Shown here in pieces: positions 1 through 64,000 of a DNA stretch of 64,000 nt; positions within the stretch are counted from its first letter, which is position 1, and each line of letters begins with the position of its first letter. Source of the stretch: Pomacea canaliculata (taxonomy: Eukaryota > Mollusca > Gastropoda > Architaenioglossa > Ampullariidae). The translations under genes were made by a program, and so were the position numbers. The notes beneath the pieces were generated by a model. It was given only the letters and a program-made list of their open reading frames with translations. It made no database searches and had not been told where the DNA came from. Where the stretch lies: the NCBI RefSeq assembly GCF_003073045.1, contig NC_037590.1, forward strand, positions 31,125,327 to 31,189,326, given 5' to 3'.

Positions 1-444
1 AGTTTTTCGCTGGCACCCGTAAAACTTAATGAAATCGATCTCCGACATTGTTGTTGGAGTTTTACGCTTTGTCAGCAAGTAAGGATATAATATATATATA
101 TACCACAGCAGGAAATCATTATAATAAAATGTAAAAGACCGCTCGTTAAGTCCTTGTCCAATATCTTTGCTGCAAGTGAACCCTGATTACCACACGCTTG
201 TGTATTGTGGTGATTGTTTTATTGAGCACGTGACAAAGGGAACATTACTGAACTTTGGTTTTATTGTCTGTACGGTCCTTCTTTTGCAGACTTCGATCCG
301 CGCGACACAGGCAACCGACTAGAAGCATTATTGTCTGTCTGTATCGTGTCCTCGTGTGTGTCCTGTCTGCCCCATTCTAGACTTTCTTGCTGTTTCACAT
401 ACAAAATACCTAATTATTATTCAAGTAATACAAATTGATATTGG
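1..444. other. Left flank, no gene seen
   Basis: No exon of the three-finger family and no other recognisable gene is visible here. A short TATATA tract lies near position 90. The stretch ends where the first large duplicated unit begins. Confidence 0.5.
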
Positions 445-3271
445 AGTGTGTCTAGCAAGATAGGAAGGACCCGGGTACAAAGCAGTGAAAACAAAATTAT
501 ATTTTAAGATTGCAATTACCTGTTCTTCATATAGTTTTCGACTCTGCACCCTCACACTCTCACACACAAACAAACACTCGCCCGTACAGAATCTTACAAA
601 CTCGGTAAGGTATCAGAAAGTCCTAGAACTACAATCTCTCTTTTGTTTCCTCAGCTGACGGGAAAAGTCATAGAATGCATGTAGAAGAATGCATGTAGCT
701 TTAACATAAACATACTAAACTGTGCAAAATGTGAACGTAGACCAGGGGTGGGGTACCCTTTTTCTGCCAAGGACAATGTAATTACTGAAAGCCTGATCTA
801 CACCTGATTTCAAACCTAACCGCCATCGCATGTAAATTGTCGTCCACACTTTGTTTTATTGTGCAGATGATATACGTTTTAAAACAGACTGCCTCTCATC
901 TTTTAAACCTTCATTTAGTTTTTGTCAGTCTCATTAGTACAAGCAAAACCTGATCGTAATACACAAATGAACTGTCCTCCACAGATTGTTTTATTGTTCA
1001 GATGATATACACACTGCTTGCCGCATCTCTCGTCGTGCTGGAATTAGAGACGATGTTGGGGTGTGATTCGCTGTGAAGCAGCAAGGATTTTATTTTAATA
1101 AACAGAAAAAAAACATAATCATGGCTATAAGGTGATAACTCTTAAATCAGACGACGAATTCGAGTGGTGTAGATTCAAACCACGCTCTGAATGCGTTGAT
1201 CGTTTATGAACTTGACTACCATTTAATAATTATACACACTTAGTTGGTCTAATTAACCAACTACTTTGAGGATTGCGCTTACAGATGTCCGAAAACATTT
1301 ATAAAATTAGCCGCAAATTAATTAATAAGACTGGTGAATTAATAAGACTACTACCATAAACACATTTGAAATATTTATAAATAAATTGAACCAAAGGAAA
1401 TAGGCGTTTCCAAATTTTTTCTTAACCAAACCAATAGAAGGTAATGGAGGGTTACCATAACTGAAAAAAAGATCTAAACCTCTTGAAAAACTCCAATGAA
1501 CTGTAAAGACAGTGGCAAACTATAGAATGGCTCGATGAACAATAGTAAGAAAACAATAACGATATGAAGGTCACATAAATAATGTAAAGTACAAACAAAT
1601 ACAGTGTCAAAAATCAAAAAGAAGAAATACGCCAACATAAGGAGATCTGGCAACATTATAGGATTGCGGACTTGGCAGGCTTCCTGAACAGTTAAAGCAA
1701 GAGAAAACAACAGAAAAAGAGGGACCCAGCAACAGTAAACAACATCTGACAGAGTAGCGACCCCCTTCCTCTGCCTATTCTAACCACCTTCATCCTCTTT
1801 CCTCCACTCTCCACTCCTCCATTTTTGCTCTAATCCCTTTCACTCCCCTATCAGTCCAGTAACCTTTGGTTGGAAGCTCTTTTTTCTTGAAAAGCAACAC
1901 AAGCTCTCATCACACTTCCCTCCCCAGTATAACAGTATCCTCTCTTCACGCTAGCGTGCATACTGGTGGGGGGAATATGGGTGGACATTGAAGGAAACCA
2001 GCAAAGATATTGCAGATCATCTGAAGGTAAAAGCACGCTCCTTCCAAGTCCACCAGCAAGGACATCCCAAATTTCCAAATTTGCAAAGGGACGAATATAA
2101 CGCTAAATACATGTCCGCTTTTGTGGACGCTATTTTTAGGATGGAAACGCATCTGTAGATGATGACTAGTTAAACAAATTAATTATAGTGTAGATATGGT
2201 GAGGATAATTTGTTTTGGATTTTTCTTTTTAATATGGTCAGCCCTAGTCTCTAGAGAAGCGTATTTGAACGTTCAAGGAGCTAGAATCTATTAAAATCTA
2301 GTTCAGTTATAAATAATTTCAACGTATGTGTGTCCGTTCGCGTGTTTAACTGACAGATAATTTGTAAGTAAAACTAACGGCAAAGTTGACTTAGCTTTCG
2401 AGAAAAGTGATTAAAAAGGTCTGGTCCGCAGGCCATATCAGAACTCCGAAATGATTTGGTCTGGCGTTGCCAAGGCAACCACAGGTGAAATACGAAATTC
2501 AATAAATTTAGGAGATTTATTTTTCTGTAAAATTATTGACTATTATGTGCATATGCCCAAAGTCTAGGACGAAATAGCCATATCGTTATGGTCTGAACCT
2601 TTAAATACATCAATGTTCATGACCGTGCTGTAAGCCACCTGCACAATAAAACTGTTATTTATGGCAAATAGTCATCGCCATGCACATTTGAATTGTCGTC
2701 CACCGCAGACTGTTTTACTGTGCAGATGGTATAAAGAGCGGTCATGAACTTTGTCTTATTGTTCACGCGCACACCATCTACAGACGGCGCCACCATCGGG
2801 CACTTGACAGCTGCAGTGACTCAGGGTCCGTCAGTGCCAGGCACACTGGGAGTGTACACGTGGCAGCTAGAGGAGAACACTTTGACCCACCTAACCTGGA
2901 AGCACGACTTTCTGTTTGATCCTGCAGTGTAGTTTCAGAAAAGGTCTTACCTCCATCAGCCCCAAGCTTTGAAGTTCTCATATGGGATGCTTGTATTGTG
3001 CCTCCCTTTATCGAAAAATATTTCTCCCGTCACATTTTTCAAGTTCGTATTTTATCTTTTCTCTTCAGTTTTTAGAAACAGGAAAAGGGTAAAGCTCACA
3101 GACACAAAAGGAGGTGAGACATTAAAAGCAGATGGGGACTTACAGAGCACCGAAAGTCTCCCCTCCCACCACACTCACACCGTACCCAAAATTCTTCCTA
3201 TTCGAAAGCACACTTCTATTGCAAATACAAGACAATCAGCCCCCTTCCATAATATCTCCCTCTTCACACTG
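445..3271. repeat. Upstream flank of unit A1 (first copy of a recent tandem duplication)
   Basis: This flank is repeated almost base for base about 7.58 kb downstream, from about 8011 onward. The two copies differ by only scattered substitutions and small indels, which points to a recent duplication or gene conversion. It contains a decayed promoter-like segment around 1915-2075. It also contains a 62-codon open frame at 2744-2932 that recurs at 10328, 18401, 53503 and, broken, at 61226. A T-rich open frame on the minus strand (1474-1710) is identical in both copies but looks like low-complexity sequence. I see no convincing gene. Confidence 0.75.
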
Positions 3272-3300
3272 TCATGTGACATGGTGTAAAAGATATAAAA
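3272..3300 (+). promoter_or_regulatory. Core promoter of TFP1 (TCATGTGA box plus TATAAAA)
   Basis: TCATGTGA at 3272-3279 is followed after 14 bases by TATAAAA at 3294-3300, 188 bases upstream of the start codon. The same pair with the same spacing precedes TFP2 to TFP7. The 5' untranslated region between TATA box and ATG is also highly conserved among copies. Confidence 0.75.
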
Positions 3301-3481
3301 GGCAGGCGACCAGTAAGGATATTGTTAATTCACCTTTAGGTGGAACCACCGGATCAACCAGCTAGGACACAGATCAGCGACTGGTTGCCTACAACACGCC
3401 CCGAGTAGTCTCACCATTGCAGTCACCACTTTCACCTGAGGAAAGACAAGAGGCCGCGAGTTCTTACTCCACAAGACCAAC

Positions 3482-4587
3482 ATGACAACAACACATCAGT
3501 TAATGGCCGCCGCCTTCTACCTGTGCAATCTTTTGTTTCTCTACCACGTCGACCCCGGTAGGTTTACTTCACCTGACTTTTTCTTTTTGTTTTTACTCAT
3601 CTATTATTTTCTGTTTGTAAAACATTGTTGTGCTTTGTGACATTACAGCGTTAAGTAATCTTAGTTGATCGGTAACAATTATGCAGTCAATAAGAGTTAA
3701 ACAACTCTAAAGCTAAACTTAATTTGTCTTTAAGAAAGTAGACCTCTACTGACACTATTGATTGTTATCTGGGGCACTTTCTTTAAAAACCATTTAATGT
3801 ATCATTGCCCGTCGTCCGATGTTATGTTACTCAGGGAATGTGAAGATCCAGTATTAACACATTTCCGGAGAATAGAAAAGATTTGATCACAGAAGCAAGA
3901 CTGAAGTGCTTTATGTTGCAGTCAACAGCTTAATATGCAAGAATTGTGAACAAACTGATCCCAACTGCAACTCCGGAGAAGTGGCAGATGCCGAGTGTGA
4001 GCCCTCGATGCCTTACTGCATAACTATTAAAGGTACTTTTTCAGATGGTAAGCAAACATTTGTTTTTTCCTTTTGTCTGTGCGTCCATGAGCCTCTCTAG
4101 TGCACTACTACACTGTTGTATTATTGTCATTGTGTTCTGTTTGCATTCCTTACCTCTCTGTAGTCATGGGCGCAAGCCTTCACTACATTCCATTGTTCTC
4201 TCTCTCTCTCGTTCTGTTATGTACAGGTGATAAGAGGATTTTCGATATAAATATGTGGGGAGTCGTTTATTGCATCAAATTTAATACAGATGTTAGCATA
4301 TTCTAAAATAAAGACACATTTATAGGTGAGGGTTGATATATTAACAAGCAGATGAAGATGTATGGGTAGATATGTAGATGGATGAGTGGAAGGATAGATA
4401 ACATTACTCTATTTATTCCTTACCTCTGCTAAAGCATGGCCATTTTTGCTCAGGACGTATCATAGTCCATCGTTCCTGCAGCAACGAGTCATTTCGTACG
4501 TGTAAAACAATGTTGTTCTCAGTACTGACGTTGTGCCCTATGACCTGCCAAACGGACCGCTGTAACAACAAAGAAAACGATCCATGA
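3482..4587 (+). CDS. TFP1: secreted three-finger (Ly6/uPAR-like) protein, subfamily A
   Basis: Three exons are read at 3482-3557, 3922-4047 and 4454-4587, all joined in phase 1 by GT-AG introns of 364 and 406 bases. They encode 111 residues. Exon 1 is a hydrophobic signal peptide beginning MTTTHQLMAAAF. The mature part has ten cysteines. Their spacing is CxxC, x6, C, x9, C, x6, C, x17, C, x7, C, x10, C, x3, C, x4, CN. This is the LU-domain pattern, ending in TDRCNN; the family usually has the eighth and ninth cysteines adjacent, whereas here three residues separate them. The protein ends eight residues after the last cysteine with no hydrophobic GPI-anchor tail, so it is predicted to be secreted. 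The start is fixed by the leader shared with its paralogues. Its ligand and biological role are unknown. Confidence 0.85.
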
Positions 4588-5640
4588 GAAAATGAGTTAA
4601 GCTGACATTCCTGCCATTGAAGGCTTTAGAAAAGTTTTTGTCGGTTTCTCTTAAATACATGGCGACATCTGACATGAAACTGTGTAAATTTTGTCCAGAA
4701 AACTGAAGAAAAACAGTTGTAAATCTCAGTTGTTTCACTGTTGTTTCTTTGTTGTGCGAACAAATGTAGAAATTGATGTGATTGTGTGATAATTCTACAT
4801 CTTATTTAGAAACAGTTAAAGGGTAACCCTTAGTGCAACATTATCTTTCTCCTTCTCTTTAACATAAGAAAGATTTGATCTTAAGGTCTGTCCAAAGTTG
4901 AAAGCCTCGTTGTGTGCAGATGATTTCGCTCTCTTCATCCGAAGCATCTTCCTACCTTGTATCGAATGTCATTTTCAGAAGTGCATTAACGGTGTGCAAA
5001 AGGGGACCAGACGGCTTCAGCTTTTCTTTTTTTCCCTCTCTCTAAACAATTTGGGACGCAACACGCGGGTGCAGACACCTACCCGTTATATCATGTTTAC
5101 ACCTTTTAGCCTCTCGTGGCAGTCTGATAATCTTCCTCACAAATATAATTTTAAAAAGAAAGGTTGTGGTCGCGGACTCAAGGGGTTTAGAAATCACGCT
5201 GGTATAGATGAAAGCAATGCACACTTGTAGTAAAAATAACATTGAGAGGGTGGCAATACCACCTGCAGGTTATTTTAACAAAGTTGGGGTAGACCAGGGT
5301 TGGGAAACGTGTGGCCCTTGGTCAGTCGCAGATCTAAGTACATCTATATGTTTTTATGACAACACAAATTGATAAAAATTTGTATTTTTTACTATTAAGT
5401 AAGTAAAAATACTAATGTAATTTTTGTTTGACATTCGGAAAGTTCGTATCGTAATAGACAGGACAGGCACAGAGTATATGTCTGAGCACACTCGTATTCT
5501 TCTCGTCGCTGCCCGCGGCCTCTATGGGCGATTTTGGAGAATTAAACATGCATGTGACCTGCTGACCCCGCCAAGAGTAGACCACTTGATAATACACATT
5601 GATATTGTTGTCAGAATGTAACTAGATATACTGAATTTCA
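4588..5640. repeat. 3' flank of unit A1
   Basis: This is the downstream region of TFP1. It is shared with 13980-14990 (after TFP2) and partly with 20810-21165 (after TFP3). The piece at about 4860-5090 also resembles sequence upstream of TFP3, TFP9 and TFP10 (for example 53880-54090). A hAT-like motif (CCAGGGTTGGGAAACG) occurs near 5294, but a matching second end was not found. I see no gene. Confidence 0.65.
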
Positions 5641-8010
5641 AATTCCACCTGCCGCTGTCTTTGGAGGACCCAAGCAAATGATCTCGCGGGGCTTATAGGA
5701 CATTCCCACCCATGCTCTATGGAGTAAGATGCTCATTTGCGACAGCTGTGTCGACTGTGTCTGTGTCACATGGGGATCGAGCTAGAGGCGTATTAGCAGC
5801 CAGCCAGCGATAGACGTTGTGCACCCGATGCCTGGAGCGTCGTCAGTTCACATGACATTTACACGTATTAAAAATGAAGCGTACAATCACTGATGATTAA
5901 TTTATCGATACATTACCAACTCACATGTTAAATGGACTTCTGCTATCGACTCATGGCTGAGGGAGAAATCGCTTTACGGGCTCCTCTGCGCCTACCGCCC
6001 AGGGACAGTGCACTGCTGTAACCAGTGTAGTGTCTTAGTTTGTAACCCTGTGCATAAATGAAAGAAAAGATATAAGGGAGGCAACACTGGAACCTTTAGG
6101 ACTTGTTTCTCCATTGATTACTTCCCTTTAAAGGCAGAAAAAGTCAACCAATTAGGTATTTTCTCGTGTTAAAACCACGCGACGGTTTGTTTACTTGAGC
6201 GTCATATTGACATTCGCTGCCGGCTACTCGATTCAACGTAAATTTGTAGTCAAACAACGGAAAATGAGAAGAAAACAGTAAGTAATATTTACATTCTAAT
6301 GTCTATTGTAATAAAATATGATCTTGTTTGGTACTTTCCCTCTTTTTCTGTTGTTGTATCTTACTCTTGGTGTTCAGGGAGCCTGCCAATCCGCCGTTCT
6401 GTACCGTTGTCAGATTACTTATGTTTCCGTATTCCTTTGTTGTTTCTTTTATGTTTTATTTGTCACATACATTCAAATAAAGGCGCGTGTACACACGCAA
6501 AGAAATTTACTCTGTTGGAGATGCAAATGCAATCTTGTGTCGATCGGTAGCTTTAGTGCAGAATTGCAGGTTGTTTTATTTTGCAGTTGATTTACCCTTT
6601 AAATTTGTTTTTCTTTGTTTTTTGGTTTTTTTTTTTCTTTTTTGTCTCCTCTCGTTTAGTTATTGTCTGTTTATTTCACTGTAGGGGAAGCTTGATCGCC
6701 ATTCAAAAATAAATTGTCATCTTCTGCTTGTTATCTATATATATATACAGAGGCAATACACTTTTTCTTCTCATTCGGACATTTCGTCCCAATTATCGAG
6801 ACAAGCGTCACAAGCATCCCAAGACAAGCATACCTGTTTCTTCCCCTCATCTCTGTAAAATTCGAATCAGATTTTTTCTTAAAAAAAAATAATTGCATTT
6901 CTCTTTCAAACATATCAACAAACTATACACCAGAAAATTGAAAACCTTGCCGGTCATACATTGTGTAGAGGATTTTTTTTTTTAAAGTGACGGACATTTT
7001 CAGTAGCCAATAGAGCAGACCTGGGCAAACGCCGGCCCGCGGGCCGGATCCGGCCCGCCTCCTGTCTCTGACCGGCCCGCCCGCTGGCCGCCCACCAGTA
7101 AATATACTATATATACAGTATTGGGTAAAACTGAGTTAACTATATTAGTCCGGCCCTCTAGAATCATCCCAGTTTCTCATCCGGCCCTCTAGAACCATTC
7201 CAGTTTCTCATCCGGCCCCTTGGGAAAATTAATTGCCCACCCCTGCAATAGAGGGTTCAAATGCTGCAGATGCGAGAATTATTTTGCATGGGAAGCAACT
7301 ACGGTATTTACTTAAAAGCAAACATTTTGGATACCGTCCCTTGAGAATACTTCATATTCAGTTTTAGCAGGTATTGGTATTTAGAACGATTCTTGAAACT
7401 GTCTCTACTACAGATAAGTTTTGAAATACCAAGCGAAAAAATAGTGACAGGGAATTTAGTGCACTTTTAAAGAAACTTTCTTTTCTGTGGTTTTGAACTG
7501 TCTCTTCTTTAGATAAAATTTAAAACATAGGAACTAATCAGGACTATTGACAATTATTGGAAACAAACTAACTTTGAGATTGACAGCTGACTGTGTTGTA
7601 GCAACAGAAAACACAAAAGAACTACTACTTAACTTTAACATTTAACATGAGTAAACACACATTTGTGACCCTCCACGACCAACTGAGTCTTAAGTCCCTC
7701 GTGTGCTGCTCAAGGACTTCAGTGGGTGATGAGGTTGGGTTTGAGGCTGTCTATGTAGCTTGTTCGTCGTCAAATTGTGTGCTTACTCTAAATAAAACCT
7801 CTTCATTAGCAACTGCTTCGGTAGCAACTGTTAGACATTAGACGACATGTCCAGCTGGTCTATTTAGCGATCTGAGCAGTGAATGGTGGGATTACAGACA
7901 GGCCTGATGACTACTCTGTCGGTAATCTTATCATGGTTAAACTGCTTGACGTGTCTAGTGTGGATGGTCAAGATGTCATTGGCGTACGGTGTAATTCAGA
8001 AAACTATTGA
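5641..8010. other. Spacer between units A1 and A2
   Basis: This single-copy-looking sequence separates the first two units. It contains T-rich open frames near 6300-6680 that I do not regard as genes, and the hAT element listed at 7016-7245. The parts at about 6775-7015 and 7254-7430 match 32690-33070 and 39000-39290, so they belong to the wider duplicated flank. A motif near 7663 (TGACCCTCCACGAC) recurs in similar form near 61693. Confidence 0.5.
7016..7245. mobile_element. Non-autonomous hAT-type element (MITE), 230 bp
   Basis: The ends CAGACCTGGGCAA and, read inward from the right, CAGGGGTGGGCAA form imperfect terminal inverted repeats typical of hAT elements. The 8-bp direct repeat CAATAGAG flanks it at 7008-7015 and 7246-7253. 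The related flank near 39121 reads straight through the uninterrupted target, so the insertion is directly supported. The interior is rich in CCGGCCC motifs and carries no transposase. Confidence 0.85.
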
Positions 8011-10866
8011 AGTGTGTCTAGCAAGATAGGAAGAACCCGGGTACAAAGCAGTGAAAAAAATTATCTATTATGATTGCGATTACCTAATCTTGATATAATT
8101 TTCGTAACTGAGTTTTTCTCTTGTTGTGTGCACCCTCACACTCTCACACACAAACACACACTCGCCCGTACAGAATTTTACAAACTCCGTATGGCATCAG
8201 AAAGTCCTAGAACTACAATCTCTCTTTTATTTCCTCACCTGACGGGAAAAGTCATAAAATGCATGTAGAAGAATGCATGTATCTTTAACACAAACATACT
8301 AAACTGTGCAAAATGTGAGCTTAGACCAGGGGTGGGGTACCCTTTTTCTGCCAAGGACCATGTAATTACTGAAAGCCTGTTCTACACCTGATTTCAAACC
8401 TAACCGCCATCGCATGTAAATTGTCGTCAACACTTTGTTTTATTGTGCAGATGATATATGTTTTAAAACAGACTGCCTCTCATCTTTTAAACCTTCATTT
8501 AGTTTTTGTCCAGTCTCATTAGTACAAGCAAAACCTGATCGTAATACACAAATAAACTGTCCTCCACAGATTGTTTTATTGTTCAGATGATATACACACT
8601 GCTTGCCGCATCTCTCGTCGTGCTGGAATTAGAGACGATGTTGGGGTGTGATTCGCTGTGAAGCAGCAAGGATTTTATTTTAATAAACAGAAAAAAACAT
8701 AATCATGGCTATAAGGTGATAACTCTTAAATCAGACGACGAATTCGAGTGTGTAGATTCAAACCACGCTCTGAATGCGTTGATCGTTTATGAACTTGACT
8801 ACCATTTAATAATTATACACACTTAGTTGTCTAATTAACCAACTACTTTGAGGATTGCGCTTACAGATGTCCGAAAACATTTATAAAATTAGCCGCAAAT
8901 TAATTAATAAGACTGGTGAATTAATAAGACTACTACCATAAACACATTTGAAATATTTTATAAATAAATTGAACCAAAGGAAATAGGCGTTTCCAAATTT
9001 TTTCTTAACCAAACCAATAGAAGGTAATGGAGGGTTACCATAACTGAAAAAAAGATCTAAACCTCTTGAAAAACTCCAATGAACTGCAAAGACAGTGGCA
9101 AACTATAGAATGGCTCGATGAACAATAGTAAGAAAACAATAACGATATGAAGGTCACATAAATAATGTAAAGTACAAACAAATACAGTGTCAAAAATCAA
9201 AAAGAAGAAATATGCCAACATAAGGAGATCTGGCAACATTATAGGATTGCGGACTTGGCAGGCTTCCTGAACAGTTAAAGCAAGAGAAAACAACAGAAAA
9301 AGAGGGACCCAGCAACAGTAAACAACATCTGACAGAGTAGCGACCCCCTTCCTCTGCCTATTCTAACCACCTTCATCCTCTTTCCTCCACTCTCCACTCC
9401 TCCATTTTTGCTCTAATCCCTTTCACTCCCCTATCAGTCCAGTAACCTTTGGTTGGAAGCTCTTTTTTCTTGAAAAGCAACACAAGCTCTCATCACACTT
9501 CCCTCCCCAGTATAACAGTATCCTCTCTTCACGCTAGCGTGCATACTGGTGGGGGGAATATGGGTGGACATTGAAGGAAACCAGCAAAGATATTGCAGAT
9601 CATCTTTAGGTGTAAGAACGCTCCTTCCAAGTCCACCAGCAAGGACATCCCAAATTTCCAAATTTGCAAAGGGACGAATATAACGCTAAATACATGTCCG
9701 CTTTTGTGGACGCTATTTTTAGGATGGAAACGCATCTGTAGATGATGACTAGTTAAACAAATTAATTATAGTGTAGATATGGTGAGGATAATTTGTTTTG
9801 GATTTTTCTTTTTAATATGGTCAGCCCTAGTCTCTAGAGAAGCGTATTTGAACGTTCAAGGAGCTAGAATCTATTAAAATCTAGTTCAGTTATAAATAAG
9901 TTTCAACGTATGTGTGTCCGTTCGCGTGTTTAACTGACAGATAATTTGTAAGTAAAACTAACGGCAAAGTTGACTTAGCTTTCGAGAAAAGTGATTAAAA
10001 AGGTCTGGTCCGCGGTTCCTATAAGACCTTCGAAAAGATTTGGTCTGGCGTTGTCAAGGCAACCACAGGTGGAATACGAAATTAATTTAATTTAGGAGAT
10101 TTATTTCTCTGTAAAATTATTGACTATTATGTGCATATGCCCAAAGTCTTGGACGAAATAGCCATATCGTTATGGTCTGAACCTTTAAATACATCAATGT
10201 TAATGACCGTGCTGTAAGCCACCTGCACAATAAAACTGTTATTACTGACAAATAGTCATCGCCATGCGCATTTGAATTGTCGTCCACCGCAGACTGTTTT
10301 ACTGTGCAGATGGTATAAAGAGCGGTCATGAACTTTGTCTTATTGTTCACGCGCACACCATCTACAGACGGCGAAACCATCGGGCACGTGACAGCTGCAG
10401 TGACTCAGGGTCCGTCAATGCCAAGCACACTGGGAGTGTACACGTGGCAGCTAGAGGAGAGCACTTTGACCCACCTCACATGGAAGCACGACTTTCTGTT
10501 TGATCCTGCAGTGTAGCTTCAGAAAAGGTCTTACCTCCATCAGCCCCACGCTTTGAAGTTCTCATATGGGATGCTTGTATTGTGCCTCCCTTTATCGAAA
10601 AATATTTCTCCCGTCACATTTTTCAAGTTCGTATTTTATCTTTTCTCTTCAGTTTTTAGAAACAGGAAAAGGGTAAAGCTCACAGACACTAAAGGAGGTG
10701 AGACATTAAAAGAAGATGGGGACTTACAGAGCACCCAAAGTATCCCCTCCCACCACACTCACACCGTACCCAAAATTCTTCCTATTCTCGCCCCCCTCTC
10801 CCACTCCATCATCTTCCACTCTCTCAGTTCCCCTCACCTTCCCATTCCAACCACAGTTCGAAATCG
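8011..10866. repeat. Upstream flank of unit A2 (second copy of the tandem duplication)
   Basis: This is the near-identical copy of 445-3200. The minus-strand 78-codon frame at 9057-9293 is unchanged from 1474-1710, showing how recent the duplication or conversion is. The 62-codon frame at 10328-10516 carries five replacement changes against two silent ones relative to 2744-2932, which does not look like a protein under constraint. The copy runs until an insertion that starts at about 10867. Confidence 0.75.
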
Positions 10867-12389
10867 GGAAGGGACAGGCGGCTTGTCATCAAAATCGAGC
10901 AATTCGGAATAGCATCTATACAAGGTACTGGAAAATGCTAGAATTCGTAGGACTCTGGAGGGACAGGAGATACCTGGATAGAAAAATCGGTCTGGCAGAA
11001 GGTGAATGGGTGCTGTGCCACAGGCGTGAAGTGATGCCCACTTGCGTCGTGCAAAAAGTACGAACACTGTACCCAAACCCAGATGCAGTGCCGTATGTCG
11101 TTCACCAATGGGAATAAAAAAAAAAACCTAAACAAGACGAATAAAAACTAAGTTTAAAAATGCCATTGCCTTTTGATTTGGGTTGTTTGCCTTTGTCTCC
11201 TTTCCTGTCCTCTGTCTCTTCTCTCAAGGGAGAACATACAAACAAAACCAGGGGTGCTAAACTGGTCCTAACCCTTTTGATTGTACAAGTCTTCTCCGCG
11301 TCCAGTTCTCGGTTTTGTGGACTCCGGAAGACGCAAGCACCGATGACCTCCACCCGGCACAATGGTCGGGTTAGATAAGAAGAGAAAAGACCGTGGGGGC
11401 ACTATGTTGCAGTCGTGAATTGTTGTCCAGGAATGAACTGAAAATATTAAATATTATTATCCCCTCTTATGAGTAAAGAAAGATGTAAGGAAAGACAATA
11501 TGTTCAGATAGAAGCCGTTTCGCCTCACTTTTCTTAGACCCTACATCAAGTACTAGTCGGCTGAGAAAGGCGTTTTATTGCTAAATATAGTTTGCAACTG
11601 AAACTCGTTTAATTTATTTGCACAGTTTCAAACACCTTCGATCCCCCTTCATCTCATGATTTACTAACATTCAGAATCCACTGAATGTCACTGAGCTGAT
11701 GGCGCCACGTCATGCCGAGGTTCGCTTTTCTACCTTGCGCCAGTTTTTTTTAATCCCAACTTGTATACTTCTATCAATGTGGCACCTCTCTTTGATGTTT
11801 CTTACAACTTTAGTTCTCACTAACTTATTAATTGCCAGGTTACGGTCGAGAACTTCCTCTTGAATGATGGCATCTGAGGCATCCATACTTTCATACATCC
11901 TCTCGCACCCACCACCAAGTGCCGCTGGGTGCACACGTCATCCTTTGGTGATGTGCTGAAGATTTAGAACCTTGTGGATCGATACTACCAGAGTAACATC
12001 ATCAGTGTGTTGTGAACAGATAGACGAAAGCATCAAAAATAAAGCTTTAAAATTCAGTTGTCTTTGTGTTTGTGTCATTTCCGCTGTTCATCTCTTTATC
12101 CCTTATTTTCTTTTTATTTGATGGAGAATACATTCAATTGTCGGTCCTAACCCTGACAGTATGTTCAGTTGCAAACCGTTTCACTTCAGCTTTCTAACCG
12201 CCAACACCAAGTACTCGGCTGAGAAAGACGTTTTATGGCTCGGTTTATCGCTTGCGATCTCCATCAAGCCTCGGGGCCAGGGTAGCAATCAGGGAAGACT
12301 GACCGCTGGTACACCACCCCGTGTACTCCTACCTTCCCTCGCACGGGCGAAACCATTTGAAAACACGCCCACTTCGACATCGGCCTTTA
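10867..12389. other. About 1.5-kb insertion unique to unit A2
   Basis: In TFP3 and TFP9 the flank reads from AAATCG through CAGTT straight into AAGTGAAAGC. In unit A2 about 1.5 kb lies between these two points. The insert holds the P2X7-like coding fragment, an A-rich tract right after it, an unrecognised minus-strand frame at 11710-11934, and two diverged copies of a segment near 11500-11600 and 12160-12240. I found no terminal inverted repeats or clear target duplication, so the mechanism is unknown. Confidence 0.55.
10893..11117 (+). pseudogene. Fragment resembling the P2X7-type C-terminal intracellular domain
   Basis: The frame encodes about 74 residues to a stop at 11115-11117. Its end contains HRREVMPTCVV followed by a segment of the form VRTLYPNPDAVPY. 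This resembles the conserved pattern (R-x-V-x-P-S/T-C-V-V, then I/V-R, then P-x-P-x-x-x-Y) that I know from P2X7 intracellular-like domains in many invertebrate proteins. No transmembrane or receptor part is present. The stop is followed by an A-rich run at 11114-11126, which could mark a retrocopy or a captured exon. It lies wholly inside the insertion unique to unit A2. The assignment comes from memory of the family pattern and is tentative. Confidence 0.4.
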
Positions 12390-12459
12390 AGTGAAAGCAC
12401 ACTTCTATTGCAAATACAAGACAATCAGCCTGTTCCATAATATCTCCCTCTTCACACTG

Positions 12460-12488
12460 TCATGTGACATGGTGTGTAAGATATAAAA
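12460..12488 (+). promoter_or_regulatory. Core promoter of TFP2
   Basis: TCATGTGA (12460-12467), 14 bases, then TATAAAA (12482-12488), 172 bases before the start codon. The arrangement is as in the other copies. Confidence 0.75.
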
Positions 12489-12653
12489 GGCAGGCGAACA
12501 GTAAGGATATTTACAATTCACCGGATCAACCAGCAAGGACATAGATCACCGACTAGCTGCCTGCAACACGCCCCGAGTAGTCTCACCATTGCAGTCACCA
12601 CTTTCACCTGAGGAAAGACAAGAGGCCGCGAGTTCTCACTCCACAAGACCAAC

Positions 12654-13791
12654 ATGACAACAACACATCAGTTAATGGCCGCCGCCTTCTGCCTGTGCGG
12701 GCTTTGGTTTCTTTTCCACTTCGACCCCGGTAGGTTTACTTCACCTGACTTTTTCTTTTTGTTTTTACTCATCTATTATTTTCTGTTTGTAAAACATTGT
12801 TGTGCTTTGTGACATGTCAGCGTTAAGTAATCTTAGTTGATCGGTAACAATTATGCAGTCAATAAGAGTTAAACAACTCTAAAGCTAAACTTAATTTATC
12901 TTTAAGAAAGTAGACCTCTACCGACACTATTTATTGTTATCTGGGGCACTTTCTTTAAAAACCATTTAATGTATCATTGCCAGTCGTCCGATGTTATGTT
13001 ACTCAGGGAATGTGAAGATCCAGTATTAACACATTTCCGGAGAATAGAAAAGATTTGATCACAGAAGCAAAACTGAAGTGCTTTATGTTGCAGTCAACAG
13101 CATAATATGCAAGAAGTGTAATAACACTGATGCCAACTGCAACTCCGGAGAAGTGGCAGATGCCGAGTGTGAGCCCTCGATGCCTTACTGCATAACTAGT
13201 AAAATTTTTCGTTCAGACGGTAAGCAAACATTTGTTTTTCCTTTTGTCTGTGCGTCTGTAAACCTCTCTAGTGCACTACTACACTGTTGTATTACTGTCA
13301 TTGTGTTCTGTCTGCATTTCTTACCTCTCTGTAGTCATGGGCGGAAGCCTTCGCTACATTCCATTGTTCTCTCATTCCCTTTAATTATCAGCTTTCTCTC
13401 TCTCTCTCTCTCGCTCTATTATGTACAGGTGATAAGAGGAGTTTCGATATGAATATGTGGGGAGTCGTTTATTGCATCAAATTTAATATAGATGTTAGCA
13501 TATTCTAAAATAAAGACAAATTTATAGGTGAGGGTTGATATATTAACAAGCAGTTGAAGAGATGCATGGGTAGATATGTAGATGGATGAGAGGAAGGATA
13601 GATAACAATACTTTATGTATCCCTTACCTCTGCTAAAGCATGGCCATTTTTGCTCAGGACGCATCACAGCCACTCGTTCCTGCAGCAAGGCGTCATTTGT
13701 TACCTGTATAAAAGCGTCCCAACTAGCGCAGGTGTGCGCTTGGACCTGCAAAACGGACCGCTGTAACAACAAAGACAACGACCTAGCATAA
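12654..13791 (+). CDS. TFP2: secreted three-finger protein, subfamily A
   Basis: Exons lie at 12654-12729, 13094-13219 and 13658-13791, with phase-1 introns of 364 and 438 bases. The product is 111 residues, the same exon sizes as TFP1. It has the shared leader (MTTTHQLMAAAF) and ten mature cysteines, ending TDRCNN plus a short tail, with no GPI signal. Relative to TFP1, exon 2 has 15 base changes that alter nine codons and leave one silent, while intron 1 of the same length has only seven changes. Exon 3 diverges even more between its cysteines. This pattern suggests diversifying selection on the mature protein. Its biological role is unknown. Confidence 0.85.
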
Positions 13792-14990
13792 AAGGACTGC
13801 ATTTGCCGACGACACTTTGTCAGAAACTGCCAGTGACACCAAAAGTATTATATTTACTTTACACGTATTATAAAAGAAGCTATTCAACAAATTCTACTAC
13901 TTTTAAATCAAATTTTATCCAAATTACACAAACGATAAATCGTTTATTCCACTTGAAAGTCGTCTTCTCTTTCTATTGTTTCCTGCTAACCTCCCCGAAT
14001 GCAAGTTAAGCAGACATTCCTGCCATTGAAGGCTTTAAAAATGTTTTTGTCGGTTTCTCTTAAATACATGGCGACATCTGACATGAAACTGTGCAAATTT
14101 TGTTCAGAAAACTGAAGAAAAACAGTTGTAAATCTCAGTTGTTTCACTGTTGTTTATTTGTTGTGCGAACAAATGTAGAAATGGATGTGATTGTGTGATA
14201 ATTGTACATCTTATTTAGAAACAGTTAAAGGGTAACCCTTAGTGCAACATTATCTTTCTCCTTCTCTATTAACATAAGAAAGATTCGATCTTAAAGTCTG
14301 TCCAAAGTCGAAAGCCCCGTTGTGTGCAGATGATTTCGCTCTCTTCATCCGAAGCATCTTCCTACCTTGTATCGAATGTCATTTTCAGATGTGCATTAAC
14401 GGTGTGCAAAAGGAGACCAGACGGCTTCAGCTTTTCTTTTCTTCCCTCTCTCTAAACAATTTGGGACGCAACACGCGGGTGCAGACACCTACCCGTTATA
14501 TCATGTTTACACCTTTTAGCCTCTCGTGGCAGTCTGATAATCTTCCTCACAAATATCATTTTAAAAAGAAAGGTTGTGGTCGCTGACTCAAGGGGATTAG
14601 AAATCACGCTGGTATAGATGAAAACAATGCACACTTGTAGTAAAAATAACATTAAGAGGGTGGCAATACCACCTGCAGGTTATTTTAACAAAGTTGGGGT
14701 AGACCAGGGTTGGGAAACATCTGGCCCTTGGTCAATCGCAGATCTAAGTACATCTATATGTTTTTATGACAGCACAAATTGATAACAATTTCTATTTTTT
14801 ACTATTAAGTAAGTAAAAATACTAACGTAATTTTTTTTTGACATGTCGGAACGTTCGTATCGTAATAGTACGCTGGACAGAGTATATGTCTGAGCATACT
14901 CGTATGCTTCTCGTCGCTGCCCGCGGCCTCTATGGACATTTTGGAGAAGTAAACATGCATGTGACCTGCTGACCCCGCCAAGAGTAGACC
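13792..14990. repeat. 3' flank of unit A2
   Basis: The stretch matches the 3' flank of TFP1 from about 13980 onward. The segment at 13792-13980 is shared with TFP3 (20606-20810) but absent after TFP1, where the two parts are joined directly near 4590. There are no genes. Confidence 0.65.
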
Positions 14991-15528
14991 ACTTCCAGCC
15001 TGATGTCAGCGTGGCGTTCTTTAAAAAAATACAAAAAAAGATAAATGATCTTCGACATTGCCGTGTACCTGTGTACAGCCCAGGTCTACAATATCCAAAT
15101 TTATCCTTTTATATACTTTTAGAAGAGAAGCAGATGGGATTGCTTATTAGGTCAGGACCCCTTCTGAACGCCCATACATACATACTATAACTTAAAAAGT
15201 CGTTAGAAGTTGTGTATGACTGTGTAAAAAGATTGGTGCCACATGTGGCACAGAATGGAATAATTTGTCTTTGGCATTGTTTAATCCAAGTGCGACAATC
15301 ATTACCATTAGTATGTACTTGATTACATTTTGTAAAAATTGGGAAAAGACAGCAAAGCCTACATGTACACAAAATGTTATAGCTTGAAAGATTTTATTTG
15401 AGACAGTCATTTGGAAATTTCTTGTCCCTCATACCGTTCACGAAACCTTTCTCTTTTATTCTGAAACCCCCTTCGGAGCACATGGAAAACATAAAACCAG
15501 AGACAAAATCTAAGAAAAGAAGAAAACA

Positions 15529-16092
15529 CATTGAAATCTTGGTTTTGTCAATAAAACGTCCAAAAGAATCGGCGAAATCCGAAATCGAAGAAAACTTAAA
15601 CAATTTTTTTACATTTGAAGTAATATAATTCCAATCAATGTCTTCTACACACTGCAAAATTATAAAAACACATTCAGAAAAGATATATATATATAGTGTT
15701 TCAGACTAAAATTAATAGGAAAATAATATAACATTAATGTAAAAGACGGACGAGCCAGTCCCCTTCCCAGAACACTAGCGGGACAGTTCGGTAGATGACA
15801 GCCCCTGAAGTCTACTGTTCCACCAACAATCTTCTACACAAATAAACAAACATAACATACTACTACAGTGATACACAATTACAATACAGTGTAAAGCAAT
15901 AATATTGCCAGGCGCGTGATGATGCTCATACAACAATAAACAATTCCACACTGAGCAGGAGAATGCGTGGCTCGACCTTTGTTTTTGCATAATTAGCAGC
16001 GAGGTCACGTGGGCACTCCGACGAAAACAGAGACAAATTTTTCGTGGAAAAATCGACGATAACCTAAGTCAACGAAAACCGAAGTTTCATTG
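15529..16092. mobile_element. Tigger-like non-autonomous DNA transposon
   Basis: The left end CATTGAAATCTTGGTTTTGTC pairs imperfectly with the right end, which read inward is CAATGAAACTTCGGTTTTCG. Related left ends occur at 54098 and 62726 (CACTGAAACCTCG and CATTGAAACCTCG) and share internal sequence such as a CGTCCAAAAG-like segment. TA follows the right end, but the left flank is not a clean TA. The ends resemble pogo/Tigger termini. No transposase is visible. Confidence 0.55.
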
Positions 16093-16189
16093 TAGTTGAG
16101 AAGACGAGCGAGAAAATGGAATGGAAGAGATGAATACAGGACTTTGTTCCCTTCTTTGACGATCCCAGCTGGCGTTACTGCAGTTGTTC

Positions 16190-16450
16190 AAAACGGAAAG
16201 AGAGAGATATAAAGATAGACGTTTTCAAGTGTAATTATCGTTCCCCTATTTAATGGTACCCAACTGACTATACAAAAGTTGTTAAAAACAAGATAAAGGT
16301 ATATAAAGATAACTGTTCCCACCTGTAATGGTATCAGCTGACTTTATAGCAGATATTCAAAATGATATACACAGAAAGACGGAGAGAGATATGTAGTTAA
16401 TTGTTCCTATCTGGAGTAGCACCAGCTAACTTTATAGCAGATACAACTTC
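16190..16450. repeat. Degenerate minisatellite, about 70-110 bp units (locus 1)
   Basis: Several imperfect units share the core GTTCCCATCT, then AATGGTACCAGCTGAC, TTTATAGCAGAT and AAAATGA. The same core recurs in longer tracts at about 51170-51800 and 58255-58830, although the surrounding sequence differs. Confidence 0.6.
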
Positions 16451-17690
16451 TACAGGGTTAAGGGTTTTCTATTTATTTAGGCATACATTTTGCTCATCAA
16501 ATTGTTTTAATCAAAGGCAAAAGGATTGGTAATTTAAAGAACTAGACATAGAAAGAGAAAGCTGGAGAGCGTGTGTTCATAAAAATAATAACCAGAAAAT
16601 CTTACTAGAAGAACTCGTCGGAATCTGTTCATTATGTATGAGAACCGTCGAACGTGACCTTTCACGTAGCTTGACAACAAACATACAAGATATATATATA
16701 TACTGTCATCTTATTATTTAAACGGTTTTTCTACAGTAATTCTTACAAAATTTATCTCCTAAGGAAATGATCAACATAAGCAGTTTCTTGGTCAATCGCT
16801 CACGCCATAGTTTTATGCCATGTGTCAAGTAGGTTAAGACACGGCGATTTCCATAACAAGTTAAAGTACCAACAAGAAAATGTTTGTTTTGTTGTTTTGT
16901 TGAGTTTTATTTATAGATGAAAGGATGATCGATTGACGAGTATGTAAACAGACGGATGAGTATATTGAGAGGTTGGGAGATAAATCCCGATTTCTTTCCT
17001 TTGACTCACAGCACAAAGGACTCTGCGTGGCTGCTTCAGTAAAGACGTGACGGAAGCAGGTAAAAAATACATCGAGGGTGAAAATTATATAGTTTGCTAC
17101 CAGACCTGGAACAACTCTAGACCCAATTGATCATCAGAGGACGATTGTATTTAACATGGACACATTGCTAGAAACTGCCATGGACACAAACTATTAGGCT
17201 TAGTTTTGTTTTAATACTTCAACAGACACTATAGCAAACATTTGATTCTAAAATTGTAAATAAATTAGACAAAAGATGATCCGTTTCATTCCACTTCTTT
17301 AATTTTATTTAGTACTTGTTTAAGTCGGCTTTTGAGTCTGTTGTTGATAAAATACTAGGTTATCTTTTAGCAAATGTTGTTGTCGCTGAAAGCTTTAGAA
17401 GTGTTGGTTTATTTCTGTCTAGCAGACAGAAGAAATCCAATTGAAAGCTTATTTGGCTACTGCTACTTTGTTCGTTTGAACAAGTCTCTAAACGGATTGT
17501 ACGATACGTTTACGCCATCGAATTTAAGGAGAAAAATATTTTATTACTTACAAATAAAATCAGTCAAGAAGAATGCTCAGCAAAAACAAAAATCTAAGAC
17601 AGCACTATCAGACCGATAAGCTTGCTCAATCTCTTCTAATATTTCGTGTCTTTCTTCCATGTACTTAAAAGACACTCCAAAAAATCCATC

Positions 17691-19299
17691 AAAAATTTCC
17701 AACTTTCCAAAAGGACGAATACAACGCTAAAACGTGTTCGCTTTTGTGGATGCTATTTTTAGGTTGGAAACTCATTTGTAGCTGCTACTGCTGCTGCTGC
17801 TGATGATGATGATTTCCTTGACTACTTAAACCAATTTAATTATGGTGTAGATATGGTTAGGATCATTTGTTTCGGATTTTTCTTGTTAATTTGGTCAGCC
17901 CTAGTCTCTAGAGAAGCGTATTTGAATGTTCAAGGAGCTAGAATCTATTAAGTTCTAGTTCAGTTATAAATAGTTTCAACGTATATGTGTCCGTTCGCAT
18001 GTTTAACTCACAGATAATTTTTAAGTAAAACGAACGGCAAAGTTGACTTAGCTTTCGAGAAAAGTGATTAAAAAGGTCTGGTCCGCGGTTCCTATAAGAC
18101 CTCCGAAATGATTTGGTCTGGCTTTGCCAAGGCAACCACAGGTGGAATACGAAATTCAATAAATTTAGGATATTTATTTCTCTGTAAAATTATTTACTAT
18201 TATGTGCTTATACCCAAAGTCTAGGACGAAATAGCCATATCGTTATGGTCTGAACCTTCAAATAAATCAATGTTCATGACCGTGCTGTAAGCCACCTGCA
18301 CAATAAAACTGTTATTACTGACAAATAGTCATCGCCATCTGTATGTGAATTGTCGTCCACCGCAGACTGTTTTACTGTGCAGATGGTATTAAGAGCGGTC
18401 ATGAACTTTGTCTTTTTGTTCACGCGTACACCATCTACAGACGGCGCCACCATCGGGCACGTGACTCAGGGTCCGTCAGTGCCAGGCACACTGGGAGTGT
18501 ACACGTGGCAGCTAGAGGAGAACACTTTGACCCACCCATGGAAGCACGACTTTCCGTTTGATCCTGCAGTGTAGCTTCAGAAAAGGTCTTACCTCCATCA
18601 GCCCACTTAAACACTTTGAAGTTCTCATATGGGATGCTTGTATTGTGCCTGTCTTTATGGAAAAAATATTTCTCCTGTCACATTTTTCAAGTTCGTTTTT
18701 TATCTTTTCTCTTCACTTTATAGAAACAGGAAAAAGGTAAACTTCAGAGACATGTTATCTTTTACCTACTCTCTTCAACATTAAATAGTTTCGATCTCAA
18801 AGTCTGTCCAAAGTTAGAAGCCTCGTTGTGTGTCAATATATTACTACTATGCCTCGAATGCCGTTTTTAGATGTGCATTAAAGGTGTGCAAAAGTAGGAG
18901 ACAAAACTGCTTTTTATCTCTTTTTCTTGTCTCTGAAGATTTGGGAAGCAACATCCGCGGACAGACACCTAACTGTTGCGCCGTCTGCCGTATCAGGTAA
19001 ATTGTCACAACAGGCAACGACAGGACGTGATGCAGGAGGTGAGACATTAAAAACAGATGGGGAGTTACAGAGCACCGAAAGTCTCCCCCCCCCCCACACA
19101 CACACACACTCACACGTACCCAAATTCTTCCTATTCACGCCCCCCCCCCCCCAACCCCACTCCATCATCTTCCACTCTCTCAGTTCTCCTCACCTCCCCA
19201 TTACCACCACAGTTCGAAATCGTCAGTTAAGTGAAAGCACACTTCTATTACAAATACAAGACAATCACCCCCTTCCGTAATATCTCCCTCTTCACACTG
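17691..19299. repeat. Upstream flank of unit A3
   Basis: Similarity to 2078-3270 begins abruptly near 17691 and runs to the promoter of TFP3. Relative to units A1 and A2 it carries an additional segment at about 18735-19030 that is shared with the region upstream of TFP9. CTG and ATG triplet runs occur near 17787-17812, and poly-C tracts near 19087 and 19141. The 62-codon frame is shortened here (18401-18574) by two in-frame deletions. Confidence 0.65.
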
Positions 19300-19328
19300 T
19301 CATGTGACATGGTGTGTAAGATATAAAA
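19300..19328 (+). promoter_or_regulatory. Core promoter of TFP3
   Basis: TCATGTGA (19300-19307), 14 bases, then TATAAAA (19322-19328), 184 bases before the start codon. Confidence 0.75.
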
Positions 19329-19505
19329 GGCAGGCCATCAGTAAGGATATTGAGAATTGACCTTTAAGTGGAGTCACCGAATCAACTAGGACAAAGTTCA
19401 CAGACTAGCTGCCTACAACACACCCCGAGTTGTCTCACCATTGCAGTCACCACTTTCACCTGAGGAAAGACAAGAGGCCGCGAGTTCTCACTGCACAAGA
19501 CCAAC

Positions 19506-20594
19506 ATGACAACAACACATCAGTTAATGGCCGCCGCCTTCTGCCTGTGCGGGCTTATGTTTCTCTTCCACGTCGACCCCGGTAGGTTTACTTCACCTGA
19601 CTTTTTCTTTTTGTTTTTACTCATCTATTATTTTCTGTTTGTAAAACATTGTTGTGATTTGTGACATGTCAGCGTTAAGTAATCTTAGTTGATCGGTAAC
19701 AATTATGCAGTCAATAAGAGTTAAACAACTCTAAAGCTAAACCTACTTTGTCTGTAAGAAAGTAGACCTCTACCGACACTATTCATTGTTATCTGGGGCA
19801 CTATATTTAAAAACCATTTAATGTATCATTGTCAGTCGTCCAATGTTATGTTACTCAGGGAATGTGAAGATCCAGTATTAACACATTTCCGGAGAATAGC
19901 AAAGATTCGATCACAGAAGCAAGACTGAAGTTCTTTATGTTGCAGTCAACAGCTTAATCTGCAAGAATTGTGAACAAACTGATCCCAACTGCTACTCCGG
20001 AGAAGTGGCAGATGTCCAGTGTGAGCCCTCCTTCATTTACTGCATGACTCTTAAAGCTACTTATTCAGACGGTAAGCAAACATTTGTTTTTCGTTTCGTC
20101 TGTTCGTCCGTGCACTACTACACTGTTGTATTACTGTCATTGTGTTCTGTTTGCATTCCTTACCTCTCTGTAGTCATGGGCGCAAGCCTTCGCTACATTC
20201 CATTGTTCTCTCTCTCTCGTTCTGTTATATACAGGTGATAAGGGGAATTTCGATATAAATATTTGTGGAGACGTTTATTTCATCAAATTTAATGTAGATG
20301 TTAGCATATTCTAAAATAAAAACAAATTTATAGGTGACGGCTGATATATTAACAAGCAAGTGAAGAGATGGATGGGTAGATATGTAGATGGATGAGTGGA
20401 AGGATAGATAACATTACTTTATGTATCCCTTACCTCTGCTATAGCATGGCCAATTTTGCTCAGGACATATCTCAGCCCATCGTTCCTGCAACAATGAGTC
20501 ACTAAGTGGGTGTAAACAAGTGTCCTCAATACTAACGGTGTGCGCTAGGAGCTGCCAAACGGACCGCTGTAACAACAAAGCCAACGACCCATGA
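19506..20594 (+). CDS. TFP3: secreted three-finger protein, subfamily A
   Basis: Exons lie at 19506-19581, 19946-20071 and 20464-20594, joined by phase-1 introns of 364 and 392 bases; the product is 110 residues. The leader matches TFP2 apart from a few residues near its end. The mature chain has ten cysteines and ends TDRCNNKANDP without an anchor signal. One codon is missing between the seventh and eighth cysteines compared with TFP1 and TFP2, so finger III is a residue shorter. Intron 1 has exactly the length seen in TFP1 and TFP2. A possible polyadenylation signal lies at 20916. Secretion is inferred; the function is unknown. Confidence 0.85.
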
Positions 20595-21084
20595 GAAAAG
20601 GACTGCATTTGCCGACGACACTTTCTCAGAAACTGCCAGTGACACCAAAAGTATTATATTAAGTTTATACATATTATAAAAGAAGCTATTCAACAAATTC
20701 TACTACTTTTAAATCAAATTTTATCCAAATTACACAAGCGATAAATCGTTTATTCCACTTGAAAGTCGTCTTCTCTTTCTATTGTTTCCTGCTAACCTCC
20801 CCGAATGCAAGTTAAGCAGACATTCCTGCCATTGAAGGCTTTAAAATGTTTTTGTCGGTTTCTCTTAAATACATGGCGACATCTGACATGAAACTGTGCA
20901 AATTTTGTCCAGAAAAATAAAGAAAAACAGTTGTAAATCTCAGTTGTTTCACTGTTGTTTATTTGTTGTGCGAACAAATGTAGAAATGGATGTGATTGTG
21001 TGATAATTATACATCTTAAGAAACAGTTATAGGGTAACCCTTAGTGCAACATTATCTTTCTCCTTCTCTTTAACATAAAAAATA
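20595..21084. repeat. 3' flank of unit A3
   Basis: This is the subfamily-A downstream sequence as after TFP1 and TFP2, running into the inverted repeat that starts near 21085. There is no gene. Confidence 0.65.
20916..20921 (+). promoter_or_regulatory. Candidate polyadenylation signal of TFP3
   Basis: AATAAA lies 322 bases after the stop. TFP1 and TFP2 have a changed hexamer at the matching site (CTGAAG), so its use is uncertain. Confidence 0.3.
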
Positions 21085-22827
21085 TTCGATCTTAAGGTCT
21101 GTCCAAAGTTGAAAGACTCGTTGTGTGCATATGACTTCGCCCTCTTCATCCGAAGCATCTTCCTATAGATGAGGATGGCGATGACGATTTGCTGGAAATA
21201 GCAGTTTTATTGTGCAAGTGCCTTACAGCACGGTCATGAACATTGATTTAGTAAAAGGAACAGACCATAACTATATGGCTATTTCGTTCTCGACTTCGGG
21301 CTTATGCTCATAATAGAAAATGTTTTGACACAGAAATAAATCTCCTAAATTTATTGAATGTCGTGTTACATCTGTGGTTGCCTTGCCAAAGCCAGACCAA
21401 ATCATTTCGGAGGTCTGATATGGTCCGCGGACCAGACCTTTTCAATCCCTTTTCTCAAAAGCTAAATCAACTTTACTGTTTGTTTATCAGTCAGTTAAAC
21501 AAGCGAACGGACAAACATAGTTGAAACTATTTATAGCTGAACTAGATTTTAATAGATTATAGCTCCATGAACCCTCAAATATGCTTTTTTAGAGACTAGG
21601 GCTGACCAAATTGAAAAGAAAAATCCGAAACAAATTATCCTCACCATATCTCCACCATAATTAAATTTGTTTAACTAGTCATCATCAATCATAAATCATC
21701 AATCATCCATTATCAATCATCAATCATAATCATCTTAAATTACGATTGATACATTTCTGTAAAAAATACATCATTGCATTCCCAGGGAAGTTGCGAGCAG
21801 GCCTATAGAAGCCCTTTTGACCCAGCCAGCTAATGGCACTACCAGTCTGTCCGGCACTAACGGTCCCATGAGTCACTGCCGACCTTTGAAAGCGTTGTGA
21901 AGCATGCAAAATAATGTAATAATCTTGCTCCCTTGTAGTATATTAAAGAGCAAGTCCTTAAGCATCAAGCCCCTATTTCATACATTAGGAAAGTGCTGTC
22001 CCATCGTCTGACCACGCTAGAAGATGTTTATGTTGTTTGTCTATCACACCAAGTCTGTGGACACTGTTAAGTCTAAACAGTATTTATTGACAGACCTCAG
22101 CTGGACATCTGAAGTGACAGCTTTGTGAAAAGGATTTAAAGAGTCACTAAGCGACAGTTGAATGATAAACACAGCAGTCTACTCAACTACTTTTATTTTA
22201 TAAGGGTTTTAGTTAACTGCTGTCTGCCTCGCAATAAGAAATGAAGAACGATAATAAAGTAAAGGAAGAGGGATGAAAACAGATGAAATGTTTAAAGTAG
22301 AATCCATAGAAGAGAAAGAAAAACAAAAACAAAAAAAATTGAAATATAGGGTAAGGAGATAGAAGGTAGAAAAAGTAAAAAATAGAGTACGTGTATTGAG
22401 AAAAAGATAATTTAGAGCGTAACAAGACAGAAAAGAGAGAACAACAAGAGAGAACAACAAGAGATAATAGAAGTAGAGCAAGATTATTACTCTGATAGTT
22501 TTAGTTACCGATTCTTATTCCTGCTCAAACTTTTTTGCCAACTTAACTTATTAATCAATTTTAAAATATCTTCCACCTTAAAGTCGTTGCATTAGACGGC
22601 ATAAAATTATCAGCCAATCACATCCATATCCACATTTGTTGTCACAACAATAAAGAGTAAAACAACTTTGATTTTCAACTGGTTTTCTTCCGTTTTTTTA
22701 GACAATAGAGACACAAGATGACTTAAGCAAGTCTTAAACAAGAGTAAACAAGTTGGAGTGAAACAGTTTCATCTTGTTTCATGGTCTCAATTCTTCAGTA
22801 AATGCAGTCCTCCTTTCATCGTCCGTT

Positions 22828-24261
22828 TTAGCCAATGACAGATGTGCCGTTAACGTCAACGTTACAGTTGTTAGAGGTGCAGGTTTGCACGCAATGTGTA
22901 TAACGGTAACCGGAGATAACCACTTCCTGGCACTGCGTACCGATGTATAGCTTGGTGCCACAACCACGTCTCCTACCTTCGCCTGCCAGCAAAAAAAAAA
23001 ACATACAACCAAGATTTAGGTGCGGAAAACGGGATACATAAAAGCAATCTTAACTATCACCCACTACTTTACCTACCTATTCATTCGTTCGTACGTTTAC
23101 CTATTTGTCAATCTCTCGTGTATTCACCTAAACAATTGACTCAATATATCTGTTCACAGATCTGTATTTTAAGTTAAAACAATTAAATGCAATAAACTCA
23201 TGTTTAAATGTACAGAAACTCATTTCATATCATATATACGGTTTATATATTTTCGTGTGTATATATATATTTGATGTAAAGAAACTCGTCATTTAGGTAA
23301 AGAAGGGACGTGTTTACTCGGTGTAGGCTTCACGCAGCATACAACAGCAGAAATATAACAATGTAAGAAAGTGAATAAAAGTCTCACAGGCGGACGCACA
23401 ATCAACCCTCCACCCCTAAAAAAAAACAAGTTTACTTACCCGGTAAGTCAAGAGCGGATAATGTGATAGTCGTGCAGTAGCCATAACCTTCAGGACAAAC
23501 AATAGATGGCGCGCTTCGTCCGTTGTCGCAAACTGGTTGGCTGAAGGTACAATTCACGCATGATAAGCTGTTCACTGCAACACAAAACACGGAGTGTGTC
23601 AGACTTGCTTCTGTGATCGAGTCTCTCCTATTCACCTGGAAAATTGTTACCTGTTGACAAACACCTTCCCTGAGTAACACAACATCGGACGATGGTACAT
23701 TATGTGGTTTTAAAATATCCGTGTCTTCTTGACTAAAACAAACAGCAATGTATAATATTGGCACATGGCTGCTTTCTTAATAACAAACATGTGGACAATC
23801 AAGTACAATGTAAAGCATTAATAATGAACTTTGTTTTCACGTTCTTAGACTGACGGTGTCTCGCCAGGAATTAACCCTCTACCGTTGGTTGAGGTGTTAG
23901 TCGGTGATGATGAAACTCCTTGTAACGAGTTGTGAGTGTCATCGGTATTTGTCAATTAAGTAGCAACCATCATCAAGTCAGATTCCTAGTGCATTGTCAC
24001 TTGACTAATAAACCAGTTCTTATATTATTCTAGTTCATTAAGCCATGCTAAATGCTAAGTGTCTTGAGCTTTTTACTGGACGAACAAACTAAACATATCC
24101 AAAAGAAGAAAACATCCATTCACAAAACTTTTAATAGAAACAAAATAAGATGAGTACAAGAAAGAGTCAGGTGAAGTAAACCTACCACAGTCGACGTGGA
24201 GAAGAAAGAAAAGCCCGCACAGACAGAAGGCGGCGGCCATTAACTGATGTGTTGTTGTCAT
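22828..24261 (-). CDS. TFP4: secreted three-finger protein, subfamily B
   Basis: On the minus strand, exon 1 is 24261-24186, exon 2 is 23574-23440 and exon 3 is 22982-22828. Introns of 611 and 457 bases are in phase 1, and the product is 121 residues. The leader is the shared one. The mature chain has ten cysteines with CxxC-x6-C at the start and C-x3-C-x4-CN (TSNNCN) at the end, then a 13-residue tail with an NGTS glycosylation sequon and no hydrophobic anchor. Exon 2 is 135 nt, nine longer than in subfamily A. The frame of exon 2 continues open upstream into intron 1 as far as 23764. TFP4 stands head to head with TFP5 in an inverted duplication. Confidence 0.85.
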
Positions 24262-24398
24262 GTTGGTCTTGTGGAGTGAGAACTCGCGGCCTCTTGTCTT
24301 TCCTCAGGTGAAAGTGGTGACAGCAATGGTGAGACTACTCGGGGCGTGTTGCAGGCAGCTAGTCGGTGATCTATCAATATCCTTACTGGTCGCCTGCC

Positions 24399-24427
24399 TT
24401 TTATATCTTACACACCATGTCACATGA
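24399..24427 (-). promoter_or_regulatory. Core promoter of TFP4
   Basis: Read on the minus strand, TCATGTGA (24427-24420) is followed by TATAAAA (24405-24399), about 144 bases before the start codon. The 5' untranslated region is shorter than in the other copies because part of the conserved segment near 24370 is missing. Confidence 0.7.
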
Positions 24428-24660
24428 CAGTGTGAAGAGGGGGATGGTTGACTTGTACATGCAATAGAAAATTTATTCCACGTAACTGATAATTTCTCAT
24501 GGGGGGGGGGGAGGGGAATGTGAGTGGAACTGGGAGATTTGAAGATGGGGGTGAGCGAAGTTAAGTAGCTGGTGTAGGTCGGGAGTGGTTGGAAGAGTGT
24601 CGCTGCTCGTTAACGCTACATGTGTTGTTTAATCTCTTAATCTCAAGAAGCTCAGTGTTC

Positions 24661-24692
24661 TTATTGTTATTAATATTATTATTAATATTATA

Positions 24693-24735
<43 letters not shown>
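24661..24735. repeat. (ATT)n microsatellite upstream of TFP4
   Basis: ATT/TTA triplets run through this stretch with an imperfect palindromic beginning. The counterpart in the other arm is at 28159-28236. Confidence 0.85.
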
Positions 24736-24737
<2 letters not shown>

Positions 24738-25085
24738 GGCAAAACAGATGTCAGGTAATCTGTCGAAGAAGTAAGCAGCTTTAATATTTGGAAGCCACTC
24801 TGGCCAAGGACGGTTCACAACAATGACTACGACCTACACGTGTACTTCCAGATACAATCTGTACAAGTCACTTGTAGTAGCGATCCTGCTTTGCTGGTGT
24901 GAGACATGCTCTCCGATACGAAAAAATAACACAAATACTTGAGAAGGATGCTTCGATTAGTGTACACATCACATCAAACCATTGACTGTGTATGAAGTAC
25001 ACCTCCACACTCATATGACATCACCAACATCTACTTGCAATAGTCAAGCAGTGTAAGTTAGTGTAGTCTGGTCATGTGACCGGGT

Positions 25086-25186
25086 ATGACAAGGCCTTGA
25101 CTTTGCCCTGGAGGTCTCCTAAGCAACCGAATTTACATTTAAAACTGTCTGTGAAGTTAAACGTTAAATATCTCTGTATGACACAC

Positions 25187-25266
<80 letters not shown>

Positions 25267-27263
25267 TCACATTCTTTTAAAAAGTTACTGGAAAAAGCTG
25301 ATTTGTAACTTTTAACGTTAAATATTTCTGTATGACACATGCATTAACAATATTAATAATATTATTAATAATATTAATAACAATAAGAACACTCAGTTTT
25401 TGGAGATATATGATGTCAATCATTTCAGCCTGGCTTGTAGTTCACGCAAAGTTTGCTGTGATAGCTTGACATTGTGAAACTGCTGGAGGAAGGCAATCAG
25501 AGTTCAAAGTGGAATTACCGTTTAATGACATCGTCAGTTTATATTGTTATGAAAGGGTAGTCATGATCAAAAATCGAGATTTGAATCCACAACAAACGAT
25601 TTTTGTCGTCTTTGTCGTTTATTCGTTCAATTTTCGTACGGAATCTTAAAAAAAGAAAAAAAGAAAGAAGGTCGTCTAGAGCCTGAAAATAAGATGCAAA
25701 GAGTTTCTGAGGCACACGAGGGTTAATTTACTGATGACAAACTTGTGGATGATTCGTTCCTCTCGCCGTAAGCTTTTAAAATGCCATGTTTACAGACAAC
25801 TGCCATCCAGTGGCTAGCTCCATCTATTGTTTCTCTTAGATAATCCATCCTAGTTTTGACGACACTTGTCATCAGACTAAAGTTAACTGACCATCAGTGG
25901 AGACTACGGCTGATGATTTTTGTTTTAAATATCCAAAACAAATCACACTGTTGTATTATTTTTTGTTTGTTTATTTACCTATCCTCCATAACGGGAATAA
26001 AGAAGTCCCTATCTCCACTCAAATGACAAGTTTTCTTACTTATCGCTACTACAACAACTACTACCACACACACACACACACATTTATACATAACCTATCC
26101 AGAGCATACGTTTTGCTCATCAAATTATTTTAATTCACCAGGTAAATAGGATATATTAAGAAAAACACAAATAAATGTATAGTCTATACCCCTTAAAAAA
26201 ACTACAATAAACTATAAAGACAGTAGCAAACCATAAAAATGACAGATGAACAAATAATAAGAAAATAATAACGATGTGGAGTTCCTATAACCAATGCACG
26301 GTAGACACAAACACAGTATAAGACATTGAAGGAACAAAATAATAATGTCAACGGTACAGGACTGCGCCCTTGGCAGTGATGTGTGTGAGACACTGGGTAA
26401 TGTCAACAAAGGAAGCCATATTTTCCCGACATTAAAAAGTATGAATGTTTGACTTTATATGCTTCGTTTGAAACGTGTAAAATTAATAACAGACTTTATA
26501 CAAGTTTAATTTACATAAATTAGGAGCAACCATGTATACCCGAGGTGAGGAATTTTAATCACTTGATCCGGTCCACGAAGCCAACCGCATATTTCCGCAT
26601 ATTTGTAAGCTTTTTGATAGCAAGATAAATGGAGAGTAAGTAAAGTTTGAGCGACATGTAGGAGCGTCTACTACGAGATAGACACATACATTACGAGTGC
26701 ATGACAGGGACGGCACGTACTCTTCACGTAGACCGTGTCTCCTATGGAAGTTTCCAACTATAAACATGCTTTACAGACGTCAGACACCAAACAGTTGTTT
26801 CCCTTTCCTTTTGATTTCCCGCGCACCTAATGACAAAAATGAGGATTATGATGAACCATAGGAGAGCAGTGAAAGGCAGGCTGGGATTGTGCACCTTGCA
26901 AACGTGTTAACTCCCTTTAGCAAACTTTCGCTTGACCAAGTAGAGTGAGACAATCTTAAAGTAGACACTTTTGTATGGCCCACCAATGATGTTATAAATC
27001 CCAGTACAGCGCTTGTGACATTTTTGTGCAAGTGTGAGACAATCGTAAGCAGAATGCTATACAAAGTACAGAACTAAAGTGTCTGTGTGCTAGCCTGTTA
27101 CTCGTCGAAGTTAGCCAGCTAGTCTTCCCTTGAGTTGTACCTGTCGTGGGGAGGACCAGTCCAGTCCTTAACTTTAGTCAGATACTTTTTCTTTTAGCAA
27201 CCGTGTAGTCGTCCACGCTCCAAGTTACCTTGAGGGCCGGTGTCCGAAAGGTGTCATACCCGG
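25086..27263. other. Spacer between the arms of the inverted repeat
   Basis: No gene is visible. The spacer includes a long (AAT)n run (25188-25266), a near-perfect AT palindrome around 25348-25383, a short CA run (26067-26081) and a segment near 26150-26420 distantly related to 1440-1700. A gene-less spacer between divergently arranged promoters could hold shared control elements, but nothing specific is seen. Confidence 0.55.
25188..25266. repeat. (AAT)n microsatellite
   Basis: About 26 uninterrupted AAT triplets. Confidence 0.95.
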
Positions 27264-28158
27264 TCACATGACCAGACTACACTAACTTACACTGCTTGAC
27301 TGTTGCAAGTAGATGTTGGTGATGTCATATGAGTGTGGCAGATGTACTTCATACACAGTCAATGGTTTGATGTGATGTGTACACTATTCGAAGCATCCTT
27401 CTCACGTATTCCTGTTATTTTTTCGTATCGGAGAGCATGTCTCACACCAGCAAAGCAGGATCGCTACTACAAGTGACTTGTACAGATTGTATCTGGAAGT
27501 ACACGTGTAGGTCGTAGTCTTTGTTGCTGTCAACTGTCCTTGGTCAGGGTGGCTTCCAAGTATTAAAGATGCTTACTTCTTCGACAGATTACCTGACATC
27601 TGTTTTGCCGTTAATAATAATAGTATTAATAATATAAATAACAATAAGAACACTGAGCTTCTGGAGCTTAAGAGACTAAACAACATCTTTAGCGTTAACG
27701 AGCAGTGACACTCTCCAAACCCCTCCCGACCTACACAAGCTACTTAATTTCTTCGCTCACCCTCAAGCGAACGGTCAAACATACGTTGAAACTATTTATA
27801 GCTGAGCTAGATTTTAATAGATTCTAGCTCCATGAAAGCTCAAATAAGCTTTTTTAGAGACTAGGACTCACCAAATTAAAAAGAAAAATCCAAAACAAAT
27901 TGTCCTCACCATATCTCCATTATAATTAAATTTGTTTAACTAGTCATCATCAATCATCATTCATCAATCATCAATCATCGTCATTATCATCGTCAATTAC
28001 GATTGAACATTTCTTTAAAAAATAGAACATTGCATCCCCAGGGAATTTGCGCGCAACCCTATAGAGAAGTCCTTTAGACCCAACCACCTTCCAGTCTGTC
28101 TGGCAAGTATTAAAGCTGCTTACTTCTTCGACAGATTACCTGACATCTGTTTTGCCGT

Positions 28159-28176
28159 TAATAATAATAATAATAA

Positions 28177-28207
<31 letters not shown>

Positions 28208-28236
28208 ATTATTATTATTATTATTATTATTATTAA
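28159..28236. repeat. Self-complementary (AAT)n/(ATT)n tract upstream of TFP5
   Basis: AAT triplets run directly into ATT triplets, so one strand can fold on itself. The tract lies about 240 bases upstream of the TFP5 core promoter. Confidence 0.85.
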
Positions 28237-28473
28237 GAACACTGAGCTTCTTGAGATTAAGAGATTAAACAACACCTGTAGCGTTAACGAGCAGCGACAC
28301 TCTCCCAACCCCTCCCGACCTACACCAGCTACTTAACTTCGCTCACCCCATCTTCAAATCTCCCAGTTCCACTCACATTCCCATCCCCCCCCCCACCCCT
28401 ATGAGAAATTATCAGTTACGTGGAAGAAATTTTCTATTGCATGTACAAGTCAACCAACCCGCTCTTCACACTG

Positions 28474-28502
28474 TCATGTGACATTTTGTGTAAGATATAA
28501 AA
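28474..28502 (+). promoter_or_regulatory. Core promoter of TFP5
   Basis: TCATGTGA (28474-28481), 14 bases, then TATAAAA (28496-28502), 187 bases before the start codon. Confidence 0.75.
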
Positions 28503-28682
28503 GGCAGGCGACCAGTAAGGATATTGTCAATTCACCTTTAGGTGGAGTCACGAATCAACCAGCAAGGACATAGATCACCGACTAGCTGCCTGCTACACAC
28601 CCCGAGTAGTCTCACCATTGCAGTCACCACTTTCACCTGAGGAAAGACAAGAGGCCGCGAGTTCTCAGTCCACAAGACCAAC

Positions 28683-30192
28683 ATGACAACAACACATCAG
28701 TTAATGGCCGCCGCCTTCTGTCTGTGCGGGCTTTTGTTTCTTCTCCACGTCGACTCTGGTAGGTTTACTTCATCTGACTTTTTCTTGTACTCATCTTTTT
28801 TGTTTCTATAAAACGTTTTGTGTATGGATGTTTTCTTCTTTTGGATATGTTTAGTTTGTTCGTCCAGTAAAAAGCTCAAGACACTTAGCATTTAGCATGG
28901 CTTAATGAACTAAAATAATATAAGAACTGGTGTATTAGTCAAGTGACATTGCAGTAGGAATCTGAATTGTTGATAGTGGCTACTTCATTGACAAATACCG
29001 ATGACACTCACAATTTGCTACAAGGAGTTTAATCAGCAGATCACTGACTAACACCTCAACCAACGGTAGAGGGTTAATTCCTGGCGAGACACCGTCAGTC
29101 TAAGAACGTGTAAGTCTGCGCGTGAAAACAAAGTTCATTATTAATGCTTTACATTGCACTTGATTGTCCACCTGTTTGTTATTAAGAAAGCAGCCATGTG
29201 CCAATATTATACATTGCTGTTTGTTTTAGTCAAGAAGACACGGATATTTTAAAACCACATAATGTACCATCGTCCGATGTTGTGTTACTCAGGGAAGGTG
29301 TTTGTCAACAGGTAACAATTTTCCAGGTGAATAGGAGAGACTCGATCACAGAAGCAAGTCTGACACACTCCGTGTTTTGTGTTGCAGTGAACAGCATAGA
29401 ATGTAAGAATTGTACCTTCAGCCAACCAGTTTGCGACAACGGAGGAAGTGCGCTATCTATTTCGTGTTCTGGTGGCTACTGCTTGACTACCAGATTAGTC
29501 AGTGTAACCCCCGGCGTCGACAGTAAATAAACCGTTTTTGTTTTTTTGTTGTTGTTGTGTTTTTGTTTTGTTTTTGTTTTTTTGGGGGGGGGGGGGGGGT
29601 GTTGAGTGTTCATCCGCCTATAAGACTTTAATTCACTTTCTTACATTGTTCTATTTCTCCTGTTGTATGCTGTGTGCATTGTTTACTTTCCTTTAGTGTC
29701 AGGACCAAGCCTACAATGAGTAAACAAGTGTTTTCTTCACCTAAATGACGAGTTTATTTCCCTGTAATATGTATACACCAAAATATATAAACCATGAATA
29801 TGATATGAAATGAGTTTCTGTACATTTCAACATGAGTTTTTTGCATTTAATTGGTTTAACTTGAAAGAAAGCTCGATGATATTGAGAGTCAATTGTATAT
29901 GTGAATACACGAGAGATTTACAAATAGGTAAACGTACGCACGAATGAACAGATAGGTAAAGTAGTGGGTGATAGTTAAGATTGCTTTTATGTATCCCGTT
30001 TTCCTCACCTAAATCTTGGTTGTATGTTTGTTGCTGGCAGCTCAAGGTAAGAGACGTGAGTGTGGTGGCAACTCGATCATCAATTTTTGCGATTATATTA
30101 CCATAAGCGGAATACGATATTACCGATGCGTAAAAACCTGCCCCACTGACAACTGTAACTCTGACGTTAACGGCACATCTGTCATTGGCTAA
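28683..30192 (+). CDS. TFP5: secreted three-finger protein, subfamily B
   Basis: Exons lie at 28683-28758, 29388-29522 and 30041-30192, with phase-1 introns of 629 and 518 bases; the product is 120 residues. It has the shared leader and ten mature cysteines, ending PTDNCN followed by a tail with the NGTS sequon that is also in TFP4. The gap between the fourth and fifth cysteines is four residues, against six in most copies. Exon 2 keeps the TFP4 start (CTFSQPVCDNG) but its second half differs, although flanking intron sequence is nearly unchanged. Exon 2's frame extends open upstream to an ATG at 29198. There is no anchor signal; the function is unknown. Confidence 0.85.
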
Positions 30193-31922
30193 AACGGACG
30201 ATGAAAGGAGGACTGCATTTACTGAAGAATTGAGACCACATGAAACAAGAAACTGTTTCACTCCAACTTGTTTACTCTTGTTTAAGACTTGCTTAAGTCG
30301 TCTTGTGTCTCTATTGTCTCAGAAAACCGAAGAAAACCAGTTGAAAATCAAAGTTGTTTTACTCTTGCTTTATTGTATGAGAACAAATGTGGATATGAAT
30401 GTGATTGATTGATAATTTTATGCCGTCTAATACAGCGACTTTAGGGTGCCAGATATTTTGAAATTGATAAATAAGTTAAGTTAGCAAAAATGTTGAGCAA
30501 AAATAAGAATCGGTAGCTAACACTATCAGAGTAATAATCTTGCTCTACTTCTATTATCTCTTGTTTTCTCTCTTGTCGTTCTCTCTTTTCTGTCTTGTTA
30601 CGCTCTAAATTATCTCTTTCTCAATACACGTACTCTACTTTTTACTTTCTCTACCTTCTATCTCCTTACCCTATATTTGATTTTTTATTGCTTTTTTTCT
30701 TTCTCCTCTATGCATTAAACTCTAAACATTTCATCCGTTTTTATCCCTCTTCCTCTACTTCATTATCGTACTTCATTTCTTATTGCGAGGCAGACAGCAG
30801 TTGACTAAAATCCTATAAAATAAAAGTAGTTTAGTAGACTGCTGTGTTTATCATTCAACTGTCACTTAGTGACTCTTTAAATCCTTTTCACAAAGCTGTC
30901 ACTTCAGATGTCCAGCTGAGGTCTGTCAATAAATACTGTTTAGACTTGACAGTGTCCACAGACTTGGTGTGATAGACAAACAACATAAACATCTTCTAGC
31001 GTGGTCAGACGATGGGACAGCACTTTCCTAATGTATGAAATAGGGGCTTGATGCTGAAGGATTTGTTCTTTGATATACTAGAAGGGAGCAAGATTATTAC
31101 ATTATTTTGCATGCTTCACAACGCTTTGAAAGGTCGGCAGTGACTCATGGGACCGTTAGTGCCAGACAGACTGGAAGGTGGTTGGGTCTAAAGGACTTCT
31201 CTATAGCGTTGCGCGCAACTTCCCTGGGGATGCAATGTTCTATTTTTTAAAGAAATGTTCAATCGGAATTGACGATGATGAAGACGATTATTGATGATTG
31301 ATGAATGATGATTGATGATGACTAGTTAAACAAATTTAATTATGGTGGAGATATGGTGAGGACAATTTGTTTTGGATTTTTCTTGTTAATTTGGTGAGTC
31401 CTAGTCTCTAAAAAAGCTTATTTGAGCGTTCATGGAGCTAGAATCTATTAAAATCTAGTTCAGCTATAAATAGTTGGAACATATGTGTGTCCGTTCGCTT
31501 CTTTAACTAACAGATAATTTTTTAGTAAAACAAACGATAAAGTTGATTTAGCTTTCGAGAAAAGGGATTGAAAAGGTCTGGTCCGCGGGCCATATCAGAC
31601 CTCCGAAATGATTTTCGTCTGGTTTTGGCAATGCAACCACAGCTGGAACACTACATTCAATAAATTTAGGATATTTTTTTCTCTATTAAAATATTTTCTA
31701 TTATGATCATAAGCCCGAAGTCTAGAACGAAATAGCCATATTGTTATGGTCTGTACCTTTGACTAAACCAATTTTCATGACCGTGCTGTAAGCCACCTGC
31801 ACAATAAAACTGCTATTTCCAGCAAATCGTCATCGCCATCCTCATCTATAGGAAGATGCTTCGGATGAAGAGAGCGACATCATCTGCACACAACGAGGCT
31901 TTCAACTTTCAGACCTTAAGAT

Positions 31923-33383
31923 CTATAGATGAATCCAAATCACACTTGTGGTAAAAATAAAAATGAAAATAAAAATAAAAACATTGGAAAGTTGACAATA
32001 CCACATGCAGGTTTTTTGTTGTTTTTTTTTTTTTTTTAACAAAGCTGGGGTAGACGAGGAAAGGGAGTCTGAAATTATCAAAAAGTTGTGCTCTGACGAA
32101 CGGTGAGCATGCTGCAAGGCAAGCAAGATGGCATGGAGTTCTGCTGTGAAACTAGAACATTCGTCTGCCAGTCGGACTGAAACAGCCCGTTGTGGTTGGC
32201 AGGATGGAACTGCTGCCGCAGCGACTGGGCCTCCACTTGGGATTTTGGAGCCATCTGTAAAAACTGAGAAGAATTTAGGATAGTCAGAAATGAGTTCATG
32301 AACGTGTTGGAGGTAGATGGGGTCACTAGTGTCCCCTTTTTTTGAAAGCTGTTAGATCAAAACGGATCTCTGGAACAGGAAGGGTCCTAGGAGGAGTTGT
32401 TGCAGAGATAAAGGTTCTACCTGATTAATATCTACTCCGGCAGCTTGTAGGTGAGGTGCTACTCGGAGTGATAGAGGTTTTTGCTCCTTGGTACGAATGG
32501 CATACAAGGCAGCATGCTGAGGTCTGAAGACAGCACGGTACGCAGGGTTTCCAGGATGAAATTTTAAACAACAGACATAGGATAGCATGAGTTTCAAACG
32601 ACGTGTTGCAGGAGATGAGACATTCAGAAAAACTTGCAGCATTACAACTGAGTGACACTTTCATCCCACCTACCCAAAACTCATTCCCACTCAACAAACG
32701 TCACAAGCAACCCAAGACAAGCATATAAATGTATAAAATAAAAAGGACAAGCTGTCTCTTCCCCTCATCTCTCTAACATTCGAATTAGATTTTTTCTTTA
32801 GAAAAATTGCGTTTCTCTTTTAAACAAATCGACAAACTATACACCTTTAGAACCGTGCCGGTCATACATTGTGTAGAGGCTGAAAGTGACAAAAACATTT
32901 TCAGTAGCCAATAAAGGGTTGAAATGCTGTAGATGCAAGTGTTATGTTGCATAGGAAGCAACTACGGTATTTACATAAAAGCAAACATTTTGGATATCGT
33001 CCCTTGAGTACAGTTCTATCCATATTCAGTTTTAGCAGCAATTAGTATTTTGAACGATTCTTGAAACTGTCTCTACTACTACCCTCTTTTTTTCTAGAAA
33101 AGCAACACAAACTCTCCTCACACTTCCCTCCCCAGTATAACAGCATCCTCTCTTCATGCTAGAGTGAATACTGGTGTGGGGGATATGGAAGGACATTGAC
33201 GAAATCCAGCAAAGAAATTGCAGATCATCTTTAGGTGAAAGCACGCTCCCTCCAAATCGTCCAGCAAGGACATTGGAGATCACTGACTGGCTGCCTGCCA
33301 CTCGCCCCCCGACTGACTTGACCATTGGCAGTGACCACTTCCACCCGAGAGAAGGACAAGAGTGTTTGCTAGACAAGACAGAC
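31923..33383. other. Flank between the TFP5 unit and psiD1
   Basis: It begins with sequence shared with 38165-38280, is interrupted by a LINE fragment (32056-32600), and then continues with sequence shared with 39000-39600. The last 300 bases are the decayed promoter and 5' region of psiD1. There is no intact gene. Confidence 0.6.
32056..32600 (-). mobile_element. LINE (non-LTR retrotransposon) fragment with partial RNase H domain
   Basis: Read on the minus strand, this encodes a linker region containing SLRVAPHLQAAGVDIN and, after one frameshift at an A run near 32340, an RNase H domain. The domain shows FTDGSK, then SSFTAELHAILLALQHA, then HNFLIISDSLSS, which match the conserved Asp, Glu and Asp regions of LINE-encoded RNase H. 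The domain is cut off just after the third motif. Neither an intact reverse transcriptase nor a 3' tail is present. This is a dead fragment lying in the flank of the duplicated unit. Confidence 0.75.
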
Positions 33384-34003
33384 ATGACACCTGCACAACA
33401 ACTGATCGACTCCCCCTGTCTGTGAGTTGGATATTTCTCTTCCCATCAACTCCGGTCGATTGACTTCTCCGGAATCTTCGTTTAACTCCTAGTTTAATCT
33501 TTTTATTCATGTCTTTTTTATAAACATGTCGTGGCTCTGTCGATTGTCATCTTGTAGTCTTGTTTTCTTTACTCTCCCCGTTACCACGCTAGACACTGAA
33601 AGTTAAATAATTAGAGCTATATTTACAAATAATCCAATTCACATATGACACAGACATGAGGGGATGAGACAAGTAGGCTTCTCTTGGGTTGTCTGCGACG
33701 AATGCCCTGATGACTTGTACGGATTGACGACATGCCAATAAACACAAAGGTAATTATCGCTATGCATCTCATCTGCACAACGAAAAAACTGTAGACAATG
33801 CATTTTCATATGGCGATAGGTTTCCAATACAGTAAAAAGAATGGACAAGACTGATGTAATCGGTGTTTTGTGTTGCAGTGAGAACTATAAGATGCTTGCA
33901 ATGTTCGTCGTTCAACGACTTCACTCGACCAGGAACTCTGTGTGACCACCCCCCCCCCCCCGTAAATTTCTGCACCATTTTCAGATTCATCGTCTATACT
34001 AGA
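33384..34003 (+). pseudogene. psiD1: decayed three-finger gene, exons 1 and 2 only
   Basis: A diverged leader exon starts at 33384 (MTPAQQL) but meets a stop after 13 codons, at 33423. A second exon follows the usual TTGCAG acceptor at 33879. It reads [14 protein letters not shown] and then further cysteines in LU-like spacing, with a poly-C expansion in the middle. The GTAAGC donor seen in other copies is replaced by AGAAAAGC. No third exon is found before the (GGTT)n tract. Upstream, the decayed promoter and untranslated region can still be aligned with active copies. This is a fourth subfamily, known here only from relics. Confidence 0.7.
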
Positions 34004-34069
34004 AAAGCATTTGTTTTTGGTTTTGTTTGTGCGTCCTCTTGTGAGTCTTTCTTGCGAACTACTACACTG

Positions 34070-34162
34070 TTGGTTGGTTGGTTGGTTGGTTGGTTGGTTG
34101 GTTGGTTGGTTGGTTGGTTGGTTGGTTGGTTGGTTGGTTGGTTGGTTGGATGGTTGGTTGGT
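34070..34162. repeat. (GGTT)n microsatellite at a duplication boundary
   Basis: GGTT units run for about 90 bases. Immediately after, the sequence joins the start of the next B unit (GTCACATGACC). A short version lies at the equivalent join at 40289-40303. Confidence 0.95.
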
Positions 34163-34163
34163 C

Positions 34164-34783
34164 ACATGACCAGACTATACTAACTTACACTGCTTGACTT
34201 TTGCAAGATGTTGGTGATGTCATATGAGTGTGGCAGATGTACTTAATACACAGTCAATGGTTTGATGTGATGTGTACACTATACGAAGCATCCTTCTCAA
34301 GTATTCCTGTTATTTTTTCGTATCGGAGAGCATGTCTCACACCAGCAAAGCAGGATCGCTACTGCAAGTGACTTGTACAGATTGTATCTGGAAGTACACG
34401 TGTAGGTCGTAGTCTTTGTTGCTGTGAACCGTCCTTGGCCAGGGTGGCTTGCAAGTATTAAAGCTGCTTACTTCTTCGACCGACTACCCGACATCTGTTT
34501 TGCCGTTAATAATAATAATATTAATACTATTAATAACAATAAGAACACTGAGCTTCTGGAGATTAAGAGATTAAACAACACCTGTAGCGTTAACGAGCAG
34601 TGACACTCTCTCAACCTCTCCACACCTACACAAGCTACTTAATTTCTTAGCTCACCCCCATCTTCAAATCTCCCAGTTCACCTCACATTCACATTCCCCC
34701 TACCCCTACAATTAGAAATTATTAGTTACGTGGAAGAAATTTTCTATTGCATGTACAAGTCAACCACCCCCCTCTTTACACTG
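34164..34783. repeat. Upstream flank of TFP6
   Basis: This is shared with the TFP5 arm (27264-27765 and 28240-28470) and with 40304-40929 before TFP7. It contains short AAT triplet runs and no gene. Confidence 0.65.
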
Positions 34784-34812
34784 TCATGTGACATGGTGTG
34801 TAAGATATAAAA
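34784..34812 (+). promoter_or_regulatory. Core promoter of TFP6
   Basis: TCATGTGA (34784-34791), 14 bases, then TATAAAA (34806-34812), 188 bases before the start codon. Confidence 0.75.
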
Positions 34813-34993
34813 GGCAGGCGACCGTGTAAGGATATTGACAATTCACCTGTAGGCTGAGTCACTAATCAACCAGCAAGGACATAGATCACCGACTAGCTGC
34901 CTGCAACACGCCCCGAGTTGTCTCACCATTGCTGTCACCACTTTCACCTGAGGAAAGACAAGAGGCCGCGAGTTCTCACTCCACAAGACCAAC

Positions 34994-36456
34994 ATGACAA
35001 CAACACATCAGTTAATGGCCGCCTTCTACCTGTGCGGGCTTTTGTTTCTTCTCCACGTCGACCCCGGTAGGTTTATTTCATCTGACTCTTTCTTGTACTC
35101 ATCTTATTTTGTTTCTATTAAAAGTTTTGTGAATGGATGTTTTCTTCTTTTGGATATGTTTAGTTTGTTCGTCCAGTAAAAAGCTCAAGACACTTAGCAT
35201 TTAGCGTTGCTTAATGAACTAGAATAATATAAGAACTGGTGTATTAGTCAAGTGACAATGCACTAGGAATTTGACTTGATGATGGTGGCTACTTAATTGA
35301 CAAATACCGATGACACTCACAACTCGCTACAAGGAGTTTCATCATCAGCGACTAACACCTCAACCAACGGTAGAGGGTTTATTCCTGGCGAGACACCGTC
35401 AGTCTAAGAACATGTAAGTCTGCGCGTGAAAAGAAAGCTCATTATTAATGCTTTACATTGCACTTGATTGTCCACCTGTTTGTTATTAAGAAAGCAGCCA
35501 TGTGCCAATATTATACATTGCTGTTTGTTCTAGTCAAGAAGACACGGATATTTTAAAACCACATAATGTACCATCGTCCAATGTTTGTTACTCAGGGAAG
35601 GTGTTTGTCAAGAGTTAACAATTTTCCAGGTGAATAGGAGAGACTCGATCACAGAAGTAAGTCTGACACACTCCGTGTTTTGTGTTGCAGTGAACAGCTT
35701 AAGATGCAAGAGTTGTGAGAACACGACACAGTGCATTACCGGAGAACGCGCGGATTCTATTTATTGTTCTGACGATCAAAAATACTGCTTGTCGACCAGA
35801 GTATACAGATTGGCCGACGAGGCCGGTAAATAAACATTTGGGACGAGGAGGGTTTGAGTGTGCGTCCGCGTGTGAGACTTTTATTCACTTTCTTACATTG
35901 TTATATTTCTGCTGTTGTATGCTGTTTGCATTGTGTACTTCCCTTTAGTGTCATGAGGAAGCCTACACCGAGTAAACAAGTGTTTTCCTTCACCTAAATG
36001 ACGAGTTTCTGTCCATAAACTATATAAGCAAACGCAAAAATATATAAACCCTTAAAATGATATAAAATGAGTTTCTATACATTTAAACATGAGTTTTATG
36101 CATTTAATTGTTTTAACTTGAAAGATAGATCTGTGAACAGATATATTGAGAGTCAATTGTATAGGTGAATACACGAGAGATTGACAAATAGGTAAACGTA
36201 CGCACGAATGAATAGGTAGGTGAAGTAGTGGGGGATAGTTAAGATTGATTTTATGTATCCTGTTTTCCGCACCTAAATCTTGGTTGTATGTTTATGGCTG
36301 GCAGGCGAAGGTATTAAACGTGAGTGTACCAACGAGACCACCGTGCCAACCAACGGGTATTTGTGCCGGTTACTGTCTATCGGAGGTGAACTACATACAC
36401 GATGCATGAAATCCTGCTCCTATGACAACTGTAACGTTGACCTCCCAGTTGGTTAA
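34994..36456 (+). CDS. TFP6: secreted three-finger protein, subfamily B
   Basis: Exons lie at 34994-35066, 35691-35825 and 36305-36456, with phase-1 introns of 624 and 479 bases; the product is 119 residues. The leader is one alanine shorter (73 nt exon) because one of three GCC codons is missing. The mature chain has ten cysteines and ends SYDNCNVDLPVG; the NGTS sequon of TFP4 and TFP5 is absent. Only five residues separate the second and third cysteines. Between the conserved cysteines exon 2 has little in common with TFP5, although the flanking introns match closely. A possible polyadenylation signal is at 37080. The product is predicted to be secreted; its role is unknown. Confidence 0.85.
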
Positions 36457-39400
36457 AACGGACGATGAAAAAAGGACTGCATTTACTGAAGAATTGAGAC
36501 CAGAAAACAAGAAACTGTTTCACTCCAACTTGTTTACTCTTGTTTAAGACTTGCTTAAGTCGTCTTGTGTCTCTATTGTCTCAGAAAACAGAAGAAAACC
36601 AGTTGAAAATGTAAGTTGTTTTACTCTTGCTTTATTGTTGTGAGAACAAATGTGGATATGAATGTGATTGGTTGATAATTTTATGCCGTGTAATACAACG
36701 ACTTTAAGGTGCGAGATATTTTAAAATTGATAAATCAGTTAAGTTAGCAAAAATGTTGAACAGAAATAAGAATCGGTAACTAACACTATCAGAGTAATAA
36801 TCTTGCTCTACTTCTATTATCTCTTGTTGTTCTCTCTTGTTGTTCTCTGTTTTCTGTCTTGTTACGCTCTAAATTATCTCTTTCTCAATACACGTACTCT
36901 ATTTTTTACTTTCTCTACTTTCTATCTCCTAACCCTATATTTGATTTTATTGGTTTTTTTTTCTCCTCTATGCATTATACTTTAAACATTTCATCCGTTT
37001 TTATCCCTCTTCCTCTACTTTATTATCGTTCTTCATTTCTTATTGCGAGGCAGACAGCAGTTAACTAAAATCCTTATAAAATAAAAGTAGTTGAGTAGAC
37101 TGCTGTGTTTATCATTCAACTGTCGCTTAGTGACTCTTTAAATCCTTTTCACAAAGCTGTCACTTCAGATGTCCAGCTGAGGTCTGTCAATAAATACTGT
37201 TTAGACTTGACAGTGTCCACAGACTTGGTGTGATAGACAGACAACATAAACATCTTCATACAGACGATGTGACAGCACTTTCCTAATGTATGAAATAGGG
37301 GCTTGATGCTGAAGGACTTGCTCTTTAATATACTACAAGGGAGCAAGATTATTACAATATTTTGCATGCTTCATAAAGCTTTCAAAGGTCGGCAGTGACT
37401 CATGGGACCGTTAGTGTCAGACAGACTGGTAGTGCCATTAGCTGGCTGGGTCAAAAGGACTTCTCTAGGCCTGCTCGCAAATTCCCTGGTTATGCAATGA
37501 TATATTTTTTACAGAAATGTATCAATCGTAATTTACGATGATTATGATGATTGATGATTGATGATTGATAATTGATGATGACTAGTTAAACAAATTTAAT
37601 TATGGTGTAGATATGGTGAGGAATATTTGTTGCAGATTTTTCTTGTTAATTTGGTCAGCCCTAGTCTCTAAAAAAGCTTATTTGTGGGTTCTTGGAGCAA
37701 GAATCTATTAAAATCTAGCTCAGCTATAAATAGTTTCAACGTATGTGTGTCCGTTTGCTTGTTTAACTGACTGATAAACAAACAGTAAAGTTGATTTAGC
37801 TTTCGAGAAAAGGGATTGAAAAGGTCTGGTCCGCGGGCCTTAGTAGACCTCCAAAATGATTTGGTCTGGTTTTGGTAAGGCAACCACAGATGGAACACGA
37901 CATTCAATAAATTTAGGAGATTTATTTCTCTGTCAAAACATTTTCTATTATGAGCATAAGCCCGAAGTCTACAACGAAATAGCCATATAATTATGGTCTG
38001 TACCTTTGACTAAACCAATGTTCATGACCGTGCTGTAAGCCACCTGCACAATAAAACTGCTATTTCCAGCAAATCGTCATCGCCATCCTCATCTATAGGA
38101 AGATGCTTCGATGAAGAGAGCGAAATCATCTGCACACAACGAGGCTTTCGACTTTCATATCTTAAGATCTATAGATGAAAGCAAATCACACTTGTAGTAA
38201 AAAAAGAAAACATTGAAAGGTTGACAATACCACCTGCAGGTTATTTTAACAAAGTCGGGGTAGACCAGGGTTGGGAAACGTCTGATACTTGGTCGATCGC
38301 AGATGTAAGTACATCTATATGATTATATGACAACACAAATTTATAACAATTTCTACTATTTTTACTATTAAGTAAGTAAAAATGCTAACGTAATTTATGT
38401 TTGACATTCTGAAAAATCCAATATTATCCTTTCATATACTTTCAGAAGAGAAGCAAATGTAATTGCGCATTAGGTCATGACCCCTTCATCATTATTATTT
38501 TTACTTGTTTAACTTGTGAAAAAGTGGGGAAACACAGCAAAGCCTACTCTTTCTGAGACGTACCTCGGTCCTGTAGATACATAATTTGCCATTGCCATTA
38601 ACGATTGTATCTAAGTGGTTTTAGCTACTTATTACTCTTTCACGCATTACCGTACGTACACTTGTCAATACAAGTGATTAGTTGCTTGGTTGGATAATTA
38701 CACAATGTAAGATAATACAGTTATTGAAAAGTAATCATCGTGACAAACAGGTGCAACCAAAATTAATTCCTGTATTTTTTTATTACAGGATAAATAAGTG
38801 CCTTCACCAAAATATCAAATGGAAATATGACAATGGTTTTACTAGGTATTACAGAGTAAACACAGAGAGAAATGTTAGACGAAACAACATTTGTCAAATC
38901 ATCAAGGCAATCACAGGAGTAGTACAAAACAATGAAACGCCTAACAAACATTCAACTCTTTCATACGTTCAACGCTAAACCTAATGAACAACAGCTTTCA
39001 TGCGTTCACACACAGGCCAGAAATAGATTTTTTCTTTTAAAAAAATTGCATTTCTCTTTTAAACAGATCGAGAAACTATACACCAGAACATTTAGAATCG
39101 TGACGGACATTTTCAGTAGCCAATAGAGGGTTGAAATGCTGCAGATGCGAGTGTTATGTTGCAGGGGAAGCAACTATGGTATTTACTTAAAAGCAAACAT
39201 TTTGGATGTAGTCCTTTGAGTACACTTCTATCCATATTCAGTTTTAGCAGGTATTAGTATTTTGAACGATTCTTGAAACTGTCTCTACTACTACCCTCTT
39301 TTTTCTGTAAAAGCAACACAAACTCTCATCACACTTCCCTCCCGAGTATAACAGTATCCTCTCTTCACGCCAGCGTGCATACTGGAGTGAGGGATATGGA

Positions 39401-39600
39401 AATACATTGACGGAAAAAAGCAAAGAAATTGCAGATCATCTTTAGGTGAAAGCACGCTCCTTCCAAATCATCCAGCAAGGACATTGGAGATCACCGTCTG
39501 GCTGCCTGCCACTCGCCCCCCCCCCCCGACTGACTTGACCATTGGCAGTGACCACTTCCACCCGAGAGAAGGACAAGAGTGTTTGCTGGACAAGACAGAC
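36457..39600. repeat. 3' flank of TFP6 and upstream flank of psiD2
   Basis: 36457-38160 repeats the region after TFP5 (30193-31920) and, in mirror image, the region after TFP4. 38165-38560 matches the subfamily-A 3' flank in the forward direction. 39000-39600 matches 32770-33383. An AT-rich segment at 38560-38990 shows open frames on both strands without motifs. The target site of the 7016 hAT element is seen uninterrupted near 39121. I see no gene. Confidence 0.65.
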
Positions 39601-40213
39601 ATGACACCAGCACAACAACTGATCGCCTCCCCCTGTCTGTGAGTTGGATATTTCTCTTCCCATCAACTCCGGTCGATTGACTTCTCCCAAATCTTCCTTT
39701 AACTCCTAGTTTAATCTTTTTATTCATGTCTTTTTTATAAACATGTCGTGGCTCCGTCAATTGTCATCTTGTAGCCTTGTTTTGTTTACTCTCCATATTA
39801 CCACGCTAGACACTTAAGCTTAAATAATTAGAGCTATATTTACAAATAATCCAATTCACATATGACACAGACATGATGGGATGAGACACGTACGCTACTC
39901 TTGGGTTGTCTGCGACGAATGCCCTGATGACTTGTACGGATTGACCACATGCCAAATAAACACAAAGGTAATTATCGCTATGCATCTGCACAACGAAAAA
40001 ACTGTAGACAATGCATTTTCATATGGCGATAGGTTTCGAATACAGTAAAAAGAATGGACAAGATTGATGTAATCGGTGTTTTGTGTTGCAGTGAGAACCT
40101 TAAGATGCTTGCAATGTTCGTCGTTCAACGACTTCACTCGACCAGGAACTCTGTGTGACGACCCCTTGAATTTCTGCATCAGTTTTAGATTAATGGGCTA
40201 TAATAGAAAATGA
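39601..40213 (+). pseudogene. psiD2: decayed three-finger gene, exons 1 and 2 only
   Basis: This is the sister copy of psiD1. The leader starts at 39601 and stops at the same codon as psiD1 (39640), so that defect predates the duplication. Exon 2 starts at 40092 ([14 protein letters not shown]) and lacks the poly-C expansion. It ends in a stop at 40211 where a splice donor would be expected. No third exon follows before the join with the next B unit at about 40303. Confidence 0.7.
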
Positions 40214-40303
40214 GCTTTTGTTTTTGGTTTTGTTTGTGCGTCCGCTTGTGAGTCTTTCTTGTGAACTACCACTGTGTTGTGTTATTGTTTGGTTGGTTGG
40301 TTG

Positions 40304-40929
40304 GTCACATGACCAGACTACACTAACTTACACTGCTTGACTGTTACAAGTAGATGTTGGTGATACCATATGAGTGTGGCAGATGTACTTCATACACAGT
40401 CAATTGTTTGATGTGATGTGTACACTATACGAAGCATCCTTCTCAAGTATTCCTGTTATTTTTTCGTATCGGAGAGCATGTCTCACAACATCAAAGCAGG
40501 ATCGCTACTACAAGTGACTTGTACAGATTGTATCCGGAAGTACACGTGTAGGTCGTAGTCTTTGTTGCTGTCAACTGTCCTTGGCCAGGGTGGTTTCCAA
40601 ATATTAAAGCTGCTTGCTTCTTCGACCGATTACCCGACATCTATTTTGCCGTTAATAATAATAATAATATTAATAATATTAATAATAATAAGAACACTGA
40701 GCTTCTGGAGATTAAGAGATTAAACAACACCTGTAGCGTTAACGAGCAGTGACACTCTCCCAACCGCTCCCGACATACACAAGCTAATTAATTTCTTCGC
40801 TCACCCCCATCTTCAAATCTCCCAGTTCCACTCATATTCCCATTGACCCCCCCCCCATGAGAAATTATCAGTTACGTGGAAGAAATTTTCTATTGCATGT
40901 ACAAGTCAACCACCCCCCTCTTCACACTG
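40304..40929. repeat. Upstream flank of TFP7
   Basis: This matches 34164-34783 before TFP6, including the short AAT/ATT run near 40650-40690. There is no gene. Confidence 0.65.
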
Positions 40930-40958
40930 TCATGTGACATGGTGTGTAAGATATAAAA
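40930..40958 (+). promoter_or_regulatory. Core promoter of TFP7
   Basis: TCATGTGA (40930-40937), 14 bases, then TATAAAA (40952-40958), 188 bases before the start codon. Confidence 0.75.
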
Positions 40959-41139
40959 GGCAGGCCATCAGTAAGGATATTGTCAATTCACCTTTAGGTG
41001 GAGTCACCGGATCAACCAGCAAGGACATAGATCACCGACTAGCTGCCTGCTACACGCCCCGAGTAGTCTCACCATTGCTGTCACCACGTTCACCTGAGGA
41101 AAGACAAGAGGCCGCGAGTTCTCACTCCACAAGACCAAC

Positions 41140-43477
41140 ATGACAACAACACATCAGTTAATGGCCGCCGCCTTCTACCTGTGCGGGCTTTTGTTTCTTA
41201 TCCACGTCGACTGTGGTACGTTTACTTCATCTGAGTTTTTCTTTTACTCATCTTATTGTGTTTCTATCAAAAGATTTGTGCATGGATGTTTTCTTCTTTT
41301 GGATATGTTTAGTTTTTTCGTCCCGTAAAAAGCTCAAGACACTTAGAATTTAGCATGGCTTAATGAAATATAATAATATAAGAACTGTTTTTTATTAGTT
41401 AAGCTACATTGAAAAAGGAATTAGACTTGATGATGGTGGCTACTTAATTGACAAATACCGATGACACTCACAACTCGCTACAAGGAGTTTCATCATCACC
41501 GACTAACACCTCAACCAACGGTAGAGGGTTAATTCCTGGCGAGACTCCGTCAGTCTACAGAGTAGAGTGTCAAAAAGTAGGAACATTTTAACTTTTAGTG
41601 GTCAGATAGATGGAGGGAAACGACCTCCCCACCCACTGAATGTCCTGTTTAGGATAAGGGATAAAACCTTGCAATGAGAGGAAGATACCTAGACCAGTGG
41701 TCGTGATTATCATTGTTTTGTTTTAAGGAATAATGTAGACATTGGAAGTAAGTATTGAGAACTGTTGACTGCGTGTGGACTAATGGTTAAAGATATTTAG
41801 TTATTTAGGTGTAAGGCCTGGTGCATGCAAACATATCTCAAGTGGATCTGAGTACAGGCGCATTATTTCCACGATGAAACGTGAATGTTAGAACTATACT
41901 AGATATACATCAAGTAAAAGATCACAAGATTTCTTTTGCTACAAATATGCGACTAGGCGGGAAAGCCTTCACAAAAATATGTTCTCTTTTTGTGCATTTG
42001 AAAACAAATGTTTTGCGTGGTGTCACATATGGTACACGCAAAACCGTTAATAAAGAGACACACATGACACATACGTGGACATAAACACACAGACACATAA
42101 TACACACAGACACATAATACACACACATACTACACACAGACACATTAATACACACAGACACATCATACACACAGACACAGCATACACACAGACACATAAT
42201 AAAAACAGATACATAATACACACAGACACAGCATACACACAGACACATAATACACACAGACACATCATACACACAGACACATAATACACACAGACACAGC
42301 ATACACACAGACACATAATACACACACATACTACACACAGACACAGCATACACACAGACACACATCAGCTTCTAGTCAGATGTCTGTGTCGCGTGTATCA
42401 ATCTCTCTAACGGAAAGAACATGTAAGTATGCGCGTGAAAACAAAGTTCATTATTAATGCTTTACATTGCACTTGATTATCCACCTGTTTGTTATTAAGA
42501 AAGCAGCCATGTGCCAATATTATACATTGCTGTTTGTTTTAGTCAAGAACACGGATATTTTAAAACCACATAATGTACCATCGTCCGATTTGTTACTCAG
42601 GGAAGGTGTTTGTCAACAGTACAATTTTCTAGGTAAATAGGAGAGACTCGATCACAGAAGTAAGTCTGACACACTCCGTGTTTGTGTTGCAGGTAACAGC
42701 TTATCATGCGTGAATTGTACCAACAGCGAGTCAAGTTGCTTCAAACGGACGAGAAGCGCCGCCCATCTATTGTTGTCCTGAGGTGTATGGCTACTGCAGG
42801 ATTGTCAGATTAAACGATGTTGACGTCTGGGGTAAGCAAACTTGTATTTTTAGTTTTAGGGTGGAGAAGGGCACGTTGTGCTGCTTCCGCCTTGAGACTT
42901 TTATCACTTTCTACATTGTTCTATATCGCTGTTTTTATGCTGTTTGCATTGTTTACTTTCCTTTAGTGTCAGGAGCAAGCCTACAACGAGTAAACAAGTG
43001 TTTTCCTTCACCTAAATGACGAATTTCTTTCCATCATATATATCTATATACACGAAAATATATAAACCTTTATAATGATATGAGATAAGTTTCTATACAT
43101 ATAAACATGAGTTTATTGCATTTAATTGCTTTAACTTGAAAGAAAGCTCGATGAACGGTTATATTGAGAGTCAATTGTATAGGTGAATACACCAGAGATT
43201 GACAAATAGGTAAACGTACGCACGAATGAATAGGTAGGTGAAGTAGTGGGGGATAGTTAAGATTGCTTTTATGTATCCCGTTTTCCGCACCTAAATCTTG
43301 GTTGTATGTTTCTGGCTGGCAGTCGAAGATATTACACGAGAGTGTACCAACGAGACCACCGTGTCAAAATACAGGTATGTGTGCGATGAGGTGACTATCG
43401 ACGGTAGACTTTATTTACGATGCATATATACCTGCTCCTATGACAACTGTAACGCTGACCCCATAATTGTTGGCTAA
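41140..43477 (+). pseudogene. TFP7: three-finger gene, subfamily B, with a frameshift in exon 2
   Basis: Exon 1 (41140-41215) encodes the usual leader, and exon 3 (43323-43477) is intact with five cysteines and ends SYDNCNADPIIVG. Exon 2 (42693-42831) is 139 nt, not a multiple of three. It begins NSLSCVNCTNS, but compared with TFP4 it has extra bases near 42760 and one missing T near 42776, which bring a stop at about 42780. Splice sites are in place. Intron 1 carries an 858-base insertion (41558-42415) with a minisatellite. The break may be genuine or an assembly error, since indels increase from here to about 47 kb. If the frame were sound, the product would be a normal ten-cysteine secreted protein. 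Confidence 0.7.
42075..42362. repeat. Minisatellite of about 17-bp units in TFP7 intron 1
   Basis: Repeats of ACACACAGACACATAAT with small variations run for nearly 290 bases. Long open frames across it on both strands are by-products of the repeat. Confidence 0.9.
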
Positions 43478-46400
43478 AACGGATGATGAAAGGAGGACTG
43501 CATTTACTGAAGAATTGAGACCAGAAAACAAGATGAAATACGTTTCATTCCAAACTTGTTTACTCTTGTTTGTAAGACTTGTTAAGTCGTCTTGTGTTCT
43601 TATTGTTCAGAAAACGGGAAGAAAAACCAGTTGAAAAATCAAAAGTTTGGTTTTACTCTTGCTTTATTGTTGTGAAAGCAAATGGTGGAATGATGTGATG
43701 AATGATAATTTTATGCCGTCTAATACAAACGACTTTAAGTTGCCAGAATATTTGAAATTGATAAATTAAGTTATAAGTAGCAAAAATGTGAGCAAAAAAT
43801 AAGAATCGGTACCTAACACTATCGAGAGTAATAATCTTGCTCTACTTCTATATGTTTTCTTTTCTCTCTTGTCGTTCTCTCTTTTCTGTCTTGTTACGCT
43901 CTAAATTATCTCTTTCTCAATACACGTACTCTATTTTTTTTTTTTTCTCTCTCTTCCTCTCTTGACGGCCCTTATGGTGTTTCATTTTTAAAATTGCTTT
44001 TGTTTCTTTCTCCTCTATGCATCTATACTTTAAACATTTCATCGCGTTTATCCTTCTTCCTCTTACTTTATTATGTACTTCATTTCTTATTGCGAGGCAG
44101 ACAGAGCCAGTGGTTAACTAAAATCCTAATAAAATAAAAGTAGTTGAGTAGACTCTGCTGGGTGTATCATTCAACTGTCGCTTTACTCGAGGAGCTCCTT
44201 TAAATCCTGTTCACGAAAGCTGTCACTTCAGATGTCGCAGCTTGAAAAAAAGTCTGGTCAATTTAAATTACTGTTTAGACTTAAAAAAAAAACCAGTGTC
44301 CACAGACTTGGTGGTGATAGACGACCTATTACACAAACATCTTCTAGCGTGGTCAGACGATGGACAGCAACTTTCCTAATGTATGAAATAGGCTTGATGC
44401 TTAAGGACTTGCTCTAATATCCTACAGTAGTAAGATTATTACATTATTTGCATGCTTCATAAAGCTATCAAAGTCGGCAGTGACTCATGGACCGTTAGTG
44501 CCAGACAGACTGGTATTGCATTAAGTGGCTGGGTCAAGCTTCTATAAGGCCCTGCTTTCGCAAATTTCCACCTGGTTAATGCATGATGATATATTTTAAA
44601 AGAAATGTTCATCGTAAAATTTAGGGATGACGGACGATGATGAATGATTATGTGATTGATGATTTGATGATGAGACTAGTTTACAAATTAATTCAATGTG
44701 GGAGATTGGGTGAGGATAAATTTGTTTCGGATTTTATCTCTTGTTAATTTGGTAGCCCCTAGATCTCTAAAAAGCTTATTTGGGAGGTTTCATGGAGTAG
44801 AATCCTAATTAAAATCTAGCTCGCTGTGTTAAATTAGTTTCACGACCTATGATTTGTCCCTTCGCTGTTGTTTTTAAATGACTAAAACAAACAGTAAAGT
44901 TGATTTAGTAGCTTTTCGAGAAGGGATTGAAGAGTTCTGGTCACGCGCCATCATAGTAGCCCCAAACTGATTGGTCTGGTTTTGGCAAGATCAACAGAAG
45001 ATGGTACATGACATCAATAATTTAGGAGATAATTTTATGTCAGACAGTTTCTATTATGAGCATAAGCGCCGCCGAAGTCTAGGAACGAAAGTGCAATATG
45101 GTTGTTCCTTTGACTAAACAGTCCCATGAACCGGTGCCTGTGAGCCACTTCGCCAATAAAACTGCTATTGTCCAGCAATCATCACATGGCGATCCAAGTT
45201 CATCTATAGAAAGATCTTCCGATGAAGAGAGGAAAAATCTGCACATCAAGTCGAGTTTCAACTTTACTGAGCTTAAGGAAATGGGAGAAAGCAAATAGAC
45301 ACTGATGTTAAAAATTTTAAGAACCTTGAAAGTGCAAATAGTGGCCACCTGCACCTGCAGTTATTAACAAAGTTGATATAACCAGTGGGAAAACGTCTGA
45401 TTTTCAATCGCAGATGTAATACAATCTTATTTTCTTGTTTCTATGACAACACAAATGATATAACAACAATTATTATGTTTGATATCTTACTAAGGTAAAA
45501 ATACTAATAATTTTTTTTGACATCCGGAAAAATCAAAATTATCCTTCATATACGTTCAGTAGAAAGATGATGGATGTATAAGGGCTAGGAACCCTTTACC
45601 CCAAATACAAGCATACTGTAACTTAAAATGTCGTTATATGTTGTGTTGTGGTTACCGTACAGTTGAATGGGCCAACTGTAGTACCAAGTGGATAATTGTG
45701 TATGTATTGCATTTTATCCAAGTTGAGGCATCATCATCCACATTATTATGTTAGTTTTATATTTGAAAAATTTGGAAAGACCAGAAAGCCTAGGGAATTC
45801 TCTCTTTTGAGACTGCCTCGTCCTGTAGATACATTAATTTGGCCTATGCGTTGAACGATTGTTATCTATGTGGGTTTTAACTACTAATACTCATTGCAGC
45901 CATTACCGCAGTCGTACACTAACAAAAGTGATTTGTTGCTTGGTTGATTACACAATGTAAATTAATACAGTATATTGATTAAGGTAATCGTCGTCGGGAA
46001 CATTAAACATATAACAGCGATTTGAATAACACAATCTTTCTATGTTTCTTGTTGCATTTCGAAAAACTCATAGAGAAAGAAAGAAAGAGTTATAGGCTAT
46101 TTGTAAAGATATAGACCTCTAAAACCAGTCAGGCAATTATGTTTTTTCTAAAAAAAAAGATCATCATTGTTATGAGCGATTATTCTATCCCCACAAGACA
46201 CGCACGCACATTAGTATGTAGAATGTCATCATCAATCGTCGTCGTCTTCGTAATTACGGTATTGCAGAATAAAAAGAGAGGAAAATGTAAGACTAAACAG
46301 ACATTTGTCAAATTCATCAAGGCAAATCACAGAGTAGAAGACAACAAATCAAACTAACAAAACATTGACTGTTTCATACGTCCAACGCTAAACCTATATA

Positions 46401-46910
46401 ACAAACATCTTTCATGCGTTCACACAACAGGCCTGCACCACCATCGTGGTAAAAAGACCCGAAAATGATGACGAGGGTTGCTGATGCACGTCTGGCCACA
46501 TCAAGAAAAAAGTTCACAACAGCCAACCACAGTGCTGAACTGCTGAAGGAGGTGAGACCATTAAGACAAACTTGCCAGCATGACAACTGAGTGCACTTTC
46601 CTCCACCTACACAACACTCCTTCGCATCCACGCCCACACAACATCTTTCCTCGCCCATTTTCTCATTACTCTCGCGTAGAACGCCTCTCCTCTCGACACC
46701 GGCGTACCACAGTGTGTTTGAGAATAAAAGCTTACATGCAACACAGCAAGGACAATTACGAATTCACTTTAAGTGGATCATCGACTCTACATCAAACTCT
46801 ACAAATCAGAAAACTAGAGATCACCCGAACTTACTGCGACCATTGCAGTCACCACTTCACCTGAGAAAAGATAGAGCGCCGCCGAGTTCTCATAACTCAC
46901 ATAGACCAAA
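43478..46910. other. Indel-rich 3' flank of TFP7 and upstream region of TFP8
   Basis: From 43478 to about 45500 the sequence follows the 3' flank of TFP6 (36457-38440) but with frequent single-base insertions and deletions. 45500-46400 roughly follows 38400-39000. 46540-46910 is a degraded version of the A/B upstream region, with only AGAATAAAAG near 46721 where the TATA box should be. Open frames here lack motifs and are not called as genes. Confidence 0.55.
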
Positions 46911-48471
46911 ATGGACAGACACCACATCAGTTAATGGCGCGCCGCCTTCAACCTGTGCGGGCTTTTCCTTTCATCTCCACGTCGACTTCTGGGGAATAGG
47001 TTACTTCCATTGGATCGTTCTTCGTTTTACTCATTTTATTTTACTCCTTCTTTTTAAAAAGTTTGTGTTTTTGATCATTCAGCCTTTAAAAATCACTTAG
47101 TACATACGAACTAACATGCGTAGGATCCAACAACATTGGGTAGACCGATTACATGTTTGTAGTTCAGGTGTCAGGTAAGAACTATGCAGTTCAATAATAA
47201 CTGAACAAATCAAAGAATATTGCTAAGTTCAATAATGTAGTTGTAAATGTATATGTCCTTCTACTTCGAAATTTCTGTAGCAAGTAGACACATATTTGAA
47301 ATACTGGCTATAGTGTCATAGATTACTCCTTTGTTTCTAAAAGCCACTTATATAAGTACAGCTCTCTCAGTGTTACACCTTTTCCGACATCTAGGCCCGT
47401 GCAAGGAAGTATTTATCTATATAAAAAATCATTGGAACAAATCTGAAATTCCTTGATAAACAGTTTTAAAATGACTGTTTTGTCTGTAACACAAATTTTA
47501 ATTAGAGGTTATTTTCACTTTTTATTGAGAAGTTACAATTAAAAAGCACAAAATAAAATTCATTAACACTGACTCCAACATCGAACTTTTGAAATTAAGA
47601 AAGCGGCCGTGTATGGACATCATGCATTGTTATCAATTCGGGTTAAGGGGTACGTGTAGTTTAAAACCACCAGGCTGTGTTAGTCAGGGAAGATGTAGTG
47701 TAGATGCAATAGCACTCCATTTCCCGGTGACTAGTAAAGACTTGATCACTAGTGCAGGACTGACACACTCTGTTCTTTGTGTTGCAGTGAACAGCATCAG
47801 ATGCAAGACTTGTCATTACACTAACCCCAACTGCAATTCTGGAAATGTGCCAGATACAGATTGTTGTTTCGAAAACGATCATTGCATGATTATGATATTT
47901 AACTCCAGCACATGTAATTAAACATTTATTTTGCATTTTGTGTATGCGTCCGTCTGTGGGTCTCTGTTGTGCACTCCCACATTGTTGTTTTACTGCCGTT
48001 GTATTCTGTTTGCTTTGTTTACCTCCCTTTAGACATGGAAGGGAGCCTGCATTAAATTCATAAATTTTTTTCTTCCTTTGTCTCAATTTAGAGTTTCTGT
48101 CCTTTATATATTAAGATATATAACACAATTTGTGTGTAAGAAAATTCTCGTTTATTGGATCTAATTATTTTGATTGGACAGACAGATAGAAAGAAATGTT
48201 GAGAACAAGAATAATGTTCAGGTAAAAGTTTGATAGATTGCCAAATAGACAATAGATGCATGGTTAAATAAGTAGATGGATAAGGGGAAAGATGGATAAC
48301 ATTACTTTTATGTATCCCATTACATGCCTTTGCTAAATCATTGCCCTTTGCTTGGCAGCATCACAAGTGACAACCTTTCGAGGATGCACAACAGGAGGAC
48401 GTACCAAGTGTATGTCTATCGGCCCTAATATGTACTGTGCAATCTACTGCTGCACGGACAACTGTAACTAG
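46911..48471 (+). pseudogene. TFP8: three-finger gene, subfamily C, with a broken leader exon
   Basis: Exon 2 (47788-47913) and exon 3 (48359-48471) are intact, in phase and have good splice sites. They end in the classic YCCTDNCN. The mature chain has twelve cysteines: the ten of the LU pattern plus one right after the fourth (DCC) and one right after the ninth (YCC). The protein ends at the asparagine after the last cysteine, with no tail. The leader-like exon at about 46911-46995 can be aligned with other leaders but has several single-base indels and no clear GT donor. Exon 2's frame stays open upstream to an ATG at 47589. Either the leader is truly lost or the sequence here is faulty. 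A polyadenylation signal lies at 48780. Confidence 0.65.
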
Positions 48472-48845
48472 ATGACATACCATGAGAAGACGGCATGTAC
48501 CATGGTCATTTCGTCATAAACCGCCATTGACAGGCGGAAACTATTGCTTTTGTTCTTCTATATTGTAAGAAATAAGTTTGAATGACATTTAGCCAAATTA
48601 CACAGCAAACAAACCGTATGATTTCACTTCAAAGTCGTCTTTCGTCTATTGTAAGGCATCATCGGAAAAGTTATAAGCTGATATTGCTGTTATTGAAGAC
48701 TTTCTAAAATGTTCTTTCGGCTTGTCAATAATCTATGGTGACACCACACATAAAATTTTTCTTTTCTGTCCTAAAAACTAATAAAGAATAGAGTTGCAAA
48801 TCTGATTTGTTCAATTATTGCTCCGTTGTTGTGTGAACAAATGTA
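48472..48845. repeat. 3' flank of TFP8 up to the transposon stack
   Basis: This is shared with 56202-56565 after TFP9. It includes the polyadenylation signal AATAAA at 48780-48785. Confidence 0.65.
48780..48785 (+). promoter_or_regulatory. Candidate polyadenylation signal of TFP8
   Basis: AATAAA lies about 310 bases after the stop and is conserved at the matching place after TFP9 (56501). Confidence 0.5.
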
Positions 48846-48876
48846 CAGTGATACCTCGGTTCTCGAACATAATTCG

Positions 48877-49241
48877 CAGGGTTGTCCATGGGACATATTT
48901 TTCTATCCCGTCCCATCCCGTCCCATGGCAATTTATGCCTGTCCCATCCCGTCCCATCCCACGGATGTTTCCCATGGATTCCCATGGTATTAACAATCCT
49001 ATGGACAACACTGAAAACCACTTTCGGCTTTTGTTCTATAATTCCTGCTACTTCACATACAATAGATGATTCAGAGGAAAGATTTAAATCCTTGATGAAT
49101 GAAATAACAGTAAATTTATTTTACAATATCAAGTATCGACTACCATGGGAAATACAAATGTGTGCTGTCCCATCCCATCCCGTCCCATGGGACGTTTCCC
49201 ATGGGCTTCCCATGGGATTCCCATTCCTATGGACAACACTG
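48877..49241. mobile_element. hAT-type element nested in the Tigger element, 365 bp
   Basis: The terminal repeats CAGGGTTGTCCATGGGA and (read inward) CAGTGTTGTCCATAGGA are flanked by the 8-bp duplication ATAATTCG at 48869-48876 and 49242-49249. The interior has many CCCATCCCGTCCCATGG motifs in two blocks. An extra copy of the right end lies near 48998-49013, suggesting two joined elements or an internal duplication. Confidence 0.85.
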
Positions 49242-49475
49242 ATAATTCGTTCCGGGAGGACGGTCGAGAACCAAATTGTTCGAGAACCGAAGCAATGAAA
49301 CCCATAGGAAATAATGGAAACTGGATTAATTCGTTCCAAGCCCCAGAAAATGCCTATTTACTGGCCTAATTTGTATATAATATGTAGAAAAACATGAGTC
49401 TTAACAAGAAATAAGAAATAAAAGTGTATTTATTAAAACAAAAACAAAAACAAAACAAAAATGTACTGTACAGTA

Positions 49476-49969
49476 CAGGTAGTCCTCGGGTTACGACGGT
49501 CTCGAGTTACGTCGTTTCGTGGTTACGACGCTCATTCCGACTTACGAGGTCAGTGCATCAAAGAAAAGGAAGGCCATCACCATGGAGGTGAAAGTGGATA
49601 TCATAAGGCAATCTGAGAAGGGGAAACAGCAACAGAAATTGGCAGGTCTTTAGGACTTCGACGTTCGACTGTCGCTACGATTATCAAGGATAAAGATCGC
49701 ATCCTTGAACACGTGACAGGATCTGCTCCTATGACAGCGACAGTGATAACAAAACGTACTGTACTGCACAATAGTTTACTGTACTTATGTTTATTGATAA
49801 TTATGTAGAGTACTGTGTTAGGATAGGTGTTTGGATAGGCTAAGTGTTTGTAGTACTGTACTGTTATTATGGTACAGTACTGTATCAACGTATGATCCGA
49901 CTTACGTCGAAATTCGGTTTACGACGCCGCGTTAAGAACGGATCCCCGTCGTAAGTCGAGGACTACCTG
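49476..49969 (+). mobile_element. Second Tigger/pogo-type element nested inside, 494 bp
   Basis: The ends CAGGTAGTCCTCGGGTTACG and, inverted, GTAAGTCGAGGACTACCTG are flanked by TA at 49474-49475 and 49970-49971. It contains the start of a Tigger transposase frame. The large internal part is deleted, so it is non-autonomous. Confidence 0.85.
49561..49758 (+). pseudogene. N-terminal fragment of a Tigger (pogo/CENP-B-like) transposase
   Basis: The reading frame KKRKAITMEVKVDIIRQSEKG continues, after a one-base deletion near 49622, as ETATEIGRSLGLRRSTVATI and further. This is the helix-turn-helix DNA-binding start of Tigger/CENP-B-type transposases. The DDE catalytic part is missing. It lies inside the element at 49476-49969. 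Confidence 0.85.
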
Positions 49970-50253
49970 TACAGTAAATTGTGTTTCATTTACTGTACCT
50001 GTACCAAACTTTATGGCAGGAGGGAATGAATGTGGAGGGAGGAGGGAAGGGGATGGTTATTGTCACTGATGACGCAAGCAAGGCGCGCTGGGCAGAATGA
50101 ACGCCATTCGGCTCAACTCGGCTCATCTCAGACGTTCGGATGTTCGAGTTCCAAATATTTGTTCGAATTCCAAGACAAAATTTTCTCGAATTTCCTGGTC
50201 GAATACCGATTTGGTCGAAAGTCAAGGCGTTCGAGAACCGAGGTATCACTGTA

Positions 50254-53200
50254 GTTATGAATTGGATTGTGTGATACTTTTACTCCATCTTATTAATCTC
50301 TATTCTTCTTTCTCTACTTTTGAGTTCTTTATACTATATTGTACTTTTTTCTTCTTTCTATTCTGTCTTTATAGTGTCTTCTTTAGGCTCTATGTACATT
50401 CTTATCTCTCTTCTTCTCATTTGTTATCTCAACTGCAGATTCGCTCTTCAATTTTCACACTCATTGAGATGTCCAGCTTTGGAGGGTAGGACTTTGCCAA
50501 ATAGCTGGTCATCCTCAACAGTGTCCAGAGACTAGACTTGATAGATAAAAACTGCTTCCATAAATATCTTGACTTCTTCTAAAATAATAAACATCTTCTT
50601 TAATTCAATATGCATCCAAGAAATTCTAAGCGACTCAGACAACAAATAAGATCAAAGACTTTACCTCAACTTTTCTTGTCTAAACCTGGCAACAAAAGGA
50701 CTGCACTGCTGTGACTTCTGAGAAATTAAAAACTGTACTGGTTCATAAAAGATTCTATAATCAGTTAGGTACAGGAGAAAAGAAGAATCATTAGAAGCCG
50801 TAAGTCCAGTTAACCTATCTACATAAACCTGTAAACATCGCTGACACATTAAAACCTTTCTTGTTCACATGTTTAAAGTTCGGGGAAAAGGAATTGTGAA
50901 GAATGTAGAATAACAGATTTCGTGACATGAAGCTTTGTGTGTAATAAGGATCTTTCTGTCTTTCTTATGCAGTTTTATATATTCCTGGATTTAATTTTGT
51001 GTCTGTGCTACCTTAATTCTTTTATAGCCCATTTTCACATGCATGCAACATTCTCTCACATCTTCTTCAGGTCTCAGCGAGAAGTATATGTATCTGTGCC
51101 TCATGCAATTATATGTATCATGTCTATCCCAGAGATGCAACTACATGTCCCTCAAAATAGACGCTGAATTTATAGCAGACATTCAAAATAATATACATAG
51201 AAAGTCGGAGAGAGATATGATGATAGTCGTTCCCATCTGGAGTAGTGGCAGCTAACGTCATAGCAGATATTTAAAATGAGAGAGAAAGATAGTCGTTCTC
51301 ATCTTGGATGGTACCGGCTGTACCGGATAATTTGTAGATAAGCATTCTCATATGTAATGGCAGCAGCTGATTGTATAGCTTTTAAAATGAGAGACAAAAG
51401 GAGAGAGATATGAAGATAGTATTTCCCGTCTTGACTAGTACCCAGTTGACCATAAATCAGATGTTAAAACGAGAACGATAGATAAATATAAGCATTCCCA
51501 ACTGTAATGGTACCAGCTGACTTTAAAGCAGATGAAAAAATTATATATATATATATCGATAAAGACAGTCGTTTTCATCTCAAATGGAATCAGCTGACGT
51601 TATAGCAGAAAAATAGCATTAAGATAAGCGTTCGAACCAGTAATGATACCACTGACTTTTTTTATTTTATTCAAAATGAAAAGAAAGATAAAGAGTTAGT
51701 CGTTCCCATCTTGAATAGTGCTGGCTGCCTTCACAGCAATAGTTTAAGCGAGAGCGAGGGGAAAAAAGAAGTTCCCATCTTCAATTGAACCATCTGTCTA
51801 TATAACGACTTTTTAAAAGAGAAAGAAAGGACAAGAATTTAAACAACTTAATTTTCACCTTTGTCTTCTCTTGTCCACGTTTAAGAAGTGTGTGTTGGTG
51901 TGATTTTGAAAAGAGAGAGAGAGAGATAACGAAAAGGTGTGTGTGCGTGTGTTTTAGTTTTGTTTTTTTTTTTTTCTTACTCTCAGTCTATCACGTGCAG
52001 TCCGTAGTCATGGCCTGAGAATGTTATGCGCGGAGAGCCTAACCACGTGGTGTGTATCCCGCTATACAAGCATTTGGATAATTATCTTCCATGGTACCAG
52101 CTGTCTTGACATCAATAGTTCAAACTACCATTTTTATAATAAACCCCGCTTATAATATCAATGATTTTTCCAGATGTTTTGTGATGGAAAATTTAGCAGT
52201 AAAATCTTTGATAGTTGGAGAAGTTTATGGCAGTGACGTGTGTGGGACACTGCGTACTGTAGACTTAACGGAGCCACACTGAGAAATATGTTTGTATGAT
52301 TATAAGTATTCTGTTTCTTTAAGTTAATCTTTTTACATATGAAAAGTGTGAAAATAATAACAGACTTTAGACAAGTGTAATTTACATGAATTATGAGCAA
52401 CTTTGTACATCAAGGGGGAGAAACTGCTGGAAGCGAAATCACTGTGGTATAATTAGTATGCTTGGTGTTGTTGACACTCCCCATTCCCCCTCCACCCACC
52501 TTAAAATAGTCTAATCCATAATGTTTAAGTTTGATTTTTTTGGATAATAAGAAATATAAAAAAGTTAATTGTGCCAATCAAAATATTCCCTTTTAAATTT
52601 TGACTTATATAAAAGGGTCAAGTGACTCGGCTTGTTTAAATGAGGTTATTGGTCGATTCGATCATCGGACAGCTCGACCAAGTCTTTCAGTCCGTTTGAC
52701 ACAAACATAAATGACTTTTGCAGTAGTTTTGATTCTTAAATATTTAAAGAAGCTTTTCTACAAGGTTGTTGCTGCTATTTTATTTTAAAAGTAGAGCCCT
52801 GTTTCTATCGCTCTTCTCAGTAATTTTGTGAGAAAAATAATCTCAAACTGTTGGTTGTTCTAAAAAAAAACTATTGAAAACGTTTTCACGCAAAAATAAA
52901 GAATTAGGCACTTATAAATGCAGATGTAATATCAAAGAGTATGGAGCGTACAATGTTTTATTTTATTTTTTCATGTATCAAAGAAAGATTACTGCAGCTA
53001 TGAAACATTTGTTTTGCATTTTCCTTTTCAATAATTATTGTCAGCCCTAGTCTCTAGAGAAGGTTAACTGAACGTTCATGGAGCTAAAAGCTGTTTAGCT
53101 CCAGTTCAATTATAAATAATTTCAACGTGTGTGTGTGTCACTTCACGTGCTTAGTTGACAGATCATTTTCAAGTAACACGAACGGCACACTTGACCAAGC

Positions 53201-53502
53201 TTTCGAGAAAAATGGCTGGAAAGGTCTGGTCTGGCTTTGCCAAGGCAACCACAGGTGGAACGCAACATTCATAAAATTTAGCATTTATTTCTCGGTTTGT
53301 CTATAATGTGAAGAAGCCCGTAGTCTAGGATGCAGTACCTTTTCGGTATAGTCTGAAATGTGCAGACATCAATGTTCATGATCGTGCTGTAAGCCACCTG
53401 CACAATAAAACTGCTATTCCTGGCAAATAGTCATCGCAATGCGCAAGTGAATTGTCGTCCACCGCAGACTGTTTTACTGTGCAGATGGTATAAAGAGCGG
53501 TC
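50254..53502. other. Distal 3' flank of TFP8, duplicated after TFP9
   Basis: 50254-50880 matches 56570-57190, and 50940-53030 matches 58050-60540. It holds the minisatellite at 51170-51800 and simple AG/GT tracts near 51910-51975. At 53040-53500 it resembles the flank at 2240-2740. Near 52509 it shows the uninterrupted target of the hAT element found at 59565. I see no gene. Confidence 0.6.
51170..51800. repeat. Degenerate minisatellite (locus 2)
   Basis: About eight imperfect units of 60-90 bases share a core of the form GTTCCCATCT-x-AATGGTACCAGCTGAC, then a TATAGCAGAT element and AAAATGAGAG. An isolated further unit lies near 52086. Confidence 0.65.
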
Positions 53503-54567
53503 ATGAACTTTGTTTTATTGTTCACGTGCACACCATCTACAGACGGCGCCACCATCGGGCACGTGACAGCTGCGGTGACTCAGGGTTCGTCAGTGCCAGG
53601 CACACTGGGAGTGTACACGTGGCAGCTAGAGGAGAACACTTTGACCCACCTCACCTGGAAGCACGACTTTCTGTTTGATCTCGCAGTGTAGTTTCAGAAA
53701 AGGTCTTACCTCCATCAGCTCACTTAAACACTTTGAAGTTCTCATACGGGCTGCATGTATTGTGCCTCCCTTTATCGAAAACTTTCTCTCCCGTCACTTT
53801 TTTTCAAGTTTGTATTTTATCTTTACTCTCCTGTTTTTAGAAACAGGAAAAGGGTAAACCTAAGTGACACTATCTTTCGCCTTCTCTCTTCAACATTAAA
53901 TAGTTTCGATCTCAAAGTCTGTCCAAATTTAGAAGCCTCGTGGTGTGTCAACATATTACTACTATGTCTCGAATGCCGTTTTCAGATGTACATTAAAGGT
54001 GTGCAAAAGTAGGAGACAAAACTGATTTTTATCGCTTTTTCTTGTCTCTGAAGATTTGGGACGCAGTATGCTCGTTCAGACACCTACCCGTTTAACACAC
54101 TGAAACCTCGATTTTGGTCGATAATCCGTCCAAAAACTATCGGTGAAATCCCAAACCAACGAAAACTGAGGAAATGTTTTCTAAATTAACTAATAGAAAT
54201 CGAATCAATTTTGTTTTCTACAGCCCAGAAGTCGACTGTTCTCTTCAAAAATAAAGAACATAGTATACTACTAGAGTGATACACAGTTTAAAAAACCGAA
54301 AACATGTTAGGCAATAAAATTGTCTAGACGCGGGAGGTGATGCTCACAACACACCGTCAAATTATGCTGTTATGAAAGGATAGTCACTTGCGAAATATTC
54401 TAGAGTGAGATTTGAATCCATAACCCACGATCTTTGTGGTCTTGTTACTTAGTTAATAATGTTACTTATTCGAACACACAGTTCGAGATCGCCAGTTAAG
54501 TGAAAGCAAACTTCCATCGCAAATACAAGACAATCACCCCCCTTCCATAATATCTCCCTCTTCACAG
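53503..54567. repeat. Upstream flank of TFP9 (A-type)
   Basis: 53503-53860 matches 2744-3100. 53870-54090 matches the segment upstream of TFP3 (18750-18960). The 62-codon frame recurs at 53503-53691. A Tigger-like element fragment lies at 54098-54345. No gene is called. Confidence 0.65.
54098..54345. mobile_element. Tigger-like element fragment
   Basis: It begins CACTGAAACCTCGATTTTGG and follows the element at 15529-16092 through its middle part. The far terminal repeat is missing. Confidence 0.5.
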
Positions 54568-54596
54568 TCTTGTGACATGGTGTGTGAGGTATAAAG
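54568..54596 (+). promoter_or_regulatory. Core promoter of TFP9 (altered)
   Basis: TATAAAG (54590-54596) replaces TATAAAA, and the upstream box reads TCTTGTGA (54568-54575) instead of TCATGTGA, so the palindromic centre is lost. The spacing stays at 14 bases. Confidence 0.6.
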
Positions 54597-54785
54597 GCCA
54601 TTGCAGGCGACCAGCAATGCTATTGCGAATTAACTTTTAGGTGGAGTCACCTGATCACCCAACAAGGACATAGGAGATCACCGACTGGCTGCCTGCTACA
54701 CACCCCGAGTAGTCTCACCATTGCAGTCACCACTTTCACCTGAGGAAAGACAAGAGGCCGCGAGCTCTCAGTCCACAAGACCAAC

Positions 54786-56201
54786 ATGACAACAACACAT
54801 CAGTTAATGGCCGCCGCCTTCTACCTGTGCCGGCTTTTGTTTCTTCTCCACGTCGATCCCGGTAGGTTTACTTCACCGGACGTTTTCTTTTTGCTTTTAC
54901 TCATCTATTATTGTCTGTCTCTAAAACAATGTTATGTTTTGTGACATGTCAGCGTTAAGTGATCTTAGGTGATGGGTAACAATTATGTAGTCAATAAGAG
55001 TTAAACATCTCTAAAGATAAACCTAATTTGTCATTCAGAAAGTAGACCTCTACAAACACTAAGCATTGTTATCAGAGAAACAAAAATATAAAAACTACAG
55101 AATGTATCATTGCCAGCCGTTTGATGTTATGTTACTCAGGGAATGTGAAGTACCAGTAGTAACACATTTCCGGAGAATAGCAAAGACAGAAGCAAGACTG
55201 GAGTGCTTTATGTTGCCTGTACAGCTTAATGTGCAAGACTTGTGATTAAAATGTACAGTTAGTGCAAAATAAAATAAAATTCATTAACACTGACTTCAAC
55301 ATCGATCAATTCGTGATAAAGAAAGCAACTTGTGTCAAAAAATTGCATTGTTATCAATTGGGGGTAAAGGGTAGGTGTAGTTTAAAACCACCAGGCTAAG
55401 TTAGTCAGGGAAGGTGTAGTGTAGATGCAATAGCACTCCATTTCCCGGCGACTAGTAAAGACTTGATCACTGGAGCAGGACTGACACACTCTGTTCTTTG
55501 TGTTGCAGTGAACAGCGGCGTTTGCAAGCCTTGTAGTTACACTGACCCCAACTGCAATGATGGAAATGTGCAAGATACAGATTGTTGTCTCGAAAACGAG
55601 AGTTGCATCAGATTGATATTGAACTCCAGCACATGTAATTAAAATTTTATTTTGCATTTTGTGTATGCGTCCGTCTGTGGGTCTCTGTTGTGCACTCACA
55701 CATTGTTGTTTTACTGCCGTTGTATTCTGTTTGCTTTGTTTACCTCCCTTTAGACATGGGAGGGAGCCTTCATTAAATTCATAAATTTTTTTCTTCCTTT
55801 GTCTCAATTTAGAGTTTCTGTCCCTTATATATTAAGATATATAACACAATTTGTGTGTAAGAAAATTCTTGTTTATTGGATATAATTATTTTGATTGGAC
55901 CGACAGATAGAAAGAAATGTTGAGAAAAAGAATAATGTTCAGGTAAAAGTTTGATAGATTGCCAAATAGGCAATAGATGCATGGTTAAATAAGTAGATGG
56001 ATAAGGGGAAAGATGGATAACATTACTTTTATGTATTCCATTACTTTTATGTATCCCATTACATGTCTTTGCTAAATCATTTCCCTTTGCTTGGCAGCAT
56101 CACAAGTGACAATTACTCGAGGATGCACAGGACTAACCCAATATACGTATATGGGTCCTAATATTGTCTGTGGGATCTTCTGCACGGACAACTGTAACTA
56201 G
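54786..56201 (+). CDS. TFP9: secreted three-finger protein, subfamily C (chimeric gene)
   Basis: Exons lie at 54786-54861, 55509-55634 and 56098-56201, with phase-1 introns of 647 and 463 bases; the product is 101 residues. The leader and the first part of intron 1 are of subfamily A type, whereas exons 2 and 3 are of subfamily C type. A dead subfamily-A exon 2 remains in intron 1 (55197-55262). The mature chain has ten cysteines. Compared with TFP8 it has lost the seventh (KC changed to a non-cysteine stretch) and one of the YCC pair by a three-base deletion, but it keeps the extra DCC. It ends in TDNCN with no tail. It is open and well spliced on paper; folding with this cysteine set is unusual. 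Confidence 0.8.
55197..55262 (+). pseudogene. Relic subfamily-A exon 2 inside TFP9 intron 1
   Basis: The sequence follows the A-type acceptor context (GTGCTTTATGTTGC) but the CAG acceptor is changed. It reads on as CAGCTTAATGTGCAAG and a TGT, then stops matching at about 55262. There the C-type intron sequence (AAAATAAAATTCATTAACAC) begins, which marks the recombination point. Confidence 0.7.
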
Positions 56202-58254
56202 TTGACATACCATGAGAAGAGGACGGCATGTACCATGGTCATTTTGTCAGAAGCCGCCATTGACAGACGGAAACTATGGCTTTTGTTCTTCGCTATTACA
56301 AGAAATTAGTTTCAATGACATTTAGCCAAATTACACATCACACAAACCGTAAAAGTCGTCGTTCTTCTATTGTTATGCATCATCGAAAAAGTTATAAGCT
56401 GCTATTGCTGGTATTGAAGACTTTCTTTAATATTCTTTTGGCTTGTCAATAATCTATGGTGACATCACACTTAAAATTTTTCTCTTCTGTCCTAAAAGCT
56501 AATAAAGACTAAAGTTGCAAATCTGATTTGTTCAATTGTTGCTCCGATGTTGTGTGAACAAATGTAGTTATGTATGTGATTGTGTGATACTTTTACTCCA
56601 TCTTATTAATCTCTATTCTTCTTTCTCTACTTTTGAGTTCTTTATACTATTTCGTACTTATTTCTTCCTTTTCTTCTGTCTTTATAGTGTCGTCTTTAGG
56701 CTCTATGTACATTCTTATCTCTCTTCTTCTCATTTGTTATCTCAACTGAAGTTTCGCTCTTTAATTTTCACTGTCATTGAGATGTCCAGCTTTGGAGGGT
56801 AGGGCTTTTCCAAATAGCTGGTCATCCTCAACAGTGTCCAGGGACTAGATTTGATAGAGAAAAACTGCTTCCATAAATATCTGGACTTTTTCTAAAATAA
56901 TAAACGGCTTCTTTATTTCAATATGCATCCAAGATGTTCTAAGCGACTCAGACAACAAAAACATCAAAGACTTTACCTCAACTTTTCTTGTCTAAACCTG
57001 GCAACAAAGGGACAACACTGCTGTGACTTCTGAGAAATTAAAAACTGTCCTGCTTCTTAGAAGATTCTCTAATCAATTAGGTACAGGAGAAAAGAAGAAT
57101 CTTTAGAAGCCTAGTCCAGTTAACCTATCTAAATAAACCTGAAAACATCACTGACACATTAAAACCTTTCTTGATCACATACTTAGAGTTCAGGGGAGAA
57201 GGTTTTTTCAAAAATGTAGTATAACAGATTTCGTAACTTTTACTGAAATTCTTAATCCCAAGACAACTGTATTGTTAACACTAAAATAATTTTTGATATA
57301 TTGGCAATGGAGATTGCTTTATAACAGATTTTACGAAATCATACAACGAATTTAAACAAAACGATGAAGTTGTTACCTCTGTTTCGATATGTATATGGGA
57401 TCTGATTTTCCATTACATGATAAAAACACGATACATATGGATACCGAACTGTATCTCAACTCAGACATCCGACATTGCGACACGTGCAGTGACTCATGGG
57501 ACCGTTAGTGCCAGGCAGACTGGGAGTGTACCTGCTGCAGAATGACTAACACACTTTGACCCTGTCTCACCTGCCAACCTGACCCTCTCCTTGACACTAA
57601 ACTCTGGCTTTAGCAAACGTGTTCCGTTCCGTTTTAGGTCCATTTGCCTTTTAACATCATTTATTATCGATGCTTTTTTATTTCACGGCTGCTTCCGACA
57701 TTAACCGACAGCATGGTGTTTTTGAGTTGGAAGCTTCGTCGTGTGTTCATGATTTTCTTCTCTCATTTTTCGAGGCAGATTCCTACCATACCGCCTTTTT
57801 TTAGATGTGCATTAACTGTGTTAGTGACAGAAGTCGGCTTGAACCTTTCTTTTCATTTTTTCTCGTTTCTGAAAGTCCTGGGAAGAACAATAACTATTAA
57901 GGCAACAAAGACCATGTGTTGTGGATAGTAATATCTCTTTCAATGTGTAACTTTTTTTTGAGCATGATTACCTTTCTAATAATATAACTGGCTAGTGGGG
58001 AGAAGATCTCCGTCGCTTTAGGTCTTTTATTGTTAATCTGAGTGAACCTTTGTGTGTGGTAACGATCTTTTTTGTCTTTTTAAAGCAATTTCATATTTTC
58101 CTGGATTTAATTTTGTGTCAGCGCCACTTTAATTCTTTTATACACCATTTTATTTCCAAAGAATAACATGCATGCAACATTCTTCAAAATCGTACTCAGG
58201 TCTCAGCGAGAAGTATAAGTGTCTGTGCGTCATGCAATTGTATGTATCCCGGCT
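56202..58254. other. 3' flank of TFP9
   Basis: 56202-57190 matches the flank of TFP8 without the transposon stack. 57190-58050 has no counterpart after TFP8. Around 57480-57600 it includes a diverged piece related to the 62-codon repeat (CAGTGACTCATGGGACCG). A 94-codon frame at 57644-57928 has no motif and is not called. Confidence 0.6.
56501..56506 (+). promoter_or_regulatory. Candidate polyadenylation signal of TFP9
   Basis: AATAAA lies 300 bases after the stop, conserved with TFP8 (48780). Confidence 0.5.
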
Positions 58255-58830
58255 ATCCCAAAAGTGATGCAACTACATATCCTGACTTTATAGCAGATAT
58301 TTAACATGAGAGAAAGATAGCCGTTCTCATCTTGGATGGTACTGGCTGACCTTAAAACGAGAAAGATAATATGCAGATAAGAATTCTCATATATAATGGT
58401 AGCAGCTGATTTTATAGTATTTAAAATGAGAGACAAAAGGAGAGAAATATCAAGATTTTTTTTCCGTCTTGAGTAATATCCAGCTGACTATAAAGCAGAT
58501 GTTAAAACGAGAACGATATATAAATATAAGCATTCCCAACTGTAATGGTACCAGATGACAAAATTATATATATATATAGATAAAGACAGTCGTTTTCATC
58601 TCAAATGGTATCAGCTGACGTTATAGCAGTTGTTAAAACTAGAAATATAGCATTAAGATCAGCGTTCGAACCAGTAATGATACCACAGACTTTTTTTTAT
58701 TTTATTCAAAATGAAAAGAAAGATAAAGAGTTAGTCGTTCTCATCTTGAATAGTGCTGGCTGCCTTCACAGCAGTAGTTTAAGCGAGAGCGAGGGGAAAA
58801 AAGAAGTTCCCATCTTCAATTGAACCATCT
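58255..58830. repeat. Degenerate minisatellite (locus 3)
   Basis: This is the duplicate of locus 2 with the same unit order but small indels. One isolated unit is near 59120. Confidence 0.65.
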
Positions 58831-59556
58831 GTCTATATAACGACTTTTTAAAAGAAAAAGAAAGGACAAGAATTTAAACAACTTAATTTTCACCTTTGTC
58901 TTCTGTTGTCCACGTTTAAGATTGTGTGTTGGTGTGACTTTGAAAAGAGAGAGAGAGATAACGAAAAAGTGTGTGTGCGTGTGTTTTAGGTTTTCTTTTT
59001 TTTTTTCTTACTCTCAGTCTATCACGTGCAGTCCGTAGTCATGGCCTGAGAATGTTAAGCGCGAAGAGCCTAACCACGTGGTGTGTATCCCGCTATACAA
59101 ATATTTGGATAATTATCTTCGATGGTACCAGCTGTCTTTACAGCAACAGTTCAAACTACCATTTTTATAATAAACCCCATCAATAAATATCGCTTATAAT
59201 ATCAATGATTTTTTTTCCAGATGGTTTGTGATTGAAAATTTAGCAGTAAAAACCTTTGATAGTTGGAGAAGTTTATGGCAGTGACGTGCGTGAGACACTG
59301 CGTACTGTAGACATAACGGGGCCACACTGAGAAATATGTTTGTATGATTATAAGTATTCTATTTCTTTAAGTTAATCTTTCTACATTTGAAAAGTGTGAA
59401 ACTAATAACAGACTTTACACAAGCGTAATTTACATGAATTATGAGCAACTTTGTACACCAGGGGTGAGGAACTTCTGGCAGCGAAATCACTGTGGTATAA
59501 TTAGTATGCTTGGTGTTGTTGACACTCCCCGTTCCCCCTCCACCCATCTTAAAATA
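58831..59556. repeat. Duplicated distal flank, second copy
   Basis: This matches 51800-52508. AG and GT tracts lie near 58943-58985. There is no gene. Confidence 0.65.
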
Positions 59557-59564
59557 GTCTAATC

Positions 59565-60010
59565 CAGTGATGCCCAACCTTTTTCGGCCTGCGGGCGATA
59601 CACATTTCCGACATGCGTGTCACGGGCCGCTTCACCGCAAAAATACAAAAAAAAAGAAGAAAAAAATAGAGCAGTTACCATTTTAATTAGAAACAAGTTG
59701 TACTTACCATTAATTATATAGTAATTAGTGGATATTTGAAGTTGTTTACCCGAAACCAACTTTGAATGACGCCTGCATCGTAGAGACCAAGTCAGAGAAA
59801 CTGAATCGAAATGTTCGTCCATCGAAAAAAAATTGAGAGACGCCCCTAAGTAGGGAAAATACTTTCTCTCTTCCCTTTTTCTCGTTTTTTTAGGTGTTTT
59901 TTTATTACTACATGCCGATTTCCTGCAGCTGTGGGCAGAAGTTTCGCGGGCCGGATGGCACCGCATCGCGGGCCGGATATGGCCCGCGGGCCGTAGGTTG
60001 GGTATCCCTG
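59565..60010. mobile_element. Non-autonomous hAT-type element, 446 bp
   Basis: The ends CAGTGATGCCCAACC and (read inward) CAGGGATACCCAACC form terminal inverted repeats. The 8-bp duplication GTCTAATC flanks it at 59557-59564 and 60011-60018. The paralogous flank near 52509 has the single, empty target site. GC-rich subterminal blocks (GCGGGCCGG) surround an AT-rich centre without a transposase. Confidence 0.92.
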
Positions 60011-60018
60011 GTCTAATC

Positions 60019-63000
60019 CATAATGTTTAAGTTTGAATTTTTTGGATAATAAGAAATAGAAAAAAGTTAATTGTGCCAATCAAAATATTCCCTTTTAAAT
60101 TTTGACTCATATAAAAGGGTCAAGTGACTCGGCTTGTTTAAATGAGGTTATTGGTCGATTCGATCATCGGACAGCTCGACCAAGTCTTTCAGTCCGTTTG
60201 ACACAAACATGACTTTTGATGACTTTTGCAGTGGTTTTGATTCTTAAATATTTAAAGAAGCTTTTCTACAAGGTTGTTGCTGCTATTTAATTTTAAAAGT
60301 TGAGCCCTGTGTCTATCGCTCTTCTCAGTGATTTTGTGAGAAAAATAATCTCAAACTGTTGGTTGTTCTAAAAAAAAACTATTCAAAACGTTTTCACGCA
60401 ATAATAAAGAATTAGGCACTTATAAATGCAGATGTAATATCCAAGAGTATGGAACGTACAATGTTTTATTTTTATTTTTTCATGTATCAAAGAAAGATTA
60501 CTGCAGCTATGAAACATTTGTTTTGCATTTTCCTTTTCAATAATTATTGTCAGACCTAGTCTCTAGAGAAGGTTAACTGAACGTTCATGGAGCTAAAAGC
60601 TGTTTAGCTCCAGTTCAATTATAAATAATTTCAACTTGTGTGTGTGTCCGTTGGCGTGCTTAAATGACAGATCATTTTCAAGTAACACGAACGGCACAGT
60701 TGACCAAGCTTTCGAGAAAAGTGGCTGGAAAGGTCTGGTCTGTTGATATTCCTTTCAATAATTATTGTCAGCCCTAGCCTCTAGAGAAGATTAATTGAAC
60801 GTTCATGGAGCTAAAAGCTGTTTACCTCTTGTTCAATTATAAATGATTTCAACGAGTGTGTCCGTCTAGTGCTTAATTCACAGATAATTTTCAAGTAAAA
60901 CAAACGGCACACTTGACCAAGCTTTCAAAAAAAAATGGTTGAAAAGGTCTGGTCTGCCTTTGCCAAGGCAAGCACAGGTGGAACACAACATTCATAAAAT
61001 TTTGGAGATTTATTTCTCAGTATATCTATTATGTGAAAAAGCCCGTAGTCTTGGATGCAATATCATTTACGTATGGTCTGAAATGTGCATGCATCAATGT
61101 TATGACCGTGCTGTAAGCCACCTGCACAATAAAACTGTTATTCCAGGCAAATAGTCATCGCCATCCACAGTGAATTGTCGTCCACCGCAGATTGTTTTAC
61201 TGTGCAGATGGTAATAAACAGGGTCATGAACTTTGTCTTATTGTTCACGCGCAACCATCTACAGACGGCGCCACCATCGGGCACGTGACAGCTGCAGTGA
61301 CTCAGGGTCCGTCAGTGCCAGGCACACTGGGAGTGTACACGTGGCAGCTAGAGGAGAACACTTTGACCCACCTCACCTGATCCTGCAGTGTAGTTTCAGA
61401 GCAGGTCTTACCTCCATCAGCCAACTCAAACACTTTTAAGTTCTCATGTGGGTTGCTTGTACTATCCTCTCTTTATCGAAATTCTCTCTCCCGTCACTTT
61501 TTTTCAAGTTCGTGTTTTGATCTTTACTCTCCAGTTTTAAGAAACAAGGAAAAGGTAACCTTAGAGAGAAGTTTTTTTTTTACCTACTCTCTTCAACATT
61601 AAATAGATTCGATCTCAAATCAAATTCTACTCTAGGTTCTAAGATGTGTAATTTTCATTTTAAGACGCTATTTGGTCCTTATCTACATTAAATGTGACCT
61701 TCCACGACGAAATGAGTCCTAATTCGCGAATTTCAGATTGCCAAATTGCATATTTTTAAAAAGCACAGGCTCTGAACTTTCTTTTGATACAAAGGTTGTT
61801 CTTCTAGCCTTAAAATTCAGTGAGTTATAAACGTTTGAAGTGTGAAAGTACGATTGCGGGTTCAAAGATTAGCATCAAGATGGCCGACCAGGTCTGTTTA
61901 CTCCTAAGCTTTTGCAGACAAATCTTTTGATCGGTTAATATTTGAATCGCTCTTTGAAGAAGTTGAACAAACTGACTCCGCGCTTTCTGTCAAGGTATAT
62001 AACACGATGGGTTATGACAGGGAAACAGTATCGAAACAGCGTTTGAATTGTCTGAAAGCAGTACGGATCACAGTAGGGTACCTTGCTTAAGTCAATTTCT
62101 AACTTTTATTTTAACACACCTGTGTATTTTCCTGATAGATTAATAACCAAAGAATCCATTTTTAAAGAAAAGTCAAACTGCACAAAATTGAGCCTATCAT
62201 CTCTCGGGCCTCTAGCACAAAACTGTTGCGCGCGACTTAAGACTCATTTCACCTTGGAGGGTCTCACATGTTCTTGACCACTTACCTATCAACCTCGGGT
62301 GGCTGTAAACAAACACAAATTCCCTTCACCAAGGGCCCATACAATGTTATATACATATTAAGAGTGGTTGGTTGTACATGATCAACATTTCAGTTGTATT
62401 TGGGGTTTCCGCTAAATGATAAACAGTATAATGATATTCAGTAAGTAATTATATGTACGCTTTCATAAAATCTTTCTCCTACTCTCTTCAACATTAAATA
62501 GATCGACCTCAAAGTCAGTCTAAGGTCAGAAGCCTCGTGTGTAGGAATATTCCTGTCTCAAATGTCGTTTTCAGAGGTCCATTAAAGTCGTGCAAAAGTA
62601 GGAGACGAAACGGCTTCAATGTTTATTTTTATTTTTATTTATTTATTATTATTTATTTATTTACTTATGGTCTCTCTGAAGGTTTGGGGCTCAACACGCG
62701 GGTGCCGACAAGTATCTGTTAAAAACATTGAAACCTCGATTTTCGTCGATAATCATTCCGAAATAAATAAACGAAATCCGAAACCGACGAAAACCGAGGA
62801 AACCACCCTCTACAAAAATAAAGACCATAGTACGCTACTAGAAAGACATACAATTAAAAAAAACCGGCAAAACACTCTAAAGCAATAAAATTAGAATTAG
62901 ATTGTCTAGACAACTAATTTCTGTATTTTGCTACAGGATGAGCGTTGACGGGGATTCGTGTTGCGCCGTCTGCCACGTCACGTAAAGTCACAACAGGCAA

Positions 63001-63269
63001 CGACAGGCTGACGTGTTGCAGGAGATGAGACATTAAGAAACAGATGGGGAGTTACAGACCACAGAAAATCCCCCCCCCACACACACACCGTACCCAACTT
63101 CTTTCCATCTCGACGGTCCCTCGCCCTCTCCATGCATCTTCACTCTGTCAGTTCCCTCACATTACCAACAATTCCCCAAACAGTTCGAAAACCGCCAGTT
63201 AGGCAAAAGCCACACTTTATTGCAAGTAGCAAGACAAATCAACTCCCTTCGCATAAATCTTCTCTTCAG
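60019..63269. other. Flank between the TFP9 unit and TFP10
   Basis: 60019-60540 continues the copy of 52520-53030. 60540-60760 and 60750-60990 are two successive copies of the flank segment that starts with the GTCAGCCCTAG motif. 60990-61620 follows the A-type upstream flank, with the 62-codon frame broken by a one-base deletion. 61640-62450 is not shared with other units. 62480-63269 is an indel-rich A-type upstream region with a third Tigger-like fragment at 62726-62920. I see no gene. Confidence 0.55.
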
Positions 63270-63296
63270 TCTGTGACATTGGTGTGGGGTATAAAG
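63270..63296 (+). promoter_or_regulatory. Degraded core promoter of TFP10
   Basis: TATAAAG lies at 63290-63296, and a weakened upstream box (CTGTGACA) is near 63271. The neighbouring sequence has several single-base deletions compared with other copies. Confidence 0.45.
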
Positions 63297-63499
63297 ACAT
63301 TGCAGGTGACCAGCAAAGCAATTGCGAACTCACCTTTCGGTGGAGTCAACTGATCACACAACAAGAACATAGGGAGATCACCGCTAGCTGCCTCGCAACA
63401 CGCCCGAGTAGTCTCACATTGCAGGTCACCACGACTTTCACTGAGGAAGACAAGAGCCCGAGTTCTCACTACCACAGAACAACTACAAACTTTTCAGTA

Positions 63500-63981
63500 A
63501 TGGCCGCCCGCTCTCACTTGTGCGGGCTTTTGTTTTTCTTTTTACGTCGACTCATCGAGTAAGGATTACTTCATTGGACTTTTTCTTTTTTGTTTTTTTG
63601 CTCATGCTATATCTTTCTTTTTGTAAAACAATGCTGTGCTTTGTGACATGTCAAGCATCCAGTGATCTTAGGTATTGGGTAACAACTATGCAGTCGATAA
63701 GAACAATCTAGGTGAGAACTAAATCTCATTTGTCATTAAGAAAGTGACTTCTACGACACTATTACATTGGTTTTTCTGGGTGCACTATATTTTAAAAAAA
63801 TAACATTTAATGTATAACGATTCACAGAAAAAAGACTGAGTGCTTTATGTTGCAGTGAACAGCTTAATGTGCAAGGATTGTGAATTCCTTAATCCCAACT
63901 GCAACTCCGGAGATGTGGAAGATGTCGAGTGTGAGCCCTCGAGGTCTTACTGCTCAACTGTTAAGCATCGTTTTTCAAGCG
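63500..63981 (+). pseudogene. TFP10: three-finger gene, subfamily A, cut off by the window end
   Basis: Exon 2 (63856-63981) is intact: 126 nt, acceptor TTGCAG, donor GTAAGC. It encodes NSLMCKDCEF, then three further cysteines in the A-type spacing. The leader exon is altered: the usual first codons are missing, and an ATG at 63500 matches the eighth codon (ATG GCC GCC) of other leaders. Small indels then shift the frame, giving a stop at 63560. Exon 3 lies beyond the window. The leader defect may be real or an assembly error, since the surrounding 1 kb also shows many small indels. Confidence 0.65.
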
Positions 63982-64000
63982 GTAAGCAAGCATTTGTTTT

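Follow-up and report, generated by a model that had tools for sequence, protein, structure and literature searches.

A diversified tandem array of probable secreted three-finger proteins in the snail Pomacea canaliculata

The window analysed here, a stretch of 64,000 nucleotides of the Pomacea canaliculata genome (contig NC_037590.1, positions 31,125,327 to 31,189,326), contains ten gene copies, T1 to T10. T4, which sits inside an inverted duplicate, is on the minus strand and the other nine copies are on the plus strand. The locus is likely to be a young tandem array of secreted, non-anchored LU proteins, diversified by selection together with exchange between paralogues under a conserved promoter and leader. 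Diversifying selection on the mature exons had been proposed in a sequence-only reading of the same DNA, and is supported here by codon site models and by calibration against the introns. The best-known hypervariable three-finger arrays are those of snake venoms and salamander pheromones; the present one belongs to a snail not known as venomous, and in this species, an important invasive pest, it points to a family that evolves fast.

Gene copies and predicted protein

Seven of the ten copies (T1-T6 and T9) are intact, with a full open frame, splice sites and three exons separated by two phase-1 introns. In these copies the leader exon measures 73-76 bases, exon 2 126 or 135 and exon 3 104-155. 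Ly6/uPAR genes have three exons and phase-1 introns, a structure found in 7/7 full models. Modelling suggests that the T genes probably encode a secreted Ly6/uPAR (three-finger) protein, the predicted fold matching three-finger LU domains, and a profile match to uPAR was obtained (E=5e-6). When four proteins were compared with Pfam, one matched QVR at 21.7 bits (cut-off 27.3) and one UPAR_LY6_2 at 24.1 (cut-off 31.5), while the two others gave no Pfam match. DUF753 was matched by 4/10 proteins (best E 2.4e-4) and QVR by 1/10. Rfam returned 0 matches at gathering scores.

Table 1. Position of the gene copies and associated features in the window. Exons are listed in coding order.
Feature	Span	Strand	Exons or parts	Remarks
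Conserved 5' block (T1 example)	3252..3587	+	TATA ~188 bases before ATG, flank, 12 codons, 30 intron-1 bases	
T1	3482..4587	+	3482-3557, 3922-4047, 4454-4587	111 aa; agrees by eye with RefSeq LOC112577361 isoform X2, in which exon 3 is shorter
T2	12654..13791	+	12654-12729, 13094-13219, 13658-13791	identical to RefSeq LOC112568265
T3	19506..20594	+	19506-19581, 19946-20071, 20464-20594	110 aa
T4	22828..24261	-	24261-24186, 23574-23440, 22982-22828	identical to RefSeq LOC112576072
T5	28683..30192	+	28683-28758, 29388-29522, 30041-30192	identical to RefSeq LOC112572663
First relic	33206..33473	+		decayed 5' flank and leader
T6	34994..36456	+	34994-35066, 35691-35825, 36305-36456	leader joined to T8 body in RefSeq
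Second relic	39467-39700			in a stretch 97% identical to the first
T7	41140..43477	+	leader 41140-41215, exon 2 42693-42831, exon 3 43323-43477	leader intact; exon 2 out of frame; exon 3 open
T7 intron-1 tandem repeat	42079-42362			
T8	46839..48471	+	leader region 46839-47042; exons 2 and 3 47788-47913, 48359-48471	leader region unreadable, many small indels; exons 2 and 3 open; 12 cysteines; body of RefSeq LOC112572665 isoform X2
T9	54786..56201	+	54786-54861, 55509-55634, 56098-56201	chimera
T10	63302..63981	+	exon 2 63856-63981	leader region unreadable, many small indels; exon 2 open; exon 3 outside the window

Ten cysteines were counted in 19/22 proteins and 12 in 3/22, and 22/22 end in the CN motif; this count excludes P0004, P0012 and P0018, which are truncated or fused models, and P0022. 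T1 and T2 each carry ten cysteines after residue 28. The earlier statement that all ten cysteines stay holds for T1-T6 but does not extend to T8, which has 12, or to T9, which has ten at partly different places. CD59-type domains have a canonical adjacent CC pair, and CxxxC is present where they carry it. The codons used for the exon-2 cysteines are position-specific in 44/45 cells, while those of exon 3 vary between groups; a special protection of cysteine codons was considered and is unneeded, since the exon-3 codons do change between groups.

The family extends past the window. Protein searches requiring shared 5-residue words recovered 22 distinct matches, all from P. canaliculata and none from another species. 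Nineteen of these proteins are encoded on one contig (45.4 Mb), the same as the T2, T4 and T5 matches, and three on another (34.5 Mb); five of the 19 (P0001-P0004 and P0011, with P0004 judged by eye) are made from exons of the window. RefSeq calls the family members uncharacterized, and one related protein, on another contig, is labelled scoloptoxin-like. No paper title naming the family was found in the open-licence literature, in which six LOC identifiers matched no paper.

Divergence of exons and introns and selection on codons

The divergence counts given for T1 and T2 in the earlier reading were recovered exactly: 7/364 bases differ in intron 1 against 15/126 in exon 2, where nine of the ten altered codons change the amino acid, and exon 3 is more divergent still (33/131 bases). 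Intron 2 of this pair differs at 22/405 bases. The same contrast was confirmed between T5 and T6, with 29/623 differences in intron 1, 46/129 in exon 2 and 55/140 in exon 3. Eleven pairs were compared; T1-T10 has no comparable intron, which leaves ten pairs in which intron 2 can be set beside both exons, and in 10/10 of these exons 2 and 3 were both more diverged than intron 2. Base differences ranged from 11 to 46% in exon 2, 18 to 39% in exon 3 and 2.9 to 17.5% in intron 2. For intron 1, usable values came from seven pairs and spanned 1.9-6.3%; there is none for T8-T9, and those of T5-T7 and T6-T7 were dropped because an insertion in intron 1 of T7 had led to misalignment. In T4-T6, divergence jumps at the acceptor site, with one difference in the last 62 bases of intron 1 and 16 in the first 42 aligned bases of exon 2. 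The far edge of exon 2 is blurrier, with 20 differences accumulated by the 55th aligned base of intron 2. Intron 1 of T4-T6 is 3.1-4.7% diverged versus 11.4-12.4% for intron 2.

Codon site models were fitted to each exon on its own tree, excluding T7, which is out of frame, and using a custom implementation whose checking consisted of 24 simulated null data sets, in which the largest 2dl was 3.3. Comparison of M8 with M8a gave 2dl=20.1 (p=7e-6) for exon 2 of nine copies, with omega 3.0 in 49% of sites, and 2dl=12.3 (p=4.5e-4) for exon 3 of eight copies, with omega 2.2 in 69% of sites. The signal was retained in gap-free columns (p=1.3e-5 and 7e-5 for exons 2 and 3, respectively) and in the six-copy subset T1-T6 (p=7e-4 and 2e-4). 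Averaged over sites, omega was not significantly above 1 (1.42 in exon 2, p=0.12; 0.98 in exon 3, p=0.9). Nei-Gojobori omega exceeded 1 in 8/10 pairs for exon 2 and 5/7 pairs for exon 3, and pairwise maximum likelihood on exons 2 and 3 together gave omega above 1 at p<0.05 in only 3/7 pairs. A weak signal of selection was also detected in the second half of the leader (24 codons, p=0.011).

Introns provide an internal neutral ruler within one window, which would allow new mutation, segment exchange and conversion of flanks to be told apart. The neutral rate was set by intron 2 in three groups (T1-T3, T4-T6 and T8-T9), which addresses the concern that gene conversion might distort the comparison: if exons were merely older than introns, their synonymous sites should be old too. 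With omega allowed to vary, the intron-2 rate was not rejected for synonymous change in any of these groups (p=0.25, 0.09 and 0.16, respectively), and at this rate 40-48% of mature codons require omega of 10-34. When the neutral rate is tied to intron 2, dropping the class with omega above 1 costs 2dl=92 to 228 across the three groups. A selected class, with omega from 6 to 18, was still required when the synonymous rate was left free (p=8e-5, 5e-6 and 0.003 in the three groups). When all sites were made to share a single omega, synonymous change outpaced intron 2 both in T4-T6 (p=1e-5) and in T8-T9 (p=0.015), and equality was not rejected in T1-T3 (p=0.15). Equality of exon 2 with intron 1 was rejected in T4-T6 even with variable omega (p=0.006), a result against selection as the sole cause; since this excess persists, intron 1 of these copies may have been partly homogenised. 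Among codons keeping the same residue, synonymous change is mostly rare and near the intron level, as in exon 2 of T4-T6, 41% different, where 1/15 such codons shows one. The highest synonymous values are those of exon 3 in T4-T6, with changes at 4/13 four-fold codons in T4-T5 and 2/5 in T5-T6.

The 5' block, mosaic copies and assembly

The leader had been described as constant. This is accurate for the first 12 codons, which together with the 90 bases upstream are nearly fixed, and not for the second half, which differs by 18% between groups. Exon 1 of T1 and T2 differs at 8/76 bases, against 1.9% in intron 1. The first 12 codons carry zero substitutions in 8/8 clean copies, T6 having a 3-base deletion, and a 24-base leader pattern occurs exactly 8 times in the window and 0 times in shuffles. 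Between groups, divergence is 6.7% from -230 to -170 (the stretch of the TATA box), 11.3% from -170 to -90, 3.6% from -90 to 0, 0% in coding bases 1-36 and 9.2% in bases 1-30 of intron 1. Upstream of -230 conservation stops (40% different), and within the 5' flank it is uneven, the stretch from -170 to -90 being 15% diverged within T1-T3. Seven of the ten copies have a perfect TATAAAA, placed 144-188 bases upstream of the ATG; T9 and T10 have TATAAAG and T8 has none. The centres of intron 1 are no longer alignable between T1-T3 and T4-T7 (55-62% different), while its end is alignable between groups at about 75%. Because the conserved 5' block ends abruptly about 30 bases into intron 1, we lean, on sequence grounds, towards its having been kept by conversion rather than by purifying selection.

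T9 is a recombinant, in which a T1-like front (54502-55253), whose end retains a relic of the beginning of a T1-type exon 2, is followed by a T8-like body (55271-56566). Runs shared between paralogues were detected at P<=0.001 (uncorrected) in 4/27 pair tests, all four in exons. Exchange of segments between paralogues is likely from these alignments, with the qualification that uneven constraint can mimic shared runs.

Isoform X2 of RefSeq LOC112572665 joins the T6 leader to the T8 body over 12.7 kb, and P0011 corresponds exactly to T6 exon 1 with T8 exons 2 and 3; in LOC112568304, isoforms X1, X4 and X5 have one leader and three bodies. NCBI gene models lean on RNA-seq, and the RefSeq isoforms suggest that copies are transcribed. 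Splicing of the T6 leader to the T8 body across copies was our first reading of the T6-T8 model; the indel patterns suggest, and do not prove, an assembly error. The ratio of short indels to substitutions is 0.59-1.33 in the T8 and T10 leader regions (5 comparisons), whereas five further comparisons between copies gave 0.08-0.16. For the old relics this ratio is 0.20 against T1 and 0.00 between relics. The excess fits uncorrected long-read error; the T8 leader might then be intact, and RNA reads derived from it could have been placed on T6. Indels of T8 are mostly insertions (9/12 against T9); those of T10 are balanced (11 insertions and 13 deletions against T1), and the stretch from the end of its intron 1 through exon 2 gives an intermediate 0.37 indels per substitution, two observations which fit the error reading less well. 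Damage to the T8 leader is, from these patterns, probably assembly noise, and both leaders and the T6-T8 model look like artefacts of assembly or annotation. By eye, the start of P0022 resembles the antisense of the intron 2/exon 3 edge of another copy (cf. the minus-strand frame at 13419-13847), another sign that gene models in the array can be chimeric. The P. canaliculata assembly, from which the window is assumed to come, is described in an excerpt of PMC6129957 as PacBio-based with Pilon base correction, and the heterozygosity of the genome is given there as 1-2%. The same paper gives the numbers of the project's public RNA-seq runs (SRR6429132-SRR6429164) and names as tissues embryo, gill, hemocytes, hepatopancreas, kidney, ovary with albumen gland, and testis. 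T1 and T2, whose intron 1 differs by 1.9%, may represent a false tandem duplication of two haplotypes, which is less likely for an array diverged by 3-12%; were it true, the diversification would be allelic and not paralogous.

Competing explanations and known systems

That old exons are lodged in young introns, selection on new point mutations being minor, is an unlikely explanation for the array. Conversion would homogenise promoter, leader and introns while exons keep or receive older variation; an accelerated segment switch in exons (ASSET) has been described for snake toxins (PMC2711939). The shared exon runs, the recombinant T9, the 5' block conserved between groups whose intron centres are unalignable, the lower divergence of intron 1 than intron 2 in T4-T6, and the synonymous rates above the intron rate in the one-omega fits of T4-T6 and T8-T9 and in several pairwise fits all agree with it. 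It predicts old synonymous change, however, whereas the amount in codons with an unchanged residue is mostly close to that in introns; the intron-2 rate is unrejected in 3/3 groups once omega varies, conversion alone gives no preference for nonsynonymous change, and purifying pressure on cysteines could likewise shape the shared runs. Rather doubtful is a modular generator of repertoire, in which recombination moves a promoter-leader cassette, about 330 bp long and kept similar among copies, from body to body, the cassette perhaps also being shared by splicing, and exons 2 and 3 diversify separately; T9 would then be a captured junction, and the RefSeq T6-T8 and LOC112568304 isoforms perhaps products of long-range splicing.

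Hypermutation targeted to exons 2 and 3, lifting all change there, would account for the sharp rise at the exon acceptor and for the position-specific codons of the exon-2 cysteines, a pattern known from conotoxin work. It should raise synonymous change equally, with which the variable-omega fits and most same-residue codons disagree, and the exon-3 cysteine codons vary between groups, so that we regard it as very improbable. Decay under relaxed constraint, with exons of pseudogenes drifting, would agree with the out-of-frame exon 2 of T7, the unreadable leaders of T8 and T10 and the two old relics. For the whole array it is refuted: exons evolving neutrally cannot be more diverged than introns, 7/10 copies keep a full open frame and splice sites, and the models lacking omega above 1 lose heavily. 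We give it hardly any weight.

In the selected array that we favour, duplication would generate the copies, and the conserved promoter region and leader start would keep them alike in expression and secretion. Strong diversifying selection would rewrite the fingers around a cysteine core that stays, assisted by exchange of short segments between paralogues. We infer a recognition or effector repertoire, whose fingers may bind a changing partner such as a receptor of the mate, a parasite or microbe, or a target in prey or predator. Among candidate roles we would tentatively place reproductive or other exocrine signalling ahead of defence or immunity.

With Ly6/uPAR proteins (Lynx1, SLURP, uPAR, C4.4A, Lypd6, Quiver) the array shares the fold and the final CN motif, and differs in having a single hypervariable domain that scores below the curated Pfam cut-offs for QVR and UPAR_LY6_2. 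Conotoxin genes, also from gastropods, have a constant leader and a hypervariable, cysteine-rich mature part, as here. In an excerpt of a paper on two-finger conotoxins, a P. canaliculata protein, not further specified, is listed as structurally related to the toxins described (PMC12236594); the fold in that excerpt is two-fingered, whereas the snail model is a three-finger LU domain. Snake three-finger toxins (3FTx) share with the array the fold, the absence of a membrane anchor signal, a conserved signal peptide and cysteines, conserved introns, change limited to exons and block replacement of segments. They differ by their host and venom gland context and by an adjacent CC pair near the C-terminus, where the snail proteins have CxxxC; in the window, moreover, the leader has a first half whose nucleotide sequence is invariant, and no snake protein was present among the 22 distinct matches of the protein searches needing shared 5-residue words. 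In snakes, part of PMC2711939 reports intron segments more than 85% similar while exon segments were swapped. For the salamander courtship pheromone PMF of plethodontids, part of PMC6487043 reports isoforms about 30% identical to one another, positive selection, and untranslated regions conserved at about 98%. PMF resembles the snail array in being a set of three-finger proteins with many paralogues (36% amino-acid identity in the array), positive selection on the coding part and, perhaps, conserved untranslated sequence; it is found in a salamander and not a snail, and its conservation covers the UTRs, whereas here it was seen in parts of the 5' flank only. Taken together, snake three-finger toxins and salamander PMF appear by analogy to be the closest kinds, and the snail array would work like both, descent from either not being claimed.

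A recombined copy and a composite RefSeq model

Among the ten copies (T1 to T10) of the three-exon gene, T9 carries in its intron 1 the stranded start of a T1-type exon 2 adjoining T8-like sequence, and this segment is a recombination junction. The RefSeq model LOC112572665 isoform X2 joins the T6 leader to exons 2 and 3 of T8, bypassing T7.

Leader relics and leader regions of T8 and T10

Two decayed promoter/leader relics, sharing 97% identity with each other and about 76% with T1, each lie about 1.4–1.8 kb upstream of a copy with a leader. The leader regions of T8 and T10 showed 0.59–1.33 short indels per substitution, a ratio several-fold above that of the other copies and of the true relics, and are probably unpolished long-read sequence within the reference assembly.

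Features of the window
Feature	Position	Strand	Remark
RNase H-like open frame	31926-32351	minus	Pfam RNase_H, E=1.4e-6; probably a retrotransposon tail
Promoter/leader relic	33206-33473
T6 leader	34994-35066
Promoter/leader relic	39467-39700
T8 leader region	46839-47042
T8 exons 2 and 3	47788-48471
Repetitive open frame	48873-49298		downstream of T8
Short tandem repeat	49183-49224		unit TCCCATGGGACT; inside the repetitive frame
T9 junction	55221-55271
T10 leader region	63302-63761

Related database proteins

The database proteins P0011 (the isoform X2 product), P0015 and P0016 each contain 12 cysteines, a count from which one extra disulfide is probable. LOC112568274 isoform X1 (P0012) seems to consist of two exon-2-like units followed by a single exon 3. 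A second, related set of proteins is encoded on a contig of 34.5 Mb; one of its members, P0019, is labelled omega-scoloptoxin-Ssm1a-like, yet its leader and cysteines resemble those of the window array family.
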